Positions 1-64,000 of a stretch of 64,000 nt of DNA are shown piece after piece. The translations under genes and the position numbers were made by a program. The notes below the pieces were generated by a model, which was given only the letters and a program-made list of their open reading frames with translations, did no database searches and had not been told where the DNA came from. Each line of letters begins with the position of its first letter. Within the stretch, counting starts at the first letter, position 1. The DNA lies in the NCBI RefSeq assembly GCF_003428645.1, contig NZ_QVQH01000017.1, positions 1 through 64,000 of the forward strand. Direction: 5' to 3'. Origin of the DNA: Geodermatophilus marinus. GTDB lineage: Bacteria; Actinomycetota; Actinomycetes; Mycobacteriales; Geodermatophilaceae.

Positions 1-167
1 CGAAACCCGGCCGAGAACCGAGAACTGGACGCTCTCGATACAACTCTCAACCAAAGGAACCCACAAAGGGGTTGTTACTTGGCACTGACTTTCGGCACGC
101 TGTTGAGTTCTCAAGGAGCGGACGCGCGCGTCTTCCGGCCGTTTCACGGGCCATTGTTCGCGGCGGT
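1..167 (-). other. 16S rRNA leader, rRNA operon running off the left edge
   Basis: Read on the minus strand, 72-119 contains a block ending CTTGAGAACTCAACAGCG followed by TGCCGAAAGTCAGTGCC. This matches the conserved processing and antitermination leader that precedes 16S rRNA in actinobacteria such as Streptomyces. The 16S gene should begin shortly beyond the left edge of the window. No rRNA gene sequence itself is visible. The assignment rests on recognising the leader, and the 5' end is inferred from the promoter at 174-201. Confidence 0.75.
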
Positions 168-173
168 TTCCCC

Positions 174-201
174 ACTGTACACCGTGCTCCGCAGCAGTCG
201 A
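174..201 (-). promoter_or_regulatory. Candidate rRNA operon promoter
   Basis: On the minus strand a TCGACT -35-like hexamer (196-201) lies 16 bp upstream of TACAGT (174-179). The inferred transcript starts near 167, just upstream of the conserved 16S leader. A second TATGGT hexamer at 271-276 could be another -10 but has no convincing -35. rRNA operons often carry several promoters. Confidence 0.5.
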
Positions 202-202
202 A

Positions 203-423
203 CCTCAGGGGTTCGGCCGGCGGTTTCCCGGGCCCTGCGGCCCGGTCTGTTCTCGCTCGGTGCAGGAAGGACCATACACGCCCTCCGGAGGCCGTGCACG
301 GGGGGTCCCGGAGGCCCCCGCGGGCGCCGGGACCGCCGGTCCGCCGCGCGCCGGGGTACCCGCGAGCGACGCCGACCGGAGCGGGGCGCCACCCACGAGG
401 GGTGCACGCCCCCGCACGGCACC
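203..423. other. Non-coding stretch upstream of the rRNA promoter
   Basis: No protein with recognisable features is visible here. The stretch separates the 3' end of the alkB-like gene from the rRNA promoter, so it probably holds the upstream control region of the rRNA operon and the end of the alkB transcript. I see no clear terminator hairpin. Confidence 0.4.
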
Positions 424-1050
424 TCAGGCGACGCCGCGGGGGCGGAACTGGACGCTGACCCGTGGGCCGACGGGCTTCGCGGTCTTGGGGATGCAGTGCT
501 CCCAGGTGCGCTGGCAGGACCCGCCCATCACGACCAGGTCGCCGTGCCCCAGCGGGAACCGCAGGCTCTCGCCCCCGCCGCCGGCCGGCCGCAGCAGGAG
601 CGGGCGCGGCGAGCCGAAGGAGACGATGGCCACCACCGTGTCCGCGCTGCGCCCCCGGCCGATGCGGTCCCCGTGCCAGGCCACGCTGTCCCGCCCGTCG
701 CGGTACAGGCACATCCCGGCGGTGACGAACGGCTCGCCCAGCTCCTCGGCGTACCGGGCGCTGAGCGCCTCCCGCGCCCGGGTCAGCAGCGGGTGCGGCA
801 GCGCCTCCCCGCCGCCGTACCAGCGCAGCAGGCGGGGCACCGCGACCTCCCGCTCGTACATCTGCCGGCGGTCGGCCCGCCAGCCGATGTCGCCGAGGAG
901 CACCTCGAGGACGGCGTCGGAGCCGGTGACCCAGCCCGGCTGGTGGTCCACCCAGGCCCCCCGCGCCAGCGCGTGCCGCGCGGGGCGCAGGGAGGTGAGC
1001 ACCGCTTCCTCGGCGAGGTCCCAGATCGACGGCTGGTGCGCGAGGGCCAT
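424..1050 (-). CDS. AlkB-family Fe(II)/2-oxoglutarate dioxygenase
   Basis: A nucleic-acid repair dioxygenase that removes alkyl groups from bases by oxidative demethylation, using Fe(II), O2 and 2-oxoglutarate. The 208-residue protein carries the iron triad H126-x-D128 (WHGDRIG) and H185 (WEHCIPK). The paired arginines R197 and R203 of GPRVSVQFRPR bind 2-oxoglutarate. Its length is typical for the family. The ATG at 1050 begins at the expected N-terminus. It lies 51 bp downstream of the recQ-like gene on the same strand, so the two may form a small DNA-repair operon. Which lesion it repairs cannot be told from sequence. Confidence 0.9.
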   Translation of the reverse strand: MALAHQPSIWDLAEEAVLTSLRPARHALARGAWVDHQPGWVTGSDAVLEVLLGDIGWRADRRQMYEREVAVPRLLRWYGGGEALPHPLLTRAREALSARYAEELGEPFVTAGMCLYRDGRDSVAWHGDRIGRGRSADTVVAIVSFGSPRPLLLRPAGGGGESLRFPLGHGDLVVMGGSCQRTWEHCIPKTAKPVGPRVSVQFRPRGVA

Positions 1051-1101
1051 GCGCCGAGGGTACGCGGTATCGAACGTGTGTACGAGTTCGTGGGGTTTCG
1101 G

Positions 1102-3366
1102 TCAGGCGGTGAGCGCCAGCGCGAACGGCAGCACCCGGGACGCCCCGGCCAGTCGCAGCTCCCGCCCGGCCACCGTCATGGTCCAGCGGGAGTCGGCCAG
1201 GTCGTCGACGAGCAGCACCGGCACCGGCCCCAGCTCCGCCAACCGCGACCGCAGCTCCGGGCCGACCACGATCCGCTGCCAGACCCCGGCGAGCCGGAAG
1301 GCGCTGTTGCCGCCCGGGCCACCGGTGGGGCCGCCGTGCGCCAGGGAGAGCTCGCCGAGGTAGGGGAGCCGGCCGAGCCGGGCCAGCCCCTCGGCCGCAC
1401 CGGTGACCAGCCGGGGCCGGCGGCGGGAGGGCACCGCCACCACCGCCGCCGGCCGCTCCGCCCAGTCCCAGGCGCCCAGCACCCGCGCGCAGGCCCGCAG
1501 CAGCTCGTCGTCCGGCGGCGCGTCGTGGCCCCGCTGCAGGGACCCGCGCCGAGCATGCGCGGCGCGGGGAGCAGCAGTGCCCTGCTGGTCGAAGGCGGCG
1601 TCCGGGTCCTCCTCGATGCCGGGCGCCTCCAGGTCGAGCGTCACCGTGCCGCCCACGCCGTCGTCCCCCAGGAGGTCGCGCAGCTTCTGCCCCCAGCCCA
1701 GGTCGGTCAGCCGGGCGACGGCCCGGCCCGGGTCGAGCTGCTCGCCCGGGGCGATCTTGCCCTTCACCTCCACCCCGAGCCGGTCGGCGCCGGTCGGCCA
1801 CTGGGCCCTCGGGGCCAGCTCCACGCCGGGGCGGTCGAGCACGGCCGACGCCGCCTCGGCCGCCGCGGCGGGCACCTCGGTGGCGTACCAGGGGCCGGCG
1901 CAGACGTCGCAGCGGCCGCAGGGCGCGGCGGTCGGGTCGTCCAGGGCCTCCTGCAGGAAGGCCATGCGGCAGCGCGCCTCGTCGACCGGGCGGGCGTAGG
2001 CGATCATCGCCCGCTGCTCGGCCTCCCGGGTGCGGGTCACCCGGGCGTACCGGTCGGCGTCGTAGACCCACGGCCGGCCGGTGGCGTGCCAGCCGCCCTG
2101 GACCCGCTCGACCGCGCCGTCGACGGCGAGGACCTTGAGCAGCAGCTCCAGCCGGGACCGGCGGACGTCGGCCACCGTCTCCAGCCGGGCCACCGACCAG
2201 GCCCTCCCGTCGGACATCGCGGTCAGCACCGCGGCGGCGTGGTCCTCCCGCGGCATGGACGAGGTGGCGAACCACTGCCAGATCGCGAGGTCCTCCGGGC
2301 CCGGGAGCAGCAGCACGTCGGCGTGCTCGACGGCGCGGCCGGCGCGGCCGACCTGCTGGTAGTAGCTGACCGGGGAGGACGGCGCCCCCAGGTGGACGAC
2401 GAACCCGAGGTCGGGCTTGTCGAAGCCCATCCCGAGCGCCGAGGTGGCCACCAGCGCCTTGACCCGGTTCTCCCGGAGCGCCTCCTCCGCCTCGCGCCGG
2501 TCGGCGTCGTCCAGCCGGCCGGTGTAGGCGCGCACCTCGTGGCCGGCGTCCCGGAGCAGCGCCGCGGTCTCCTCCGCGGCGGAGACGGTCAGCGTGTAGA
2601 CGATCCCGCTGCCCGGGAGGTCGCCGAGGTGGGCGGCCAACCAGGCCAGCCGCGCGCGGTCGGTGGGCAGCCGGAGGACGCCGAGCCGCAGCGAGTCGCG
2701 GGCCAGGGCGCCGCGCACCGTCGTGACGCCCACGCCGCCGGCCCCGAGCTGCTCGGCCACGTCGGCCACCACCCGCTCGTTCGCCGTCGCGGTGGTGGCC
2801 AGGACGGGGGTCCCGGCCGGGAGGGAGCCGAGCAGGTCGCGGATGCGGCGGTAGTCCGGGCGGAAGTCGTGGCCCCAGTCGGAGACGCAGTGCGCCTCGT
2901 CGACGACGAGCAGGCCGCAGCGCTGGACCAGCCCCGGCAGCTGCTCCTCGCGGAAACGCGGGTTGGTGAGCCGTTCCGGGGAGACCAGCAGCACGTCGAC
3001 CTCGTCCGCGGCCAGCGCCGCGGCGACGTCGTCCCACTCCGTGGCGTTGGCGCTGGAGATCTCCACCGCGCGGATGCCGGCCCGCGCGGCCGCGGCCACC
3101 TGGTCGCGCATCAGCGCGAGGAGCGGGCTGACCAGGAGGGTGGGCCCGCGGCCCCGCCGGCGCAGCAGCGCGGTGGAGACGAAGTAGACCGCCGACTTGC
3201 CCCAGCCGGTGCGCTGCACCACCAGGGCCCGCTCGGACCGCTCGACCAGCGCAGAGACGGCGGCGTCCTGCCCCTCGCGGAAGACCGCGTCGGGGCGGCC
3301 GGTCAGCTCGCGCAGCACCCCGAGGGCCTCGACGTCGAGGTCGGACGGCGGCGCTGCGGTGCTCAT
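1102..3366 (-). CDS. RecQ-family ATP-dependent DNA helicase with phosphoribosyltransferase-like C-terminus
   Basis: A superfamily 2 DNA helicase that unwinds recombination and repair intermediates. It has 754 residues. Walker A is QRTGWGKS (K57), the DEAH box is VVDEAHC (156-159), and motif VI is QQVGRAGR (about 338-344). A zinc-binding cluster follows at C466, C483, C486 and C489. The region after about 600 is not a standard RecQ HRDC domain. It ends in VLLVDDLADSRWTMT (717-731), which resembles the PRPP loop of ComF-like phosphoribosyltransferases. The ATG at 3366 gives MSTAAPPSDL. An in-frame extension upstream to 3681 has no homology-like sequence and overlaps the divergent PHP gene, so it was not used. 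The gene diverges from 3449. Confidence 0.92.
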   Translation of the reverse strand: MSTAAPPSDLDVEALGVLRELTGRPDAVFREGQDAAVSALVERSERALVVQRTGWGKSAVYFVSTALLRRRGRGPTLLVSPLLALMRDQVAAAARAGIRAVEISSANATEWDDVAAALAADEVDVLLVSPERLTNPRFREEQLPGLVQRCGLLVVDEAHCVSDWGHDFRPDYRRIRDLLGSLPAGTPVLATTATANERVVADVAEQLGAGGVGVTTVRGALARDSLRLGVLRLPTDRARLAWLAAHLGDLPGSGIVYTLTVSAAEETAALLRDAGHEVRAYTGRLDDADRREAEEALRENRVKALVATSALGMGFDKPDLGFVVHLGAPSSPVSYYQQVGRAGRAVEHADVLLLPGPEDLAIWQWFATSSMPREDHAAAVLTAMSDGRAWSVARLETVADVRRSRLELLLKVLAVDGAVERVQGGWHATGRPWVYDADRYARVTRTREAEQRAMIAYARPVDEARCRMAFLQEALDDPTAAPCGRCDVCAGPWYATEVPAAAAEAASAVLDRPGVELAPRAQWPTGADRLGVEVKGKIAPGEQLDPGRAVARLTDLGWGQKLRDLLGDDGVGGTVTLDLEAPGIEEDPDAAFDQQGTAAPRAAHARRGSLQRGHDAPPDDELLRACARVLGAWDWAERPAAVVAVPSRRRPRLVTGAAEGLARLGRLPYLGELSLAHGGPTGGPGGNSAFRLAGVWQRIVVGPELRSRLAELGPVPVLLVDDLADSRWTMTVAGRELRLAGASRVLPFALALTA

Positions 3367-3448
3367 GGCCCCCGACAGTAGGGACCGGGACCGACAGGGG
3401 CGTCCCGGGGCGCGCATGCTGGGGACGATGGAGGAGGATCCGGGGACG

Positions 3449-4291
3449 ATGCCGCCCTTCGTGCCGATCCGCGTGCCGCCCCCCGACAACCACGTGCACA
3501 CCCGGTGGTCCTGGGACACCCCCGACTCGGCGACGATGGTGCGCGCCTGCGAGCGCGCGGTCGCCCGGGGGCTGCCGGCCATCGCCTTCACCGAGCACCT
3601 GGACTTCACCACCTGGTCCCCGGAGGACCGGGCGACCGCCGAGGGGCTGGTCGACCGGCACGCCTCCCGGCACCTGCCCATCGACGTCGAGGGCTACTGG
3701 GCCGAGCTGGAGGAGTGCCGCGAGCGCTTCCCGCAGCTGCGCATCTGGTCGGGCGTGGAGACCGGTGAGCCGCACCTGTTCGCCGCCAGCGTCGCCGCGC
3801 ACCTGCGCGACGCCCCCGTCGACCGGGTGCTCGGCTCGCTGCACTCGCTCGGCGAGGGCGGCCGGCTGCACAGGGTGGGCCGGATGCTGTACCCGGACCC
3901 CGACCCGACGATGCGGCGCTACCTCGCCGAGGTCGTCGACATGGTGGAGAGCAGCGACGTCTTCCAGGTGCTGGCGCACGTGGACTTCCCCCGCCGCTAC
4001 TGGCCGGGCGGGCCCGACGCCTACCAGGAGAAGGACTTCGAGGAGGAGTACCGCGCGGTGTTCCGGGCGCTGGCCGGCACCGGGCGGGCGCTGGAGGTCA
4101 ACACGACCAGCCCGCTGGCGTCGGTGGACCAGGTGCGCTGGTTCCACGAGGAGGGCGGGGAGGCGGTCAGCTTCGGCAGCGACGCGCACCAGCCGGCGGC
4201 GGTCGGCCAGCACTTCGACCTCGCCGTGGACGTCGTGGAGGCCGCCGGCTTCCGCCCGGGTCGGGACGCCTTCGACTTCTGGCGCCGCTGA
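3449..4291 (+). CDS. PHP-domain metal-dependent phosphoesterase (histidinol-phosphatase-like)
   Basis: A PHP-fold hydrolase of the type annotated as histidinol-phosphatase HisK, which removes phosphate in histidine synthesis. Many relatives have other or unknown substrates. Metal ligands are visible in order: DNHVHT (H15, H17), TEHLDF, GVETGE, GSLHS, LAHVDFPRRY and GSDAHQP. It has 280 residues from the ATG at 3449, which follows a GAGGAGG ribosome site. An in-frame ATG at 3428 is the alternative. No other histidine genes are nearby, so the cellular role is open. Confidence 0.82.
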   Translation: MPPFVPIRVPPPDNHVHTRWSWDTPDSATMVRACERAVARGLPAIAFTEHLDFTTWSPEDRATAEGLVDRHASRHLPIDVEGYWAELEECRERFPQLRIWSGVETGEPHLFAASVAAHLRDAPVDRVLGSLHSLGEGGRLHRVGRMLYPDPDPTMRRYLAEVVDMVESSDVFQVLAHVDFPRRYWPGGPDAYQEKDFEEEYRAVFRALAGTGRALEVNTTSPLASVDQVRWFHEEGGEAVSFGSDAHQPAAVGQHFDLAVDVVEAAGFRPGRDAFDFWRR

Positions 4292-4347
4292 CGGCGCACC
4301 GCGCCGGTGCCGGCCGAGCGGGCGCCCACCGGTCGTCTCGCACCGAC

Positions 4348-4379
4348 TACTTCACCGCTAAGACAGTTCGGGCTAGGGT
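4348..4379 (+). promoter_or_regulatory. Promoter and palindromic operator of carbamate kinase
   Basis: A -35-like TTCACC (4351-4356) and -10-like TAGGGT (4374-4379) are 17 bp apart. The -10 ends 6 nt before the GTG start, so the transcript is probably leaderless. The -35 lies inside TACTTCACCGCTAAGACA (4348-4365). Its complement shares AGCGGTGARGTA with the sites at 12733 and 12763. This suggests repression by the same regulator. Confidence 0.55.
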
Positions 4380-4385
4380 CGGCCG

Positions 4386-5339
4386 GTGCCCACCTCCCGC
4401 CGCGTCGTGATCGCCCTCGGCGGCAACGCGATGACCGGACCCGACGGCTCGGCGACCCCGGCGGCCCAGCAGCGCGCCCTCGCGGTGGCCGCCACCCACG
4501 TCGCCGCGGTGGTCGCCACCGGGGCCGACGTCGTCCTCACCCACGGCAACGGGCCCCAGGTGGGGAACCTGCTGGTGAAGAACGAGCTGGCCGCCCACGA
4601 GGTCCCGCCGGTGCCCCTGGACTGGTGCGTCGCCCAGACGCAGGCCACCATCGGGTTCACGCTGGCCGACGAGCTCGACGCCGCCCTCGCCGCCCGCGGC
4701 CTGCCGCAGCGCACCGCCGGCCTCGTGACCCGCACCCTCGTGGACCCGGACGACCCGCACTTCGCCGAGCCGTCGAAGCCGGTCGGCCGCCACCTGCCCC
4801 GCGAGCGGGCCGAGCTGTTCATCGCGCACGGCCAGACCTGGGAGGACCGGGGCGAGCGGGGCTGGCGCCGGGTGGTCGCCTCGCCGGTGCCGCGCTCGGT
4901 GGTCGACGTCCCGGCCATCGCCGCCCTGGCCGCGGCCGGCTTCGTCGTCGTGTGCGCCGGCGGCGGCGGCGTGCCGGTCGTCCCGGACGGGCCCGGCGGC
5001 GCGCTGCGCGGGGTGGAGGCGGTCATCGACAAGGACCTCACCGCGGCGCTGCTGGCCCGCGAGCTCGGCGCCGACACCCTCGTCATCGCCACCGACGTCC
5101 CGCACGTGATGGTCGGCTTCGGCACCCCCGCGGCCCGGCCGCTGGGCCGGGTGACCACCGCGGAGCTGCGCGCGCACGCCGCGGCCGGCGAGTTCGCGCG
5201 CGGCTCGATGGGCCCGAAGGTCGAGGCCGCCCTGGGGTTCGTGGAGGGTGGCGGCGGCCGCGCCGTCATCACCTCGCTGCAGCACATCGCCGACGCCGTC
5301 ACCGAGGACGACGCCGGCACCGTCCTGACCGCCAACTGA
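4386..5339 (+). CDS. arcC: Carbamate kinase
   Basis: Interconverts carbamoyl phosphate plus ADP with carbamate plus ATP. In catabolic pathways it harvests ATP and releases CO2 and ammonia. The 317-residue protein is full length and shows the amino-acid-kinase signatures VVIALGGNAM at the N-terminus, LTHGNGPQVGN, VVCAGGGGVPVV and VIDKDLTAALLA, with FARGSMGPKVEAA near the C-terminus. No arginine deiminase or catabolic ornithine carbamoyltransferase gene is in the window. The likely carbamoyl-phosphate source is therefore the FdrA/DUF1116 pair at 9794-12711, which shares an operator motif. GTG at 4386 is set by the -10 box 6 nt upstream. A ring-opening amidohydrolase follows on the same strand. 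Confidence 0.93.
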   Translation: MPTSRRVVIALGGNAMTGPDGSATPAAQQRALAVAATHVAAVVATGADVVLTHGNGPQVGNLLVKNELAAHEVPPVPLDWCVAQTQATIGFTLADELDAALAARGLPQRTAGLVTRTLVDPDDPHFAEPSKPVGRHLPRERAELFIAHGQTWEDRGERGWRRVVASPVPRSVVDVPAIAALAAAGFVVVCAGGGGVPVVPDGPGGALRGVEAVIDKDLTAALLARELGADTLVIATDVPHVMVGFGTPAARPLGRVTTAELRAHAAAGEFARGSMGPKVEAALGFVEGGGGRAVITSLQHIADAVTEDDAGTVLTAN

Positions 5340-5345
5340 AGAGAA

Positions 5346-5399
5346 GGCCCCCCTGCCCCCACCGCTCGCACGCTCGCGGCGGGGCCCGGCAGGAGGGCC
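5346..5399 (+). repeat. Intercistronic hairpin element, copy 1
   Basis: Arms 5346-5357 and 5388-5399 pair with one mismatch (GGCCCCCCTGCC with GGCAGGAGGGCC), and inner CCCC/GGGG arms extend the stem. The same layout recurs at 41481-41533 after hyuB. Here it lies between carbamate kinase and the amidohydrolase. It could attenuate read-through or stabilise the upstream mRNA. Confidence 0.6.
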
Positions 5400-5426
5400 G
5401 ACCCCGGAACGAAGGAGTAGTGTCCC

Positions 5427-6530
5427 GTGCCCGCACCGATCGAGGTCCGCAAGATCCCGCTGCACTCCGTCAGCGACGCCTCCGAGCTCGCGAAGCTCAT
5501 CGACGACGGCGTCCTCGAGGCCGACCGGGTCATCGCCGTCATCGGCAAGACCGAGGGCAACGGCGGCGTCAACGACTACACCCGGATCATCGCCGACCGC
5601 GCCTTCCGCGAGGTGCTCGTGGCGAGGGGGACGCGCTCGGCCGAGGAGGTCAAGGGCGTGCCGATCGTCTGGTCCGGCGGCACGGACGGCGTCATCAGCC
5701 CGCACGCGACGGTCTTCGCCACCCTGCCCGAGGACGCGGTCGAGAAGACCGACGAGCCGCGCCTGACCGTCGGCTTCGCGATGAGCGAGCAGATCCTGCC
5801 CGAGGACATCGGCCGGGTCGCCATGATCGAGAAGGTCGCCGCCGGGGTGAAGCAGGCGATGGCCGAGGCCGGCATCGACGACCCCGCCGACGTCCACTAC
5901 GTGCAGACCAAGACCCCGCTGCTGACCATCGACACCATCCGCGACGCCAAGTCCCGCGGGAAGACGGTGTGGACCGAGCACACCCACGAGTCGATGGACC
6001 TCTCCAACGCCACCACCGCGCTCGGCATCGCCGTCGCGCTCGGCGAGATCGACATGCCGGGGGACGAGGACGTCATGCACGACCTCTCGCTGTTCTCCTC
6101 GGTGGCCTCCTGCTCCTCGGGGGTGGAGCTCGACCAGGCGCAGATCGTCGTGGTCGGCAACGCCCGCGGGCACGGCGGCTCCTACCGGATCGGCCACTCG
6201 GTGATGCAGGACGCCCTCGACCAGGACGGCATCTGGGCGGCCATCCGCGACGCCGGCCTGGAGCTGCCCGAACGGCCGCACCACAGCGACCTCGGGGGCC
6301 GGCTGGTCAACGTCTTCCTCAAGTGCGAGGCCGACCCGTCCGGGGCGGTGCGCGGCCGGCGCAACGCGATGCTCGACGACTCCGACGTCCACTGGCACCG
6401 CCAGATCAAGGCCTGCGTCGGCGGCGTGACCGCCTCGGTCACCGGCGACCCGGCGGTCTTCGTCTCCGTCGCCGCCGTGCACCAGGGCCCCTCCGGCGGC
6501 GGCCCGGTCGCCGCCATCGTGCAGGCCTGA
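5427..6530 (+). CDS. Ring-opening amidohydrolase (barbiturase/cyanuric acid hydrolase family)
   Basis: This family (AtzD/TrzD/barbiturase) hydrolyses one amide of a cyclic ureide: cyanuric acid to carboxybiuret, or barbiturate to ureidomalonate. The 367-residue length is typical. Three repeated subdomains each carry the expected Lys or Ser signature: GKTEGN with [11 protein letters not shown], then VQTKTPLLT with [10 protein letters not shown], then [10 protein letters not shown] with the C-terminal [16 protein letters not shown] at 5427 follows GAAGGAG. It shares the promoter of carbamate kinase. Barbiturase fits the nearby RutG-like permease and molybdenum hydroxylase better than cyanurate hydrolase, but sequence alone does not separate them. 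Confidence 0.88.
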
Positions 6531-6560
6531 TCCACCGGTCCTCCCGCCGCGGTCGGGGGG

Positions 6561-6617
6561 TCGTCGCCGGCCGGCGACGACGCCCTGACCGCCGGGCGCG
6601 CCGGTCCCACCGGCGCG
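6561..6617 (+). terminator. Two hairpins after the ring-opening amidohydrolase
   Basis: 6561-6580 is a perfect 20-bp palindrome (TCGTCGCCGGCCGGCGACGA). 6597-6617 is a 9-bp stem (CGCGCCGGT/ACCGGCGCG) with a CCC loop. They lie 30-90 bp after the stop codon with no U-tract, as is usual for actinobacterial terminators. They probably end the carbamate kinase-amidohydrolase transcript. Confidence 0.55.
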
Positions 6618-6709
6618 CGGGCCCGGTGACGGCGATCCGCGCCGGCCGTCCTCTAGGTTGATCGCCCGACGGTCCCGGCGGCGGGGCCGGCCGGACGAGG
6701 AGCCCGACG

Positions 6710-7810
6710 GTGATCAGGTCGAGGCGCTGGGCGCACGCACTGCCCCTGGTGGTGCTCGTCCTGTTCGCGGGCGCCGACCTGCTCGCCGGGCCCGACCGGG
6801 TGCTGCTCAGCCTGGTCGTCATCACGCCGGTCGTGGCCGCCACCAGCCTGGGCCGGCGGGCGACCCTGGCCTACGCCGTCCTCGCACTGGTGACCGCGGC
6901 GCTGCTCGGCGTCTACGACGGGCAGTACGACCGGCGCGACATCGACGTCCAGGTGGTCCGGCTCTTCGCCGTGGCCCTCGGGGGCGCGCTCGCGGTCGCG
7001 GCGAGCACGCTGCGGCTGCGCCGCGAGGAGGACGTCGCCCGGCTCAGCGCCGAGGCCGCCCGGACGACCGCGGTCGTCCAGCTGGCCGAGGACCTGCAGC
7101 GGGACCTGCTGGGCCCGCCGCCGCAGGTCGAGCCGTGGGCGTCGGCGGTGCGCTACCTGCCGGCCAGCCGGCACGCGCAGGTCGGCGGGGACTGGTACGA
7201 CGCCTTCCCCGACCCCGAGGGCCGGACCGTGCTGGTCATCGGGGACGTCGCCGGCCACGGGCCCTCCGCGGCGGCGACGATGGCCCAGGCCCGGGGGATG
7301 CTCCGGGCCGTCGCCCAGTCCGCCGACGGGTCCCCCGCCTCGCTGCTGTCGGCGCTGGACCGGGCGTTCGCCGTCGTCGGCGTGCCGACGCTGATCACCT
7401 GCGTCGTCGCCACGGTGGACCTGCGCCCGCACCCGGGGGACGACGGCCCCACGGCCCGGCTCCGCTGGTCCAACGCCGGGCACCCGCCCCCCGTGCTGCT
7501 GCGGGCCGACGGCCGGGCGGAGCTGCTCGAGCGGGTACCCGACCTGCTGCTCGGGCTGGCCGCGGGCGCCGCCCGCCACGACCACGCGCAGGACCTCTGC
7601 CCCGGCGACACCGTGCTGTTCTTCACCGACGGCCTCGTCGAGCGCCGCGGCGCGCCGATCGACGCGGGCCTGGCCTGGCTGACCGGCACGCTCGAGGGGC
7701 GCGCCTCCCGCTCGCTCGACGAGCTGTGCGACGGGCTGCTCGAGGCGATCGGCGGGCGGGTCGACGACGACGTGGCCCTGCTCGCCGTGCGGGTGCCCGA
7801 CGGCCGCTGA
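6710..7810 (+). CDS. Membrane-anchored PP2C-type (SpoIIE) serine phosphatase
   Basis: A 366-residue protein with four predicted membrane segments (about 10-27, 31-49, 52-72, 83-105), a short helical linker, and a SpoIIE/RsbU-type PP2C domain from about 120 to 362. Metal-binding acidic motifs are visible: GGDWYDAF, VIGDVAGHGPSAA, FFTDGLVERRG and DDDVALLAVR. Such enzymes dephosphorylate STAS-domain anti-anti-sigma factors in partner-switching stress pathways. No sensory GAF or PAS domain is present, so the membrane part may be the input. GTG at 6710 follows ACGAGGAGC. Its substrate is not in the immediate neighbourhood. Confidence 0.85.
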   Translation: MIRSRRWAHALPLVVLVLFAGADLLAGPDRVLLSLVVITPVVAATSLGRRATLAYAVLALVTAALLGVYDGQYDRRDIDVQVVRLFAVALGGALAVAASTLRLRREEDVARLSAEAARTTAVVQLAEDLQRDLLGPPPQVEPWASAVRYLPASRHAQVGGDWYDAFPDPEGRTVLVIGDVAGHGPSAAATMAQARGMLRAVAQSADGSPASLLSALDRAFAVVGVPTLITCVVATVDLRPHPGDDGPTARLRWSNAGHPPPVLLRADGRAELLERVPDLLLGLAAGAARHDHAQDLCPGDTVLFFTDGLVERRGAPIDAGLAWLTGTLEGRASRSLDELCDGLLEAIGGRVDDDVALLAVRVPDGR

Positions 7811-7819
7811 CCGCCCGGG

Positions 7820-8086
7820 CTACCGCTCGTCCGGCGCCCGGCCCGCGTGGTCGACCAGGTCGGCCGCGCTGCCCGAGCGGCCGTCCGCGCGGGCGCAGGA
7901 GGCGCAGCAGTAGAACGTGCCGTCGGCCTCCACGCCGTGCCCCACCACCCTCACCCCGCAGTTCTCGCACACCGGCGCAAGCGCGTGGATGGCGCACTCG
8001 AAGCTGTCGAAGGTGTGCACCGCGCCGGCGGCGTGCACCTCGAAGCTGAGCCGGTAGTCGTTGCCGCAGACCTCGCAGCGGGCCAT
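7820..8086 (-). CDS. Prokaryotic metallothionein-like small zinc protein
   Basis: An 88-residue Cys-rich protein. The cysteines fall in pairs: CEVCGN at the N-terminus, FECAIHALAPVCENCG in the middle and YCCASCA near residue 66. This spacing, with HTFDSFECAIHALAP, matches the small actinobacterial proteins annotated as prokaryotic metallothionein. They are thought to bind Zn or Cu, though the function is poorly tested. ATG at 8086 follows GGAGGGATC. A much longer in-frame extension upstream is arginine/proline-rich shadow sequence and was rejected. It is convergent with the phosphatase gene (9-bp gap). Confidence 0.8.
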   Translation of the reverse strand: MARCEVCGNDYRLSFEVHAAGAVHTFDSFECAIHALAPVCENCGVRVVGHGVEADGTFYCCASCARADGRSGSAADLVDHAGRAPDER

Positions 8087-8187
8087 GGCGATCCCTCCGT
8101 CGGCGTGCACCCTCGCCCGCCGCTCTACCCGGGCCGGGGGCGCGGTAACGGCCCCGGACGCCGGGGCGGGGGGCCGGGCCCGGCGCG

Positions 8188-8757
8188 TCAGCCGGGGGCG
8201 ACCGACACCAGGGCGAAGCCGCGGCCGACCAGGTCGAGGAACCCGCCGGGGTCGTCGTCGGGACGCCAGGTGGCGAAGGCCGCCCCGAGGACGCCGGTGG
8301 CCGCGGCGGCCAGCAGCGCGGCCGCGAGCGGGTCGTCGGGCCGCTGGCGGTGCACCCACGCGGTGAGCGCCGTCCCGACGTGCCCGTAGGCGGCCTGCTG
8401 GTAGGCGGCCAGCTCGGGGTCCTCGGCCAGCCGGCGCCGGAGCGCGAGGGTCGCGGTGTGGGCCGTGAGGTACTCGCGGCAGACCGCGGCGAGGGCGGCC
8501 CAGGGGTCGCCGGCCCCGTCCGCCGCCGCGAGGAGGTCGGCCAGCCGCCGCGCGTCGTCCGGATCGGGGTCGAAGAGCGCCGCGGCCTTGGTCGGGAAGT
8601 GGTTGAAGAACGTCCGCCGGGAGACCCCGGCAGCTGCGGCGATGTCGTCGACGGTCACCGCGGCGAAGCCGCGCCGCCCGACGAGGTCCAGGGCCGCGGC
8701 CTGCAGCGCGCGCCGGCTCCCCCGGCGGCGCTCCTCCCGCACGGACCGCTCCCCCAC
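8188..8757 (-). CDS. TetR-family transcriptional regulator
   Basis: The N-terminal helix-turn-helix spans about residues 12-55 (ALDLVGRRGFAAVTVDDIAAAAGVSRRTFFNHFPTKAAAL). A ligand-binding all-helical domain follows, in about 189 residues total. It diverges from the mycofactocin-type SDR. A perfect TGCACTCAGTGCA palindrome lies in the shared control region, so it probably represses both genes. GTG at 8757 was chosen because the -10 at 8789-8794 is too close for an in-frame GTG at 8784 to be translated. The ligand is likely a substrate or product of the SDR (inference). Confidence 0.87.
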   Translation of the reverse strand: MGERSVREERRRGSRRALQAAALDLVGRRGFAAVTVDDIAAAAGVSRRTFFNHFPTKAAALFDPDPDDARRLADLLAAADGAGDPWAALAAVCREYLTAHTATLALRRRLAEDPELAAYQQAAYGHVGTALTAWVHRQRPDDPLAAALLAAAATGVLGAAFATWRPDDDPGGFLDLVGRGFALVSVAPG

Positions 8758-8788
8758 GCGACCCAGGGTAGCGGCGGGCGGCACCCGG

Positions 8789-8816
8789 ACCCTAGGGTCC
8801 GCTGCACTCAGTGCAA
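8789..8816. promoter_or_regulatory. Divergent promoters and TetR operator
   Basis: ACCCTAGGGT (8789-8798) gives an overlapping -10 for both strands: TAGGGT on the plus strand at 8793-8798 and on the minus strand at 8789-8794. On the minus strand TTGCAC (8811-8816) is a -35 at 16 bp. TGCACTCAGTGCA (8803-8815) is a perfect 13-bp palindrome. It covers the plus-strand start site and the minus-strand spacer, as expected for one repressor silencing both genes. Confidence 0.65.
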
Positions 8817-8831
8817 CGAGAGGAGACCGGC

Positions 8832-9644
8832 ATGACCACCCGCCGACTCGAGGGCAAGGTCGCCCTCATCACCGGTGCCGCCCGCGGCCAGGGCCGCGCG
8901 CACGCCGTCCGGCTCGCCGCCGAGGGGGCCGACGTCATCGCCCTCGACGTGAACGCCGACGCCCGCACGACGGCCTACGCGGGACCGACCGCCGAGGACC
9001 TCGCCGAGACCGTCCGGCTGGTCGAGGCCCAGGACCGGCGGATCGTCGCCCGCGAGGCCGACGTCCGGGACTTCGCGGCCCTGTCCGCGGTGGTCGCCGA
9101 CGGGGTGGCCGAGCTCGGCCGGCTCGACGTCGTGGTCGCCAACGCGGGCATCTGCTCGGCGGCCCTGTCGTGGGAGATCTCGCTCGAGCAGTGGCAGGAG
9201 ACGATCGACACGAACCTGACCGGGGTCTTCCACACCGCGAAGGCGACCGTGCCGGTCCTGCTGGAGCAGGGCACCGGCGGGTCGATCATCATCACCAGCT
9301 CGGTGGCGGGGCTGCGCGGGCTGCCCTTCCTCGGGCACTACGCGGCCAGCAAGCACGGCGTCGTCGGCCTGGCCCGCACCATGGCCAACGAGCTGGGGCA
9401 GCACGGCATCCGGGTCAACACGCTGCACCCGCACGGGGTGGCCACCGGCATGACCGTCCCCGACATGCAGCCGCTGATGGATCGCTACGCCCCGACGCTG
9501 GGGCCGATCTTCATGCAGACGCTGCCCGACCAGGTGTCCCAGCCGGAGGACATGGCGGCCGCGGTCGCCTGGCTGGCCTCCGACGACGCCCGGCACGTCA
9601 CCGGCGTCGCGCTGCCCGTGGACCTCGGCACCCTCGCCCGCTGA
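8832..9644 (+). CDS. Mycofactocin-coupled SDR-family oxidoreductase
   Basis: A 270-residue NAD-dependent short-chain dehydrogenase. It has the Rossmann motif TGAARGQGRAHA (14-25), NAG (104-106), S156/S157, and the catalytic pair Y170 and K174 (YAASK). The insert PTAEDLAETVRLVEAQDRRIVAREADVRD after the second strand marks the mycofactocin-coupled group, which holds its NAD cofactor tightly and passes electrons to the peptide redox carrier mycofactocin. ATG at 8832 with GAGAGGAG upstream is preferred over GTG at 8811, which lies in the operator. Substrate is likely an alcohol (inference). No mycofactocin biosynthesis gene is in the window. Confidence 0.85.
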   Translation: MTTRRLEGKVALITGAARGQGRAHAVRLAAEGADVIALDVNADARTTAYAGPTAEDLAETVRLVEAQDRRIVAREADVRDFAALSAVVADGVAELGRLDVVVANAGICSAALSWEISLEQWQETIDTNLTGVFHTAKATVPVLLEQGTGGSIIITSSVAGLRGLPFLGHYAASKHGVVGLARTMANELGQHGIRVNTLHPHGVATGMTVPDMQPLMDRYAPTLGPIFMQTLPDQVSQPEDMAAAVAWLASDDARHVTGVALPVDLGTLAR

Positions 9645-9683
9645 CCCGCCCGCGCCGGCCGGGGGCGGGGTCGCGCCGGTTGG

Positions 9684-9748
9684 CGGTCGAGTGCGACGAA
9701 CTCGTGGTCCTCGGGAGCCGATCACCCCGGGTTCGTCGCACTCGACCG
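9684..9748. repeat. Large inverted repeat between convergent genes
   Basis: Arms 9684-9701 and 9731-9748 are perfectly complementary over 18 bp (core GTCGAGTGCGACGAAC). Three further pairs, one a wobble, lie inside, leaving a loop of about 23 nt. It sits between the convergent SDR and DUF1116 genes, so it may be a bidirectional terminator. The long arms and large loop also fit a dispersed intergenic palindrome. Confidence 0.6.
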
Positions 9749-9793
9749 GCAGCGGCCTCCGGTGGCGCCTCGGCTGGCCCCGCGCGCGGCGGG

Positions 9794-11209
9794 TCAGGCC
9801 GCGGCGGCGCCCCGCGCCTCCTCGGCCAGCGCGGTGAGCGCGGTCTCGAAGCACTCCCGCGGCGGCTGCACGAGCCCGGCGCCCACCTGCCCGGTGCCGG
9901 CCACCCGCCCGGCCATGCCGGTGTTGATCTGCGGCAGCCAGCCGGTGCGGGCCACGGAGAGGACGTCGATGCCGGTGGGCGCGCCGCGGAAGCCGAGGAT
10001 CGGCACCTGCATCGCCGGGTTCTCGGTCAGCGTCAGCTGGTACATCCGCTCGGTGGTGGCCAGCGCGTCGGGCACCGAGCCGCCGACGAACCGGACGATG
10101 GCCGGCGCCGCGGCCATGCAGAACCCGCCCACCCCGTAGGTCTCCATGATCGCCGAGTCGCCGATGTCGGGGTTGGCGTCCTCGGGCCCGAAGTCGCCGA
10201 GGAACAGGCCGACCGGGGTCTGCGCCGGGCCGGTGAACCAGCGGTCGCCGGTGCCGGCGGTGCGGATGCCGAACTCGGTGCCGTTGCGGGACATCACGGT
10301 GACCACCGTCGACCCGGGGATCGAGCCGACGGCGTCGAGCGCGAGCTTCGCCGTCGGCATCCCCAGGTTGAGGAAGAAGTGCTCGTTGCCGCCGATGAAG
10401 CGCAGCACCGCGGCGATGTCGGACGACGGCGCGTCGACGGCCACGACCGCCGGGGACAGCTCGCGCAGGGTCATCAGCGAGCCGGCCCGGTTGCGGTTGT
10501 GCCCCTCGTCGCCCATCTGCAGCATCTGCGCGAGCACGGCCTTGACGTCCAGCGGCTCGGCCATCGACCGCACCGCGGCGGCCAGCACGGGGCCGAGCAC
10601 GTCGCGCATCCACCGCAGCCGGGTGAGCACCTCGTCGCCGTAGGCACCCATCCGGAGCACCTTGCCCAGGCCCTCGTTGAGGTTGCAGAAGGCCTGCCCG
10701 CCGTGCACGGGGTCGGCCAGGCACCACATCCACATCGACGGGCTGGTCACCCCGGCCATGGGGCCGACCGTGCGGTGGTGGTGGCACGGGTCGAGGGCGA
10801 TCTCCCCCGCCGCGAGCAGCCGCTCGGCCTCCTCGACCGTGCCGGCCCAGCCCTCGAACAGGCAGGCGCCGACGAGCGCCCCGCGCATCGGGCCGGAGGC
10901 CGTCTCCCAGGTCAGCGGCGGCCCGGAGTGCAGCAGGGTGCGGTCGGGCAGGTCGAGCACCTCGCGGGCGGGGCGGACGTCGACCAGCTGCGAGCCGGCG
11001 GCCACCAGGCGCTCGACCGCGGTGCGGTTGGCGACGGCCCGGCGCGGGTCGAGGGCGAGCGCGGCCAGGTCGGCGGGGTCGCCGAGGCCCGGCGGGCGCC
11101 AGTCGACGTCGTGCACCTCGGCGCCCTGGGCGCGCAGGGCGCCGGAGAAGACGTCGACGCCGGCCGCGACCACGGTGGGGGCGGCGGAGAGCAGGTCCGA
11201 CAGGCTCAC
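9794..11209 (-). CDS. DUF1116 protein (YlbE/AllG-like carbamoyltransferase component)
   Basis: A 471-residue DUF1116 protein. Recognisable blocks are GGQAFCNLNEGLGKVLRMGAYG, QMGDEGHNRNRAGS, FFLNLGMPTAKLA, MSRNGTEFGIR and MEAYGVGGF-like METYGVGGF. In E. coli the relative YlbE (AllG) works with FdrA (AllF) and YlbF (AllH) as oxamate carbamoyltransferase, which forms carbamoyl phosphate from oxalurate. Its start overlaps the fdrA-like stop by 4 nt (ATGA), so the two are translationally coupled. Substrate here is unknown. The context with carbamate kinase and a ring-opening amidohydrolase favours a ureido acid such as oxalurate or ureidomalonate (inference). Confidence 0.85.
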   Translation of the reverse strand: MSLSDLLSAAPTVVAAGVDVFSGALRAQGAEVHDVDWRPPGLGDPADLAALALDPRRAVANRTAVERLVAAGSQLVDVRPAREVLDLPDRTLLHSGPPLTWETASGPMRGALVGACLFEGWAGTVEEAERLLAAGEIALDPCHHHRTVGPMAGVTSPSMWMWCLADPVHGGQAFCNLNEGLGKVLRMGAYGDEVLTRLRWMRDVLGPVLAAAVRSMAEPLDVKAVLAQMLQMGDEGHNRNRAGSLMTLRELSPAVVAVDAPSSDIAAVLRFIGGNEHFFLNLGMPTAKLALDAVGSIPGSTVVTVMSRNGTEFGIRTAGTGDRWFTGPAQTPVGLFLGDFGPEDANPDIGDSAIMETYGVGGFCMAAAPAIVRFVGGSVPDALATTERMYQLTLTENPAMQVPILGFRGAPTGIDVLSVARTGWLPQINTGMAGRVAGTGQVGAGLVQPPRECFETALTALAEEARGAAAA

Positions 11210-12711
11210 GAGGCGGCTCCCAGGAGCTCGAGGGCGTGCCGCGTGGCCGCGGCGTTGGAGGCGAAGACGGCGGCGCCCGCGGCGGCCAGGGCGTCGGCCT
11301 GCCGGGTCCAGCCCTGCGGGTCGGCCTCGGTGCCGACCAGCGCGACGACCACCGGCAGCGGGTGCGCCGAGGTCTCCCGGGCGGCCCGCAGGGCGGGCAC
11401 GAGGGCGGCCGCGGGGTCGGCGTCGGCCCCGTACCCGAGGACGACGTCGAGCAGCACGACCGCCGGCTCCTCCCCCGCGGCGACCCCGGCCAGGGCCTCC
11501 AGCCGCAGGGTCGGGTCGATCATCGGGTGGGCGCGGCCCACCGTCAGGGCGTCGTCCCCGAAGTCGACCACCACGTGCCCGGGGGCGGACAGGTCCGTTC
11601 CCAGGTCCAGCTCGGGCCGCAGCGGGGTGTTGGAGCGGATGTCCCCGAGCGCGGGGGCGGCGACCAGCATCGCCTCGTCGGCGAGGGTGCCGCCGGAGTA
11701 CAGCCCCTTGAGGGCGGCACCGGGCGCGGCCCGCGTGCCGTCGCCGGGGCGGGACGGCCAGGCGGGGACGGCGACGCCCAGGTCGCCCAGCAGGGCCTCC
11801 ACCGCGGCGGTGAGGTCGGGGGTCTCCGGCGACAGCGCGGCCGAGCGCACCGGCACCGACAGCCGGCCGGCCGCCTCGGCGACCGCCGCGGCCACGGACG
11901 GCGCCGGGGGCTTGGAGACCAGCAGCACCCGCTCGGTGGCCGGGTCGGCGTCCAGCGCCGCCAGCGCGTCGAGCGTGGCCAGGCCCCCGACGGCCTCGGA
12001 CAGGTCGCGGCCCCCGACGCCGAGCACGTGGGAGACCCCGACGCCGGCCATGTCGAGCAGGCAGGAGACCTGCTGCGCGCCGGTGCCCGACGCGGCGACC
12101 AGGCCCACCGGCCCCCGGCGGACCACGTTGGCGAAGCCGAGGGCGACGCCGGAGACCACCGCCGTCCCGCAGTCGGGGCCCATGACCAGCACCCCGGCGG
12201 CGTGCGCGGCGCGCTTGAGGGCCACCTCCTGCTCGACCGGGACCCCGTCGGAGAAGACCAGCACGCTGCGGCCGGCGGCGATGGCGTCGGCCGCCTCCAG
12301 CGCCGCGAACTGCCCCGGGACGCTCACGATCGCCAGCACCGGGCCGCCGCCGGCCAGCGCGTCCAGGCCGGCGTGCGTGGTCCGGGCCGGGACGGCGTCG
12401 GCGCTCGTGCCGGCGCGCTCGCGGGCGGCCAGGGCGGCGTCGACGGCGGCGACCGCGCCGGCCAGGACCTCCTCGTCCACGGCCTCGACGGCGACGAGCA
12501 GCTGGTCGGGCGAGGCGTCGCCGTCGGGGGCGAGCCCCATGGCGCCGGCCAGGTCCAGGTTGAGCGGGGTGGCCATGGCGACGAGGACGGCGGAGACGCC
12601 CTCGCGGGCACCGATGTCGCGGCTGACCTGCATCAGCTTCACCGAGTCGGCGTAGACGCCGCTGCGGAGGGTGACGTGCCGGGCCGCGCTGCCGGGAGGT
12701 GCGGAGCTCAC
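11206..12711 (-). CDS. fdrA: FdrA-family protein (CoA-ligase-like carbamoyltransferase component)
   Basis: A 501-residue FdrA relative with the succinyl-CoA-synthetase-like fold. Blocks shared with E. coli FdrA are YADSVKLM near the N-terminus, VMGPDCGTAVVSGVALGFANVV, ASGTGAQQ, GVGGRDLS, LYSGGTL, DFGDDALTVGRAHPMIDPTLR and LLDVVLGYGADADPAA. The GPDCGT block lies where CoA ligases bind phosphate. Together with DUF1116 it probably carries out phosphorolytic transfer of a carbamoyl group, feeding carbamate kinase. It is divergent from the permease, and two copies of the 18-bp palindrome lie 22-70 bp upstream of its GTG/ATG region. Confidence 0.85.
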   Translation of the reverse strand: MSSAPPGSAARHVTLRSGVYADSVKLMQVSRDIGAREGVSAVLVAMATPLNLDLAGAMGLAPDGDASPDQLLVAVEAVDEEVLAGAVAAVDAALAARERAGTSADAVPARTTHAGLDALAGGGPVLAIVSVPGQFAALEAADAIAAGRSVLVFSDGVPVEQEVALKRAAHAAGVLVMGPDCGTAVVSGVALGFANVVRRGPVGLVAASGTGAQQVSCLLDMAGVGVSHVLGVGGRDLSEAVGGLATLDALAALDADPATERVLLVSKPPAPSVAAAVAEAAGRLSVPVRSAALSPETPDLTAAVEALLGDLGVAVPAWPSRPGDGTRAAPGAALKGLYSGGTLADEAMLVAAPALGDIRSNTPLRPELDLGTDLSAPGHVVVDFGDDALTVGRAHPMIDPTLRLEALAGVAAGEEPAVVLLDVVLGYGADADPAAALVPALRAARETSAHPLPVVVALVGTEADPQGWTRQADALAAAGAAVFASNAAATRHALELLGAAS

Positions 12712-12732
12712 CGGGCGACCGTACCGGGAAAC

Positions 12733-12780
12733 TGCCTCAGCGGTGAGGTATCAGGTCGGTGAAGATTTAGCGGTGAGGTA
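12733..12780. promoter_or_regulatory. Tandem palindromic operators between fdrA and the permease
   Basis: Two 18-bp sites, TGCCTCAGCGGTGAGGTA (12733-12750) and AGATTTAGCGGTGAGGTA (12763-12780), are spaced 30 bp centre to centre. They share AGCGGTGAGGTA exactly. The first is a near-perfect CCTCA-N4-TGAGG palindrome. They sit in the divergent promoter region, so one regulator could control both directions. Confidence 0.6.
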
Positions 12781-12874
12781 CTTCCGGAGGCTCCGGGACG
12801 CGTGACAGATTGGCGCCTCTCCGGCCGCGGCGGGCCCGTCCGGCCGGGTCGGCGCAGGACACGAGGAGGCCTGG

Positions 12875-14350
12875 ATGGCGTTCGGCTGGAAGCTCTACGG
12901 GGACGGCAAGACCCCGCCGCTGGGCGAGGCCGTCGCGCCCGACGAGCGCCTGTCGTGGCCCCGCACGGCAGGCATCGGGGCGCAGCACGTGGTCGCCATG
13001 TTCGGTGCGACCTTCGTCTTCCCGCTCATCATGGGGCTCGACCCGAACCTCGCGATCATGATGAGCGGCGTCGCGACGATCATCTTCCTGCTGATCGTCA
13101 AGAACCGGGTGCCCAGCTACCTGGGCACCAGCGCCGCCTTCGTGGGCGGGGTCGCGGCGATCCGCGCCACCGGGGGTGACTCCTCCGACGTCGTGGGCGC
13201 GCTGCTGGTCGCCGGCGTCGTGCTCGCGCTGGTCGGCCTGGTCATCCACTTCGCCGGCCTCGGTGTGATCAACAAGGTGCTGCCGCCGGCCGTCACCGGC
13301 GCGGTGGTCATGCTGATCGGCTTCAACCTGGCCCCGGTCGCCGCGGGCATCTACTGGCCGCAGGACCAGTGGGTCGCGCTGGCCACGATGACCTTCGTCA
13401 TCGTGGCCTCGCTGGCGCTGCGCGGCTTCCTCGCCCGCATCTCCATCCTTCTCGGCCTGGTCTTCGGCTACCTGATCTCGACGCTGTGGGACACCCTGGG
13501 CGGCCCGATCACCTCCCCGGACGGGACCGGCGAGGTCTCCACCCGGGACCGGATCGACTTCAGCGCGGTCGGCGCGGCCGACTGGTTCGGCCTCCCCGAG
13601 TTCACCTTCCCGACGTTCTCGCTGAACTACAGCCTGCTGGTCATCCCCGCCGTGATCGCCCTGGTCGCCGAGAACGCCGGGCACGTCAAGGCGGTCGCCG
13701 AGATGACCAAGCGCGACCTGGACCCGGTGATGGGCCGGGCGATCATGGGTGACGGCATCGCCACCGTGGTCGCCACCTCGGTCGGCGGCTCGCCCACGAC
13801 CACCTACGCCGAGAACATCGGCGTCATGGCCGCCACGCGGGTGTACTCGACGGCGGCGTACTACGTGGCCGCGCTCGTGGCGATCGCGCTGGGCCTGATC
13901 CCCAAGTTCGGCGCGCTGATCAGCATCGTCCCGGGCGGGGTGCTCGGCGGGATCACCGTCGTCCTCTACGGCATGATCGGCCTGCTCGGCGCGAAGATCT
14001 GGAAGGAGAACCGGGTCGACTTCGCCAACCCGATCAACCTCGTGCCGCTGGCCGCGGGGATCATCATCGGCATCGGCAACGTGACCCTGACCTTCTCCGA
14101 CGAGTTCTCGCTGACCGGCATCGCGCTGGGCTCCATCGTGGCGGTCGCCGCCTGGCACCTGGCCCGCGTGCTGGCGCCCGCGGACATGAAGGCCGCGCTC
14201 ACCCGCGAGGGCGCCCACCCGGCTGCGGGCACCACCTTCGGCCACGTGCACGGCGACGAGGTCAGCCCCGACCCGTCGTCGGTCGACCAGGTCGGCCGCC
14301 CCGGCGTCACCGGTTCCCGGACCCCTGGGAAGGACATGTTCCACAAGTGA
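12875..14350 (+). CDS. NCS2 nucleobase:cation symporter, RutG/UraA-like
   Basis: A 491-residue inner-membrane permease with about 12-14 hydrophobic segments. The substrate-site motifs are VAENAGHVKAVAEMTKRDLDP (Glu near 266) and TTYAENIGVMAATRVYST (Glu near 312). These match the pyrimidine-type RutG/UraA branch of NCS2 rather than the purine-type UapA/XanQ branch, so uracil, thymine or a related ring is the likely cargo. The C-terminal tail after about 450 is hydrophilic. The stop overlaps the next start (GTGA), coupling the transporter to the molybdenum hydroxylase. The ATG at 12875 follows CGAGGAGG. Confidence 0.88.
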   Translation: MAFGWKLYGDGKTPPLGEAVAPDERLSWPRTAGIGAQHVVAMFGATFVFPLIMGLDPNLAIMMSGVATIIFLLIVKNRVPSYLGTSAAFVGGVAAIRATGGDSSDVVGALLVAGVVLALVGLVIHFAGLGVINKVLPPAVTGAVVMLIGFNLAPVAAGIYWPQDQWVALATMTFVIVASLALRGFLARISILLGLVFGYLISTLWDTLGGPITSPDGTGEVSTRDRIDFSAVGAADWFGLPEFTFPTFSLNYSLLVIPAVIALVAENAGHVKAVAEMTKRDLDPVMGRAIMGDGIATVVATSVGGSPTTTYAENIGVMAATRVYSTAAYYVAALVAIALGLIPKFGALISIVPGGVLGGITVVLYGMIGLLGAKIWKENRVDFANPINLVPLAAGIIIGIGNVTLTFSDEFSLTGIALGSIVAVAAWHLARVLAPADMKAALTREGAHPAAGTTFGHVHGDEVSPDPSSVDQVGRPGVTGSRTPGKDMFHK

Positions 14351-15219
14351 AACCCGCCCCCTTCCGCTACGCCGACCCCCGGTCCCTCGACGAGGCCCTG
14401 GCCGTGCTCTCCGCCGAGGAGGGCGCCAAGGTGCTCGCCGGCGGCCAGTCGCTGCTCCCGCTGCTGTCCATGCGGCTGGCCGCGCCGGCCGTGCTCGTGG
14501 ACATCAACCGGGTGCCCGGCCTGGACGCCGTCGAGGCGACCGGGGACGGCGTGCGGGTGGGGGCGCTCGTCCGGCACGACGCGCTGCTCCGCGACGCCGC
14601 CGCCGCCCGGGTCCAGCCGCTGCTGGCCCGGGCGACGGCGAACGTCGCCCACCCCGCGATCCGCAACCGCGGGACGACCGTCGGCTCCATCGCCCACGCC
14701 GACCCCTCCGGCGAGATGACCTCCGTCCTCGCCCTCACCGACGGCTCGGTGACCGTCGCGACGCCGGAGGGCACCGGCACGGTCGGCTGGCGCGACCTGT
14801 TCGTCGGGCCGCTCGAGACGTCGGTGACCGGCCCCGCCGTGGTCACCTCCGCCTTCTTCCCCGCCCTCCCGGAGCGGTCGGGGACCGCCTTCGCCGAGGT
14901 CGCCCGGCGCAAGGGCGACTACGCCGTCTGCGGCGCCGGCGTCGTCGTCACCCTCGACGCGGACCGCCGCGTGAGCGCCGCCCGCGCCGCCTACGTCTCC
15001 GTGGGCCTGGTGCCCGAGGTGCACGACCTCACCGACGCCGTCGCCGGGGCCCCCGCGGAGGAGGCCGACTGGGCCGCCGCCGGGGCACTGGCCCGCTCCC
15101 TCGTCGAACCCGACGGCGACATCCACGCCAGCGCCGACTACCGCCGGCTGCTGGTCGGCGTCCTGACCGAACGCACGCTCGCCTCCGCCGCCGCGGAGGC
15201 ACTGGGGAAGGTGGCATGA
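14347..15219 (+). CDS. Molybdenum hydroxylase FAD-binding subunit (CoxM/XdhB-like)
   Basis: A 290-residue medium subunit that carries FAD and passes electrons out of a xanthine dehydrogenase/CO dehydrogenase-type hydroxylase. FAD-binding blocks are KVLAGGQSLLPLL (about residues 28-40) and HPAIRNRGTTVGSIAHADPSGEM (about 103-125). The C-terminal CO-dehydrogenase flavoprotein domain follows, including FAEVARRKGDYAV. GTG at 14347 overlaps the permease stop, and the stop overlaps the next ATG. The order M-S-L is that of actinobacterial cox-like operons. Confidence 0.92.
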   Translation: MKPAPFRYADPRSLDEALAVLSAEEGAKVLAGGQSLLPLLSMRLAAPAVLVDINRVPGLDAVEATGDGVRVGALVRHDALLRDAAAARVQPLLARATANVAHPAIRNRGTTVGSIAHADPSGEMTSVLALTDGSVTVATPEGTGTVGWRDLFVGPLETSVTGPAVVTSAFFPALPERSGTAFAEVARRKGDYAVCGAGVVVTLDADRRVSAARAAYVSVGLVPEVHDLTDAVAGAPAEEADWAAAGALARSLVEPDGDIHASADYRRLLVGVLTERTLASAAAEALGKVA

Positions 15220-15734
15220 CCACGTCCGTCGACGCCGAACGCACCATCACCGTCACCGTGAACGGGGTCCCGCGGCAGGCCACCGTCCCGGTCCGCCGGT
15301 TGCTCTCCGACGCGCTGCGCCACGACCTCGGGCTGACCGGCACCCACGTGGGCTGCGAGCACGGGGTCTGCGGGGCCTGCACCGTGCTGGTCGACGGGGC
15401 GCCCGTGCGCTCCTGCCTGCTGCTGGCCGTGCAGGTCGACGGCGCCTCGGTCACCACCGTGGAGGGGCTGGCCCGCGAGGACCAGCAGGGCGGGCAGGTG
15501 CTGCACCCGGTCCAGGAGGCCTTCCGCGAGTGCCACGCCCTGCAGTGCGGGTTCTGCACCCCGGGCTTCCTGGTGACCATCGCCGCCGGCCTGGAGGCGC
15601 GCGACGCCGACGGGCCGATCACCGACGAGGAGGTCGAGGAGATCGTCGGCGGCAACCTCTGCCGCTGCACCGGCTACGCCAACATCAAGAAGGCCGTGCA
15701 CCACGCCGACGCGGCCATGCGGGACGCCCGGTGA
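15216..15734 (+). CDS. Molybdenum hydroxylase [2Fe-2S] subunit (CoxS/XdhC-like)
   Basis: A 172-residue small subunit carrying two [2Fe-2S] clusters. The plant-ferredoxin-type cluster uses C47, C52, C55 and C67 (GCEHGVCGACTVLVDG). The second, helical-domain cluster uses C111, C114, C149 and C151 (CGFCTPG and CRCTGY). All eight ligands are present, so the subunit looks functional. ATG at 15216 overlaps the preceding stop by 4 nt. A 97-bp gap with no obvious gene separates it from the large subunit. Confidence 0.94.
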   Translation: MTTSVDAERTITVTVNGVPRQATVPVRRLLSDALRHDLGLTGTHVGCEHGVCGACTVLVDGAPVRSCLLLAVQVDGASVTTVEGLAREDQQGGQVLHPVQEAFRECHALQCGFCTPGFLVTIAAGLEARDADGPITDEEVEEIVGGNLCRCTGYANIKKAVHHADAAMRDAR

Positions 15735-15831
15735 CCGCCCCCGCAGGCCGCGGACAAGGAAGCCGTGCCCATGTCGCGGGCTCCGATACGAGGGGAAGGC
15801 ACCCCATGCCTCTGCCTGCGGGGGGACGACG

Positions 15832-18249
15832 GTGACCACCAAGCTCTTCGGTGAGCCGGTCCGCCGCCGGGAGGACGCCCGGCTGATCACCGGCCGGGGG
15901 CGGTACCTGGACGACATCGGCGCCGGCGCGCTGGCCGCGGCCTTCGTGCGCAGCCCGCACGCGCACGCCCGCATCACCGGCATCGACGTCGACGCCGCCC
16001 TGGACGTCGAGGGCCTGGTCGCGATCTACACCTACGAGGACCTCACCGGCCCGCTGGCCGAGCCGCTGCCGGTGCTCATCCCGCACCCGCAGCTGCACGC
16101 GCCGCGCACCGGCTACCCGCTGGCCAACGGGGAGGTCAACCACGTCGGCGAGCCGGTGGTCATGGTGGTGGCCACCGACCGGTACGTCGCCGAGGACGCC
16201 TGCGACCGCATCGTCGTCTCCTACGAGGAGCTGCCCGCGGTCGTGGGGGTGGACGCCGCCCGCGCCGCGGAGCACGCCGTCCACGAGGAGATCCCCGGCA
16301 ACGTCGCCGCCCGGCACCACCAGGAGACCGGGGACGTCGAGCCGGCGCTGGCGGCCAGCCCGCACACCCTCTCCTTCACCCAGTACATCGAGCGCAGCGC
16401 CTGCATGCCGCTGGAGGGCAAGGGCGTGCACGCCCGCTGGGACCCCGACGACTCGTCGCTGCGGGTGCACACCAGCACCCAGGCGTCCACCTCGGTGCGC
16501 GCGGCGATCGCGGCGAAGCTGGAGCTCTCCCTCGACGCGGTCGAGGTCGTCGCCCCCGACGTCGGCGGCGGTTTCGGCGTGAAGATCGTGCACCCGTGGC
16601 CGGAGGAGCTGCTGGTGCCGATGGCCGCGATCGCGCTGGGCCGCGAGGTCAAGTGGGCCGAGGACCGCCGCGAGCACTTCATCTCCTCGGCGCACGAGCG
16701 CCAGCAGCGCCAGGAGATCACCGTCGGGTACGACGACGAGGGCCGGGTCACCGCGCTCGACGTGCACATCTGGCACGACAACGGGGCCTACACGCCCTAC
16801 GGGATCATCGTGCCGATCGTGACCGCCACCCAGCTGGTCGGCCCGTACGACCTGCCCGTCTACCGGGTGGTCGTGGAGAGCGTCTACACCAACACGGTCA
16901 TCGTGACCCCCTACCGCGGCGCCGGCCGGCCGCAGGGCTGCTACGCCATGGAGCGGACGATGGACCGCATCGCCGACGCCCTCGGCCTGGACCGCGCCGT
17001 CGTCCGGGAGCGGAACCTCATCCGGCCCGACCAGTTCCCCTACGACCACCGCCTGACGTTCCAGGACGGCCGGCCGGTCATCTACGACTCCGGGGACTAC
17101 CCCGGCCTGCTGACCAAGCTCAAGGACCTCGTCGGCTGGGACGCGGTGGAGGAGCGCCGCCGCGACGCCGAGCGGCGCGGGAAGCTGCTCGGCGCGGGCA
17201 TGGCCCTCTACGTCGAGGGCACCGGCCCCGGCCCCTACGAGGGCGGGCACGTCCAGGTGCTCGGCAGCGGCAAGGTGCTGGTCTCCACCGGCCTGACCAG
17301 CCAGGGGCAGGGCCACGAGACGGTGTTCGCGCAGATCGTCGCCTCCGAGCTCGGCGTCCCGATCGAGGACGTCGAGGTCACCACCGGCGACACCCGCCGC
17401 TTCGGCTACGCGGTGGGCACCTTCGCCTCCCGCGCGGCGGTCATGAGCGGCAACGCGGTGGCCCTGGCCGCCCGCGGGGTGCGCGCGAAGGCGCTGCGGA
17501 TCGCCGCCGACGCCCTCGAGGTCGACCCGCAGGACCTGGAGATCGACGAGGGCGTGGTGCAGGTCAAGGGGACGCCGGGCGCGTCGATCCCCCTGCGCAC
17601 GGTCGCCGTCCTCTCCAACCCGCTGCGGTACGCCTTCGACGAGGCCGCCCGCCAGGCCACCCAGTTCGCCGGCCCGGCCGACGACTCCAGGCCGCCCGTG
17701 GCCGAGGGGGACGCCCCGGGGCTGGAGCACCGCGACTACTACTCCCCCGTCCGCTCCACCTTCGCCTCCGGCGCGCACGCCGCGGTGGTGGAGATCGACC
17801 CGGCGACCTGGGAGATCGACGTCGTCACCTACGCGGTCGTGCACGACTGCGGCAACGTGGTGAACCCGATGATCGTCGAGGGGCAGGTGCACGGCGGCGT
17901 CGCGCAGGGCGTCGGCGGGGCGCTCTACGAGCGGATGGCCTACGACGCCGACGGGCAGCTGCAGAACGCCTCGTTCATGGACTTCCTCATGCCCTACGCC
18001 AGCGAGGTCCCCGACGTGGTGATCGACCACCAGGAGACGCCCTCGCCGCTCAACCCGCTGGGCATCAAGGGGGCCGGCGAGGCCGGCGTCATCCCCGGGA
18101 CGGCGGCGATCGCCTCGGCGCTCGAGGACGCCACCGGCCGGCGCATCGCGGCGATGCCGCTGTCCCCCACCCAGCTCTACGACCTCGTGCGCGACGAGAC
18201 GACGGAGCGGACCGCGCAGGCGGCCCGCAGGACAGGAGTGCCCGCGTGA
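15832..18249 (+). CDS. Molybdenum hydroxylase catalytic subunit (xanthine dehydrogenase/aldehyde oxidase family)
   Basis: An 805-residue molybdopterin-cytosine-dinucleotide-type large subunit that hydroxylates N-heterocycles or aldehydes with water. It starts with an aldehyde-oxidase/xanthine-dehydrogenase a/b hammerhead domain. The loop PYRGAGRPQG (about 360-369) lacks the AYXCSFR cysteine of true form I CO dehydrogenase. The catalytic glutamate is in KGAGEAG near residue 749. CO oxidation is therefore unlikely. Xanthine, uracil or another azaheterocycle is plausible, and coupling to a RutG-like permease favours a pyrimidine (inference). The GTG start at 15832 fits MTTKLFGEPVRRRED, the usual N-terminus. 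Confidence 0.9.
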   Translation: MTTKLFGEPVRRREDARLITGRGRYLDDIGAGALAAAFVRSPHAHARITGIDVDAALDVEGLVAIYTYEDLTGPLAEPLPVLIPHPQLHAPRTGYPLANGEVNHVGEPVVMVVATDRYVAEDACDRIVVSYEELPAVVGVDAARAAEHAVHEEIPGNVAARHHQETGDVEPALAASPHTLSFTQYIERSACMPLEGKGVHARWDPDDSSLRVHTSTQASTSVRAAIAAKLELSLDAVEVVAPDVGGGFGVKIVHPWPEELLVPMAAIALGREVKWAEDRREHFISSAHERQQRQEITVGYDDEGRVTALDVHIWHDNGAYTPYGIIVPIVTATQLVGPYDLPVYRVVVESVYTNTVIVTPYRGAGRPQGCYAMERTMDRIADALGLDRAVVRERNLIRPDQFPYDHRLTFQDGRPVIYDSGDYPGLLTKLKDLVGWDAVEERRRDAERRGKLLGAGMALYVEGTGPGPYEGGHVQVLGSGKVLVSTGLTSQGQGHETVFAQIVASELGVPIEDVEVTTGDTRRFGYAVGTFASRAAVMSGNAVALAARGVRAKALRIAADALEVDPQDLEIDEGVVQVKGTPGASIPLRTVAVLSNPLRYAFDEAARQATQFAGPADDSRPPVAEGDAPGLEHRDYYSPVRSTFASGAHAAVVEIDPATWEIDVVTYAVVHDCGNVVNPMIVEGQVHGGVAQGVGGALYERMAYDADGQLQNASFMDFLMPYASEVPDVVIDHQETPSPLNPLGIKGAGEAGVIPGTAAIASALEDATGRRIAAMPLSPTQLYDLVRDETTERTAQAARRTGVPA

Positions 18250-18923
18250 ACCTCGACGGCTCAGCCGTGCTGCACGCCGACCCCGAGCGGGTCTGGTCGG
18301 TCATCACCGACCCGGCGGTGCTCGCCCGCACGATCCCCGGCTGCGAGTCGCTGGAGCAGACCGGCGAGGACAGCTACCGGATGAACGTCTCGGTCGGCGT
18401 CGGCGCCGTGCGCGGCACCTACGCCGGCGAGGTGCGGCTGTCGGACAAGGACCACCCGAAGTCCTACGTCATGCACGCCTCCGGCGCCGGCGCCCCGGGC
18501 AACGCCCGGGCCACGGTCACCATCGGGCTGGAGCCGGCCGACGGCGGGACGACGACGCTGACCTACTCCGCCGATGCCGTCGTGGGCGGCCCGGTGGCCG
18601 GCGTGGGCCAGCGGATGATGACCGGCGTCGCCAAGCGCATGGCCGGCCAGTTCTTCTCCGCGATCGACGACGAGCTGACCGGGCGGGCCGCCCCGGTCGC
18701 CGCCCCGGCCGAGCCGCGCCCGTCGGCCGCCGCGGTCAGCGAGACGGGGGTGGCGGCGCCCGAGGCGGCCGCCGCCGCGCCGCAGGTCTTCGCCGGGCGC
18801 GCGGCCGCGGCCCCGGCGGCGGTCGGCGGCGAGGTGCGCACCCTCGCCCTCGGGGCGGTGGGCGGCGCCGCGCTCACCCTGATCGGCGTGCTGGTCGGCT
18901 ACCGCCTCGGCCGCCGTCCCTGA
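18246..18923 (+). CDS. CoxG-like SRPBCC protein with C-terminal membrane anchor
   Basis: A 225-residue protein. Residues 1-145 are a CoxG/SRPBCC lipid-binding-like fold (GSAVLHADPERVWSVITDPAVLARTIPGC, then VSVGVGAVRGTYAGEV and ADAVVGGPVAGVGQRMM). An Ala/Pro-rich linker follows, and a single C-terminal membrane segment (about 200-220) ends in RLGRRP. CoxG relatives tether molybdenum hydroxylases to the membrane and its quinones. GTG at 18246 overlaps the large-subunit stop (GTGA), making it the last gene of a five-gene operon starting with the permease. Confidence 0.88.
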   Translation: MNLDGSAVLHADPERVWSVITDPAVLARTIPGCESLEQTGEDSYRMNVSVGVGAVRGTYAGEVRLSDKDHPKSYVMHASGAGAPGNARATVTIGLEPADGGTTTLTYSADAVVGGPVAGVGQRMMTGVAKRMAGQFFSAIDDELTGRAAPVAAPAEPRPSAAAVSETGVAAPEAAAAAPQVFAGRAAAAPAAVGGEVRTLALGAVGGAALTLIGVLVGYRLGRRP

Positions 18924-18938
18924 GCCGCGCAGCCGCCG

Positions 18939-18975
18939 CTGCGGGCCCCTCCCGGACCCGGGAGGGGGCCCGCAG
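18939..18975. terminator. Terminator hairpin between convergent genes
   Basis: CTGCGGGCCCCTCCC (18939-18953) pairs with 18960-18975 with one bulged G and a six-base loop. It lies 15 bp after the CoxG-like stop and 33 bp before the end of the convergent oxidoreductase gene. It can act on both strands. Confidence 0.7.
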
Positions 18976-19007
18976 CCGCATCCGGCGCGGGCGTGCGGGG
19001 CGCCGCG

Positions 19008-20126
19008 TCAGCCGGCCCGGCGGTCCTGCAGCGCCGGGTAGTCGGTGTAACCCTCGGCGCCGGGGCTGTAGAACAGGTGCGGCCGCGGCTCGTTCTCCGG
19101 GTGCTCGCCCGCCCACCGCTCGACGAGGTCCGGGTTGGCGATCACCGGGCGGCCCACGGCGACGGCGTCGGCGTGCGCGGCCTCGACCAGCGCCACCGCC
19201 TCCGCGCGGGTCGTGACCGAGCCGAAGCCGCTGTTGACCACCAGCGGCCCGCCGAAGCGGCGGCGCAACTCCTGCACCAGGTCGCCCGCGGGCTCGCGGT
19301 GCAGCACCGACAGGTAGGCCAGGCCCAGCGGGCGCAGCTGGTCGAGCAGCGCGCCGTAGGTGGCCCGGACGTCGTCCCGGTCGGTCTCGAGGGCGTCCTG
19401 GATGCCGTGCTCCGGCGAGATGCGCAGGCCGACGCGGCCGGCGCCGATCGCCGCGGCCACCGCCGTCACCACCTGGACGACGAAGCGGGCGCGGTTCTCC
19501 GGTGACCCCCCGTACTCGTCGGTGCGCACGTTGGCCGCCGGGGACAGGAACTCGTGCAGCAGGTAGCCGTTGGCGCCGTGGACCTCCACGCCGTCCAGCC
19601 CGGCCTCGACCGCCCGGCGGGACGCGGCGACGAAGTCGGCCACGGTCCCCCGCGCCTCCTCGACGGTCAGGGCGTGCGGCACCGGGTAGAGCTGCTTTCC
19701 CTTCTCGGTGTGCCCCGCGCCGTCGATGGCGATCGCGCTGGGGGCCACCACGCGCCGCCCGCCGTTGACGTCGGGGTGGGTGACCCGGCCGCCGTGCATC
19801 ACCTGCAGGACGACCCGGCCGCCACGGGCGTGCACCGCGTCGGCGACCCGCCGCCAGCCGGCGACCTGATCGCCGGTGACGATGCCGGGCTGGCCGACGA
19901 AGGCCTGGCCCTCGCGGTTCGGGTAGGTGCCCTCGGTGACGACCAGCCCCACGCCGGCGCGCTGCCGGTAGTGCTCGACGACGAGGTCGCCGGGCACGCC
20001 GGAGGCGCCCGAGCGCATCCGGGTCAGCGGCGCCATGACGACGCGGTTGGCGAGCTCGAGGTCGCCCAGGGTCACGGGGGAGAAGAGGTCCACGGGGGTG
20101 CCGACGTCCCGGGGGGGGCCGGCCAT
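19008..20126 (-). CDS. Old yellow enzyme family FMN-dependent ene-reductase
   Basis: A 372-residue TIM-barrel flavoprotein that reduces activated C=C bonds of enones, or nitro compounds, with NAD(P)H. Visible signatures are VVMAPLTRMRS (FMN phosphate side), QVMHGGRVTHP, the active-site pair in VEVHGANGYLLHEFLSP, NVRTDEYGGSPENRARF, and the late FMN-binding VVNSGFGS and VGRPVIANPDLV. ATG at 20126. Transcription is convergent with the cox-like operon and divergent from the riboswitch-controlled gene. Physiological substrate unknown. Confidence 0.92.
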   Translation of the reverse strand: MAGPPRDVGTPVDLFSPVTLGDLELANRVVMAPLTRMRSGASGVPGDLVVEHYRQRAGVGLVVTEGTYPNREGQAFVGQPGIVTGDQVAGWRRVADAVHARGGRVVLQVMHGGRVTHPDVNGGRRVVAPSAIAIDGAGHTEKGKQLYPVPHALTVEEARGTVADFVAASRRAVEAGLDGVEVHGANGYLLHEFLSPAANVRTDEYGGSPENRARFVVQVVTAVAAAIGAGRVGLRISPEHGIQDALETDRDDVRATYGALLDQLRPLGLAYLSVLHREPAGDLVQELRRRFGGPLVVNSGFGSVTTRAEAVALVEAAHADAVAVGRPVIANPDLVERWAGEHPENEPRPHLFYSPGAEGYTDYPALQDRRAG

Positions 20127-20407
20127 TCCGCACCGCGACCGGCATCACGCGCGGGCCCCGGCCCGGCCGGTCGACGCCGGGGCACCGGCACGTCCGGCGT
20201 GCCCGCCGGCGCGCGGACGTGGCCGCGGCGTCGCTGCCCGTCGCCGACACGCGGTGCGGCTGCCCGCCCGGCGCCGGCCGGTTGCGCCGAGCGGCGCCGG
20301 GCGGGACGGCGGACCCGCGCTGGTCGGCGCGGCGGTGCCCCTCCCGGGCCGGCCCGGGAGGGCCGCCGAGGCGGCGGACGGCGCCCCCGCGGACCCGGTC
20401 GCCGCGA

Positions 20408-20436
20408 TTGTCACGGGGGGGTCACGCCCCTAGCGT
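20408..20436 (+). promoter_or_regulatory. Promoter of the c-di-AMP riboswitch transcript
   Basis: TTGTCA (20408-20413, 5 of 6 matches to TTGACA) is 17 bp from TAGCGT (20431-20436). The predicted start near 20443 is a few bases before the first riboswitch stem. This is one of the clearest sigma-A-type promoters in the window. Confidence 0.7.
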
Positions 20437-20450
20437 GACTGCGTCCGGCC

Positions 20451-20640
20451 GGTCGTCACCTCCCCAGCCGGGGAGGCCGCGCCGGGTGCCGCCGAGTCGC
20501 ACCCACCACGGTGGGGCGAGCCGGGGACCCACCTGCACCACCGGGGTGAGTCCCACCCCCGAGCCCGCTCGGGGGTGGGTAGGGCACTCCCAGCCCGAAC
20601 CCGTCAGCTGACCTGGTAGGCGGCCAGGGGAGAACGGAGA
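20451..20640 (+). ncRNA. ydaO/yuaA c-di-AMP riboswitch
   Basis: The RNA holds conserved blocks of the actinobacterial ydaO-yuaA class in order: GGTGCCGCCGAGTCGCA (20485-20501), GGGCGAGCCGGGGACCCAC (20514-20532), CCGGGGTGAGTCC (20541-20553), a variable hairpin (20554-20580), then CCGAACCCGTCAGCT (20595-20609), CCTGGTAGGCG and a closing GGGGAGAACGGAGA. In Streptomyces and relatives this switch turns off cell-wall-hydrolase (Rpf-like) genes when c-di-AMP is high. That matches the gene downstream. About 270 nt separate it from the start codon and may hold the expression platform. Confidence 0.9.
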
Positions 20641-20910
20641 GTCACCCGCCCGGGGCCCTCAGAGGCCCGCGGCGCCGCAGTCCGGGCCCGTCGCGCTCCC
20701 GGCTGCCCATCCAGCAGGCCCAGCCGCCCCGCTGCACCGAGCCACAGGCGCCCCTGCGCGCCGCGCCGGAGCCGTTCCGCGCTCCGGAGGTGCCGCGCGC
20801 CGGCTGCTGACCCCTGCCCGCCCAGGCCTCGTGCCGCGTTGCCCTGTCCTGCGCCGGGGCGCCCTCCGACGGGCGCGCCCGGTCACCCGCACACCCAGGA
20901 GACCTCTCCG
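20641..20910 (+). other. Leader between riboswitch and start codon
   Basis: The 270-nt stretch has no credible gene. It contains GC-rich segments able to fold (for example around 20650-20690 and 20765-20795). It probably includes the terminator-type expression platform of the riboswitch, but I could not define a single hairpin with a U-tract. Confidence 0.4.
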
Positions 20911-21558
20911 ATGCACGACACCACCCAGCACGACACCACCCAGCACGACACCACCCAGCACGACACCACCGACGCGACCCGGCGGTCGCACGGCCGCCGG
21001 GCCCTGCGCCTGCTGACCGCGGTCGGCGCCCTGTCCCTGGCCGTCACCTTCGCCGGCCAGTCGGCCGCTCAGGCCGCCCCCGGCGACGACCGCGGCGGCT
21101 GGTCCCAGGACCGGGACGGCGACCGGGGGAGCTGGCGCGGCGGCGCGGAGCCGGCCGCCGCACCGGCACCCGCCCCGGCCCCGGCACCGGCCCCGGCGCC
21201 CGCGCCGGCTCCTGCCCCGGCCCCCGCCCCGGCCCCGGCCCCGGCGCCGGCTCCGGCGGGCGGCACGGAGCAGGCCTACAAGGACTACGCGCTGTCGGCG
21301 CTCGGCGGCGACGCCACGCAGTTCTCCTGCCTGGAGCAGCTGTGGGAGCGGGAGAGCAGCTGGAACCCGGACGCGCAGAACCCGACCAGCACCGCGTACG
21401 GCATCGCCCAGTTCCTCGACTCGACCTGGGCCGGCACCGGCATCGCCAAGACGTCGGACCCGTACCGGCAGATCGACGCGGGTCTGATCTACATCGAGAA
21501 CCGCTACGGCAGCGCCTGCGCGGCCTGGGGCCACTTCCAGGCCAACAACTGGTACTGA
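20911..21558 (+). CDS. Secreted transglycosylase-like cell-wall protein under c-di-AMP riboswitch control
   Basis: A 215-residue exported protein. A His/Asp/Thr-rich start (HDTTQ repeated) precedes a twin-arginine-poor signal peptide with core LLTAVGALSLAVTFAGQSAAQA, cleaved near residue 56. An Ala-Pro repeat linker (about 88-122) spans the wall. The C-terminal 85 residues resemble SLT-type lytic transglycosylases/Rpf-like folds: CLEQLWERESSWNPDAQNP carries the catalytic Glu (ERESSWN), then AYGIAQFLDSTWAGTG and AACAWGHF-like SACAAWGHFQANNWY. It likely cuts peptidoglycan. ATG at 20911 follows CAGGAGA. Confidence 0.88.
   Translation: MHDTTQHDTTQHDTTQHDTTDATRRSHGRRALRLLTAVGALSLAVTFAGQSAAQAAPGDDRGGWSQDRDGDRGSWRGGAEPAAAPAPAPAPAPAPAPAPAPAPAPAPAPAPAPAPAGGTEQAYKDYALSALGGDATQFSCLEQLWERESSWNPDAQNPTSTAYGIAQFLDSTWAGTGIAKTSDPYRQIDAGLIYIENRYGSACAAWGHFQANNWY
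20914..20970 (+). repeat. 15-bp tandem repeat in coding sequence
   Basis: CACGACACCACCCAG repeats three times and then partly a fourth, directly after the start codon. It encodes HDTTQ-HDTTQ-HDTTQ-HDTT. The unit is a multiple of three, so copy-number change would keep the frame and only lengthen the N-terminus ahead of the signal peptide. Confidence 0.85.
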
Positions 21559-21568
21559 CCGGCACGAC

Positions 21569-21600
21569 CGAGGGCCCTCCCCGGCCGGGGAGGGCCCTCG
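21569..21600. terminator. Bidirectional terminator hairpin
   Basis: A perfect 32-nt palindrome with arms CGAGGGCCCTCCCCGG and its complement. It lies 10 bp after the transglycosylase-like stop and 10 bp before the convergent ABC permease stop. It probably terminates both transcripts. Confidence 0.8.
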
Positions 21601-21609
21601 GCCCGGTCG

Positions 21610-22371
21610 TCAGGCCACCGCTCGGCGGCGGGTGACCACCGCCCCGGCGACGGTGGCGACGACGACCCACCCGGTGAGGACCAGCGCCGGCGTGGCCCCC
21701 GACCCGGTCTCCGCCAGCCGCAGGACCGCCGCGGTCGGGTCGAGCCTCTCGGTGATCTCGGGGCGGAAGGCCTGCACGACGGGCAGCACCCCCAGCACCA
21801 CGAGGTAGGTGCCGGTCAGGGCGGCGGGCGCGTTGGCGACCGCGGCGCCGATGCCGGCCCCGGTGACGGCGAACGCCGCGCCGGAGACGACGGCCACGGC
21901 CAGCACCCGGCCGACGCCGTCCCAGGCCGCGGTCGGCTCGAACACGGCCAGGACAGCGGCGGAGGTGGCGGCCGAGACGGCGGCCAGCCCGGCGCCGAGC
22001 AGGGCCACGGAGGCCGCCTTGGCGGCGAGCACCCGCCCCCGCTGCGGGGTGAGCAGGAACGTCGTCTGCACGGTGCGGTGGGTCCACTCCCCGGCGGTGG
22101 AGAGCACGCCGAGGGCCAGCAGCACCAGCGCGGTGAGCATGCCCATCATCGCCAGCGGCGACGCGACCGCGAGGAGCGGGTCCTCGCTGACGGCCGAGGC
22201 CAGTGCCGCGCCCGCGGGGGGCAGCAGCGCGGCGGCCACGGCGAGCGACCGGCCGGACCGGGTGGACAGGGACTTGCGGACCTCGAGGCCCACGAGGGTG
22301 GCGGGACCGGCGGCGCCGGCGCGGACGGCCGGGCGGTGCGCGGTGGACGGGGGGGTGAGGACGGCGGTCAC
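21610..22371 (-). CDS. ABC-2 type transporter permease
   Basis: A 253-residue membrane protein with six hydrophobic segments, including LAVAAALLPPAGAALASAV, MMGMLTALVLLALGVLS and VLTGWVVVATVAGAVV. The EWTHRTVQTTFLLTPQRGRVLAAK loop is typical of permeases that pair with bacitracin/lantibiotic-type ABC ATPases. It follows the ATPase gene by 47 bp on the same strand, so the two form one exporter. Substrate unknown. The adjacent two-component system suggests an antimicrobial or envelope-stress role. Confidence 0.85.
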   Translation of the reverse strand: MTAVLTPPSTAHRPAVRAGAAGPATLVGLEVRKSLSTRSGRSLAVAAALLPPAGAALASAVSEDPLLAVASPLAMMGMLTALVLLALGVLSTAGEWTHRTVQTTFLLTPQRGRVLAAKAASVALLGAGLAAVSAATSAAVLAVFEPTAAWDGVGRVLAVAVVSGAAFAVTGAGIGAAVANAPAALTGTYLVVLGVLPVVQAFRPEITERLDPTAAVLRLAETGSGATPALVLTGWVVVATVAGAVVTRRRAVA

Positions 22372-22418
22372 GGGGTGCTCCTGGGGTCAGAGGTGGTCGG
22401 GATCGGGCGGCGGCCGGC

Positions 22419-23294
22419 TCAGGCGGCCGCGGTCAGCTGGAGGAACAGGTCCTCGAGGCCGTGCTGCGCGGGGCGCAGGTCGACCAGGGCGAGGCCGGCG
22501 GAGGCGGCGACCGCGCCCACCTGCGCGGGGGTCGCGCCGGCGACGGTCAGCCGGCCGTCGGGCTCGGCGGTGACGGCGTGCCCGCGGGCCTCGAGCAGCG
22601 ACCGCAGGTCGGCCGGGCGCTCGGCGCGGACGACGGTCCCGTCGGCACCGAGCAGCTCGGTGACGGAGCCGTCCGCCACGACCCGGCCCCCGCCGATGAC
22701 CAGGAGCCGGTCCACGGTGTGCTCGACCTCGCCCAGGAGGTGGCTGGAGAGCAGCACCGTCCCGCCGCGGGCGGCGTGCTCGCGCAGCAGGTCGCGCATC
22801 CAGCGGATCCCCTCGGGGTCCAGGCCGTTGGCCGGCTCGTCGAAGACCAGCACCGGCGGGTCGGCCAGCAGCGCGCCGGCGATGCCGAGCCGCTGCCGCA
22901 TGCCGAGGGAGTAGCCGCCGACCCGGCGGCGCCCGGCGTCGGCCAGCCCGACCAGGTCCAGCACCTCGTCGACCCGGTCGGCCGGGACGCCGATCGCGGC
23001 GGCCAGCAGCCGCAGGTGCGTCCGCCCGGTGCGGCCGGGGTGCACGGCCGAGGCGTCGAGCAGGGTGCCCACGACGGCGCCGGGGTTGGGCAGCTCGGGG
23101 TAGGGCCGGCCGTCGACCAGGGCGGTGCCGGAGGTGGCCGGGACCAGGCCGGTCATCATCCGCATCGTCGTGGTCTTGCCGGCCCCGTTCGGGCCGAGGA
23201 AGCCGGTGACCGTGCCCGGCTCCAGGGTGAAGGACACGTCGGCGACGACGGTGCGCTCGCCGTACTGCTTGGTCAGGCCGCTGACCTCGATCAT
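22419..23294 (-). CDS. ABC transporter ATP-binding protein
   Basis: A 291-residue ATPase. Walker A is GPNGAGKT (34-41), the signature is YSLGMRQRLGIA (about 135), and Walker B is VLVFDEPANGLD (about 157). The switch histidine lies in LLSSHLLGEVEHTVD. The C-terminal extension of about 80 residues (REERPADL-type domain) is common in drug/bacteriocin exporters. ATG at 23294 follows AGGAGGAACCCC. An in-frame upstream extension is low-complexity shadow and was not used. Pairs with the permease at 21610. Confidence 0.92.
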   Translation of the reverse strand: MIEVSGLTKQYGERTVVADVSFTLEPGTVTGFLGPNGAGKTTTMRMMTGLVPATSGTALVDGRPYPELPNPGAVVGTLLDASAVHPGRTGRTHLRLLAAAIGVPADRVDEVLDLVGLADAGRRRVGGYSLGMRQRLGIAGALLADPPVLVFDEPANGLDPEGIRWMRDLLREHAARGGTVLLSSHLLGEVEHTVDRLLVIGGGRVVADGSVTELLGADGTVVRAERPADLRSLLEARGHAVTAEPDGRLTVAGATPAQVGAVAASAGLALVDLRPAQHGLEDLFLQLTAAA

Positions 23295-23477
23295 CGGGGT
23301 TCCTCCTCGGGGTTCTCGTTCCGGGGAGGAGCCTGTCGCGAGGCGGCCGGTCCCCGCGTCGGCCGGGCGGTCAGGACCGGGGTCACCAGGAGTCGCGCAG
23401 CCGTCATCCGGAAGTGGACACGCGCCGCGACGACCGGCCGACCCGGGGGCGGGGAGGCCCGCCCTACGCTCCGCTGC

Positions 23478-24632
23478 GTGGGCATCCGGGCGCGCGTGTG
23501 GCCGGGGCTGCGCCGGCGCGGCGTGGCCCTGGAGGTCCTCATCGCCCTGCTGTCGGGCCTCAGCGTGGCCGCGGGCGCCGGCACGCCGGACGCCGTCCTC
23601 CCCGACGCGCTGCTCGCCGTCGGCGCCGGGGTCCTGGCGCTGCTGCTCCTGCTGCTGCGCCGCCGCGCACCGCTGGTCCCCTTCGCCGCGGCCGTGCTGC
23701 TCACCGCGGGTTCGCCGGCGGTGATCGCCGCGCTGCCGTTCAGCGCCTACGCGATGGGCCGGTGGGAGGACCGGTGGCCGGTGCGGTGGGCCGCCGCGGT
23801 CGTCGCCGCGGTGGCGCTCTTCCAGCCGTGGAGCCCCGGCACCTGGCAGGACGTCGCCGGCGCCGTGGGCAACCTCGGGTTGGCGGTGCTCCTGCCGGGC
23901 GCGGTCGGCGCCTGGGTGCGGACCCGCGCCGAGCTCATGACCGCGCTGACCGAGCGGGCCGAGCGGGCCGAGGCCGAGCGCGAGCTGCTGGCCCGGGACG
24001 CCGTCCTGACCGAGCGGACCCGCATCGCCCGCGAGATGCACGACGCGGTCGGCCACCGGGTGAGCCTCATGGTGCTGCAGGCCGGCGCGATCGAGGTCGC
24101 CGCCGGGGACCCGGCCCGGGTCGAGCAGCTGGCCGCCCAGGTGCAGACCGCCGGGCGGCAGGCGCTGGAGGAGCTGCGCCAGATGGTCGGCGTCCTCCGC
24201 GGCGGGGAGGCCGGCGAGGCCGCGCCGCGGGGCCCGCAGCCGGGCCTGGCGGACCTGCCCGCGCTGGTCCGCGACGCCCGGGACGCGGGCCTGCCGGTGG
24301 AGCTCGCCGGGTCCGCGACGGGGCCGGTCGACCCCGCGGCGGGCCGGGCGGCCTACCGCATCGTGCAGGAGGCGCTGACCAACGCCGGCAAGCACGCCCC
24401 CGGGGCACCGGTCACGGTGGCCGTCGAGCAGCCCGGCGGCGAGCTGCTCGTCCGCGTGGTCAACCGGGCCCCGGCCGCCGTCCCCGAGGCCCCGGTCTCC
24501 GGCGGCTACGGGCTGGTGGGGCTGGCCGAGCGGGTGCGCACGCTGGGCGGCCGCTTCCGGGCCGAGCCGCGGCTGGACGGCGGGTTCGTGGTGGAGGCGG
24601 TCCTGCCCGCCGGACCGGACGGGAGATCATGA
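23478..24632 (+). CDS. Sensor histidine kinase, NarL/DesK type
   Basis: A 384-residue kinase with hydrophobic segments between about 16 and 145, a short coiled-coil, and a HisKA_3 dimerisation domain with the phospho-acceptor H188 (IAREMHDAVGHR). The HATPase domain shows YRIVQEALTNAGKHAP (N box) and GGYGLVGLAERV (G box). No large extracellular domain is seen, so it probably senses the membrane or the transporter. The stop overlaps the response-regulator ATG. It diverges from the ABC exporter at 22419-23294, its likely target. Confidence 0.92.
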   Translation: MGIRARVWPGLRRRGVALEVLIALLSGLSVAAGAGTPDAVLPDALLAVGAGVLALLLLLLRRRAPLVPFAAAVLLTAGSPAVIAALPFSAYAMGRWEDRWPVRWAAAVVAAVALFQPWSPGTWQDVAGAVGNLGLAVLLPGAVGAWVRTRAELMTALTERAERAEAERELLARDAVLTERTRIAREMHDAVGHRVSLMVLQAGAIEVAAGDPARVEQLAAQVQTAGRQALEELRQMVGVLRGGEAGEAAPRGPQPGLADLPALVRDARDAGLPVELAGSATGPVDPAAGRAAYRIVQEALTNAGKHAPGAPVTVAVEQPGGELLVRVVNRAPAAVPEAPVSGGYGLVGLAERVRTLGGRFRAEPRLDGGFVVEAVLPAGPDGRS

Positions 24633-25291
24633 GCGACATCCGGGTGCTGCTGGTCGACGACGAGGAGCTGGTGCGCTTCGGCCTGCGCACCGTGCTGGAG
24701 TCGGTGGGCGGGTTCGAGGTGGTCGGGGAGGCCGGGGACGGCGCCGCCGGGGTGCGGGCCGCCCGGGAGCTGCGGCCCGACGTCGTGCTCACCGACATCC
24801 GGATGCCGGGCGTCGACGGGCTGGAGGCGACGCGGCAGATCCTGGCGCTGCCGGACCCGCCGCAGGTCGCCGTCCTCACGACCTTCCACCTCGACGAGTA
24901 CGTCTACGCGGCGCTCGCCGCCGGAGCGGCCGGGTTCCTGCTCAAGGACACCCCGCCGCGGGAGATCGCCGCCGCCGTGCGCGCGGTGGCCGACGGCACC
25001 GCCGCGCTCTCCCCCGCCGTGACCGCGGCGCTCATCGACTCCTACGTCGACCGGCGGGCCGCCCCCCGCCGGGCCGCCGCGCAGCAGCGGGTGGCCGCCC
25101 TGTCGGAGCGGGAGCGCGAGGTGCTGCGCCTGCTGGGGACCGGCGAGCCGAACGCCGGGATCGCCGGCCGGCTGTTCGTCAGCGAGGCGACGGTCAAGAC
25201 CTACGTCTCCCGGCTGCTGACCAAGCTCGAGCTCGCCAACCGCACCCAGGCGGCGATCCTCGCCCACGAGGCCGGCCTGCTCGAGGGCTGA
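24629..25291 (+). CDS. LuxR/NarL-family response regulator
   Basis: A 220-residue two-domain regulator. The receiver domain (1-120) has acidic D10/D11, the phosphorylated D56 (VLTDIRMPG), T/S at LTTF and K near 105 (FLLKD). The C-terminal GerE-type helix-turn-helix reads LSEREREVLRLLGTGEPNAGIAGRLFVSEATVKTYVSRLLTKL. ATGA overlap with the kinase gene gives a coupled two-component system. It probably controls the divergent ABC transporter operon. Confidence 0.94.
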   Translation: MSDIRVLLVDDEELVRFGLRTVLESVGGFEVVGEAGDGAAGVRAARELRPDVVLTDIRMPGVDGLEATRQILALPDPPQVAVLTTFHLDEYVYAALAAGAAGFLLKDTPPREIAAAVRAVADGTAALSPAVTAALIDSYVDRRAAPRRAAAQQRVAALSEREREVLRLLGTGEPNAGIAGRLFVSEATVKTYVSRLLTKLELANRTQAAILAHEAGLLEG

Positions 25292-25297
25292 CCGCGG

Positions 25298-26436
25298 TCA
25301 CCTCCCCAGCGCGGCGTACACCGCGGCCAGGTACGCCTCCGCCCGTGGCGAGCCGACGATGCCCGGCGCCATGCGGTTCATCACGTAGCTGGTCGTCACC
25401 CGGCGGTCGGTGTCCATGACGATCATCGAGCCGCCCCAGCCCCCCCAGAAGCAGGTCCGCCCCCCGGGCAGGTACGGCACGGCCCCCGAGGGCGCGAGCC
25501 CGAAGCCGATGCCGAACCGGAGCGGCACGCCCAGCACGAGGTCGACGCCGTCGGCCTGGACGTCGAAGACCAGGTCGAGCGTCTTCTCCGAGAGCAGCCG
25601 GACGTCGCCGGCCTGGCCGCCGAGCGACACCACCCGCATGACGTCGAGGACGCCCTTCGCGTTGCCGTGCCCGTTGAGCGCCCCCATGTCGGCGGCCCGC
25701 CAGGGGCCGTGTTGGCCTTGGCGGCGTCGGCCACCGGGCCGGTGAAGCAGCGCAGCATGGGGCTCGCCGGGTCCAGGGCGGCCAGGTCGAAGGGCAGCGG
25801 CGGCGGGGGGACGACGGGCGCGATGCGGTCGGCGTCCTCCTCGCGGGCACCGATCCGGAAGTCCGCGCCCAGCGGCGCGGCGAGCTCCTCGGCCACGTAC
25901 TGCCGCAGCGACCGGCCGTCGACGCGGCGCACCACCTCGCCGAGCAGGTGCCCCTGGTTCTGCGCGTGGTAGCCGGACGCCGTGCCGGGCTCCCACCAGG
26001 GGGCCTGGGTCGCCAGCCGGGCGACCGAGGTGTCCCAGTCGTACATCTCCTCGACGGTGAACGGCGGGTCCCACCCGGCGACGCCGGAGGTGTGCGCCAT
26101 CAGGTGCCGGACCAGGACGCCGTCCTTGCCGTTCGCGGCGAACTCGGGCCAGTACTCGGCGACCGGCGCGTGCACGTCGACCCGGCCCTGCTCGACCAGG
26201 GTGAGCACGGCCAGCGCGGTGACCGCCTTCGTCGTCGACCAGACGTTGACGATGGTGTCCCGGGTCCACGGCGTCGTGCGCGCCTCGTCGCGCCACCCGC
26301 CCCAGATGTCGACGACGGTCTCCCCGTCGACGTCGACGGCGATCGACGCGCCCAGCTCCTCGTCGTCGAGCTGGGCGGCGAGCGCGTCGCGCACCCCGCC
26401 GAACCGGTCGTGGACGGTCCCGTGGACCTCGGCCAT
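25298..26436 (-). pseudogene. Frameshifted serine hydrolase (class C beta-lactamase/EstB family)
   Basis: The N-terminal part (26436 down to about 25707) reads as an EstB-like serine hydrolase with the S-x-x-K nucleophile S67-TT-K70 (WSTTKAV) and the catalytic Tyr region SGYHAQNQG. Near 25701-25707, in a run of G/C, the frame is lost. The protein continues in another frame with WRAADMGALNGHGNAKGV to the end (YLAAVYAALGR). Adding one base restores a 379-residue protein, the normal length. Either this is a true one-base deletion or a sequencing error in a homopolymer. ATG at 26436. No partner gene is evident. Confidence 0.85.
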
Positions 26437-26506
26437 GGCGCTCTCCCGGGGTACCGGCACGGCCCCGATGCCGCGCCGGCGGGATCAGACCACGGCCCGA
26501 GCCGCC

Positions 26507-26560
26507 CGGGCAACGCCCGCGGGCGCCCCGAACCGGGCAACGCCCGCGGGCGCCCCGAAC
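26507..26560. repeat. 27-bp direct tandem duplication
   Basis: Two exact, adjacent copies of a 27-bp unit beginning CGGGCAACGCCCGCGGGCGC. Each unit contains a short GGGC...GCCC hairpin. It lies in the 327-bp non-coding gap between the serine hydrolase and monooxygenase genes. Confidence 0.85.
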
Positions 26561-26565
26561 CGGCG

Positions 26566-26635
26566 GTGATCATGGGGATCTCGCCGGCCCGGGCGGCGTG
26601 GCGTCGCGTGTCACCGGCAAGAAGCCCATGATCAC
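26566..26635. repeat. Inverted repeat with GTGATCATGGG arms
   Basis: GTGATCATGGG (26566-26576) and CCCATGATCAC (26625-26635) are perfect inverted copies. Similarity extends a few bases on each side, with a loop of about 48 nt. The right arm runs into the 24-bp tandem array. Confidence 0.7.
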
Positions 26636-26750
26636 GGCGGGAGGAGGCGGTCAGGTCACGGCGGGAGGAGGCGGTCAGGTCACGGCGGGAGGAGGCGGTC
26701 AGGTCACGGCGGGAGGAGGCGGTCAGATCACGGCGGAGGGGGCGGTCGGG
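26631..26750. repeat. 24-bp tandem repeat array
   Basis: Units start at 26631, 26655, 26679 and 26703 with sequence RTCACGGCGGGAGGAGGCGG plus TCAG. A fifth, degenerate unit occupies 26727-26750. The array is a minisatellite-like element ending 13 bp before the stop of the monooxygenase gene. It is not CRISPR because there are no spacers. Confidence 0.9.
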
Positions 26751-26763
26751 CGGGAGGGGACGG

Positions 26764-27753
26764 TCAGGCCGCGACGGTCTCCATCGCCTCGGCGGTGAGC
26801 CGGGCCGAGCGCAGCCGGCCCTCCACGCCGGGCACCTGGTGGGCGACGACCAGCTCGTCGGCGTCGGCCTCGCGGGCGAACGCGGTCAGCTGCTCCCGGA
26901 CCTCGGCGGGGGTGCCGAGGGCGGTGTGCGTGAGCATGGTGTCCACGTGCCGGCCGGCACCGGAGGAGAGCAGCAGCTCGGCCTCGTCGTCGGAGAGCGA
27001 CCGGCCCTGCCCGAACAGGCCCACGGCCAGGTTCCGGCGGACGGCGGCGTACGCGTCCTCCGCGGCGGCACGGCTGTCGGTGGCCACGACGTTGACCCCG
27101 GCGATCACGTAGGGCTCCGCGAGCTGCTCGGAAGGCCGGAACTCCCGCCGGTAGGCCTCCACCGCCGGTCGCAGCATCGCGGGGGCGAAGTGCGAGGCGA
27201 AGGCGTACGGCAGGCCGAGTGCCGCGGCGAGGGTGGCGCCGAACATCGACGAGCCGAGCACGTAGAGCGGGACGTCGGAGCCCTTGCCCGGGATCGCGTC
27301 GACGCCGGGTACCCGCGACCGGCCGGTGAGGTAGCCCTGCAGCTCGAGCACGTCCTGCGGGAAGCGGTCGGCGGACGCCGGGTCGCGGCGCAGCGCGTAC
27401 GCGGTGTTCTGGTCCGACCCCGGTGCCCGGCCCAGCCCCAGGTCGATCCGGCCCGGGTACATGGCCTCGAGGGTGCCGAACTGCTCGGCGATGGTCAGCG
27501 GCGAGTGGTTGGGCAGCATGACGCCGCCGGCGCCGAGCCGGATCGTCGAGGTCCGCGCGCCGACGTGCGCGATGAGCACGCTGGTCGCCGACGAGGCGAT
27601 CGTCGGCATGTTGTGGTGCTCGGCGTACCAGACCCGCCGGTAGCCGGCCTCCTCCGCGGCCCGGGCCAGGGCGACGCTGGCCGCGATGCTGTCGGACGCG
27701 GTCCCGCCACGGGCGATCGGCGCCAGGTCGAGCACGGACAGGGGCAGGGTCAT
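26764..27753 (-). CDS. LLM-class flavin-dependent oxidoreductase (MsnO8-like)
   Basis: A 329-residue luciferase-like TIM-barrel monooxygenase that uses reduced FMN or F420. Typical blocks are [19 protein letters not shown] at the N-terminus, [58 protein letters not shown], and the C-terminal [24 protein letters not shown]. These are the MsnO8 subgroup signatures, whose substrates are mostly unknown. ATG at 27753 with GAGGAGCACCCGC just upstream. It is divergent from the EAL gene. Confidence 0.9.
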
Positions 27754-27780
27754 GCGGGTGCTCCTCGGTTCCGGCGTCGG

Positions 27781-27804
27781 TGCGCGCGGGGCACCCCGCG
27801 CGCA
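27781..27804. repeat. Strong hairpin in a divergent intergenic region
   Basis: TGCGCGCGGGG (27781-27791) and its exact complement (27794-27804) are separated by two bases. It lies between divergent genes, 28 bp upstream of the monooxygenase start. A terminator is therefore unlikely. It may be an operator or an mRNA-leader hairpin. Confidence 0.6.
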
Positions 27805-27941
27805 CGGTCTGCCCGCTGCAACCGGCCCCGCGGCCGGCTCCTTCCCGGCGGCCGCCCGCCCCGGAGGGGTGAACCGCCCCACGCCGGCGCTCCAGCAGGA
27901 CACCCGGACGGCCGAGAGGGGGGTGGACGAGAGGGGGCACC

Positions 27942-29162
27942 ATGCGCAGACAGCGCACGGCAGCCGAGGAGCAGATCGCCGAGCTGCTGGTCACGGCCAA
28001 GAGGTCCCTGCACCTGTCGGTGGCCTTCCTCAGCCGGCTCGACGGCACCACCCAGCACCTGGAGGTGGTCGAGTCCTCGGTGCCGCTGCTCGTGCAGGAG
28101 AAGGCCCGGGTCCGCCAGGACACGTCCTTCTGCCAGGCCATCCTCGACGGGCGGCTGCCCACCGTCATCCCCGACGTGAAGCGGTTCCCGGCAGCCATGG
28201 CGCTGCCGTCCGCCCGGATCCCCCGGATCCGCAGCTACGTCTCCACGCCGGTGACGCTCTCCGACGGCACCCTCTACGGCACCTTCTGCGCCTTCGGCTT
28301 CACCTCCGACAAGGAGCTGGGCAGGCGTGACGAGGCCCTCATGGAGGTCCTCGCCTCCGCCGCCTCGGTGATCATCGAGCCGGAGGTCCGGGCGCAGCAG
28401 GAGCGGGACGCGGTCGAGGGGCGGCTGGGACCGGTCGTCGAGGCCGGGGGCCCCGTGGTCGCGCTGCAGCCGATCGTCGACCTGGCCAGCGGCCGGCGGG
28501 TGGGCGCCGAGGCGTTGTCCCGGTTCCCCGCGGAGTGGGGTCTGGCACCGGACGTGGTGTTCGAGCAGGCCCACCGCATCGGCTGGGGGCACCGGATGGA
28601 GTTGCTCGCCCTCGCCGGCGCCGCCGCCCACCTGGAGCGGGTCGGCGGCTACGTGGCGATGAACGTCTCCCCCGCGACCCTGCTGCGGCCGGAGTGCGCC
28701 GACCTGCTCCGCGGCCTGCCCCTGGACCGCGTGCTGCTCGAGCTCTCCGAGCACGAGGCGGTCGAGGACTACGACGCGCTGGCCGCGGCGCTGGGCCCGT
28801 TCCGGGCCGCCGGCATGCGGCTGGCCATCGACGACGTCGGGGCCGGGTTCTCCTCGCTGCGGCACATCGTGGTCACCTCGCCCGACGTCATCAAGCTCGA
28901 CCGCAGCGTGGTGACCGGCCTGGGCGCGGACCCGGTGCTGTCCACGCTGGTCTCCTCGCTGGTCACCTTCGGCCGCGGCTGCGGTGCCGCGGTCGTCGCC
29001 GAGGGGGTGGAGACCGCGGAGGACGCCGCGTCGCTGCTCGCCCTGGGCGTCGACCTGGGCCAGGGCTGGTTCTTCGGCCGGCCCGGCCCGCCGGAGGCGC
29101 TGGACGCCGCCGGCCCCGCGGTACCCGCGGTCCGCGAACCGGTCGTCCCGGTCAGCCGCTGA
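27942..29162 (+). CDS. GAF-EAL protein, putative c-di-GMP phosphodiesterase
   Basis: A 406-residue cytosolic protein with an N-terminal GAF sensor (about 8-150) and a C-terminal EAL domain (about 165-390). Catalytic motifs look intact: E190-A-L (GAEALSRF), N241 (MNVSP), [16 protein letters not shown] with a Val in place of the usual Phe, PDVIKLDRS, and AEGVET. It probably hydrolyses c-di-GMP in response to a small-molecule or redox signal at the GAF domain. No GGDEF domain is attached. ATG at 27942 follows GAGAGGGGG. The 3' end overlaps the convergent DHFR-like gene by 11 bp. Confidence 0.9.
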
Positions 29163-29787
29163 CCTCGTCGTACTCGGGCCCCACCGCGCCGGTCCGCAGC
29201 TCACCGGCCCGCCGGTAGGTCAGCAGCAGCACGCCGGTCGGCGTGACCTCGTGCGCGGTCAGCTCCCACCCACCGGGCACGGCACCGCTACCGAACAACC
29301 GCTTGCCCTCCCCCACGACCACCGGTGCGACGACCAGCCGCAGCTCGTCGACGAGGTCGGCGCGCAGCAGCGTCTGGAGCAGCCCGGGCGAACCGTGCAC
29401 CTGCAGCTCGCCGCCGTCGGTGGCCGTGAGGGCGCGCACGGCCTCGACGACGTCCCCCTCGACGAGCCGGGAGCCCGACCAGTCGAGGGTGGTCAGCGTG
29501 CGCGAGGCCACGTGCTTGGGCTTGGTGTTCAGCCCGGCGGAGACCGCGTCCCCCTCCACGGGCACCTGCGGCCAGGCGGCGGCGAAGATCTCGTAGGTGC
29601 CGCGGCCGAGCAGGAAGTCCTGGGCGCCGCCGAACCAGGCGTCCATCCGCGCACCGAGCGTCTCGTCGTAGTGCGGGACCAGCCAGCCGCCGGCGCGGAA
29701 GCCGCCGGAGGTGTCCTCGTCCGGTCCGCCGGGGGCCTGGCAGACCCCGTCCATCGTCAGGAACATCGTGGCGACGAGCGGTCGCAT
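29152..29787 (-). CDS. Dihydrofolate reductase-like (RibD C-terminal domain) family protein
   Basis: A 211-residue protein of the DHFR/RibD_C superfamily common in actinobacteria. Landmarks are MFLTMDGVCQAPGG at the N-terminus, FLLGRGTYEIFAAAWPQ, KHVASRTLTTLDWSGSRLV, the nucleotide-site GELQVHGSPGLLQTLL, and LVVAPVVVGEGKRLF. It probably reduces a pterin-like or other small molecule with NADPH, but the substrate of these stand-alone proteins is unknown. ATG at 29787 follows GGGAGGAC. Confidence 0.87.
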   Translation of the reverse strand: MRPLVATMFLTMDGVCQAPGGPDEDTSGGFRAGGWLVPHYDETLGARMDAWFGGAQDFLLGRGTYEIFAAAWPQVPVEGDAVSAGLNTKPKHVASRTLTTLDWSGSRLVEGDVVEAVRALTATDGGELQVHGSPGLLQTLLRADLVDELRLVVAPVVVGEGKRLFGSGAVPGGWELTAHEVTPTGVLLLTYRRAGELRTGAVGPEYDEVSG

Positions 29788-30072
29788 GGTGGGTCCTCCC
29801 GCGTCATGGGCGGATCCGGCGACCCGCCCCCGGAGCACAGACCCGGCACGGGCGCCGTTCTCATCGCCGCGTCCCACCCGGAGGGGGGACCGCGCACCGG
29901 CGGTGCGTCGATCATCTAGTGACTCAGCGTGACGGCGCGGCGGGCGTCCCCCAGACCTGGGGAGTCCCAGGACACGCCCGGTGCGTGTCTCATCGCCGTG
30001 CCCGCCGGACCGCGACGGGCACGGACGGCGCCGGTGCCCGGTTCCGCCCGCCGACGGACACGGGGGTCCACG

Positions 30073-31191
30073 ATGAAGCGCACCACCAGCCTGCTCACCA
30101 CCGGGGCCCTGGGCCTCGGGTCCTTCGCCCTGCTCAGCACCGTCGCACCCGGCATCGCCGGTGCCAACGGCTGCGGCGTCACCACCCTGGACCTGGCGCA
30201 GCTCGAGGCGTCCTTCTCCAGCCCGCTGTCGGGGGTGGGGGGCGGGGCCACCGCGGAGATGCTGCCCGACGGGCTGCGGCTCACCACGCCCGCCGACGAC
30301 CCCGACGCGGAGGCCTACGCCGCGTACTTCATGGACGGGCTGCAGATCCCGCTGGCCGAGGCCACCGCCCAGTCGAACTTCGTCCTCGACGCCACCCTGG
30401 CCGCAGGTCAGCCGATCGCGAACCACCCCACGTACGAGCTCTACCTCGACCTCGACGCCACCGACGGGATCGACCCCGACGAGGCCCTGCTCGTGTACTG
30501 GCAGCCGGCCGCCGGCGACCCGGACGGTATCTGGTGGAGCGCCTTCGGCCCGCTCAGCGAGCTCGACCCGGAGAGCATCGAGGGCACCGACGAGGCCACC
30601 CTCGTCGACGTCAGCGCCGCCTACCCGACCGCCACGATCACCGCCTTCGGCTTCCAGCTCCTCTACCAGGCCGGCGCCGACGTGACCGTCCACGGCCTGA
30701 CCTTCGGCTGCAACGACTTCGTGCTCGGCTCGGGCCCGGTCGACCCCGTCAACGAGCCGCCGACCGCCGCCTTCACCGCCACCGGCGACGGCACCGCCCG
30801 GACGTTCACCGCGACGGCGTCGGACCCCGACGGCACGGTCGAGCGCTACACCTGGGACTTCGGTGACGGGTCGGCGCCGGTCGACGGGGGTGCCGAGATC
30901 AGCCACACCTACGCCGCCTCGGGCAGCTACACCGTCACCCTCACCGTCGCCGACGACGCCGGCGCCGAGTTCTCGACCCAGCTGGCGGTCACCGTGACCG
31001 TCCCGGGCACCGGGGGGCCGACCGACCCGACCGACCCGACCGACCCGGCGGACCCGACCGAGTACGGCAGCCCGCTGCCGAACACCGGTGCCGACGTGCT
31101 CGGCCTGGCCGCGATCGGCGGCCTGGTCCTCGCCGGTGGTGGCGCCGGCCTCGTCGCCAGCCGCCGCCGCCGCGCCGGCTCGGCCTCCTGA
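30073..31191 (+). CDS. Secreted PKD-domain protein with LPNTG sorting signal
   Basis: A 372-residue surface protein. A signal peptide (KRTTSLLTTGALGLGSFALLSTVAPGIAGA) precedes a beta-rich N-terminal domain of unknown function (about 35-220). A PKD domain follows (about 228-310; YTWDFGDGSAPVDGG). The tail has a TDPTDP repeat stalk and LPNTG at about 336-340, a hydrophobic segment and RRRRAG. The LPNTG tail and the sortase directly downstream predict covalent anchoring to the cell wall. ATG at 30073 is preferred over an earlier in-frame GTG, which would precede the signal peptide by 48 residues. Confidence 0.9.
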   Translation: MKRTTSLLTTGALGLGSFALLSTVAPGIAGANGCGVTTLDLAQLEASFSSPLSGVGGGATAEMLPDGLRLTTPADDPDAEAYAAYFMDGLQIPLAEATAQSNFVLDATLAAGQPIANHPTYELYLDLDATDGIDPDEALLVYWQPAAGDPDGIWWSAFGPLSELDPESIEGTDEATLVDVSAAYPTATITAFGFQLLYQAGADVTVHGLTFGCNDFVLGSGPVDPVNEPPTAAFTATGDGTARTFTATASDPDGTVERYTWDFGDGSAPVDGGAEISHTYAASGSYTVTLTVADDAGAEFSTQLAVTVTVPGTGGPTDPTDPTDPADPTEYGSPLPNTGADVLGLAAIGGLVLAGGGAGLVASRRRRAGSAS

Positions 31192-31205
31192 CCGCACCCG
31201 CTGCC

Positions 31206-31235
31206 CCCGCCCGCCGGTCCCGACCGGCGGGCGGG
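31206..31235 (+). terminator. Hairpin between LPNTG protein and sortase genes
   Basis: CCCGCCCGCCGGTC (31206-31219) pairs perfectly with 31222-31235 across a two-base loop. It starts 15 bp after the stop and ends 24 bp before the sortase ATG. It may terminate most transcripts so that substrate is made in excess over sortase. Confidence 0.65.
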
Positions 31236-31258
31236 CGGCCCGTCGGTCGGGGGGACCG

Positions 31259-31918
31259 ATGATCCGCAGGCTCGTCCACGGGCTCTCCGAGCTGGCCGTC
31301 ACCGCCGGTGCGGTGCTGCTGCTCCTCGTCGTCCACGAGGTCTGGATCACCGACCTGTTCAGCGACGGGGCGCAGGAGCAGGTCGCCGAGGAGCTGCGGG
31401 AGGAGTGGTCCCGCCCCGGCGCCGGTCCCGCCGGCCCGGCCCTCGGGGAGGGCTTCGCCTTCCTGCACGTCCCCCGCTTCGGGTCCGACTGGACCCGGGC
31501 GGTCGTCGAGGGTGTCGACCCCGCCGAGCTCGACGAGGGCCCGGGCCACTACCCGGGGACGGCGATGCCCGGGGAGCAGGGCAATTTCGCCATGGCCGGC
31601 CACCGCGTCGGCCGGGGCAGCCCCTTCCTCGCCCTCGACGTCCTCCGGCCGGGTGATGCCGTGGTGGTGGAGACGGCGGACGCCTGGCACGTCTACCGGG
31701 TCACCACCACGTCGGTCGTCGACCCGTCCGAGAACCGGGTGGTCTCCCCCACTCCCGGGGGTCCGCCGGGAGGCCCGCCCACCGGGGCGTTCCTGACCAT
31801 GACCACCTGCCACCCGAAGTTCTCCACCCGGGAGCGGCTGGTGGTGCACGCCGAGCTGGAGGGCTCGGTCCCGAGGACCGACGCGCCGCAGGGTCCCGCG
31901 GCGCTGCAGGAGGTGTGA
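31259..31918 (+). CDS. Class E sortase
   Basis: A 219-residue membrane-anchored transpeptidase with an N-terminal transmembrane helix (about 11-32). The catalytic His is in FAMAGHRVG, the Cys in TMTTCHPKFSTRERL and the Arg in the same block (STRER). Class E sortases anchor proteins to peptidoglycan. They usually prefer LAxTG, but the adjacent substrate here has LPNTG. ATG at 31259. The gene lies 67 bp after the substrate gene and 3 bp before a small membrane-protein gene. Confidence 0.93.
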   Translation: MIRRLVHGLSELAVTAGAVLLLLVVHEVWITDLFSDGAQEQVAEELREEWSRPGAGPAGPALGEGFAFLHVPRFGSDWTRAVVEGVDPAELDEGPGHYPGTAMPGEQGNFAMAGHRVGRGSPFLALDVLRPGDAVVVETADAWHVYRVTTTSVVDPSENRVVSPTPGGPPGGPPTGAFLTMTTCHPKFSTRERLVVHAELEGSVPRTDAPQGPAALQEV

Positions 31919-31921
31919 GCG

Positions 31922-32074
31922 GTGTACGCGTGGATCTGGCGGCACCTGCCCGGCGGTACCGGCGTACGGGCGGGAACGGCCGTGCTGCTGGTGCTGGCGG
32001 TGGCGGCGCTGCTGCTGTTCGTCGTCTTCCCGGCGGTCTCCGAGCACGTGCAGGTGTGGCAGCCGTCCCTGTGA
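31922..32074 (+). CDS. Small membrane protein partnered with class E sortase
   Basis: A 50-residue protein, MYAWIWRHLPGGTGVRAG followed by a single hydrophobic helix (TAVLLVLAVAALLLFVVFPAV) and a short polar tail. The MY(A/G)WIWRHLPG start is typical of tiny proteins directly downstream of class E sortases in many actinobacteria. Their function is unknown. GTG at 31922 is 3 bp after the sortase stop, so it is co-translated. Automated pipelines may miss it because of its size. Confidence 0.8.
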   Translation: MYAWIWRHLPGGTGVRAGTAVLLVLAVAALLLFVVFPAVSEHVQVWQPSL

Positions 32075-32095
32075 CGTGCGCCGGAGCGCACCTGC

Positions 32096-33920
32096 TCAGG
32101 CGGCCAGCGCCACCTGCCGGTCGGCGGCCGCGACCAGGGCCGCGTAGCGGCCACCCGCGGCGAGCAGCTCCTCGTGGGTGCCGGTCTCGACCACCCGGCC
32201 GGCGTCCAGGACGGCGATGCGGTCGGCACCGCGGACCGTGGAGAGCCGGTGCGCGACGGTGATCGTGGTCCGCCCCCGGCCGGCCTCGTCCAGGGCCTCC
32301 TGGACCGCGCGCTCGGTGGCGGTGTCGAGCGCGCTCGTCGCCTCGTCGAGCACCAGCACCCGCGGGTCGCGCAGCAGCGTGCGCGCGATGGCCAGCCGCT
32401 GCTTCTCCCCGCCGGAGAAGCGGTGCCCGCGGGCGCCGACGACGGTGTCGTAGCCGTCGGGCAGCGCCGCGATCACCTCGTGCACCCGGGCCAGGCGGGC
32501 GGCGGCCGATCTCGCCGTCCGTGGCGCCGGGCCGGGCGTGCCGGAGGTTCTCCCGCACGGTGGTGTGCAGCAGGTAGGTCTCCTGGGCGACGACGCCGAC
32601 GAGCCGGGCGACGGTGGCCAGCGGGAGGTCGCGCAGGTCGACGCCGTCGATGCGCACCCGCCCGGCGGTCGGGTCGGCCAGCCGGGCCACCAGCGAGGCC
32701 AGCGTGCTCTTTCCCGACCCGGTCGCCCCCACCAGGGCGAGCGACCCCCCGGCGGGCACGGCCAGGTCGACGCCGGCCACGGCGGGCCGGTGCCCGTCGG
32801 GGTAGGTGAACCACACGCCCTCGAAGGCGACCTCGCCGCGCGCCCGCGCCGGGTCGAAGGGGACCGGGGAGACCGGGTCGTCGACGTCCACCGGCAGGTC
32901 GAGGTACTCGAACACCCGGCTGAACAGCGCCATCGAGCTGGTCACCGAGACGCCGACGTCGAGCAGCCCCATGAGCGGGCGGAACAGCGCTCCCTGCAGG
33001 GTGGTGAAGGCGACCAGGGTGCCGATGGTCATGCCACCGGAGGTCGCCGGCAGGCCGGCGGCGAGATAGATCAGCGCCGGGATGCCGGCGAAGACGATGC
33101 TCATGGTGGCCATCCGCCAGCGGCCGGCCAGCTGGGAGCGCACCTCCAGGCCCACGAGGTCGGCCGACGTCGCCGCGAACCGCCGGGACTGGGCGGGCCC
33201 GGCACCCAGCGTCTTGCCGAGCAGCACGCCGCTGACGCTCAGCCCCTCCTCCACCTGGGCGTGCAGGTCGGCGAGGTGCCGCTGCCGCTGGGCGGTGACC
33301 GCGCGCCGCATCCGCGCCACCTTGCGGGTGAGCAGGACGGCGGGCGGGAGGACGACGAGGGACAGCAGCGACAGCCGCCACGACAGGGCCACCATCGCGA
33401 CCACCGTGCCGACGACCGTGGTCGCGTTGGCGGCCAGCGACGTCGCGGTGGAGGTCACCACCGACTGCATCCCGCCGATGTCGTTGGTGAGCCGGGACTG
33501 CACCTCGCCGCCGCGCGTCCGGGTGAAGAAGCCCAGCGCCTGGCGCTGGAGGTGCTCGAAGACCGCCGTCCGCAGCCCGTGCATGACGCGCTGGCCGACG
33601 GTCGTGGACAGCCAGGTCTGCACCACCCCGAGGACGGCGGTGCTCGCCGCGACGCCGAGCATCCCCGCCACGGCGAGGGTCAGCAGCCCGACGTCCTGCC
33701 GGGGGATGGCCTCGTCGATGACCAGCCGGACGAGGAACGGCGTCGCCAGCGCAACGGCCGAGGAGACGACGATGAGCGCCACCACGACCGCGACCTGCCA
33801 GCGGTAGGGGACGAACAGCGCGGTCACCCGGCGCAGCGGCACCGGGGAGCGCTCGAGCTGGGCGCGGTCGGCGGGGTCGACGGTGCGCCCCGACCGCCCC
33901 CCGCCCCCGGGTCGGTCCAT
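32096..33920 (-). pseudogene. Frameshifted ABC exporter (fused permease-ATPase)
   Basis: A MsbA/LmrA-type half transporter with six transmembrane helices (about 20-310), then an ATPase domain with Walker [10 protein letters not shown]. After ATDGEI near 32500-32510 the frame breaks. The rest ([38 protein letters not shown], then [12 protein letters not shown] and VAHRLSTV) lies in another frame to 32096. Restoring two bases gives a 608-residue protein of normal length and spacing. The signature and Walker B therefore are not translated with the membrane part. It could be genuine decay or a sequencing error in the GGCGGCGG run. It diverges from a MarR gene across a palindrome. ATG at 33920 was chosen over the GTG at 33938. 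Confidence 0.85.
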
Positions 33921-33950
33921 GCTCTCGATGACGACCACCTCCGAGATGGT

Positions 33951-33977
33951 GAGGCTACCTCACGGTGAGGCAACCTC
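33951..33977. promoter_or_regulatory. 27-bp palindromic operator between ABC exporter and MarR gene
   Basis: The core TACCTCACGGTGAGGCA (33956-33972) is flanked by matching GAGG and CCTC arms, making a near-perfect 27-bp palindrome. It lies 31 bp upstream of the exporter ATG and 23 bp upstream of the marR GTG. TAGCAT at 33989-33994 is a -10 for a leaderless marR transcript. Half-sites resemble the 18-bp catabolic palindrome, but the central spacing is 3 instead of 4. Confidence 0.65.
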
Positions 33978-34000
33978 GGGTCCCTCGCTAGCATTCCCCC

Positions 34001-34423
34001 GTGCGCGAGGACGAGGACACCGCCGCGCTCGGCGACCTGCTCATGCGGGCCGCGCGGGCCCAGCGCCGCCGCTGGCGGGACGTCCTGGCGCCCTGGGACC
34101 TCTCCCCCCACCAGGCCCGCGCGCTGCGCGTCGTGTGCGGGTCCGCGGGCACCCGCCCCTCGGACCTCGCCGGGGCGCTGCGCATCGCCCCCCGTTCGGC
34201 CACCGAGGTCGCCGACGCGCTGCAGGCCCGCGGGCTGGTCGAGCGGCTCCCCGACCCCACCGACCGGCGGGCCGTCGTCCTGCGGCCGACCCCGGCGGGA
34301 CGGCGGGTGCAGGCCGAGGTGGACGCCGCGCGGGCGGCCGACAGCCGGGCGCTGTTCGAGCGCCTGGACCCGGCCGACCGGGCGGCGCTGGCCCGCGCGC
34401 TGCGCCGGCTCGCCGAGGACTGA
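34001..34423 (+). CDS. MarR-family regulator of the divergent ABC exporter
   Basis: A 140-residue winged-helix protein: LSPHQARALRVVCGSAGTRPSDLAGALRIAPRSATEVADALQARGLVERLPDPTDRRAVVLRPTPAGR. The DRRA wing motif is standard for MarR. GTG at 34001 lies 6 nt after a TAGCAT -10, suggesting a leaderless mRNA. By position and the palindrome at 33951-33977 it probably represses itself and the divergent exporter, releasing on binding a drug-like ligand (inference). Confidence 0.9.
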   Translation: MREDEDTAALGDLLMRAARAQRRRWRDVLAPWDLSPHQARALRVVCGSAGTRPSDLAGALRIAPRSATEVADALQARGLVERLPDPTDRRAVVLRPTPAGRRVQAEVDAARAADSRALFERLDPADRAALARALRRLAED

Positions 34424-34456
34424 CCCCGCGCCCCGGGAGGTGCGACCATCGGCACC

Positions 34457-34900
34457 GTGGGCGAGCCGGTGCGACCCGAGGACCTGCGGGTGTCCGACCC
34501 CGAGCGGGCGGTCGTGCAGGAGCGGCTGCGCCGCGCGGTGGCGGCCGGGCAGCTGGACCTGCACGAGTTCGACACCCGGGTGCAGTCGGTCTGGGCGGCG
34601 CGGACCCGCGGCGAGCTGGCCCGGGTGACCCGCGACCTGCCCGAGCCGCCCCCGCCGCCGCCGGCCCCGAAGCCGCCCCCGCCGCTCGGCCGGGTGTTCT
34701 CCTCCGACGCGGCCGGCACGGCCATGCGCGTGCTCACCATCGTCTTCGCGAGCATCGCGGCGGTGAACCTGGTGGTGTGGGGCCTGGTCGCGGGCACCAC
34801 CGACGCCTCGGTGTACCCCTGGTGGGTCTGGACGGCCGGCCCGCCCGCCGCCGCGCTCGCCGTGCTGTACCTGGTCGGCATCGGCCGGCCGCGCCGCTGA
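34457..34900 (+). CDS. DUF1707 membrane protein
   Basis: A 147-residue protein. The N-terminal DUF1707 domain (about 6-58: LRVSDPERAVVQERLRRAVAAGQLDLHEFDTRVQSVWAARTRGEL) is followed by a proline-rich linker and two transmembrane helices (about 95-115 and 122-140). DUF1707 is a short actinobacterial domain of unknown function, often attached to membrane or cell-wall-stress domains. GTG at 34457. It follows the marR gene by 33 bp and could be cotranscribed. Confidence 0.85.
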   Translation: MGEPVRPEDLRVSDPERAVVQERLRRAVAAGQLDLHEFDTRVQSVWAARTRGELARVTRDLPEPPPPPPAPKPPPPLGRVFSSDAAGTAMRVLTIVFASIAAVNLVVWGLVAGTTDASVYPWWVWTAGPPAAALAVLYLVGIGRPRR

Positions 34901-34932
34901 CGCCGGTCGCACCGCGGCGCTAGCGTGCGGCC

Positions 34933-36036
34933 GTGCCCGAGACCCTCTCCCGCCGCCGGGTGCTGGACCTGCGCCTGCACGCCCAGCAGCTCGGCCGGCC
35001 CGCGGGGTCGGTGGCCGGCACGGCGGTGCTCGACCTGGGCGTGCAGGACACCGGCCCGGACGGCGGCCGGTGGGCACTGGCGCTGCGCGGCGTCGACGTC
35101 GCCGCCCTCGCCCCCGACGAGCTGGTCACCGCCTGGACCCTCCGCGGGGCCCCGCACCTGTACCGGCGGGCCGACCTCGCCGGGGTCGTCGCGGCCACCG
35201 CCCCGTTCTCCGAGGCCGACGCCGCCAAGCGCATCCACGACGCGGCCCGGCCGCTGCGCGCCGCGGGGATCCCGGTGCTCACCGCCCTCGACACCGTCGC
35301 CGCGGCGATGCGGGCGGCCGTCCGGGAGCCGACCGCCAAGGGCGAGCTCTCGGCCCGGCTGACCAGGGAGCTGCCCGAGCCCTACCTGCGGTACTGCCGG
35401 CCGTGCGGGGCCACCCACCTGTTCGAGCAGCCGTTCCGGCTCGCCGCCCTGCGCGCCGGGCTGGAGCTGGAACCGGGCACCTCCCCGCCGGTGCTCCGCC
35501 CGGTGCCGGGCCTGCGACCGGCGGCGGGGACCCCGGCCGCCCTCGACGTGGTGCGCGGCTGCCTGCGGCTGCTCGGCCCCACCACCCCGGCCCTCGTCGC
35601 CGCCTACCTCGAGGCCCCGGTGGCCGACGTCCGGGCCCGCTGGCCGGAGGAGGCCGTCGAGGTGGCCGTCGACGGGGCGCGGCGGTGGCTGCTCGCGGCC
35701 GACGCCGAGCGGGCCGCCGGCGTCCCCGCCGCCGAGGGGGTGCTGCTGCTGGGGCCGTTCGACCCGTTCCTGCAGGCCCGCGACCGCGACCTGCTGGTGT
35801 CCGACGCCGAGCGGGCCCGGCAGCTGTGGCCGGTGCTCGGCCGGCCCGGCGCCGTGCTGGCCGACGGTGAGCCGGTCGGGGCCTGGCGCCCCCGGGCGGC
35901 CGGACGGCGGCTGACCGTCACCGCCGAGCTCTGGCGGCGCCCGACCGCGCGGCTGCGGGCCGGCGTCGAGGAGGGCGCCGCGCGGCTGGCCGCCCACCGG
36001 GGGGTGACCCTCGCCGCGGTCGAGCTCACCGGCTGA
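34933..36036 (+). CDS. Winged-helix DNA-binding protein, AlkZ/HTH_42 family
   Basis: A 367-residue protein of the HTH_42 (PF06224-like) family. It starts LSRRRVLDLRLHAQQLG and contains LGVQDTG, placed like the Q-x-D active-site pair of AlkZ DNA glycosylases, here Q-D without a spacer residue. LVTAWTLRGAPHLYRRADL and the late GPFDPFLQARDRDLLV are family blocks. AlkZ excises azinomycin-crosslinked or alkylated bases. Many relatives are uncharacterised, so glycosylase activity is only possible. GTG at 34933 is 6 nt after TAGCGT (34921-34926), suggesting a leaderless transcript. Confidence 0.82.
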   Translation: MPETLSRRRVLDLRLHAQQLGRPAGSVAGTAVLDLGVQDTGPDGGRWALALRGVDVAALAPDELVTAWTLRGAPHLYRRADLAGVVAATAPFSEADAAKRIHDAARPLRAAGIPVLTALDTVAAAMRAAVREPTAKGELSARLTRELPEPYLRYCRPCGATHLFEQPFRLAALRAGLELEPGTSPPVLRPVPGLRPAAGTPAALDVVRGCLRLLGPTTPALVAAYLEAPVADVRARWPEEAVEVAVDGARRWLLAADAERAAGVPAAEGVLLLGPFDPFLQARDRDLLVSDAERARQLWPVLGRPGAVLADGEPVGAWRPRAAGRRLTVTAELWRRPTARLRAGVEEGAARLAAHRGVTLAAVELTG

Positions 36037-36039
36037 GGC

Positions 36040-37374
36040 TCAGCCGGCCAGCACCGCCCAGCCGTGCGCCGGCAGCCGCACCCGCGCCCCCGGCCCGGCG
36101 TCCACGACCTCGCCCTGCCCGGCCAGCAGCGCCCCGGCGCCGGGGGCGGGCAGCTCGGCCGCGGCGGACGAGACGCTGAGCGCGACGACGAGCCGCCCGC
36201 CGTCGCCGCGGGACTCGTAGGCGAACACGTCGTCGGCCAGGTGCAGCGGCGCGGTGCGGGCGGTGTGCAGCCACCGGTGCCGGCGGCGCAGCCCGATCAG
36301 CTCCTGGTGCAGCCGGTAGGTCGGCGCGCCCAGCGGGGAGAGCTCGCCCGGGCCGGCGGGGAAGGCCGGGCGGACGGCGTCGTCCCCGCCGGCCCGGTCC
36401 TCCTTGACCCCGCGGAAGGCGTGCTCGTCACCGGCGTAGACCACCGGGGTCCCGCCGACGGTCATCAGCACGGCGAGGGCGTGCGCCAGGTGCCGCTCGT
36501 CGGTCAGCCGGCTGGCGATCCGGGTGACGTCGTGGTTGCCGAGGAAGGTGAGCGGCACGAACGTGTCGAGGAAGCCGTCGTGCCGGCCCAGCGCGTGCGA
36601 CAGCTCGTGGAAGTTGCCGTCGTTGAGCGCGCTCCAGACGGCCTTCCACAGCTCGTACTGGGTCACCGAGTCCACGCCGGACTCCCGCACGAACGCCGGG
36701 TAGTCGCCGTGGATGACCTCGCCGGTGAGGTAGGCGTCGGGGTGGGCGGCGCGCACGCGCGGCAGCACGGTCGCCCAGAACCGCGGGGGGACGGCGTAGG
36801 CGGCGTCCAGGCGCCAGCCGTCGGCACCGCGCGCGAGCCAGTGCGTCATCACGTCGGTGACCAGGTCGGCGACGGCCGGCTCGCGGTGGTCGAGGGCGAC
36901 CAGCCGGTGGTGCCCCTCGAAGGTGTCGGCCTGCGGCTCGCCGCCCGGCTGCGGCCAGGTCAGGCGGAACCACGACGCGGTCGGCGCGGCGGGCCCCTGC
37001 TCCACCACCGCGCGGAAGGCCGGGTGGCCGCGGCCGACGTGGTTGAAGACGCCGTCGAGCAGCACCCGGAGGCCGCGGGCGTGCGCCGCGGCGAACAGGG
37101 CGTCGAGGTCGGCCTCGTCGCCGAGCCGCGGGTCCACGCGGAAGTGGTCCACGGTGTCGTAGCCGTGGGTCTCCGAGGCGAACACCGGCCCCAGCAGCAG
37201 CCCGGAGGCGCCGAGCTCGACGGCGTGGTCCAGCCAGGGCTCCAGGCGGGGCAGCCGGTGGGTGGTCCCTGCGGCGGCCTCCCCGGTCGCTTCCCGCTCG
37301 GCCCCGAGGAAGCCCAGCGGGTAGACATGCCACCAGACGGCGTCCTGCACCCAGCCCGGCACGGTCCTCCCCAC
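36040..37374 (-). CDS. GH13 alpha-amylase family glycosyl hydrolase
   Basis: A 444-residue (beta/alpha)8 enzyme acting on alpha-glucans or alpha-glucosides. Conserved regions: DGVFNHVG (I), GWRLDAAY with the nucleophile Asp (II), YLTGEVIHGDY with the acid/base Glu (III), and FLGNHDVTR with the transition-state Asp (IV). No signal peptide is visible, so it acts in the cytosol, perhaps on maltodextrin or trehalose-type sugars. The GTG at 37374 gives MGRTVPGWVQDAVWWHVYPLGF, the usual N-terminus. It diverges from hyuA. Confidence 0.9.
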   Translation of the reverse strand: MGRTVPGWVQDAVWWHVYPLGFLGAEREATGEAAAGTTHRLPRLEPWLDHAVELGASGLLLGPVFASETHGYDTVDHFRVDPRLGDEADLDALFAAAHARGLRVLLDGVFNHVGRGHPAFRAVVEQGPAAPTASWFRLTWPQPGGEPQADTFEGHHRLVALDHREPAVADLVTDVMTHWLARGADGWRLDAAYAVPPRFWATVLPRVRAAHPDAYLTGEVIHGDYPAFVRESGVDSVTQYELWKAVWSALNDGNFHELSHALGRHDGFLDTFVPLTFLGNHDVTRIASRLTDERHLAHALAVLMTVGGTPVVYAGDEHAFRGVKEDRAGGDDAVRPAFPAGPGELSPLGAPTYRLHQELIGLRRRHRWLHTARTAPLHLADDVFAYESRGDGGRLVVALSVSSAAAELPAPGAGALLAGQGEVVDAGPGARVRLPAHGWAVLAG

Positions 37375-37455
37375 GGTCGCCCTGCGCGTCGGGCCGACCC
37401 TAGCCCGGCGCCCCGCGCGGGACCGCGGCGCCGGGGACGGGGTCTTCCGCCGGTG

Positions 37456-37477
37456 GATATCTCAGCGCTAAGGTATC
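37456..37477 (+). promoter_or_regulatory. Palindromic operator over the hyuA promoter
   Basis: TATCTCAGCGCTAAGGTA (37458-37475) is an 18-bp palindrome extended by GA and TC on the outside. It contains TAAGGT (37469-37474), which fits as the -10 of a nearly leaderless hyuA transcript starting just before the ATG at 37483. It matches the motif seen at 4348, 12733, 12763 and 47910. Confidence 0.62.
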
Positions 37478-37482
37478 TGCCC

Positions 37483-39591
37483 ATGAGTGCGCCGCCCCGC
37501 CGGGTCCGCATCGGCATCGACACCGGGGGGACGTTCACCGACGTCGTCGCGGTGGACGAGGAGACCGGGCAGACCACGACCACCAAGACGCCGTCCACCC
37601 CCGCCGACCCGGCCGAGGGCTTCCTCGCCGGCGTCCGCAAGGTCCTCGACCTCATGGGCCTCGAGGGCGACGCGGTGACCGCCGTCAGCCACGGGACGAC
37701 GGTCGCCACCAACCAGCTGCTCGAGGGCAAGCTCGACCGGATCGGGTTCATCACCACCGAGGGCTACGAGTCGGTGCTGGAGATCGCCCGCCAGTCGGTG
37801 CCCGACGGCTACGGCAACAGCTACTTCTGGGTCAAGCCGCCGCGGATCGTCCCGGCCGACCTGGTCCGCACGGTCCGCGGCCGGCTGGACCCCACCGGTG
37901 CGGAGGTCCGCCCGCTCGACGAGGACGACGCCCGCGCCGCGGCCCGCTTCTTCGCCGACGCCGGCATCACCACGATCGGCGTGTGCTTCCTGCACGCCTA
38001 CGCGAACGACGCCCACGAGCGCCGGGTGCTCGAGGTGATCCGCGAGGAGCACCCCGACGCCGTCGTCTCGATCAGCTCCGAGGTGCTGCGCGAGTACCGC
38101 GAGTACGAGCGCTCGGTCACCACGCTGGTCGACGCCGGGGTCAAGCCCAAGGTCGGCGCCTACGTCACGAACATCCGCACCCGGCTCGACGAGATCGCCC
38201 CGGGCGTGCCGTTCTACGTGATGAAGAGCAACGGCGGCGTGCTCTCGGCCCAGGAGGTCGTGCACCAGCCGATCACCACGATGCTCTCCGGCCCGGCCGC
38301 CGGCGCCCTGGGCGCGGCGCTGATCGCCGGGACGGCGGGCTTCGACCGGGTGCTCACCTGCGACGGCGGCGGCACCTCCACCGACGTCACCGTGGTCGTC
38401 GACGGCGAGCCGACGCTGACCACCGAGGGCTCGGTCGGCGACTACCCGTCCAAGATCCCGATGATCGATGTCGTCACCGTCGGCGCGGGCGGCGGCTCGA
38501 TCGCCTGGATCTCGCCCGAGGGCACGCTGAAGGTCGGCCCGCAGAGCGCCGGCGCCGACCCGGGCCCGATCTGCTACCCCGACGGCGGCGACGAGCCCAC
38601 CGTCACCGACGCGCACGTCGTCCTCGGCCGGATCCCCCCGCACCTGCTCGGCGGGGAGATCCCGCTGTCGGTCGAGGCCGCCCGGAAGGGCCTGGCGGCG
38701 CTCGGCGGCGAGCTCGACCTCTCCCTGGAGCGCGCCGCGACCGGGATCCTGGAGATCTCCGCGTGGAACCAGGCCAACGCGCTGCGCCAGGTGACCGTGG
38801 CCCGGGGCCTGGACGTCCGCGACTTCACCCTCACCACGTTCGGCGGCTCCGGCTCGCTGCTGGCCTGCCGGCTGATGGACATCCTCGGCCTGCCGCGCAC
38901 CCTGGTGCCGCCGAACCCGGGCAACGTCAGCGCGTTCGGGCTGCTGACCGTCGACGTCCGCAACGACTACGTGCAGACCGTCGTCAGCAAGCACGCCGAC
39001 CTCGACCTCGACCGGGTGCGGGGGGTCTACGCCGACCTGGAGGAGCAGGCGCACGTCGCGCTCGACGGCGAGGGCTTCGCCCGCGCCGAGCAGCGGATGC
39101 AGCGGACGGCGGACCTGCGCTACGTGGGCCAGGCGTTCGAGGTCCGCGTCCCGGTCGCCGACGGCGAGCTCGACGCCGCGGCGGCCGAGGAGGTCGCCCA
39201 GGCCTTCCACGCCGCGCACCGGCAGCTCTACGGCTACGACTTCGCCGACGACCCGCGCCAGGCCGTGGAGTGGGTGAACCTCCGGGTGAGCGGGATCGGG
39301 CCGATCCGCCGTCCCGACGTCGTCGAGCTGCCGGGACGGGACGGCGGGACGGACCGGGCCGTCACGGGCTCGCGGCGGGTGTTCTTCGACGCTGTGCAGT
39401 CGTCGCCCTCCTCCGGAGGCGACTGGGTGGACACCCCCACCTACGACCGGCCCGCCCTCGCCCCGGGCGACGTGGTGAGCGGCCCGGCGATCATCGAGGA
39501 GTTCGGCTCGACCGTCCCGGTGCACCCGGGCTTCGCCGCCACCGTCGACACGTACGGCAACCTGCTGCTCACGAAGGAGTCCGGGCGATGA
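37483..39591 (+). CDS. hyuA: Hydantoinase/oxoprolinase subunit A
   Basis: A 702-residue ATP-binding subunit of the HyuA/acetone-carboxylase-beta family. Actin-like phosphate loops are GIDTGGTFTDVV (N-terminus), SHGTTVATNQLLEGK and CDGGGTSTDVTVV. The DAGVKPKVG and SNGGVLSA blocks are typical of N-methylhydantoinases. With HyuB it opens a cyclic ureide or lactam in an ATP-dependent way. Members also include caprolactamase and 5-oxoprolinase, so the exact ring is not decided by sequence. ATGA overlap with hyuB. Preceded by the shared palindrome. Confidence 0.9.
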   Translation: MSAPPRRVRIGIDTGGTFTDVVAVDEETGQTTTTKTPSTPADPAEGFLAGVRKVLDLMGLEGDAVTAVSHGTTVATNQLLEGKLDRIGFITTEGYESVLEIARQSVPDGYGNSYFWVKPPRIVPADLVRTVRGRLDPTGAEVRPLDEDDARAAARFFADAGITTIGVCFLHAYANDAHERRVLEVIREEHPDAVVSISSEVLREYREYERSVTTLVDAGVKPKVGAYVTNIRTRLDEIAPGVPFYVMKSNGGVLSAQEVVHQPITTMLSGPAAGALGAALIAGTAGFDRVLTCDGGGTSTDVTVVVDGEPTLTTEGSVGDYPSKIPMIDVVTVGAGGGSIAWISPEGTLKVGPQSAGADPGPICYPDGGDEPTVTDAHVVLGRIPPHLLGGEIPLSVEAARKGLAALGGELDLSLERAATGILEISAWNQANALRQVTVARGLDVRDFTLTTFGGSGSLLACRLMDILGLPRTLVPPNPGNVSAFGLLTVDVRNDYVQTVVSKHADLDLDRVRGVYADLEEQAHVALDGEGFARAEQRMQRTADLRYVGQAFEVRVPVADGELDAAAAEEVAQAFHAAHRQLYGYDFADDPRQAVEWVNLRVSGIGPIRRPDVVELPGRDGGTDRAVTGSRRVFFDAVQSSPSSGGDWVDTPTYDRPALAPGDVVSGPAIIEEFGSTVPVHPGFAATVDTYGNLLLTKESGR

Positions 39592-41477
39592 GCGCCTTCC
39601 CCACCGGGGACCTGACCGACGGCGAGGTCCAGGCCGATCCCGTCCTCGTCGAGATCGTCGCCGGCACGCTGGCCGCGATCGAGAAGGAGGTCGAGACCTC
39701 CATCGGGCGCACGTCGCGCTCGCCGATGATCCGCGACGCGCACGACTTCCGCGCCGGCATCCACGACCGGAACCTGCGCAAGCTCACCGGGCGGTCGTAC
39801 TCGGCGCTGGTGCACCCCGTCGTCCGCGACTACCCGATCGAGCAGATGAACGTCGGGGACGTCTTCTTCCACAACGACGTCTACGCCTCCGAGGGCGGCA
39901 TCGGCCACCTGCCGGACCTCTGCGTCACCGTGCCGGTGTTCGCGCACGTGGACGGCGAGCAGCGCGTGGTCGCCTTCATCCAGGCCTTCGGCCACCACGA
40001 CGACATCGGCGGCGCGGTGCCCGGGTCGATGCCCTCGGCGGCGACCAGCGTGTACGAGGAGGGCCTGATGGTCCCCCCGATCAAGCTGTGGGACCGCGGC
40101 GTGCCCAACGAGAGCGCGCTGAAGATCATGACCCGCAACTCGCGGATGCCCGACTCGCTGGCCGCCGACCTCGACGCCGAGTGCTCGGCCTGCCTGGCCG
40201 GCGCCCGGCGGCTGGGCGAGCTGTTCGACCGGTACGGCGTGGCCGCGGTGGAGGCCTGCTTCGACGCGATCCTGGCCGGCTCCACCGAGGTCTACCGGCG
40301 GGAGATCCTCTCGCAGATCCCCGACGGCACCTACGTCTGGGAGGACTACGCCGAGCACGACGGCGTGGAGGAGCCGAAGCTGCACCGGCAGCGGATCACG
40401 CTGACCATGGACTCGACGGCCGACGTCCCCCTGGTCATCGACTTCACCGGCACCGGCCCGCAGGCCAAGGGCCCGATCAACCACTGCGGCGACTACGCCG
40501 ACGGCAACTTCCTCAAGAAGTGGCTGGCGCCGATCCTGCGCAACCTGGCCGAGACGCCCGAGCGGATGGCCCAGCTCGACGTCAACGAGGGCGTCGTGCC
40601 GCTGATCGAGATGCGGTTCCCGGAGAAGGGCACGCTGCTCACCCCGGTCTTCCCGGCGCCGACCAACGCCCGGACGTTCGTGATCCTGCGGCTGCTCGGC
40701 GTCCTGGCCGGCGTGCTGGCCAAGGCCACCGGCGGCCGGATGCCCGCCGACCAGGAGACGATCCGCTACACCGGCGTCTACGGCACCGACGCAGACGGCC
40801 AGCCCTACCTCATGCGCGAGGTGCTGGGCGGCGGCTCGGGCGGGCGGTACTACGCCGACGGCGAGGACACCATCCACGTCGTCCCCGACTCGCGGAACCT
40901 GCCGACCGAGTTCACCGAGGGCCGGTTCCCGCTGCGGGTGGAGCGGCTGGGCCTCGCGCTGGACTCCGGCGGTCCCGGGCGCTACCGCGGCGGCTGCGGC
41001 TACGAGAAGCACATCCGGGTGCTGCGCGACGCGCACTTCATGTCGATCGCCGACCGCTCGATCCTGGCCTGCTGGGGCGTCAAGGGCGGCAAGGCCGGGC
41101 GGCCGTTCCAGATCACCGTCGACCCGGGCGGTCCGGACGAGCACGACGTCGACGCGCTCGCCGACGCCGAGCCGCTGACGGCCGGCACCGTGGTCCGGAT
41201 CCGGACGACGGGCGGCGGCGGCTGGGGCGACCCGCTGGACCGGCCGGTCGAGGAGGTGCTGCGGGACATCGCCTGGCGCAAGGTGTCGGTGGCCGGCGCC
41301 CGGGAGGACTACGGCGTCGTCGTGCGGGACGACGGCTCGTGCGACGAGGCGGCCACCGAGGAGCTGCGCGCGTCGGTGCGGGCCGCCCGCACCGGGGACG
41401 AGCCGTTCTTCGACCGCGGCCCCGGCTACGCCACCCTCTCCGGCGGCGCGGCCTTCAACGAGTTCGACCTGCTGTGA
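39588..41477 (+). CDS. hyuB: Hydantoinase/oxoprolinase subunit B
   Basis: A 629-residue catalytic partner of HyuA. Signatures include DPVLVEIVAGTLAAIEKEVETSIGRTSRSPMIRD at the start, GDVFFHNDVYASEGGIGHLPDL, FGHHDDIGGAVPGSMP with the metal-binding HHDD, the IDFTGTGPQ motif and GGGGWGDPLDRP near the C-terminus. The stop is followed 4 bp later by a hairpin of the type found after carbamate kinase. Products of the A/B reaction could be carbamoylated acids that feed other genes of the proposed regulon (inference). Confidence 0.9.
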   Translation: MSAFPTGDLTDGEVQADPVLVEIVAGTLAAIEKEVETSIGRTSRSPMIRDAHDFRAGIHDRNLRKLTGRSYSALVHPVVRDYPIEQMNVGDVFFHNDVYASEGGIGHLPDLCVTVPVFAHVDGEQRVVAFIQAFGHHDDIGGAVPGSMPSAATSVYEEGLMVPPIKLWDRGVPNESALKIMTRNSRMPDSLAADLDAECSACLAGARRLGELFDRYGVAAVEACFDAILAGSTEVYRREILSQIPDGTYVWEDYAEHDGVEEPKLHRQRITLTMDSTADVPLVIDFTGTGPQAKGPINHCGDYADGNFLKKWLAPILRNLAETPERMAQLDVNEGVVPLIEMRFPEKGTLLTPVFPAPTNARTFVILRLLGVLAGVLAKATGGRMPADQETIRYTGVYGTDADGQPYLMREVLGGGSGGRYYADGEDTIHVVPDSRNLPTEFTEGRFPLRVERLGLALDSGGPGRYRGGCGYEKHIRVLRDAHFMSIADRSILACWGVKGGKAGRPFQITVDPGGPDEHDVDALADAEPLTAGTVVRIRTTGGGGWGDPLDRPVEEVLRDIAWRKVSVAGAREDYGVVVRDDGSCDEAATEELRASVRAARTGDEPFFDRGPGYATLSGGAAFNEFDLL

Positions 41478-41480
41478 CGA

Positions 41481-41533
41481 GGACCCCCTGCCCCCACGGC
41501 GGGAGAGCTCGCCGCGGGGCCCTGCAGGGGGCC
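41481..41533 (+). terminator. Hairpin after hyuB, copy 2 of the 5346-5399 element
   Basis: CCCCCTGC (41484-41491) pairs with GCAGGGGG (41524-41531). Inner CCCC-CGGCG and CGCCG-GGGG arms extend the stem. The order and sequence of blocks match the element at 5346-5399. Being directly after the operon and before a convergent gene, it likely acts as a terminator. Confidence 0.65.
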
Positions 41534-41544
41534 GAGTCCCGCGA

Positions 41545-42411
41545 TCACGGCGCGGGGACCACTCCCGGGCGCTCCCGGGCGGTTCCCGCGCCCTGATCGT
41601 CGGAGGGGTCGGCCGCCGGCCGCGCGGACCTCGATGACCGGCCGCGGAGCAGCTCGGCGGTCCGGGCGTCCGCCGGGAGGAAGGCCTCGACCGACAGCTC
41701 GGCGGCGGTGAGGTCGACGGCGGTGCCGAAGGTGGTCACCGTGCTGAGCAGGGACAGGACGTCGTCCCCGTGCGCCAGCCGCAGGGGGACGGCGATCCCG
41801 TCCGGGGGCCGCCGGTCGGTGCCGCCGGGCAGCGCGGCCAGCTCCCGGTGCAGCGCGGTCAGCGCGGGGTCGGCGGTCAGGTGCGCCTCGCGGGCCAGGC
41901 GGGTGAGCAGGTGGGTGCGCCACTGGGGCAGGTTGCGGATGCGCGGCGCCAGCCCGCGCGGGTGCAGGCCGAGCCGGAGCACGTTCACCGGCGGCTCGAG
42001 CAGCTCGGGCGCCACGCCGTCGGTGAGCAGCGCGACGCTCGCGTTGGCGGCGACCAGGTGCCAGCCCCGGTCGACGGCCAGCGCGGGGAAGGGCTCGGAG
42101 GCGGCGAGCACGAGGTCCACCGCCGTCCGGACGGCGGCCATGTCCGGGTCGTCCAGGCGGCGCCGGGCGTAGACGGGGGCGAAGCCGGCGGCCAGCAGGA
42201 GCTCGTTGCGCGCCCGCAGCGGGACGTCGAGCTGCTCGGCCAGGTGCAGCACCATCTCCCGGCTCGGCCGGGCCCGGCCGGTCTCGACGAAGCTCAGGTG
42301 CCGGGCGGACACGCCGGCCTCGCCGGCCAGCCCGAGCTGGGAGAGCCGGCGGCGCTGCCGCCAGTCCCGCAGCAGCTCCCCGACCGGCGGTCGCGTCCCG
42401 GCGGCGGTCAC
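41545..42411 (-). CDS. XRE-family regulator with MmyB-like ligand-binding domain
   Basis: A 288-residue regulator. The N-terminal helix-turn-helix (about 8-65) is RRRLSQLGLAGEAGVSARHLSFVETGRARPSREMVLHLAEQL. The C-terminal MmyB-like PAS-type domain (about 95-265; PFPALAVDRGWHLVAANASVALL) binds small hydrophobic ligands in relatives. It diverges from a small membrane protein and an NTF2-like protein, with the palindrome TACCCCGGGGGTA between, so autoregulation and control of those two genes is likely. GTG start at 42411. Confidence 0.88.
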   Translation of the reverse strand: MTAAGTRPPVGELLRDWRQRRRLSQLGLAGEAGVSARHLSFVETGRARPSREMVLHLAEQLDVPLRARNELLLAAGFAPVYARRRLDDPDMAAVRTAVDLVLAASEPFPALAVDRGWHLVAANASVALLTDGVAPELLEPPVNVLRLGLHPRGLAPRIRNLPQWRTHLLTRLAREAHLTADPALTALHRELAALPGGTDRRPPDGIAVPLRLAHGDDVLSLLSTVTTFGTAVDLTAAELSVEAFLPADARTAELLRGRSSRSARPAADPSDDQGAGTARERPGVVPAP

Positions 42412-42448
42412 GGCGGGGACGCTAGCGGCGGACGGGGCCGGCGTCGCC

Positions 42449-42461
42449 TACCCCGGGGGTA
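42449..42461. promoter_or_regulatory. Palindromic operator TACCCCGGGGGTA
   Basis: A perfect 13-bp odd palindrome midway between the divergent XRE/MmyB regulator (start 42411) and the membrane protein (start 42498). Its location makes it the probable binding site of that regulator. Confidence 0.55.
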
Positions 42462-42497
42462 ATCGACCCGCCGCCGCCGCGGGGCCACGGTCGTCCC

Positions 42498-42887
42498 ATG
42501 ACCTCGACCACCACCACCGCCCCCGTCCCCCTGCTGCGCCTCGCGCTGCGGCTCGACGCCGTCGTCACCGGCCTCAACGGCGCCGGCTACCTCCTGGCCG
42601 CCGGGCCCGTCGGCGACCTGCTCGGCCTGCCCGCCGGGTGGCTGCGCGGGGCCGGCGCCTTCCTGCTGGCCTACGCCGTCGCCGTGTGGGTGGTCGCGGA
42701 CCGCCCGGCCGCGCCGGCCGTCCGCGCCGTGATCGCCGGCAACGCCCTGTGGGCCGCGGGCAGCCTCGCGGTCGCCCTGACCGGCGCCGGCACCCCCACC
42801 ACCACCGGCACCGCCTGGATCGTCCTGCAGGCCGCCGTCGTCGCCGCCTTCGCCGCCGCGCAGGCCGCCGGCCTGCGCCGCCGCTGA
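42498..42887 (+). CDS. Small four-helix membrane protein, function unknown
   Basis: A 129-residue hydrophobic protein with four predicted transmembrane helices (about 16-36, 44-66, 72-92, 100-122), beginning MTSTTTTAPVPLLRLALRLDAV. I do not recognise a named family with confidence. Similar proteins occur next to MmyB-type regulators in actinobacteria. The ATG at 42498 lies 36 bp after the palindromic operator. The NTF2-like gene follows 41 bp later and is probably cotranscribed. Confidence 0.75.
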   Translation: MTSTTTTAPVPLLRLALRLDAVVTGLNGAGYLLAAGPVGDLLGLPAGWLRGAGAFLLAYAVAVWVVADRPAAPAVRAVIAGNALWAAGSLAVALTGAGTPTTTGTAWIVLQAAVVAAFAAAQAAGLRRR

Positions 42888-42928
42888 CCCACCACCGACC
42901 GACCCGACACCGATCCCCGGAGGACCCC

Positions 42929-43300
42929 GTGACCGCCACCCCGGACCTGGCCGACCGCTACCTGGCCGCCTGGAACGCCACCGACCCCGGCACCCGCCAC
43001 ACCCTCGTCGCCGAGCTGTTCACCGAGGACGTCCGCTACACCGACCCGCTGGTCGACGTCCGCGGCCGGGCCGACCTCGAGGCGACCATCGCCGCGGTCC
43101 AGGACCGCTTCCCCGGCCTCGCGTTCCGGCTCGCCGGGCCGGCCGACGCCCACCACGACCAGCTCCGCTTCTCGTGGCACCTCGGCCCCGACGGGGACGG
43201 CGCGGCCCCCGTCGCCGGCTCCGACGTCGCGGTGACCGACGGCGCCGGGCGGATCCGGACCGTGCTCGGGTTCCTCGACCGGGTACCGGGCGCGTTCTGA
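42929..43300 (+). CDS. NTF2-like (SnoaL-type) protein
   Basis: A 123-residue protein with the cone-shaped alpha+beta fold of SnoaL/NTF2-like proteins: DRYLAAWNATDPGTRHTLVAELFTEDVRYTDPLVDVRGRADLEATIAAVQDRFPG, then the sheet LRFSWHLGPDG. Members are small-ligand isomerases, cyclases or binding proteins, and no catalytic residues are diagnostic here. GTG at 42929 follows GGAGG. It is regulated in common with the preceding membrane protein and convergent with DUF1992. Confidence 0.85.
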   Translation: MTATPDLADRYLAAWNATDPGTRHTLVAELFTEDVRYTDPLVDVRGRADLEATIAAVQDRFPGLAFRLAGPADAHHDQLRFSWHLGPDGDGAAPVAGSDVAVTDGAGRIRTVLGFLDRVPGAF

Positions 43301-43304
43301 CCGC

Positions 43305-43784
43305 TCACCCGCGGCGGCGCCACCACCGGCGCCGCCGCGGCGGCGTGCCCGGGTCGGGTGGCGGCGCGAGCGCCGGCGGCGGCCGCGTGGCCCGCCAGTG
43401 CGCGACGAGCGCCTCGGCGTCGGCGAGCCCGGGGACGGCGTCCGGCCCGTCCTGGGGACGCCGCCAGTGCTGCTCGACCCGGGCGTTGAACGAGGCGACG
43501 AGCGCGCGCACGGTCGCCTCCGACGGCAGGCCGGCGACCCGGCCGGGCAGGTCCTCGCGCTCCCGGCGCAGCGCCATGCCCGGTGGCAGCAGGTCGCGGG
43601 GGTCGGCCTGCTGCCGCCGCGCCCAGTCCAGCGCCCAGTCGTAGCTGGTCTGCTCGCGCTCGCGCCGGGGCAGCGGCCGGCCCGCGCCCGCCAGCCCGTC
43701 GAAGTCGCCGCGCTCCAGGCCGCGGCGGATCCGGGTGTCGACCCAGGTCTCGAAGGAGACCCCGGGCGGCTTGCGCTCGGTCAC
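43305..43784 (-). CDS. DUF1992 (DnaJ-homologue subfamily C member 28-like) protein
   Basis: A 159-residue cytosolic protein with the DUF1992 core in residues 8-75: FETWVDTRIRRGLERGDFDGLAGAGRPLP, then DWALDWARRQQADPRDLLPPGMALRREREDL. The C-terminal tail is proline- and arginine-rich. The biochemical role of the domain is unknown. GTG at 43784 was preferred over an upstream in-frame start (43829) because the extra 15 residues are Gly/Arg-rich and not family-like. Confidence 0.85.
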   Translation of the reverse strand: MTERKPPGVSFETWVDTRIRRGLERGDFDGLAGAGRPLPRREREQTSYDWALDWARRQQADPRDLLPPGMALRREREDLPGRVAGLPSEATVRALVASFNARVEQHWRRPQDGPDAVPGLADAEALVAHWRATRPPPALAPPPDPGTPPRRRRWWRRRG

Positions 43785-43833
43785 GCCGTCCCCGCTACCC
43801 CGCCGGCCCCGTCCTGCACCGGCCCGCACCCGG

Positions 43834-44385
43834 TCAGCCGAGCCGGGCGGTCAGCCAGCCGGCCGCCTGCGCGGCCGCCTCCGGCGCCCCCAGGGAACGC
43901 AGCAGCAGCAGCCCGTCGAGCACGGCGAGGACCCCGGCCGCGGCGGCCTGCCGCTCCCCGGCGGGGACGTCGACCCGCTCGGCCAGCCACGACCGCCAGG
44001 CGCCGGCCACCGCGGCCGCCACCGCCGCGAACGGTTCCTGCCCGCGGGCGGCCAGCCCGCTCACCTCGAGGTAGAGCCGCAGGTGCGCCTCGGCCGCCGG
44101 GTCGCGCAGGACCCGGTCGGCGTCGGCCACGAGCGCCGCCGGGGGCACCGGCCGCTCCGGCAGGCGCGCGGCCAGCCCCGACCGGAGCTGCTCCCCCACC
44201 ACGCCGAGGACGGCGACGAGCAGCTGCTCCCGGGTGCCGAAGTAGTAGAGCAGCATCCGGTCGCTGGTGCCGAGCGCCCGGGCCAGCGGCCGCAGCGACA
44301 GGGTGGCCACCCCGTGCTGCAGCACGTGCCGCACCGCCCCCTCCAGGAAGACCTCACGCCGGCCGCCGCCCGTTGCCCCGCTCAT
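43834..44385 (-). CDS. TetR-family regulator of the divergent alpha/beta hydrolase
   Basis: A 183-residue TetR-type repressor. The helix-turn-helix is VRHVLQHGVATLSLRPLARALGTSDRMLLYYFGTREQLLVAV (about 18-60), followed by a variable all-helical ligand domain. Two perfect TGTAGC-N4-GCTACA palindromes lie between it and the divergent hydrolase. One overlaps its own ATG at 44385, so tight autorepression is expected. Ligand unknown. Confidence 0.9.
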   Translation of the reverse strand: MSGATGGGRREVFLEGAVRHVLQHGVATLSLRPLARALGTSDRMLLYYFGTREQLLVAVLGVVGEQLRSGLAARLPERPVPPAALVADADRVLRDPAAEAHLRLYLEVSGLAARGQEPFAAVAAAVAGAWRSWLAERVDVPAGERQAAAAGVLAVLDGLLLLRSLGAPEAAAQAAGWLTARLG

Positions 44386-44426
44386 GTAGCAGACGCTACA
44401 GTGGCTCCGTTGTAGCGACTGCTACA
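44385..44426. promoter_or_regulatory. Double TetR operator
   Basis: TGTAGCAGACGCTACA (44385-44400) and TGTAGCGACTGCTACA (44411-44426) are two perfect 6-4-6 palindromes. They are 26 bp apart centre to centre, on nearly the same helix face. They fill the whole 55-bp gap between the divergent tetR and hydrolase starts. Confidence 0.8.
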
Positions 44427-44440
44427 TGGAGGAGGGGACG

Positions 44441-45280
44441 ATGGAACGGTTCGAGGTGCCGACGCGGGTGGGCCCGGTCCCGGTGCGCGCGGCGGGGACG
44501 GGGACGACCGTGCTGGCCGTCCACGGCGCGCTCGTCGACGGCCGGCTGTGGGACGGCGTCGCCGAGGGGCTGACCCCGCACGCGCGGGTGCTGCTGCCCG
44601 ACCTGCCGCTGGGGGCGCACCGCCGGGCGGTCCCCGACCGGGGCCGGCTGACCCCGCCCGACCTCGCCGGGGCGCTCGTCGACGTCCTGGACGCGGTGGG
44701 CGTGGACCGCGCGGTGCTGGTCGGCAACGACACCGGGGGGGCGCTGGCCCAGGTGGTGGTGGCGGCGGCCCCGCAGCGGGTCGGGGGCCTGGTGCTGGCC
44801 GGCTGCGACGCCTTCGAGCACTTCCCGCCCCCGCTGCTGCGGCCGCTCCCGCGACTGGCCGCGGTCCCCGGGGTGACCCGGCTCGTGGTGCGCTCCTTCG
44901 CCGTCCCGGCGCTGCTCGCCGACCCCGGCCGGCTCAACCTGTTCTCCCACCGGGGCCTGGGCCGCCCGCTGGTCGCCGACCTGCTGCGCCCGGCCCGCAC
45001 CGACCGGGCGGTGCGCGCCGACCTCACGGCGCTGCTGCGGGCGGTCCGGCCGGAGCCGCTGCTGGCCGCGGCCGGGACCCTGGGCTCCTGGGGCGGGCCG
45101 GCGGCGGTGGTGTGGGGACGCCGGGACCGCGTCTTCCCGCCCCGGGACGCCGTCCGCCTCGCCGACCTGCTCGGGACGACGGTGACCTGGCTGGACGACG
45201 CCCTGACCTTCGTCCCGGTCGACCGCCCGGACGCCGTCGCCGACGCCGTGAGAGGGGTGCTGGCCGCGACGGCAGCCTGA
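44441..45280 (+). CDS. Alpha/beta-fold hydrolase with Asp nucleophile
   Basis: A 279-residue alpha/beta hydrolase. The oxyanion-side motif is VHGALVDGRLW (27-37). The nucleophile elbow is VGNDTGGALAQ with D97 instead of Ser, as in haloalkane dehalogenases and epoxide hydrolases. The acid region is WGRRDRVFPP. Where a catalytic His is expected (before FVP near residue 263) the sequence is DDALTFVPVDRPD, with Thr. Either the His comes from elsewhere or the protein is not a classical hydrolase. ATG at 44441 follows GGAGGAGGGGACG. It is controlled by the double TetR operator. Confidence 0.82.
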   Translation: MERFEVPTRVGPVPVRAAGTGTTVLAVHGALVDGRLWDGVAEGLTPHARVLLPDLPLGAHRRAVPDRGRLTPPDLAGALVDVLDAVGVDRAVLVGNDTGGALAQVVVAAAPQRVGGLVLAGCDAFEHFPPPLLRPLPRLAAVPGVTRLVVRSFAVPALLADPGRLNLFSHRGLGRPLVADLLRPARTDRAVRADLTALLRAVRPEPLLAAAGTLGSWGGPAAVVWGRRDRVFPPRDAVRLADLLGTTVTWLDDALTFVPVDRPDAVADAVRGVLAATAA

Positions 45281-45453
45281 CCCGCAGGGCCCGTGCCGCC
45301 GTCCCCGCGCCGTAGCCGGTCCGCGCCTTGACCTGCGGCGGGACTCCTGCCGGGCTCCGGCGGCGGCGCGGAGCGTGGCGACCCGCCCCGATCGGGTGAC
45401 CCCGGCGACCCGCGGGCCTGCGGGGTGCACGGCCGGGGCCCAGGCTGTCCGGC

Positions 45454-46464
45454 GTGCCGCTCTCCGCCCCGGGGTCGCCCGACCTGCCGCCCGAGCTCGC
45501 GGGCCCGGTCGCGGTGCAGCTGGCCAAGCCGGTCCGGGACCTCCCGCGGGCCGGCGCGCTCCCGGGCGGGGTCCTCTACGAGCCGAAGTGGGACGGCTAC
45601 CGGCTGGTCGTCGTCCGCACGGCCACCGGGACCCGGCTGTGGTCCAAGCAGGGCCGCGACCTGACCGACCGCTTCCCCGACGTGGCCGCCGCCGCCCTGG
45701 CCCAGGTGCCCGCCGGCGCGGTGGTCGACGGCGAGGTCGTCGTCTGGAACGGCTCCCGGCTGGACTTCGGCCTGCTCCAGCGCCGGCTGGTCACCCCGGC
45801 CGGCCGCATCGCCGCCCTGGCCGCCACGGCCCCGGCCTCCTACGTCGCCTTCGACCTGCTCGCCGCCGGGGGGAGCGACCTGCGGGACCGGCGGCTGCGC
45901 GAGCGCCGGGCCGCGCTCGAGGAGCTGGCCGCCCGCTGGGCACCGCCCCTGCAGCTCTCGCCCGTCACGACCGACCCGGCCGAGGCGGCGCGCTGGTCGG
46001 CGGAGTGGCGGGCCGCCGGGGTGGAGGGCGTGGTCGCCAAGGGGGCCGGCACCCGCTACGCGCCCGGGCGCCGCGAGTGGCTGAAGGTCAAGTCGTGGGA
46101 GACGACCGAGGTGCTCGCCGGCGCGGTGATCGGCCCGCTGGACCGGCCGTCCCAGCTGGTCGCCGGCCGGGTCCGGGCGGGCGAGCTGGTGGTGGTGGGC
46201 CGCACCGGCCCGCTGTCCCCGGCGCAGTCGGCCGAGCTGGCCGCCGTCCTGCGGCCCGCTCGCGAGGACCACCCGTGGCCCGACCGGATCGGCACCGGGC
46301 GCTTCGGCGGGGGCCGGCTCGCGATCCCGATCACGCGGGTGGCGCCCGGCGTCGTCGTCGAGGTCAGCGCCGACGCCGCGCTGCAGGCGGGGGTGTTCCG
46401 GCACCCGCTGAGGTTCGTCCGCGTGCGCCCCGACCTGCACCCGGAGGACGTCCCCGGCATCTGA
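45454..46464 (+). CDS. ligC: ATP-dependent DNA ligase (LigC-like)
   Basis: A 336-residue stand-alone ligase that seals nicks using ATP. Nucleotidyltransferase motifs are LYEPKWDGYR with adenylated K45 (I), VVDGEVVVW (III), EGVVAKGAGTRY (IV) and EWLKVKSWE (V). An OB-fold domain follows to about 330. It lacks the polymerase and nuclease domains of LigD. LigC enzymes serve gap repair and backup end joining. No ku gene is nearby. GTG at 45454. Confidence 0.9.
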   Translation: MPLSAPGSPDLPPELAGPVAVQLAKPVRDLPRAGALPGGVLYEPKWDGYRLVVVRTATGTRLWSKQGRDLTDRFPDVAAAALAQVPAGAVVDGEVVVWNGSRLDFGLLQRRLVTPAGRIAALAATAPASYVAFDLLAAGGSDLRDRRLRERRAALEELAARWAPPLQLSPVTTDPAEAARWSAEWRAAGVEGVVAKGAGTRYAPGRREWLKVKSWETTEVLAGAVIGPLDRPSQLVAGRVRAGELVVVGRTGPLSPAQSAELAAVLRPAREDHPWPDRIGTGRFGGGRLAIPITRVAPGVVVEVSADAALQAGVFRHPLRFVRVRPDLHPEDVPGI

Positions 46465-46560
46465 GCCACCCGGCGACCCCGCCCGCGATCACGAACTCGG
46501 GGAAGGGACACGCCGCTCCGGGCCGGCGTGCCGGCTCCCGCCCGTCATGATCGCCGACGA
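46465..46560. other. Short convergent gap, no gene seen
   Basis: Contains GGCCGGCGTGCCGGC (46529-46543), a short GC-rich inverted repeat between the convergent ligC and marR genes that may act as a terminator for both. GATCA-type words similar to those near 26566 and 41544 also occur. I see no coding sequence. Confidence 0.4.
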
Positions 46561-47079
46561 TCAGGGGCGTTGCGGCAGGCGGCCGAGGGCGACGAGCAGC
46601 CGGCGCAGCAGCCCGGCCAGCTGCTCCCGGTCCTCGGCGGTGAGCCCCTCGAGCAGGCGGCGCTCGGTCTCCAGGTGGTCGGGCAGCGCGCCGTCGAGCG
46701 CCGCCCGGCCCGCCTCGGTCAGGGTGACGACGACCGCCCGGCCGTCGGCCTCGCTGCGCTCCCGGGTGATCAGCCCCTTCTCGGCGAGCCGGTCCAGCCG
46801 CTGGGTGATCGCCCCCGAGGTGACCAGCGCGGTCCGCATGAGCGCGGTCGGGGTGAGCTGGTAGGGCGGCCCGGCCCGGCGCAGCGCCGCCAGGACGTCG
46901 AAGGACGGCGCGTCGAGGCCGTGCCGCGCGAACGTCGCCCGCTGCGCCAGGTGGACCTCGCGCTGGGCCTGCGTGATGCGGCCGATGACGCCCATCGGGC
47001 TGCAGTCCAGGTCGGGGCGCTCGCGGGCCCACTGGGCGAGGATCAGGTCGACGGCGTCCTGGCCACCCGGTGCGCTCAC
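46561..47079 (-). CDS. MarR-family regulator, candidate regulator of the dispersed palindrome
   Basis: A 172-residue winged-helix regulator: LDAPSFDVLAALRRAGPPYQLTPTALMRTALVTSGAITQRLDRLAEKGLITRERSEADGRAVVVTLTEAGR. The QRDLDRLE-like recognition helix and DGRAV wing are standard. It is the second gene of an operon with the NmrA-like protein (start codon overlaps that stop). The operon promoter carries TACCTCAGCAGTGAGATA, so it probably represses itself. The same motif marks carbamate kinase, fdrA/permease and hyuA, making it the best in-window candidate for their control (inference). Confidence 0.88.
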   Translation of the reverse strand: MSAPGGQDAVDLILAQWARERPDLDCSPMGVIGRITQAQREVHLAQRATFARHGLDAPSFDVLAALRRAGPPYQLTPTALMRTALVTSGAITQRLDRLAEKGLITRERSEADGRAVVVTLTEAGRAALDGALPDHLETERRLLEGLTAEDREQLAGLLRRLLVALGRLPQRP

Positions 47080-47903
47080 AGCAGGTCCAGCCCGGCGAGG
47101 TGGTCCCCGAAGGGCCGGGCCGGGCGGCCCAGCAGCGCCTCGAGCACCCGAGGGCTGCCGGTGAACCCGTGCGCCCGGTAGTGGACCAGCATGAGCCGCA
47201 GGCAGCGGGCGGCGTACGGCTCGTCGGCGGGCGGCCGCCCCGGCGGGACGTCGACCGCCCGCACCGGCCGCCCGACCCGCGCGGCCAGCGCGTCGGCGAC
47301 CTCCGGCGCGGTCAGCGGCTGCGGGCCTGCGGCCTCGAACGTCCCGCCGTCGAGGCCGTCCTCGGTCAGCAGGACGGCGGCGGCCTCGGCCACGTCCCGG
47401 AGGTCGACGAACGACTGCCCGCGGGTGAGCCCCCAGGCGCTGCGCAGGACGCCGGTGCGCGCGGCCTCGGCGAGCCCGGCGTCGAGGTTGGCCGAGTAGG
47501 CGCAGGGCTGCAGCACCCGCCAGCCGGCCACCCCGGCCGCGTCGAGCACCTCCTCGGCGCGGTCCTTGGCCGCGTGGTGCGGCATCGCCCGCGCCTGGGG
47601 TCGCAGCACCGAGTGGTACACGACGCGGGGGACGCCGGCCCGGCGGGCGGCGGCGAACAGCGCCGCGGCACCCTCGGCCTCCCCCGGGGAGAAGTTGGGC
47701 CAGATCAGGTAGAGGGCCTCCGCCCCGGCCAGCAGCGGCTCCACCGCCGCGGTGTCGGTGAGGTCGGCGGCGACCACCTCCGTGCCCGGGCCCGGCGCCG
47801 GCCGGGGGGTGCGCACGAGGGCGCGCACCGGCCGCTCCCGGTCCCGCAGCGCCCGGACGACCGCGGCCCCGGTCGTCCCCCCCGCCCCCGTCACCACGAT
47901 CAC
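47076..47903 (-). CDS. NmrA-like NAD(P)-binding protein
   Basis: A 275-residue atypical SDR. The N-terminal nucleotide-binding motif is IVVTGAGGTTGAAVV (2-16). ALYLIWPNF, VYHSVLRPQ and LQPCAYSANL follow the pattern of NmrA/QOR2-type proteins (quinone reductase or redox sensors). There is no Y-x-x-x-K pair. GTG at 47903 lies only 4 bp after the palindrome at 47908-47929. It is cotranscribed with the marR gene. Such pairs usually respond to quinones or electrophiles. Confidence 0.87.
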   Translation of the reverse strand: MIVVTGAGGTTGAAVVRALRDRERPVRALVRTPRPAPGPGTEVVAADLTDTAAVEPLLAGAEALYLIWPNFSPGEAEGAAALFAAARRAGVPRVVYHSVLRPQARAMPHHAAKDRAEEVLDAAGVAGWRVLQPCAYSANLDAGLAEAARTGVLRSAWGLTRGQSFVDLRDVAEAAAVLLTEDGLDGGTFEAAGPQPLTAPEVADALAARVGRPVRAVDVPPGRPPADEPYAARCLRLMLVHYRAHGFTGSPRVLEALLGRPARPFGDHLAGLDLL

Positions 47904-47907
47904 GCGA

Positions 47908-47929
47908 GATACCTCAGCAGTGAGATATC
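47908..47929 (-). promoter_or_regulatory. Palindromic operator of the NmrA-MarR operon
   Basis: TACCTCAGCAGTGAGATA (47910-47927), with GA and TC extending the arms, lies directly before the GTG at 47903. It matches the sites at 4348, 12733, 12763 and 37458. The position blocks transcription or translation start, consistent with autorepression. Confidence 0.62.
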
Positions 47930-47936
47930 TGCGGCG

Positions 47937-48953
47937 TCAAGTCGTGCCCCGCACCGCCGCCGCGAGCCGGACGGTGAGCCCCGCCGGCGAGGGCAGCAGG
48001 TCCACGGTGTCGAACAGCTTGCGGGCCAGCCACAGGCCCATGCCGCCGCGGGCGAGGTCGTCCCCGTGCGCCGGCCGGAACCCGGCCAGCGGGTCGCCGA
48101 AGGAGGTCCCGGCGTCGGTGACCGTGCAGACCAGCTCGCCGTCGCCGACCCACAGGCGCGCCGAGACCGGCCGCCGGCCGTGCCGGAAGGCGTTGGCCGC
48201 GACCTCGCTGACCCCCAGGTGCAGGTCCTCGCGCTGGTCGGCGTCCGGCACGTGCCGGTCGAGGGCGGCACCGAGCCGGTGGCGCAGGTCGGGCAGGGTC
48301 GCCGCGTCGTCGACGGCCAGCACGGGTGGCCGGTCCTGCAGCGGGTCGTGGGCCGCCGACAGCGCGGCGATGAACCGCTCGGGCTCCTGGTAGTCGGCGC
48401 TGGCCGTCCAGGCCCCGGCCCGCAGCACCTCCGGGTGCGTGACGGCCGCACCGGCGAGCACGTCGGCCGGCAGCCGGCGCCGGTCGTAGAGGCACAGCAC
48501 CGACAGCCCGCTGCCGGCCATGAGCCGGTTGCAGGCCGCCTCGAACCGCAGGCCCTCCCGCCGGCCGGCCGGCCGGTCCCCGACGTCGACGAAGGACAGG
48601 ATGCGCAGCCGCCCGGACCCGCGGCCGGCCGCGGCGGCGGCGAGTTCCCGGGCGCGACCCACCGCGTCGGGCGCCCGCGCGCCGAGCAGGCTCAGCGCCT
48701 CGTCGGCGACCACCGACGCCGCCCGGTCCCCGAGCGCCGTGCACAGCAGGTGGGTGACCTCGGCCGGGGAGGTGAGCGCGACGCGGTCACCGGCCCGGAG
48801 GCCCGCCTCGACGTAGGGCAGCGCGGTGGCCACGATCTCCCGGTCGGAGCCGACGAACCCCACGGCGTGCCGGAAGCCCCCCGGTGCGGCGGCTCCCGGA
48901 TCGGGACCGGGACGGGCGGGCGGCGTGGTGTGCGCGTCCACCGCCTGGTCCAC
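47937..48953 (-). CDS. MEDS-domain protein with anti-sigma-type ATPase domain
   Basis: A 338-residue protein. The N-terminal MEDS (DcmR-like sensory) domain spans about 18-190 (HAVGFVGSDREIVATALPYVEAGLRAGDRVALTSP). The C-terminal GHKL/HATPase_c_2 domain (about 210-330) has the N box LHLGVSEVAANAFRHG and the G box GGMGLWLARKL. This layout is that of switch kinases that bind or phosphorylate partners in sigma-factor control. GTG at 48953 follows GGAGG. It lies 94 bp downstream of the giant signalling gene on the same strand and could act with it. Confidence 0.85.
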   Translation of the reverse strand: MDQAVDAHTTPPARPGPDPGAAAPGGFRHAVGFVGSDREIVATALPYVEAGLRAGDRVALTSPAEVTHLLCTALGDRAASVVADEALSLLGARAPDAVGRARELAAAAAGRGSGRLRILSFVDVGDRPAGRREGLRFEAACNRLMAGSGLSVLCLYDRRRLPADVLAGAAVTHPEVLRAGAWTASADYQEPERFIAALSAAHDPLQDRPPVLAVDDAATLPDLRHRLGAALDRHVPDADQREDLHLGVSEVAANAFRHGRRPVSARLWVGDGELVCTVTDAGTSFGDPLAGFRPAHGDDLARGGMGLWLARKLFDTVDLLPSPAGLTVRLAAAVRGTT

Positions 48954-49047
48954 CGGCCTCGTCCTCCCCACGGCCGGAGGGCCCGGCCGGTCCACCATTC
49001 TGGGACACCCCCCGGCGACACCACCGCCCGGGCCTGCCGCCGGGCGC

Positions 49048-52000
49048 TCAGCGGGGCGCTGGCCCCTCCGTCGGGTCCTCCCCGACCCCGGCCAGAGCGA
49101 GTATGCGGTACGGCGCGGTCCCCGGCTCGGCCTCCACCCGGAGCGCCACGCCCAGCTCACCCGCACGGGCGAGGGCGGCCAGCACCACGCCGACCCCGGC
49201 GCTGGCCAGGTGCGTCGTCCCGCGGAGGTCGAGCACCGCGGCGGAACCGGCCGGCAGCGCGGCCAGCCGGGCCAGCAGCCCCGCGCCCAGGGTCTCGGCG
49301 CCGGCCAGGTCGACCTCGCCGCGGACCCGCAGCCGCGGGCCCCCGGCGTCGCCGTCGTCGGTGACCACGAGGTCCGCGGTGCCCTCCGGCGGCCCGGCGC
49401 CCGGGACGGCCGGCCGCCGGCGGGCGGGCGGGGCGTCCGGACCCGGGGTGACCGGCACCCGGAAGCGGACGGTGGTCCCGGCCTCCCCCGCGTGGTCGAC
49501 GGCGACGCCGGTGCCCAGGGCGGCGATCAGCTCCAGGCCGCGGCCCCGGAACCCGCGGTCGGCCGGCGGGGGGCGCCAGGCGCCGCCGTCGGCCACCTCG
49601 ACCCGGACGTCGCCGTCGCCGTCCCGCGCCAGCCGGTAGCTGCACCAGCCGTCGCCGGAGGGGTAGGCGTGCTCGACGGCGTTGGCCAGCGCCTCGCCGA
49701 CGGCGAGCTGCAGGTCGTCGGTGGTCTCCTCGGGCAGCCCCCCGGCGGCCGCCCAGGCCGCCACCCGGCGCCGCACCCCGGCCAGCCGCGCCGGGTCGGC
49801 CGGCAGCCGCCCGGTCAGCGGCGGGGGCAGCAGCCGGACGGCGATCAGCGCGACGTCGTCGGGCTGGTCGGTGTCGGCGAGCACCTCGGCCAGCAGCCGG
49901 GCGGTGAGCCGGCCGGGAGCGGCGTCCGCGTGCCGGGCGGCCACCGCCTGCACCCGCTCCAGGCCGGTGTCCAGCACCTCGTCCCGCCGCTCGACCAGGC
50001 CGTCGGTGTAGAGCAGCAGGGTCGCGCCGACCGGCAGCGTGCCCACCCCCTCCCGGTACGGCGGCCGCCCGGGGACGCCGAGCACCGTCCCGGCCCCGGC
50101 GCCGTCGAGCAGCCGGGTGCCCTCGCCGGTGACCAGCAGCGCCGGCGGGTGACCCGCCCGCGCCCAGCGGACCGTGCCGGCCGCCGCGTCGAGCAGCACC
50201 ACCGCCGCGGTGGACGCCAGCGCGCCGGGCAGCCGGCCGGCGAAGCGGTCGAGGACCTCCAGCGCCTCGGCGGGCCCGCAGCCCTGCAGCAGCGCCGTCG
50301 AGAGGGCGCTGCGCAGCTGGCCCATGACCGCCGCCGCGGCCGGCCCCTGCCCGACGACGTCACCGACCGCGATGGCCACCGAGCCGCGTCCCATGTCGAC
50401 GACGTCGTACCAGTCACCACCGGCCTGGGCGCCCTCGGCGCCGGGCAGGTAGTGCGCGGCGAGGGCGAGCCGCTCGAGGCGGGGCAGGCCGGCCGGGAGC
50501 AGGGAGCGCTGCAGCGTCTCGGCGATCCGCCGCTCGGCGCGGTGGAGGCGGGCGCGGTCCAGCGCCTGGGCGCACTGCTCGGCGACGGCCAGGAGCATGG
50601 CGCGGTCGGTCGGCGGCACCCGGCGGGGGGCCGGCCAGGCGACGGAGACCACGCCGACCGCGCGGCCGGCGACCACCAGCGGCAGCCCGACGCAGGCCCC
50701 GAGCCCGTACTCGCGGATGGTCCCGGCCAGCTCCGGGGCCAGCGCGGGGTCCTCCGGCGTCCCGGTGGCGTCCTCGACCCACAGCGCACGCCGCTGCTGC
50801 ACCGCGGCCGGCCCCACCAGGGGAGCGGACAGCGGCAGGGTCTGCCAGGCCCGCCGCCCGTCGTCGCTGGCGCCGTCGATCTCCAGGGCGACCAGCGCCC
50901 GGTGGGAGTCGTCGAGCTCGTAGACCGCCACCCGGCTCTCGTCCCCGGTGAGGGCTCGCACGTGCCCGGCGGCGGCCGCGGCGACGGCCACCGGGGTGGT
51001 CGCCGCGGAGAGCTCGGCGGTGGCCCGCTGCAGCAGGGCCAGCCGCCGGGCCCCGGCGCGCTCGTCGGCCAGCAGGATCGCGTTCTGGACGGCGAGCGCC
51101 GCCCGCGCGGCGATCTCCTCGACCAGCCGGCGGTCCTCCTCGTCGTAGCGCCGGCCGTGCGGGCGGCGGGCCAGGCCGAGGACGGCCAGCACCCGCCCCC
51201 GGACGGTGAGCGGCACGGCCATCCCCGAGCCCACCGCCAGGGCGTCGGCGAGCTCGGGCCGGTCCACCGGCGCCGGCGGCAGCTGGTCGAGCAGGATCGT
51301 CCGGCCGGTCGCGAGCACCTCGGGGCCGAGCCCGCTGGCCGGCTCCACCGCGGCCATGGCCGCCTCGGCGGCGGCGCCGAGGCCCGCGACACCGGCGAAC
51401 CGCAGCCGGCCGTCGTCGCCGAGCACCCGGACGGTGCACAGGTCGCCGACCCGGCGGTCGACCAGCAGCCGGGCGAGCGCGCCGAGCTGGCCGTCGAGCA
51501 CCATGTCCCGGTCGAGCGCCGCGCCGACCTCGGCGAGCAGCGCCTGCCGCTCGCCCTCCCGGTAGCGGACGTCGATGTCGGTGCAGACGGCCATGACGCC
51601 GCCGGCGGGCTCCCCGGGCACGGGCGCCGCCCGCTCGAGCAGCCAGTGGTAGGTGCCGTCGGCGCGCCGGAGCCGGTACTCGACCTCCCAGCCCGTCCCC
51701 CCGGCGCGGGCCCGGGCGACGGTGCCCTCGTAGCCGGCGAGGTCGTCGGGGTGGATGCCGTCCCGCCACCCGGCGCCGAGCTCGGCGCCGGCGTCCCGGC
51801 CGGTGAAGGCGGTCCAGCCGGAGTTGACGAACACCCGGCCGCCGTCGCCGTCGGCGAGCCAGATGAGGGCCGGCGCGAGGTCGGCCAGGGCGGTGAAGCG
51901 CTCCTCGGCGCTGCGCCGGGCCCGGCCGAGCTGGACGTGCGCGTCGACCCGGGCGAGCAGCTCCTGGGCGCTGAACGGCTTGACGAGGTAGTCGTCGGCC

Positions 52001-54123
52001 CCGGCGGCGAGCCCCTCGACGGCGGCCTCCTCCCCGGCGCGCGCGGAGAGCAGCAGCACGGGGACCCGGGCGGTCCGGGCGTCGGCCCGCAGCGCGGCCA
52101 GCAGCTGCATGCCGTCCAGCCCGGGCATCATCACGTCGCTGACCACCAGGTCCGGCGGGTCGGCCAGCGCCGACGCCAGCGCCGCCCGGCCGTCCGCGGC
52201 GGTGCGGACGGCGTGCCGGCCGGCCAGCAGGCGCGTGACGTAGCCCCGCATGTCGGCGTTGTCGTCGGCGACCAGGACCCGCCCGCCGGGGACCTCGGCC
52301 GGCGCGTGACCGGTGACCGGGCCCGGGTCGTCCGCCCCGGGCAGCCAGCGCAGCGCCTCGGTGACGAAGGGGGCGGCGGCCGGGGAGACGGCCGGGCCGT
52401 CGAGGGCGGCCGCGGCGACGCGGTCGGGCGGCAGGTGCCCGCTGCCCAGCGGCAGCGTGACGGTGAACGTGCTCCCGGCACCGAGGGTGCTCTCCGCGGT
52501 GATGGCGCCGCCGTGCAGGCCGACCAGCTCGCGCACCATCGCCAGGCCGATGCCGCTGCCCTCGCCGGACCGCCCGCGGGCGCCGGCCACCCGGTGGAAG
52601 CGCTCGAACAGCCGGGGCAGCTCCCCGGCCGGGACGCCGGTGCCCGTGTCGGTCACCGCGAACCGGACCGCGTCGCCGTCGCGCCGCAGCCGCACCGCGA
52701 TGCCGCCCTCGAAGGTGTGCTTGAGCGCGTTGGACAGCAGGTTGAGGACGACCTTCTCCCACATGTCGCGGTCGACGTGCACCGGCACCCCGAGCGGCGG
52801 GCAGTCCACCTCGTAGGACAGGCCGGCCCGGGCGACCGCCGACCGGAAGACGCTGGCCAGCTCGGCGGTCACCGCCGCGAGGTCGACCGGCTCGTAGCGG
52901 GCCTCCACCCGCCCGGCCTGGAGGCGGGAGAAGTCCAGGAGCGTGTTGACCAGCTTGCCGAGCCGGGCGGCGTTGCGCTCCACGACCTCGAGCTCCTCGC
53001 GGGCCCGCGGGTCGGCCGCCAGCACCGGGTGCTCCCGCAGCTCGGCGACCGGGCCCTGGATGAGGGTGAGCGGGGTGCGGAACTCGTGGCTGACGTTGCT
53101 GAAGAAGTCGGTCTTGGCGCGGTCGAGCTCGGCGAGCGCCTCGGCGCGGCGGCGCTCGGCCTCGTGGCTGCCGGCGTTGACCAGCCCCGCGGCGACCTGG
53201 CCGGCCAGCAGCTCGAGGAAGCCGCGGTAGTCGTCGTCCCACCGGCGGTGCGGGTTGAGCCCGACCGCGAGGAACCCCGCCGCCTCGGCGTCCGCGCTGG
53301 CCCCGGCCACCGGGAGCGCGACCGCCTGCACGGGCGGGCGGTCCCAGGCCCCGGTGGGCAGGTCGGGGAAGCGGGCCGCGGCGTCCTCGACCAGGACGAC
53401 CTCCCCCGCGCGCAGCCGCTCCACCGGCCAGGCCTCCGCCGGCGGGACGGCCCCGGCCGGCAGGCCGGTCGCGCAGCCGAGGCGGGCGGACCCGTCCGGA
53501 TCCAGGAGGTAGGTGGCGGTGACCGGGAGGTCGGCGGGGTTGCGGCCCAGCTGCTCGGCGACCGCGGCGAGCAGGCCGGCCTCGTCCCGCGCGGTGGCCA
53601 CCGCCGGGGCGAGGTCGCGCAGGGTCGCCGTCCGGCGCTCCCCCACGACCCGCCGGGTGTTCTCGGTGACCACGCAGAGCATGCCCGCGGGGCGGCCGTC
53701 CTCGCCGGCCAGCGGGCTGTAGGAGAAGGTGTGGTAGGTCTCCTCCGGGTAGCCGCTGCGCTCGACGACGAGCATCAGGTCCTCGTCCCAGGTGGCCACC
53801 CCGGTCTCCAGCACCGATCGGACCCGCGGGCCGACCTCGTCCCAGATTTCGGCCCAGACCTCCCACGCCGGCCGCCCGAGCGCCCAGGGGTGCTTGGCCT
53901 GCAGCGTGTCGTGCCGGTAGGCGTCGTTGTAGAAGAAGCTGAGCTCGGGACCCCACGCGGCCCACATGGCGAACCGGGAGGTCAGCAGGATCCGGACGGC
54001 GTTGCGCAGCCCCGCCGGCCAGGTGCCCGGCGCGCCCAGCGGGGTCGCCGCCCAGTCCAGGGCGGCCATCGCCCGCCCGGACTCGCCGCCGCCGTCGAAG
54101 AGCCCGGACGCATCCCCGGTCAC
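49048..54123 (-). CDS. Giant hybrid sensor: histidine kinase, receiver, PP2C phosphatase, anti-sigma ATPase and STAS in one chain
   Basis: A 1691-residue cytosolic protein. Domains in order: PAS (about 30-150), GAF (165-320), HisKA with H346 (SNVSHEFRTPLT), HATPase (445-560; NLLSNALKHT, GSGIGLAMV), receiver with D663 (VVSDVMMPG; 613-730), PAS (740-855), GAF (870-1015), GAF (1025-1190), PP2C/SpoIIE phosphatase (1200-1430; GGDWYDVV, VGDVVGQGPAA, LYTDGLVERRDE, DDVALIAV), HATPase_c_2 anti-sigma kinase (1440-1555; AVGEALANAVEHAYP, GRGLELI) and STAS (about 1583-1685) with a Ser in LASAGVGV where anti-anti-sigma factors are phosphorylated. All active residues seen look intact. GTG at 54123. It lies 54 bp after the DUF6986 gene on the same strand. 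Confidence 0.9.
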   Translation of the reverse strand: MTGDASGLFDGGGESGRAMAALDWAATPLGAPGTWPAGLRNAVRILLTSRFAMWAAWGPELSFFYNDAYRHDTLQAKHPWALGRPAWEVWAEIWDEVGPRVRSVLETGVATWDEDLMLVVERSGYPEETYHTFSYSPLAGEDGRPAGMLCVVTENTRRVVGERRTATLRDLAPAVATARDEAGLLAAVAEQLGRNPADLPVTATYLLDPDGSARLGCATGLPAGAVPPAEAWPVERLRAGEVVLVEDAAARFPDLPTGAWDRPPVQAVALPVAGASADAEAAGFLAVGLNPHRRWDDDYRGFLELLAGQVAAGLVNAGSHEAERRRAEALAELDRAKTDFFSNVSHEFRTPLTLIQGPVAELREHPVLAADPRAREELEVVERNAARLGKLVNTLLDFSRLQAGRVEARYEPVDLAAVTAELASVFRSAVARAGLSYEVDCPPLGVPVHVDRDMWEKVVLNLLSNALKHTFEGGIAVRLRRDGDAVRFAVTDTGTGVPAGELPRLFERFHRVAGARGRSGEGSGIGLAMVRELVGLHGGAITAESTLGAGSTFTVTLPLGSGHLPPDRVAAAALDGPAVSPAAAPFVTEALRWLPGADDPGPVTGHAPAEVPGGRVLVADDNADMRGYVTRLLAGRHAVRTAADGRAALASALADPPDLVVSDVMMPGLDGMQLLAALRADARTARVPVLLLSARAGEEAAVEGLAAGADDYLVKPFSAQELLARVDAHVQLGRARRSAEERFTALADLAPALIWLADGDGGRVFVNSGWTAFTGRDAGAELGAGWRDGIHPDDLAGYEGTVARARAGGTGWEVEYRLRRADGTYHWLLERAAPVPGEPAGGVMAVCTDIDVRYREGERQALLAEVGAALDRDMVLDGQLGALARLLVDRRVGDLCTVRVLGDDGRLRFAGVAGLGAAAEAAMAAVEPASGLGPEVLATGRTILLDQLPPAPVDRPELADALAVGSGMAVPLTVRGRVLAVLGLARRPHGRRYDEEDRRLVEEIAARAALAVQNAILLADERAGARRLALLQRATAELSAATTPVAVAAAAAGHVRALTGDESRVAVYELDDSHRALVALEIDGASDDGRRAWQTLPLSAPLVGPAAVQQRRALWVEDATGTPEDPALAPELAGTIREYGLGACVGLPLVVAGRAVGVVSVAWPAPRRVPPTDRAMLLAVAEQCAQALDRARLHRAERRIAETLQRSLLPAGLPRLERLALAAHYLPGAEGAQAGGDWYDVVDMGRGSVAIAVGDVVGQGPAAAAVMGQLRSALSTALLQGCGPAEALEVLDRFAGRLPGALASTAAVVLLDAAAGTVRWARAGHPPALLVTGEGTRLLDGAGAGTVLGVPGRPPYREGVGTLPVGATLLLYTDGLVERRDEVLDTGLERVQAVAARHADAAPGRLTARLLAEVLADTDQPDDVALIAVRLLPPPLTGRLPADPARLAGVRRRVAAWAAAGGLPEETTDDLQLAVGEALANAVEHAYPSGDGWCSYRLARDGDGDVRVEVADGGAWRPPPADRGFRGRGLELIAALGTGVAVDHAGEAGTTVRFRVPVTPGPDAPPARRRPAVPGAGPPEGTADLVVTDDGDAGGPRLRVRGEVDLAGAETLGAGLLARLAALPAGSAAVLDLRGTTHLASAGVGVVLAALARAGELGVALRVEAEPGTAPYRILALAGVGEDPTEGPAPR

Positions 54124-54177
54124 GCCCGCATCACGACCGGATCGTAGGTGCCGCCGTCCCGCCCGGCCCGTCGCAGG

Positions 54178-55386
54178 TCAGGCCGGGCGGCCCAGCCGGG
54201 CCAGCTCGTCGCGGTCCATGCCGGTGGCCGCGCGCACCTCCGCGTCGTCCACGGCGCCGCAGTCCAGCCCCCGCAGCACCACCCCGGCCAGGGCCCGGGC
54301 CGTGGCCGGCTCGTCCAGCACCCCCGCGCCGGGGCCCCCGCGGTAGGCCGCCAGCCGCGTGGCGGCCGGGGGCAGCGCGGCGCGGAAGAAGGCGTAGCCG
54401 GCCGCGTAGCGGGTGACCAGCTGCGCGGGGTGCAGGTCCCAGCCCTGGTACAGGCCGCGCTCCAGGGCCCGGCGCACCAGCCCGGCGTGCCGCCGCCAGG
54501 CCGCCTGCACCTGCGCGCGGGACCCCACCGGCAGCACGTTGGTGGAGCCGTCGACCGCCCGGGCGCCGGTGCCCGCGACGGCGACCTGCACCAGCCCCTT
54601 GGCCAGGTCGGCGGCCGGGTGGTCGGGCGCCTGGTGCGCCGCGGCGACGCCGAGCGCGGCGGTGTAGTCGTAGGTCCCGTGGTGCAGGCCGGTCAGCCGG
54701 GGGCCGGCGGCGTGCACCAGGCGGGCGACGGCGACCGCGCCGTCGGCGGACAGCACGGCCTGCGGGGTCTCGACCTGCACCTCGAGGTCGACCGCCAGCC
54801 CGTGCGCGGCCTCCAGCGCGTCGAGGACGGGGAGGAACGCGCGCACCTGCTCGGGGTCGCTGACCTTGGGGAGGGTGACGGTGACCCGGTCGGCCACCCC
54901 GGCCAGCCCGCCGAGGAAGAGGTCGAGGCTGCGCACGCCGCGGCGCCGGGTGGCCTGCTCCACCGAGCCGGCGCGGATGCCCACGCCCGGCGGGGCGGTG
55001 CCGGTGCGCAGGTCGGCGGCGACCGCGGCCGCGGCGGCGCGCACGTCGTCGTCCTCCCGCTCCCGCGGCCGGCGGTAGCCGTCCTCCACGTCGACGCGGA
55101 GGTCCTCCACGGGTTCGGCGGCCAGCTTGGCGCGGACCCGCGGCAGGACCTGCCCGGCCAGCTCCGGGTCCCAGCCCAGGTCGGGCGGGCCGTGCTCGTC
55201 CAGGGCGGCCAGGGCCGCCGACCCCCACGCCGCGGCCAGGCCCGGGACGACGGCGTCCGCCGGCACGTAGCAGGTGTGCACGGGCTGCCGGCCGGGCCGC
55301 TCGCCGGGGTAGGCGGCCGCGCGGGCGGCGTCCACGGGGGCCAGCCGCCGGTCCAGCTCGGCGTAGACGTCCTCGGGCAGGGTCAT
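54178..55386 (-). CDS. DUF6986 aldolase/citrate-lyase-like protein
   Basis: A 402-residue TIM-barrel protein of the HpcH/HpaI aldolase or citrate-lyase-beta type. Landmarks are DLRVDVEDGYRRPREREDD, TVTLPKVSDPEQV, DLEVQVETPQAVL with acidic metal ligands, GLHHGTYDYTAALGV and QGWDLHPAQLVTRYAAGYAFF. In actinobacteria this family sits with malate synthase and urate genes and may act on glyoxylate-linked C-C chemistry. The reaction is unproven. ATG at 55386 overlaps the malate-synthase-like stop by 4 nt. Confidence 0.82.
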   Translation of the reverse strand: MTLPEDVYAELDRRLAPVDAARAAAYPGERPGRQPVHTCYVPADAVVPGLAAAWGSAALAALDEHGPPDLGWDPELAGQVLPRVRAKLAAEPVEDLRVDVEDGYRRPREREDDDVRAAAAAVAADLRTGTAPPGVGIRAGSVEQATRRRGVRSLDLFLGGLAGVADRVTVTLPKVSDPEQVRAFLPVLDALEAAHGLAVDLEVQVETPQAVLSADGAVAVARLVHAAGPRLTGLHHGTYDYTAALGVAAAHQAPDHPAADLAKGLVQVAVAGTGARAVDGSTNVLPVGSRAQVQAAWRRHAGLVRRALERGLYQGWDLHPAQLVTRYAAGYAFFRAALPPAATRLAAYRGGPGAGVLDEPATARALAGVVLRGLDCGAVDDAEVRAATGMDRDELARLGRPA

Positions 55387-56969
55387 GCGCCGGCCCCGTC
55401 GAGGAGGACGTCGTGGGCCGGGAGGGTGAGGACGTCGGGGAACGCGTCGGCGAGGGCCACCTGCTCGAACAGCCGCCGGGCGTCGTCGAGCCGCTCGAGC
55501 GCGCCGAGGCCGGCGGCCACCTCGTCGACGACCCGGCGCACCAGCTCCGCGGTCACCGTCTCGCCGGTGTCCAGCTCGACCCCCTCGTGCACCCACTGCC
55601 ACACCTGCGACCGGCCGGCCTCGGCGGTGGCGGCGTCCACCAGGAGGCCGTGCGCGGCGACCACCCGGTGGCCGGCCAACCAGGCGGCGAGGTAGCGGAG
55701 GGTCACCTCCACGTCCGCGCGCAGCCCGGCCAGGGTGCGCTCCCCCGGCACGCCGGCGACGTCGAGCAGGTCGGCGGCGGTGACGGCGACCTCCGGGCGC
55801 TGCCGGTCGAGCTGGTTCGGGCGGTCGCCGAGGACGGCGTCGAAGGCCGCCCGGCAGACCGGGACGAGGTCGGGGTGGGCCACGCCCGACCCGTCGAACC
55901 CGTCGGCGGCCTCCCGGGCCTTGTCCTCCCGCACCCGGGCCCGGGTCCGCTCGTCGGCGTCCGGGTCCCGCCCGCCGGGGACGGCCGCGGCCCGGCCGCC
56001 GATCGCCATGGCGCCGCGCCGGTGGCAGACCTGGACCAGCCGGTCGGTCCAGGCCCGCAGCAGGGGCGCGGTCGCGGTCACGGCGGCGCGGTCGGGGAGC
56101 ACGAACCGCGGGCCGGCCTCGCGGAAGACCGTGATGAGGCTGGACAGGTAGCCCTGGCGGCCGGCGGTGAGCCCGGCGGCGTGGTCGCCGAGGGCGTGCA
56201 GGACCTCGTCCATCTCGAACGCCGCCGGGACGGTCTCGATCAGCGCGGTGGCCCGGATGGACCCCGCCGGGAGGTCGAGGGCCTGCTCGGCGGCGTCGAG
56301 CACCAGCTTCCACAGCGCGGCCTCGAGGTGGCCCTCCAGCCCGGGCAGGTAGAGGTGGGGCCCGCTGCCCCGGTCGAGCTGCTCCCGGGCGTTGTGGAAC
56401 AGGTGCAGCCCGGCGTCGACGAGCGCGGCGGCGCACGGCCGGCCCTCCACCAGCAGGTGCCGCTCGGGCAGGTGCCACCCCCGGGGGCGCGGCACGACCG
56501 CCGGCAGGGCGGCGTCCTCGGCGAGCCGCTGCTCCCGGCCCTCGGACGTGGTCCGCACGAGCGTCCGGCGGACGGCGTCGCGCAGCACGACCTGGCCGCC
56601 GACGACGGTGCGCCAGAGCGGCGGGCCGGCGTCCGCCAGGTCGGCGACCCACACGTCGGCCCCGCTGGTGAGCGCGTCGACCGCCGCGCCCGGCTCGGCC
56701 GGGCCGGTGATCTCCACCCGGCGGTCGACCAGGCCCGGCGGTGGCGGGGGCACCCGCCAGTCGCCGTCCCGGACGCCGGCGGTCCCGGGGCGGACGTCGA
56801 GCCACCGCGCGGCGGCGATCTCGGCCCGGCGGGTGGCGCGGGCGGCCAGCAGCGCCTCGCGCTGGGCGCCGAAGCGCGCCTGCAGGTCGGCGACGAAGGC
56901 CAGCGCCTCCGGCGTGAGCACCTCCTCGGCCCGCTCGACCGCCGGACCCGCCACGCGCACGTCGACCAT
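55383..56969 (-). CDS. Malate synthase A-like protein with altered metal-site residues
   Basis: A 528-residue member of the malate synthase A family, which condenses glyoxylate and acetyl-CoA. Fold-wide blocks are present: RPRGWHLPERHL, HLYLPGLEGHLEAALW, ALIETVPAAFEMDEVL, and DAATAEAGRSQVWQW with the C-terminal Asp. However, the usual DFED is DLAD (about 110-113) and the usual GRWDY is GRQGY (270-274), so two acidic metal-site residues seem lost. It may be inactive or use another substrate. In urate clusters the enzyme normally removes glyoxylate. ATG at 56969. It is divergent from uraD. Confidence 0.8.
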   Translation of the reverse strand: MVDVRVAGPAVERAEEVLTPEALAFVADLQARFGAQREALLAARATRRAEIAAARWLDVRPGTAGVRDGDWRVPPPPPGLVDRRVEITGPAEPGAAVDALTSGADVWVADLADAGPPLWRTVVGGQVVLRDAVRRTLVRTTSEGREQRLAEDAALPAVVPRPRGWHLPERHLLVEGRPCAAALVDAGLHLFHNAREQLDRGSGPHLYLPGLEGHLEAALWKLVLDAAEQALDLPAGSIRATALIETVPAAFEMDEVLHALGDHAAGLTAGRQGYLSSLITVFREAGPRFVLPDRAAVTATAPLLRAWTDRLVQVCHRRGAMAIGGRAAAVPGGRDPDADERTRARVREDKAREAADGFDGSGVAHPDLVPVCRAAFDAVLGDRPNQLDRQRPEVAVTAADLLDVAGVPGERTLAGLRADVEVTLRYLAAWLAGHRVVAAHGLLVDAATAEAGRSQVWQWVHEGVELDTGETVTAELVRRVVDEVAAGLGALERLDDARRLFEQVALADAFPDVLTLPAHDVLLDGAGA

Positions 56970-57076
56970 GCTGCGCACCCTGCCGCACCCGGCGGCGCCC
57001 CGCCGGGCCGGTGCCGCCCGGCCCTCCCCGCCGCACCCGGTGCCCCCGGGGCCGGGGGCTGGCAGGCTGGGCGGTC

Positions 57077-57574
57077 ATGACGGCGCTCGACGAGCTCAAC
57101 GACGCCCCCGCCGACCGGCTGGTGCAGCGGCTGCGCGCCTGCAACGCCGCGCCGCGGTTCGCCGCCCAGGTGGTCGCCGGCCGCCCCTACCCGGACGCCG
57201 GGACGCTCGTCGCCCGCGCCGGCGAGGTGGTCCGCGGCCTGCCGTGGGAGGAGGTCGAGCTCGCGCTGGCCGCGCACCCCCGGATCGGCGACCGGGTCGA
57301 GGGCTCGTCGGCGGAGGCGGGGGCCTCGCGCCGCGAGCAGGGCGCGGTCGTCGGGGCCGACGAGCGGACCCGCGCCGCCCTGGCCGAGGGCAACCGCGCC
57401 TACGAGGAGCGCTTCGGCCGGGTGTTCCTGGTCCGCGCCGCCGGCCGGTCGCCCGAGGAGCTGCTGGCCGAGCTGCGCCGGCGGCTGGGCCACGACGAGG
57501 AGGCCGAGCGCGCCGAGGTGGTCGAGCAGCTGGCGCAGATCACCGAGCTGCGCGTGCGGGAGCTGGTCCGGTGA
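57077..57574 (+). CDS. uraD: OHCU decarboxylase
   Basis: A 165-residue enzyme that converts 2-oxo-4-hydroxy-4-carboxy-5-ureidoimidazoline to S-allantoin, the third step after uricase. Conserved features are LNDAPADRLVQRLRACNAAPRF at the start, the catalytic AAHPRIG, SSAEAGASRREQGAV and the C-terminal EVVEQLAQITELRVREL. Its length is normal. ATG at 57077 was chosen because upstream in-frame sequence is Pro/Arg-rich. It opens the rightward uraD-uraH-uricase run. No 18-bp palindrome is present in the divergent 56970-57076 region. Confidence 0.93.
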   Translation: MTALDELNDAPADRLVQRLRACNAAPRFAAQVVAGRPYPDAGTLVARAGEVVRGLPWEEVELALAAHPRIGDRVEGSSAEAGASRREQGAVVGADERTRAALAEGNRAYEERFGRVFLVRAAGRSPEELLAELRRRLGHDEEAERAEVVEQLAQITELRVRELVR

Positions 57575-57617
57575 GCGCGCCCGCGCCCCCCGCGGGGGCC
57601 GCCGGGGGGGCGGCCGC

Positions 57618-57935
57618 GTGAGCGTCTCCACGCACGTGCTGGACGCCGCGCTGGGGCGCCCGGCCGCGGGCCTGGTGGTGCGGCTGCTCGCCGCCGACCG
57701 GGAGCTCGCGGCGGGGGTCACCGACGACGACGGCCGGTGCCGGCTGGCCGAGGGGCCGACGGCCGCGGGGCCGCACCGGCTGGTGTTCGACACCGGCCCC
57801 TGGTTCGCGGCGCGGGGCCGGGAGACGTTCTGGCCGGAGGTGGTGCTGGCCTTCGCCGTCCGGGAACCCGCCGAGCACCACCACGTGCCGCTGCTGCTCT
57901 CCCCGTTCGCCTACTCCACCTACCGGGGCTCGTGA
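57618..57935 (+). CDS. uraH: 5-hydroxyisourate hydrolase (transthyretin-like)
   Basis: A 105-residue transthyretin-fold hydrolase that converts 5-hydroxyisourate to OHCU. The N-terminal STHVLDAALGRPA motif supplies the catalytic His, and RLV with the C-terminal STYRGS tetrapeptide completes the active site. The AEHHHVPLLLSPF block adds the other histidines. GTG at 57618 is 43 bp after uraD. No signal peptide, so it is cytosolic. Confidence 0.95.
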   Translation: MSVSTHVLDAALGRPAAGLVVRLLAADRELAAGVTDDDGRCRLAEGPTAAGPHRLVFDTGPWFAARGRETFWPEVVLAFAVREPAEHHHVPLLLSPFAYSTYRGS

Positions 57936-57938
57936 CGC

Positions 57939-57954
57939 GGTTCCACGTGGAACC
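57939..57954. promoter_or_regulatory. Perfect 16-bp palindrome GGTTCCACGTGGAACC
   Basis: It lies in the 41-bp gap between uraH and the uricase gene. The core TTCCACGTGGAA resembles the ParB site parS (consensus TGTTTCACGTGAAACA), differing at four symmetric positions. It could be a degenerate parS, a regulator site for uricase, or chance. No parA/parB genes are in the window. Confidence 0.45.
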
Positions 57955-57976
57955 CCCGGTCTGGCAGCCTGCCGCC

Positions 57977-58867
57977 ATGGCGATCCGGCTCGGGCCCAAC
58001 CAGTACGGCAAGGCGGAGGTCCGCGTGGTCGCCGTCGACCGCGGCGGCCCGGCGCACGCGCTGCACGACCTGACCGTGAGCACCAGCCTGCGCGGGGACT
58101 TCGCGGCCGCGCACACCGCGGGCGACAACGCGCACGTGCACCCGACCGACAGCCAGAAGAACACCGTCTTCGCCTTCGCCCGGGACGGCGTCGGCTCCCC
58201 CGAGGCCTTCGGGCTGCGCCTGGCCCGCCACCTCGCCGGCACCTACCCGTGGGTCACCGGCGCCCGGGTGGCGGTCGACGCGCACGGCTGGCAGCGGATC
58301 CCCGTCGGCGGGCGGCCGCACGAGCACGCCTTCCGGCGGGACGGCGGCGAGGTGCGCACGGCGGTGGTGACCGTCGACGGCGGGCAGGTGCACGTGCTGG
58401 CGGGGCTGGCCGACCTCGTCGTCCTCAAGACCACCGGCTCGGAGTTCCGGGGCTTCCCGCGCGACGGTTACACGACGCTGGCCGAGACCCGGGAGCGGGT
58501 CCTCGCCACCGCGGTCACCGCGCGCTGGCGGTACACCACCGCCGACCTGGACTTCGACGCCGTGTTCGGCACCGCCCGCACCGCGCTGCTCGAGGCCTTC
58601 GCGTCCACCCACTCCCTCGCCCTGCAGCAGACGCTGTACGCGATGGGGACGGCGCTGCTCGAGCGGGTGCCCGAGGCGGCCGAGGTGCGCCTGTCGATGC
58701 CCAACCGGCACCACTTCCTGCAGGACCTCTCCCCGTTCGGGCGGGACAACCCCGACGTCGTCTACCACGCCGACGACCGGCCCTACGGGCTGATCGAGGG
58801 GACCGTGCTGCGCGACGACGTCCCGCCGGCACCGGTCGCCTGGGAGGGGACGCCCGGCACCTGCTGA
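57977..58867 (+). CDS. Urate oxidase (uricase)
   Basis: A 296-residue cofactor-free oxidase that turns urate into 5-hydroxyisourate and H2O2. The two T-fold halves carry K12 and T57 (HPTDSQKNTVFAFA), the catalytic Lys-Thr dyad. TTGSEFRGFPRDGYTTL and the C-terminal MPNRHHFLQDLSPFG with H245/H246 are family signatures. ATG at 57977. It is the third gene of the cluster. Allantoinase and later genes are not in this window. The nearby molybdenum hydroxylase (15832) could supply urate, but it sits in a different operon. Confidence 0.95.
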   Translation: MAIRLGPNQYGKAEVRVVAVDRGGPAHALHDLTVSTSLRGDFAAAHTAGDNAHVHPTDSQKNTVFAFARDGVGSPEAFGLRLARHLAGTYPWVTGARVAVDAHGWQRIPVGGRPHEHAFRRDGGEVRTAVVTVDGGQVHVLAGLADLVVLKTTGSEFRGFPRDGYTTLAETRERVLATAVTARWRYTTADLDFDAVFGTARTALLEAFASTHSLALQQTLYAMGTALLERVPEAAEVRLSMPNRHHFLQDLSPFGRDNPDVVYHADDRPYGLIEGTVLRDDVPPAPVAWEGTPGTC

Positions 58868-58874
58868 CGCCGGC

Positions 58875-58980
58875 GGGCCCGGCGCCGTCCGCGGGCCCCG
58901 GCGCCGTCCGCGGGCCCCGGCGTCAGCGGGCCCCGGCGCCGTCCGCGGGCCCCGGTGTCAGCGGGCCCCGGCGCCGTGCC
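58875..58980. repeat. GC-rich tandem repeats across a gene end
   Basis: The word GGGCCCCGGCGCCGTCCGC and a shorter variant GGGCCCCGGYGTCAGC repeat six times. A 35-bp period is visible between 58923 and 58958. The array includes the stop codon of the LiaF-like gene, and an extra TCAGC copy suggests the stop itself was duplicated. Confidence 0.75.
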
Positions 58981-59458
58981 CGGTCGGGGTGCTGATCCCC
59001 GCCCCTCCGAGCACGACGGCGGCGTGCACCCGCAGGTCGGCACCCCGCTCGTCGTCGGTGCGGGTCGCCCCCGACCCCTGCGCCAGGCCGATCCCGCCGA
59101 GCCCGCGGGCGGACCACCAGACCCGCCAGCCGGCCGGCACCCGGACGTCGAGGCCGCCCATGACCGCGCGCAGCGTGAGGTCGATGCCGCCGGGCACCGG
59201 CGCCAGCCCGCTCAGGTCCACCTCGCCGCCGGCCATGAGGAGGTCGACACGCAGCCGGGACAGCTCGGGGTTGACCGGCCGCAGCCGCAGCTCGCCGAGC
59301 GCGACCGTGCGCCGGATCCCGGCGGTGCTCTCGTCGCCCTCGTCGCTGCGGCGGGCGACCAGCCGGCCGGCCACGGCGAGCGCGGCCTGCAGCGCCCACC
59401 AGGCGAGCAGCCAGGGCAGGGCCCGGCGCAGGGCGGTGCGCAGCGCGGAGGTGCTCAT
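58958..59458 (-). CDS. LiaF-like (toastrack) membrane-anchored protein
   Basis: A 166-residue protein with one N-terminal transmembrane segment (about 14-31) and a C-terminal beta-helix-like domain: GGEVDLSGLAPVPGGIDLTLRAVMGGLDVRVPAGWRV. This resembles the C-terminal domain of LiaF/DUF2154 cell-envelope-stress proteins. No lia-type kinase is adjacent. ATG at 59458. The 3' end and stop codon lie within the 58875-58980 repeats, so the C-terminal residues may vary between strains. Confidence 0.72.
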   Translation of the reverse strand: MSTSALRTALRRALPWLLAWWALQAALAVAGRLVARRSDEGDESTAGIRRTVALGELRLRPVNPELSRLRVDLLMAGGEVDLSGLAPVPGGIDLTLRAVMGGLDVRVPAGWRVWWSARGLGGIGLAQGSGATRTDDERGADLRVHAAVVLGGAGISTPTGHGAGAR

Positions 59459-59632
59459 GGGCGCCAGCCTGCCCGCCGGGCGCCCGGGCTGCCCAGGGGG
59501 TCGCCCGTCCCGGTGACCGGCCCGCCACATCCCCGGGTGGGCGACGACCTCCCCGTCGCCCCTGCCCGTCGCCCCTGCCGCCGGTCCGCCGCCGCGCCGG
59601 TGCGGCCCGGCACCGACCCGCACCTCCCCCGT

Positions 59633-59661
59633 TTGCCCTGGTCCGGGGCCCGGCGTCTACT
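59633..59661 (+). promoter_or_regulatory. Candidate promoter of the 59690 gene
   Basis: TTGCCC (59633-59638) is 17 bp from TCTACT (59656-59661). This would start transcription about 20 nt before the GTG at 59690, which has a GGGGGGA ribosome site upstream. Confidence 0.5.
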
Positions 59662-59689
59662 GGGCACCGAGCCGAACGTGGGGGGACCC

Positions 59690-60175
59690 GTGGACACGGA
59701 GACAGCGACGCTGGCGGACCTCCGGCGGGCCGGCCGCGCGGCGTCGACCGCGCGCGACCCCGCCCTGCTGAGGGCGTGGGCGGCGGCCGAGCGGGACCAG
59801 GCGCGGGCGCTGGTCGAGGCCTCCCGGCGGCGGTGTGCCGAGGTGGCCGCCGCGCGCTCGGCCCGGTCGGCCCGCCCGGGCCCCGGCACGCCGGACCTCG
59901 CGGCCATGTGGACCCTGCGGCACGCCCTGGGCGACCGGGTCGCCCAGACGCGCCGCGCGGCCACCGCGCACCCCCGGACGCTGGCCGACCCGGGTGCCGC
60001 GCTGGCCGACTGCGAGGTGGTGGAGCGGCTGCTCGAGACGTGGGACGCGGTGACGCTGTGGGCCGACGACCCCGACGCCGGGCGCGGCGACGCCTGGGCG
60101 CAGGCCTCGGTCGCGCTGCACCGCGTGATGTGCCGGCTGGCGGCGCGCTGCACCACCCCGGCCGCCGCCCGCTGA
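59690..60175 (+). CDS. Hypothetical all-helical protein
   Basis: A 161-residue, Ala/Arg-rich protein with no recognised domain. Long amphipathic helices are predicted (ADLRRAGRAASTARDPALLRAWAAAERDQARALVEASRRRCAEVAAARSARS, then WTLRHALGDRVAQTRRAATAHPRTLAD). It has two Cys near the C-terminus. There is no signal peptide or membrane segment. The reading frame follows actinobacterial codon bias, has a promoter-like sequence, and does not overlap another gene, so it is probably real. Neighbours give no functional clue. Confidence 0.6.
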   Translation: MDTETATLADLRRAGRAASTARDPALLRAWAAAERDQARALVEASRRRCAEVAAARSARSARPGPGTPDLAAMWTLRHALGDRVAQTRRAATAHPRTLADPGAALADCEVVERLLETWDAVTLWADDPDAGRGDAWAQASVALHRVMCRLAARCTTPAAAR

Positions 60176-60217
60176 GCAGGCGGTCGCGGCGCCGCCGCCC
60201 GGTGGGACCGGACGGCC

Positions 60218-61312
60218 TCACCCGCCGGTGCGCAGCCGGTAGAACCGGAAGAAGTCGTTGTCCACCGGCAGCACGTCCACCCCGGCGTAGCCGGCCTCCC
60301 GCGCGTAGCGCTCCAGGGTGGCCGGCCGCATGACCGTCCCCGTGCCCACCGAGGGGCGGGTGGCGCGCCCGTCGGGCAGGCAGCAGGTGAGGCTGTAGCC
60401 GTACATGAGCCGCTCGACGTCGTCCCCCGGCGCGGTGAACTCCTCGGCGACCCGCTCGTCGACGACCAGGACGGTGCCGCCCGGGGCGGCCATGCCCCGC
60501 ATCGCCGCCAGGACCGAGACCGGGTCGGGCAGGTCGTGGACGCACTCGAACGCCGCCACGAGGGCGTACCGCCCCTCGGCGTCGGCCACCGCCCCCGCGT
60601 CGGCCACCCGGAAGAGCACCCGGTCGGCCACGCCCGCCGCCTCCGCGTTGCGCCGCGCGGCCTGCACCGAGGGCGCGTCCACGTCGAACCCGTCGACGCG
60701 GGCCTGCGGGTAGGCGCGGGCGATCCCGATCGAGGACCACCCCATCCCGCAGCCGACGTCGGCCACCCGGCCGCCGGCGCGCAGGGCCGCGTCCACCTCC
60801 GGCAGCGAGGGCAGGTCCTCGGTGACCAGCGCACCCAGGAAGTAGGGGCGGTTGGCGGCCGCCTGGGCGTCGCGGGCGTCGCCCATCTCCGCCCAGCCCA
60901 GCCCGTCCCCGGTGCGGTAGGCCTCGACCAGCCGGGGGACGTTGCGGGTGAAGGCCAGCGCGATCCGGGCGAAGGGCGCCATGTGGGAGGGGTCGGTCTC
61001 CTCCACCAGCACACCGCGGTGCTCCGGCGGCAGGGTGTAGCGCCGGGCGTCGGGCGCGGCCGCGACGTCGTCGACGGTGAGGTACCCGGCCACGGCCTGC
61101 TGCTCCAGCCACTCCCGGGCGTAGCGGGCGTCGGTACCGGTCCGCTCGGCCAGCTCCGGCGCGGTGGCGGGCGCCTCGGCCAGCGCGCGGTACCAGCCCA
61201 GCTCGCTGCCGAGGTGCAGGGCGGCGAGCTCCAGGCTGCCCGTGACCGCGTCGAGGATGCGCTGGGCCAGCGCCGCGGAGGTGCCGGTGGGTGGGAGGTC
61301 CGTGGTCGTCAT
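60218..61312 (-). CDS. Class I SAM-dependent methyltransferase with N-terminal winged helix
   Basis: A 364-residue protein of the Rv2258c-like group. The N-terminal 110 residues form a winged-helix dimerisation region (LELAALHLGSELGWYRALAEAPATAPELAERTGTDARYAREWLEQQAVAGYL). The SAM-binding motif I is VADVGCGMGWSSIGIA (about 184-199), with acidic DGFDVD in motif II and FECVHDLPDP as motif IV. The substrate is a small molecule or unknown. ATG at 61312. It is separated by 70 bp from the RsmC-like gene upstream on the same strand. Confidence 0.88.
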   Translation of the reverse strand: MTTTDLPPTGTSAALAQRILDAVTGSLELAALHLGSELGWYRALAEAPATAPELAERTGTDARYAREWLEQQAVAGYLTVDDVAAAPDARRYTLPPEHRGVLVEETDPSHMAPFARIALAFTRNVPRLVEAYRTGDGLGWAEMGDARDAQAAANRPYFLGALVTEDLPSLPEVDAALRAGGRVADVGCGMGWSSIGIARAYPQARVDGFDVDAPSVQAARRNAEAAGVADRVLFRVADAGAVADAEGRYALVAAFECVHDLPDPVSVLAAMRGMAAPGGTVLVVDERVAEEFTAPGDDVERLMYGYSLTCCLPDGRATRPSVGTGTVMRPATLERYAREAGYAGVDVLPVDNDFFRFYRLRTGG

Positions 61313-61382
61313 GGCGCCCCACCGTGGCCCGTCGCCCCGCCCCCGGGCAGGGACCTCGGTCCCTGCCGCGGCAGGGACCGCC

Positions 61383-62503
61383 TCAGCGCCGCGTGGACAC
61401 CGTGACCGTGAACCGCCGGTCGGCCGCCGCCACCCGGGTGGGGCCCACGAGCCGGCGCAGCGCCGCCCGGTGCGGCAGCCGGTTGTTGTAGACCGCCCAC
61501 AGCTCCCCGCCCGGCCGCAGCACCCGCCCGGCGGCGGCGAACAGCCGGTCGGCGGCACCGGTCACCACCGCCGCCCCCAGGTGGAACGGCGGGTTGCAGA
61601 CGACGAGGTCCACGGTGCCGTCGGGGACCGCGGCGGCCGCGTCGTCCCGGACCGCCCGCACCCGCCCGGCCACCCCGTTGGCCGCCGCCGTGGCCGCCGC
61701 CGAGGCGACCGCGGCGGCCGAGGCGTCGCTCGCGGTCACCGCCGCCCCCGGGCGGGCGAGCGCCAGGGCGGTGGCCAGCACGCCGGTGCCGCAGCCGAGG
61801 TCCAGCACCGTCGCGGCGCCCGGCGCGGCGCCCGGGAGCGCGGTCAGCAGCGCCCGGGTGCCGGCGTCGACCCGGGTGCCGGCGAACGCCGCGCCGTGCG
61901 CGCACACGGTCAGCCCCAGCTCCGGGTGCGGCCGGCAGCGGGGGAAGGACGACGACACCCCGGGACGCGGCCCGCGGGCCACGAGCACCCGCGACTTCTG
62001 CCGGGCCAGCGTCGCCCGCACGTCGGTGAACCCCACGCCGAGCGCGGCGTTCATCGCCGGGGTCATGTGCTTGACCCGCCCGCCGACGTGCAGGACGGCG
62101 TCCGGCGCGGCGCCCGCGGCCAGCTCGGCGAGCTCCCGCAGCGCGTCGAGGGAGCGCGGGGCCTTGGCGAGCAGGACCCGCGCACCGGCCACCAGCTCCG
62201 GGCCCAGCGGGAGCGTGCGGTACGTGCCGGCCAGGCCGGTCCGCCCGGCGTTGCGGGCCAGCGCCAGCTCGCCGACCAGCAGGTCCTGGTGCACCCGCAC
62301 GTCCCGGGCGCCGGCCGCGACCGCGCCCAGGGTGAGGGCGCCGTACGAGTCGTCGACCACCACCACCTCGCCGGGCCCGGCCGCCGCCACGGCGCCCGCG
62401 GCCTCGTCCAGCAGCAACCGGTCGGTGGCGTCGACCACGACCAGGTCCGGCGCCGCCACGTCCGGGTCCCGGCGCAGCCGGGCGAACAGCTCCTCCCGGT
62501 CGG

Positions 62504-62507
<4 letters not shown>
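61383..62507 (-). CDS. RsmC/RlmG-like rRNA guanine-N2 methyltransferase
   Basis: A 374-residue tandem-domain methyltransferase. The N-terminal half (1-175) is a degenerate MTase-like domain with VVVVDDSYGALTLGAVAAGA. The C-terminal half has SAM motif I VLDLGCGTGVLATALA (about 245-260) and the catalytic NPPFH (about 315). This matches enzymes that methylate guanine N2 in 16S or 23S rRNA. GTG at 62507 overlaps the haloalkane dehalogenase stop (GTGA), so the pair is translationally coupled. Confidence 0.88.
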
Positions 62508-63456
<949 letters not shown>

Positions 63457-63460
<4 letters not shown>

Positions 63461-63527
63461 GAGGGAAAGGAAGCTATACCCGCGTCGGGAGCCGCCTGAC
63501 AGGGGTACAGCTGCCTTTCCCTCGTGC
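63457..63527. promoter_or_regulatory. Large imperfect inverted repeat over the dehalogenase start
   Basis: GCACGAGGGAAAGG (63457-63470) and its perfect complement (63514-63527) form 14-bp arms. Similarity continues inward as AGCT and TACCC blocks, giving about 25-bp arms around a 21-nt centre. The left arm contains a minus-strand TATAGC (63473-63478) and the right arm a plus-strand TACAGC (63506-63511). It may be an operator or a hairpin ending the msrA transcript. Confidence 0.65.
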
Positions 63528-63570
63528 CCGCCGGACCCGTGCCCGCCGGCCCTCGTGCAGCGGCCCGGGC

Positions 63571-64000
63571 TCAGACGCCGGGCAGCCCCACGGGGCAGGA
63601 GACGCCGGTCGAGTGGATCGGGCAGTAGCCGTTCGGCACCTTGTACAGGTACTGCTGGTGGTAGTCCTCGGCGTAGTAGAACTCGCCGAGCGGCCGGATC
63701 TCGGTGGTGATCTCCCCGTAGCCGGCCGCGGTGAGCCGCTCCTGGAAGGCGTCCCTGCTGGCCGCGGCCGCGGCCTCCTGCTCGGGGCCCTGCGTGTAGA
63801 CCGCCGACCGGTACTGCGTGCCGATGTCGTTGCCCTGGCGCATGCCCTGGGTCGGGTCGTGGTCCTCCCAGAAGACCTTGAGCAGCTGCTCGTACGAGGT
63901 GACCGCCGGGTCGAACACCACGAGCACGACCTCGGTGTGACCGGTGCGCGCCGAGCAGACCTCCTCGTAGGTCGGGTTCGGGGTGTACCCGCCGGCGTAA
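63571..64000 (-). CDS. msrA: Peptide methionine sulfoxide reductase MsrA, N-terminus beyond the window
   Basis: Reduces methionine-S-sulfoxide in proteins. The visible 142 residues start at [31 protein letters not shown] and continue through [23 protein letters not shown], which includes substrate-site His, Glu and Tyr residues. They end with [15 protein letters not shown], carrying two C-terminal resolving cysteines. The catalytic GCFW motif and start codon lie to the right of 64000. Frame is intact to the edge. Confidence 0.94.

Follow-up and report, generated by a model that had tools for sequence, protein, structure and literature searches.

The genes at positions 4386-18923 of the Geodermatophilus marinus DNA analysed here (a stretch of 64,000 nucleotides, hereafter the window) probably encode an oxidative, energy-conserving pathway of uracil catabolism that ends in phosphorolysis and ATP formation, a reading to which we assign a probability of about 0.8. 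A permease would import uracil, a three-subunit molybdenum (Mo) hydroxylase would convert it to barbiturate, and barbiturase would open the ring to give ureidomalonate. An AllF-AllG-AllH complex (AllFGH), with AllH encoded elsewhere, would then use phosphate to cleave ureidomalonate into malonamate and carbamoyl phosphate, from which carbamate kinase would yield ATP, CO2 and ammonia. Malonamate would be deamidated to malonate, which would be taken toward acetyl-CoA by two further products of the operator regulon, a CoA-transferase and a carboxyltransferase-like protein. We infer uracil as the substrate of the Mo-hydroxylase, ureidomalonate as that of AllFGH, and the malonamate amidase and malonate steps; the sequence comparisons below support the pathway as originally predicted from this DNA.

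Enzymes encoded by the locus

Profile searches and open reading frames confirmed the gene set, with all six gene types of the original prediction present (permease, Mo-hydroxylase, barbiturase-family amidohydrolase, FdrA, DUF1116 and carbamate kinase). The AllK/ArcC-like carbamate kinase (4386-5339, plus strand; Pfam AA_kinase) passes the NCBIfam PRK12352 cut-off (297 vs 266 bits), misses that of TIGR00746 (332 vs 358 bits) and is 43% identical to E. coli AllK over 315 aa. Its place among the amino acid kinases and its matches to carbamate kinase models qualify it as a catabolic carbamate kinase, which would form ATP and carbamate from carbamoyl phosphate and ADP.

The barbiturase (5427-6530, plus strand) shares ~87% identity with the R. 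erythropolis barbiturase (locus L016), and its top PDB chain is 5HWE, "Barbiturase" (690 bits). According to Peat 2013 (PMC3758960), barbiturases (AtzD/Bar group VI) carry Asn, His, Lys, Val and Ser/Ala at AtzD positions 195, 321, 325, 345 and 346, where cyanuric acid hydrolases have Arg, Thr, Arg, Gly and Gly. At these positions the window hydrolase reads NHKVA and the R. erythropolis reference NHKVS, both of the barbiturase type; the residues of cyanuric acid hydrolases are absent, though the protein passes the cut-off of NCBIfam NF052395, which names it a cyanuric acid amidohydrolase (483 vs 360 bits). That name speaks for a cyanurate pathway, in which the hydrolase would open cyanuric acid and AllFG would act on carboxybiuret or biuret. 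Despite the label, the identity and the five out of five barbiturase-type residues, which also support our main reading, make cyanurate an unlikely substrate, and on these grounds we dropped this alternative of the original prediction. Since AllG is also found in none of the five sampled genomes carrying only a distant barbiturase-family member, and the nucleobase permease and Mo-hydroxylase would have no evident role, we consider a cyanurate pathway highly improbable.

A SpoIIE phosphatase (6710-7810, plus strand), a TetR protein (8188-8784, minus strand) and a mycofactocin-type SDR (8811-9644, plus strand) separate this arm of the locus from the second. There, the AllG-like protein (DUF1116; 9794-11209, minus strand; PF06545, 315 bits), an oxamate-type carbamoyltransferase subunit, is 49% identical to E. 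coli AllG over 409 aa and has the PDB homologue 3CLQ. The start of its gene overlaps by 4 bases the end of AllF (FdrA; 11206-12711, minus strand), whose assignment lies below the NCBIfam FdrA cut-off (392 vs 433 bits); AllF is 38% identical to E. coli AllF over 492 aa, with 3DMY as PDB homologue. The allH gene is not in the 4386-18923 locus but occurs as a single copy elsewhere (contig C18, position 61747), beside a PucR regulator. All three subunits of an oxamic transcarbamylase are encoded in the genome, AllF and AllG in the window and AllH on C18.

The NCS2 nucleobase permease (12875-14350, plus strand; Pfam Xan_ur_permease) exceeds the NCS2 cut-off (TIGR00801, 306 vs 292 bits). It is RutG-like, scoring 382 bits against the RutG equivalog cut-off of 759, a shortfall that counts against our main reading. 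As predicted for coupled genes, its end overlaps the start of the Mo-hydroxylase FAD subunit (14347-15219, plus strand; Pfam FAD_binding_5) by 4 bases. The [2Fe-2S] subunit (15216-15734, plus strand; Pfam Fer2 and Fer2_2), the Mo-binding subunit, a proposed uracil dehydrogenase (15832-18249, plus strand; Pfam MoCoBD_1 and MoCoBD_2), and a CoxG-like accessory protein (18246-18923, plus strand; PF06240, E 1.2e-27) follow.

The Mo-binding subunit is 62% identical to its homologue in the R. erythropolis barbiturase cluster, in the PDB it matches quinoline oxidoreductase best, and NCBIfam NF040766 files it with CO dehydrogenases. Form I aerobic CO dehydrogenases have the active-site loop AYXCSFR. 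The window subunit lacks this motif and carries TPYRGAGRP; among 43 Mo-binding subunits, 34 have TPYRGAGRP and four SPYRGAGRP, while the remaining five, cut by the end of the stretch, show none. The lack of the form I loop, together with the surrounding pyrimidine genes, led us to drop the CO dehydrogenase identity.

A shared operator and a wider regulon

The 14-base motif YTAGCGGTGARGTA has exactly two exact copies in the 5.2 Mb genome (4348-4361 and 12767-12780), one before carbamate kinase and one between AllF and the permease, bearing out the prediction that both arms share an operator. The operator before carbamate kinase-barbiturase (4348-4365) has 0 mismatches to the 14-base motif and five to the full 18-base palindrome, and two copies (12737-12750 and 12767-12780) lie at 12733-12780 between AllF-AllG and permease-Mo-hydroxylase. 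Further operators precede HydA (37458-37475, two mismatches to the palindrome TACCTCAGCGCTGAGGTA) and an NmrA-MarR pair (47910-47927, three mismatches). Genome-wide, 36 sites match the 14-base motif at ≤2 mismatches, compared with 14 for the pattern read backwards, and no palindrome site at ≤4 mismatches arose when the window was mononucleotide-shuffled 20 times. We did not count a window site at 36715 with four mismatches to the palindrome, and a near-exact site on another contig (C2:112501), between a TrwC relaxase gene and a short unnamed frame, looks like chance.

For the wider family, we used a hand-picked Geodermatophilaceae set (28 named loci, two further stretches and the window, with MAG loci of different gene order excluded). 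The operator occurs at ≤2 mismatches before carbamate kinase in 28/29 and before AllF in 23/25 cases. As controls, 250-base pieces inside barbiturase never came closer than four mismatches (29/29); of 500 pieces drawn at random from the window, true operators included, 11 reached ≤3. Outside Geodermatophilaceae, the palindrome scan gave 4-mismatch sites only, which we took for chance.

The operator precedes six units: carbamate kinase-barbiturase, AllFG, permease-Mo-hydroxylase, HydAB, NmrA-MarR and CoA-transferase-carboxyltransferase. One operator before all six supports our main reading. Two places count against it: a search at ≤2 mismatches detected no operator near AllH-PucR (L132) or near this genome's best amidase (C28; L273), which is 56% identical to one from a Nocardioides cluster. 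Neither the displacement of allH nor the wider regulon (HydAB, NmrA-MarR, CoA-transferase and carboxyltransferase) was part of the original prediction.

HydA (37483-39591, plus strand; Pfam Hydantoinase_A domains) is an ATP-dependent hydantoinase/caprolactamase-like subunit A, scoring 532 bits against caprolactamase alpha, below the cut-off of 1000. Its partner HydB (39489-41477, plus strand, an open frame overlapping HydA; Pfam Hydantoinase_B) is 74% identical to a HydB upstream of carbamate kinase-barbiturase in Janibacter. The NmrA-like NAD(P)-binding protein (47076-47903, minus strand; Pfam NmrA) has tblastn matches of 35-49% identity in 15 other stretches of barbiturase genomes. The MarR regulator (46561-47079, minus strand; Pfam MarR_2) is a candidate operator-binding protein, given its position behind the operator together with NmrA.

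Three genomes (L234, L236 and L237) lack barbiturase but carry the Mo-hydroxylase, AllFG and, in place of barbiturase, HydAB. These genomes and the presence of HydAB in the regulon count against our main reading and make another cyclic ureide a possible substrate of the pathway. The Mo-hydroxylase might then make a different barbiturate-like compound or cyclic ureide (e.g. from thymine), and AllFGH would act on a substituted ureidomalonate or related acylurea. Homology leaves room for this, since the CO dehydrogenase label and the quinoline oxidoreductase match do not fix the hydroxylase substrate. However, R. erythropolis, from which the characterised barbiturase of the oxidative pyrimidine pathway comes (PMC3758960), has a homologous Mo-hydroxylase in its barbiturase cluster, and we regard this alternative as unlikely, though the least unlikely of those considered. 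It shares phosphorolysis with uracil breakdown as we propose it, and the two are not mutually exclusive.

Distribution and phylogeny of the transcarbamylase genes

In a phylum sample of 396 genomes (22 with barbiturase and 374 others), which are not phylogenetically independent, AllG occurs in 22/22 barbiturase genomes vs 27/374 others, and AllH in 21/22 barbiturase genomes. Genome-by-genome counts of AllG, AllH and carbamate kinase in 38 named barbiturase genomes, likewise not independent, found carbamate kinase in 34, AllG in the same 34 (joint presence or absence in 38/38) and AllH in 35. Carbamate kinase lies just upstream of barbiturase in 75/80 loci, with 12-155 bases between tblastn matches, and barbiturase and AllG lie within 12 kb of each other in 13 other sampled genomes, 11 of them with carbamate kinase. 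Two of these clusters (L191 and L192) have the full set plus Mo-hydroxylase, CoxG and an amidase. All these associations support our main reading, and the co-occurrence across actinobacteria proposed as a check of the prediction was found. Counting against the reading, carbamate kinase was not found in the remaining two of the 13 compact clusters (L198 and L199), and the Mo-hydroxylase of L199 is of a different kind. A neighbourhood scan had given the impression that Nocardioides-type loci are without AllFG; this was rejected when whole-genome searches found AllG, in the cases inspected either farther along that contig or on a different one.

The four named genomes with neither carbamate kinase nor AllG are three Rhodococcus and Modestobacter muralis. 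Searches of the three Rhodococcus genomes found no AllG, AllH or carbamate kinase, and an amidase directly follows barbiturase. This arrangement fits the known pathway, in which hydrolysis of ureidomalonate yields urea and malonate; were it also used here, AllFG and carbamate kinase would have another job in the regulon. Amidases also occur in 11 non-Rhodococcus barbiturase loci, including L020, a carbamate kinase-bearing locus where the amidase comes immediately after barbiturase, which counts against our main reading. So does M. muralis, which keeps AllH and has barbiturase but is missing AllG and carbamate kinase, with no substitute identified. However, no other carbamoyl donor is seen in the clusters, and the lineages without AllG are those without carbamate kinase, which reads as one ureidomalonate-cleaving route replacing another. 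This weakens the case for hydrolysis, and we think it improbable that ureidomalonate is hydrolysed in this genome.

The oxalurate alternative of the original prediction, in which AllFG and carbamate kinase would belong to purine degradation, as they do in E. coli, and would lie near barbiturase by chance, has known biochemistry and the 49% identity of AllG behind it; E. coli AllFGH acts on oxalurate (PMC11326118). The trees point elsewhere. Barbiturase-linked AllG sequences (40 rows) form one side of a branch with SH-aLRT 98, barbiturase-linked AllF sequences (38 rows) do so with SH-aLRT 99, and AllD-linked AllF and AllG, E. coli's included, fall outside both groups. This separate grouping of each subunit supports our main reading; against it, second AllFG copies of two barbiturase genomes (G415, L223; G386, L246) lie outside the barbiturase-linked clade. 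With only three AllD-linked rows, 13 residues in AllG and five in AllF separate the two types. We know of no characterised AllFGH other than the oxalurate-acting one.

AllD at ≥50% identity occurs in 2/49 AllG genomes and 0/22 barbiturase genomes; relatives of only 26-36% occur in eight further genomes, five with barbiturase. The E. coli AllD query had no match in this genome at E 0.001, leaving it without a detected AllD for making oxalurate. An oxalurate function also leaves the 22/22 association and the joint absence with carbamate kinase unexplained. On the absence of AllD and the trees, we disfavour the oxalurate reading and judge it to have little chance of being correct. Phosphorolysis of ureidomalonate, in turn, gains support from chemistry: the pathway's ureido intermediate shares its N-acylurea structure with oxalurate, the compound that E. 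coli AllFGH cleaves by phosphorolysis (PMC11326118).

Relation to known pathways

More broadly, AllFGH may be a general phosphorylase module for N-acylureas instead of an oxalurate enzyme, with a substrate that differs between lineages. That substrate would be oxalurate where AllD is present, ureidomalonate alongside barbiturase, a ureide made by HydAB in genomes lacking barbiturase, and a biuret-type compound next to a BiuH-like hydrolase. Oxidative uracil breakdown would then be ATP-yielding in most barbiturase-bearing Actinomycetota, with the urea-releasing Rhodococcus route as the exception. We offer this tentatively, at slightly less than even odds.

Among the matches listed, no paper joined barbiturase with AllFGH or carbamate kinase (Seffernick 2012 lies outside that scope), none was found with both carbamate kinase and barbiturase, and the literature searched does not describe ureidomalonate phosphorolysis. 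If correct, our reading adds an energy-conserving branch to pyrimidine catabolism and a new substrate for a family of transcarbamylases, the genes for which were described in 2024 (PMC11326118). It would also put forward candidate genes for uracil dehydrogenase and, with the amidase at L016:11233-12726, for the ureidomalonase of Rhodococcus, and would set right two database names (cyanuric acid hydrolase and CO dehydrogenase) that mislead and hide the pathway in soil actinobacteria.

Purine-catabolism modules likewise combine ring opening with carbamoyl transfer and carbamate kinase (PMC4016543, which makes no mention of barbiturate), although the Rubrobacter module has an ATCase-like carbamoyltransferase with uricase and allantoinase genes, unlike AllFGH here. 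YgeW and carbamate kinase take part in the reductive uric acid pathway, which also uses phosphorolytic ureido cleavage to support ATP formation and has a hydrolytic variant in another species (PMC12507026). However, YgeW belongs to another transcarbamylase family than AllFGH (PMC11326118), and its pathway is reductive and anaerobic with a purine substrate (PMC12507026), unlike the one proposed here. The cyanuric acid hydrolases AtzD/TrzD are of the same protein family as barbiturase, with specificity residues R-T-R-G-G instead of the N-H-K-V-A of the window enzyme.

E. coli AllFGH with AllK (PMC11326118) has the same three subunit families and a carbamate kinase, and N-acylurea phosphorolysis is the reaction that we propose here. 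Unlike that system, the genes here are linked to barbiturase and Mo-hydroxylase rather than AllD, form their own tree group, have allH displaced, and would act on ureidomalonate. The R. erythropolis cluster also resembles this one, with a barbiturase ~87% identical and a homologous Mo-hydroxylase, permease, CoA-transferase and carboxyltransferase. The oxidative pyrimidine pathway of that species leads from barbiturate via ureidomalonate to urea and malonate (PMC3758960), and the three Rhodococcus genomes searched are without AllG, AllH and carbamate kinase, unlike the present genome. The two probably differ in the last step: hydrolysis releasing urea in R. erythropolis (PMC3758960), and, as we propose, phosphorolysis giving carbamoyl phosphate here.

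Gene content and identity of the hydrolase

The original prediction placed a possible ATP-recovering oxidative pyrimidine pathway at 4386-18923 of the window, the start of contig C9 in a 5.2 Mb genome. Codon-position G+C and family scans recovered every one of its components: carbamate kinase (CK, 4386-5339, + strand), barbiturase (5427-6530, +), AllG (DUF1116, 9794-11209, -), AllF (FdrA, 11206-12711, -), and the permease and molybdenum hydroxylase (12875-18923, +). The last stretch also contains CoxG, absent from the predicted list, which ends at the last base of the region. Between the two arms lie a SpoIIE phosphatase, a TetR and a mycofactocin-type SDR, matched in 16, 5 and 17 of 80 barbiturase loci, respectively (the SpoIIE and SDR matches often at low identity); as they are not generally conserved, we left them out of the proposed system. 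The Mo subunit (15832-18249) carries the NCBIfam name aerobic CO dehydrogenase (NF040766, 1468 bits), which pyrimidine hydroxylases elsewhere may also bear. Many independent Geodermatophilaceae assemblies (the window, L002, L004, L006, L011 and others) have barbiturase some 5-8 kb from the end of a contig, behind RecQ and AlkB genes, a hint that a repeat (an rRNA operon, for instance) follows just past the break.

Judged by sequence, the hydrolase is a barbiturase. NCBIfam labels it cyanuric acid amidohydrolase, but the identity implied by that name is made unlikely by its best PDB chain (barbiturase 5HWE, 690 bits, vs 328 for the best cyanurate hydrolase), its approximately 87% identity to the Rhodococcus erythropolis protein, and its residues (N-H-K-V-A) at the five positions that Peat and colleagues name as differing between AtzD and barbiturase (PMC3758960). 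Of 125 aligned rows, in which certain genomes appear twice, N-H-K-V is found in 119, with A (51), S (50) or G (18) as the fifth residue; the 18 Gly rows thus deviate at one position from the published barbiturase set, whose last residue is Ser or Ala (PMC3758960). The other six comprise one I-H-K-V-A and five distant rows with other sets, two of them R-T-R-G-G.

Identity to the E. coli counterparts is 38% for AllF and 49% for AllG. The E. coli proteins phosphorolyse oxalurate together with AllH, all three subunits being required (PMC11326118). AllH is absent from the 64-kb window; its single copy in the genome is on contig C18, divergent from a PucR regulator gene. Because AllH adjoins AllF in other barbiturase genomes (with PucR adjacent in several), AllFGH here looks like a complex whose genes have been split apart.

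Co-occurrence and gene order across Actinomycetota

We searched 396 genomes sampled across the phylum, finding AllG in 49, the barbiturase family in 27 and AllH in 37. Within the 27, 22 have a match at 68-100% identity, counted as barbiturase, and five hold only a distant member (41-45%). The co-occurrence that the original prediction had proposed to look for across actinobacteria is seen in this sample: AllG is present in 22/22 barbiturase genomes vs 27/374 others (Fisher p 7e-23, descriptive only because the genomes share ancestry), and in 0/5 genomes with only the distant member. AllH is found in 21/22, the sole miss being an assembly of 590 contigs (G269); the AllH matches of G097 and G299 are broken by contig ends. 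Counted by locus, AllF accompanies AllG in 26/26.

We traced 38 of the 80 barbiturase loci to their source genomes, including all five without CK upstream. AllG occurs in 34 of these genomes, CK in 34 (leaving out a G408 match at E 4e-4) and AllH in 35, and the presence or absence of CK and AllG is concordant in all 38. The four genomes lacking both belong to two unrelated lineages, three being Rhodococcus and one Modestobacter muralis. The fifth locus, from Arachnia (L056), has AllG, with CK elsewhere in the genome; Arachnia also has a second, divergent AllH-AllF-AllG set (L223) adjoining its only detected CK, on a different contig from barbiturase. M. muralis (G411, locus L044) has a barbiturase cluster, and its AllH, located elsewhere without AllG, reads as a relic. 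In all three Rhodococcus loci an amidase (11233-12726 in L016, from R. erythropolis) lies directly behind barbiturase; it may be the ureidomalonase that acts hydrolytically in the known pathway. The CK-bearing locus L020 also has an amidase in this position.

In 75/80 loci CK precedes barbiturase in the same orientation, with 12-155 bases between tblastn matches. Besides the window's genome, 13 sampled genomes have barbiturase and AllG at most 12 kb apart (L191-L193, L195-L204). All 13 compact stretches contain AllH (12 by tblastn, the thirteenth, G353, by Pfam) and 11 contain CK, which was not found in L198 and L199. The Mo-hydroxylase adjoining barbiturase, AllH, AllF and AllG in L199 shares just 29-41% identity with the usual form. 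The full set is present in L191 and L192: PucR, barbiturase, permease, CK, AllH, AllF, AllG, Mo-hydroxylase (all three subunits), CoxG and an amidase; their permease is 29% identical to the window's, and their amidase 29-30% identical to that of Rhodococcus.

AllF and AllG trees and the shared operator

In quick IQ-TREE searches without bootstrap, with rows labelled by hand from their stretches, the barbiturase-linked sequences fall on one side of a branch for both AllG (40 rows, SH-aLRT 98) and AllF (38 rows, SH-aLRT 99). Three rows linked to ureidoglycolate dehydrogenase (AllD), including E. coli, form a separate group in both trees. The second copies in barbiturase genomes, L223 (G415) and L246 (G386), labelled apart, are outside the barbiturase-linked group. 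Its nearest well-placed outsiders are L232 and L233, with a RutG-type permease, and L234, L236 and L237, with a Mo-hydroxylase and the ATP-dependent hydantoinase-like HydAB; the long branches of some rows outside the group make their placement unsure. In the latter three, from genomes without barbiturase, Mo-hydroxylase, HydA, HydB, AllF and AllG form one cluster, as if HydAB took the role of ring opener. In L226 (7022-11594), whose genome lacks AllH, an isochorismatase-family hydrolase, AllF, AllG and CK are consecutive; the hydrolase scores 278 bits against the BiuH model (cut-off 370). The AllF, AllG and CK part recurs in L227, and this cluster type perhaps handles a biuret-type substrate.

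The predicted shared operator holds up: the 14-base motif has just two exact sites genome-wide, one preceding CK and the other in the AllF-permease intergenic region. Its forms in relatives suggest an 18-base palindrome, TACCTCAGCGCTGAGGTA, of which the window motif would be one version; the CK site matches all 14 core bases but departs from the full palindrome at five positions. Three other units follow sites with 2-3 mismatches: in the window, HydAB (site at 37458; HydA at 37483-39591, +) and the pair NmrA-MarR (site at 47910); and, on contig C12, a CoA-transferase/carboxyltransferase pair that neighbours a MatC-type dicarboxylate carrier. No site with up to four mismatches arose in 20 mononucleotide shuffles of the window. 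Among the 80 barbiturase loci of other actinobacteria, 34 contain CoA-transferase, 29 HydB and 13 carboxyltransferase, and NmrA-like matches occur in 15 compared stretches of barbiturase genomes; the palindrome thus links genes scattered here to a cluster kept whole elsewhere. The likeliest, though putative, operator binder is the MarR protein, whose own gene follows one of the sites.

The proposed pathway and known routes

A single methylene group distinguishes ureidomalonate from oxalurate. If cleaved by phosphate, ureidomalonate would yield malonamate plus carbamoyl phosphate, and the latter would let CK form ATP. The best malonamate amidase candidate in the genome, on contig C28, is 56% identical to a Nocardioides-cluster amidase; no operator with up to two mismatches was found there. 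Rhodococcus has the CoA-transferase and carboxyltransferase without AllG or CK, suggesting that these two enzymes act on malonate, the product common to both routes. HydAB is the main part that the proposed pathway leaves unaccounted for.

Among the literature matches listed, mostly outside subscription papers, there was no description of barbiturase joined with AllFGH or CK. A 2025 study of nitrifiers places allFGHK beside biuret and triuret genes and interprets it as oxalurate breakdown (PMC12625717). The known oxidative pyrimidine pathway ends in urea and malonate (PMC3758960), whereas the one proposed here would proceed by phosphorolysis to carbamoyl phosphate. A parallel to this swap is found in uric acid breakdown with YgeW, where phosphorolysis likewise replaces hydrolysis (PMC12507026).
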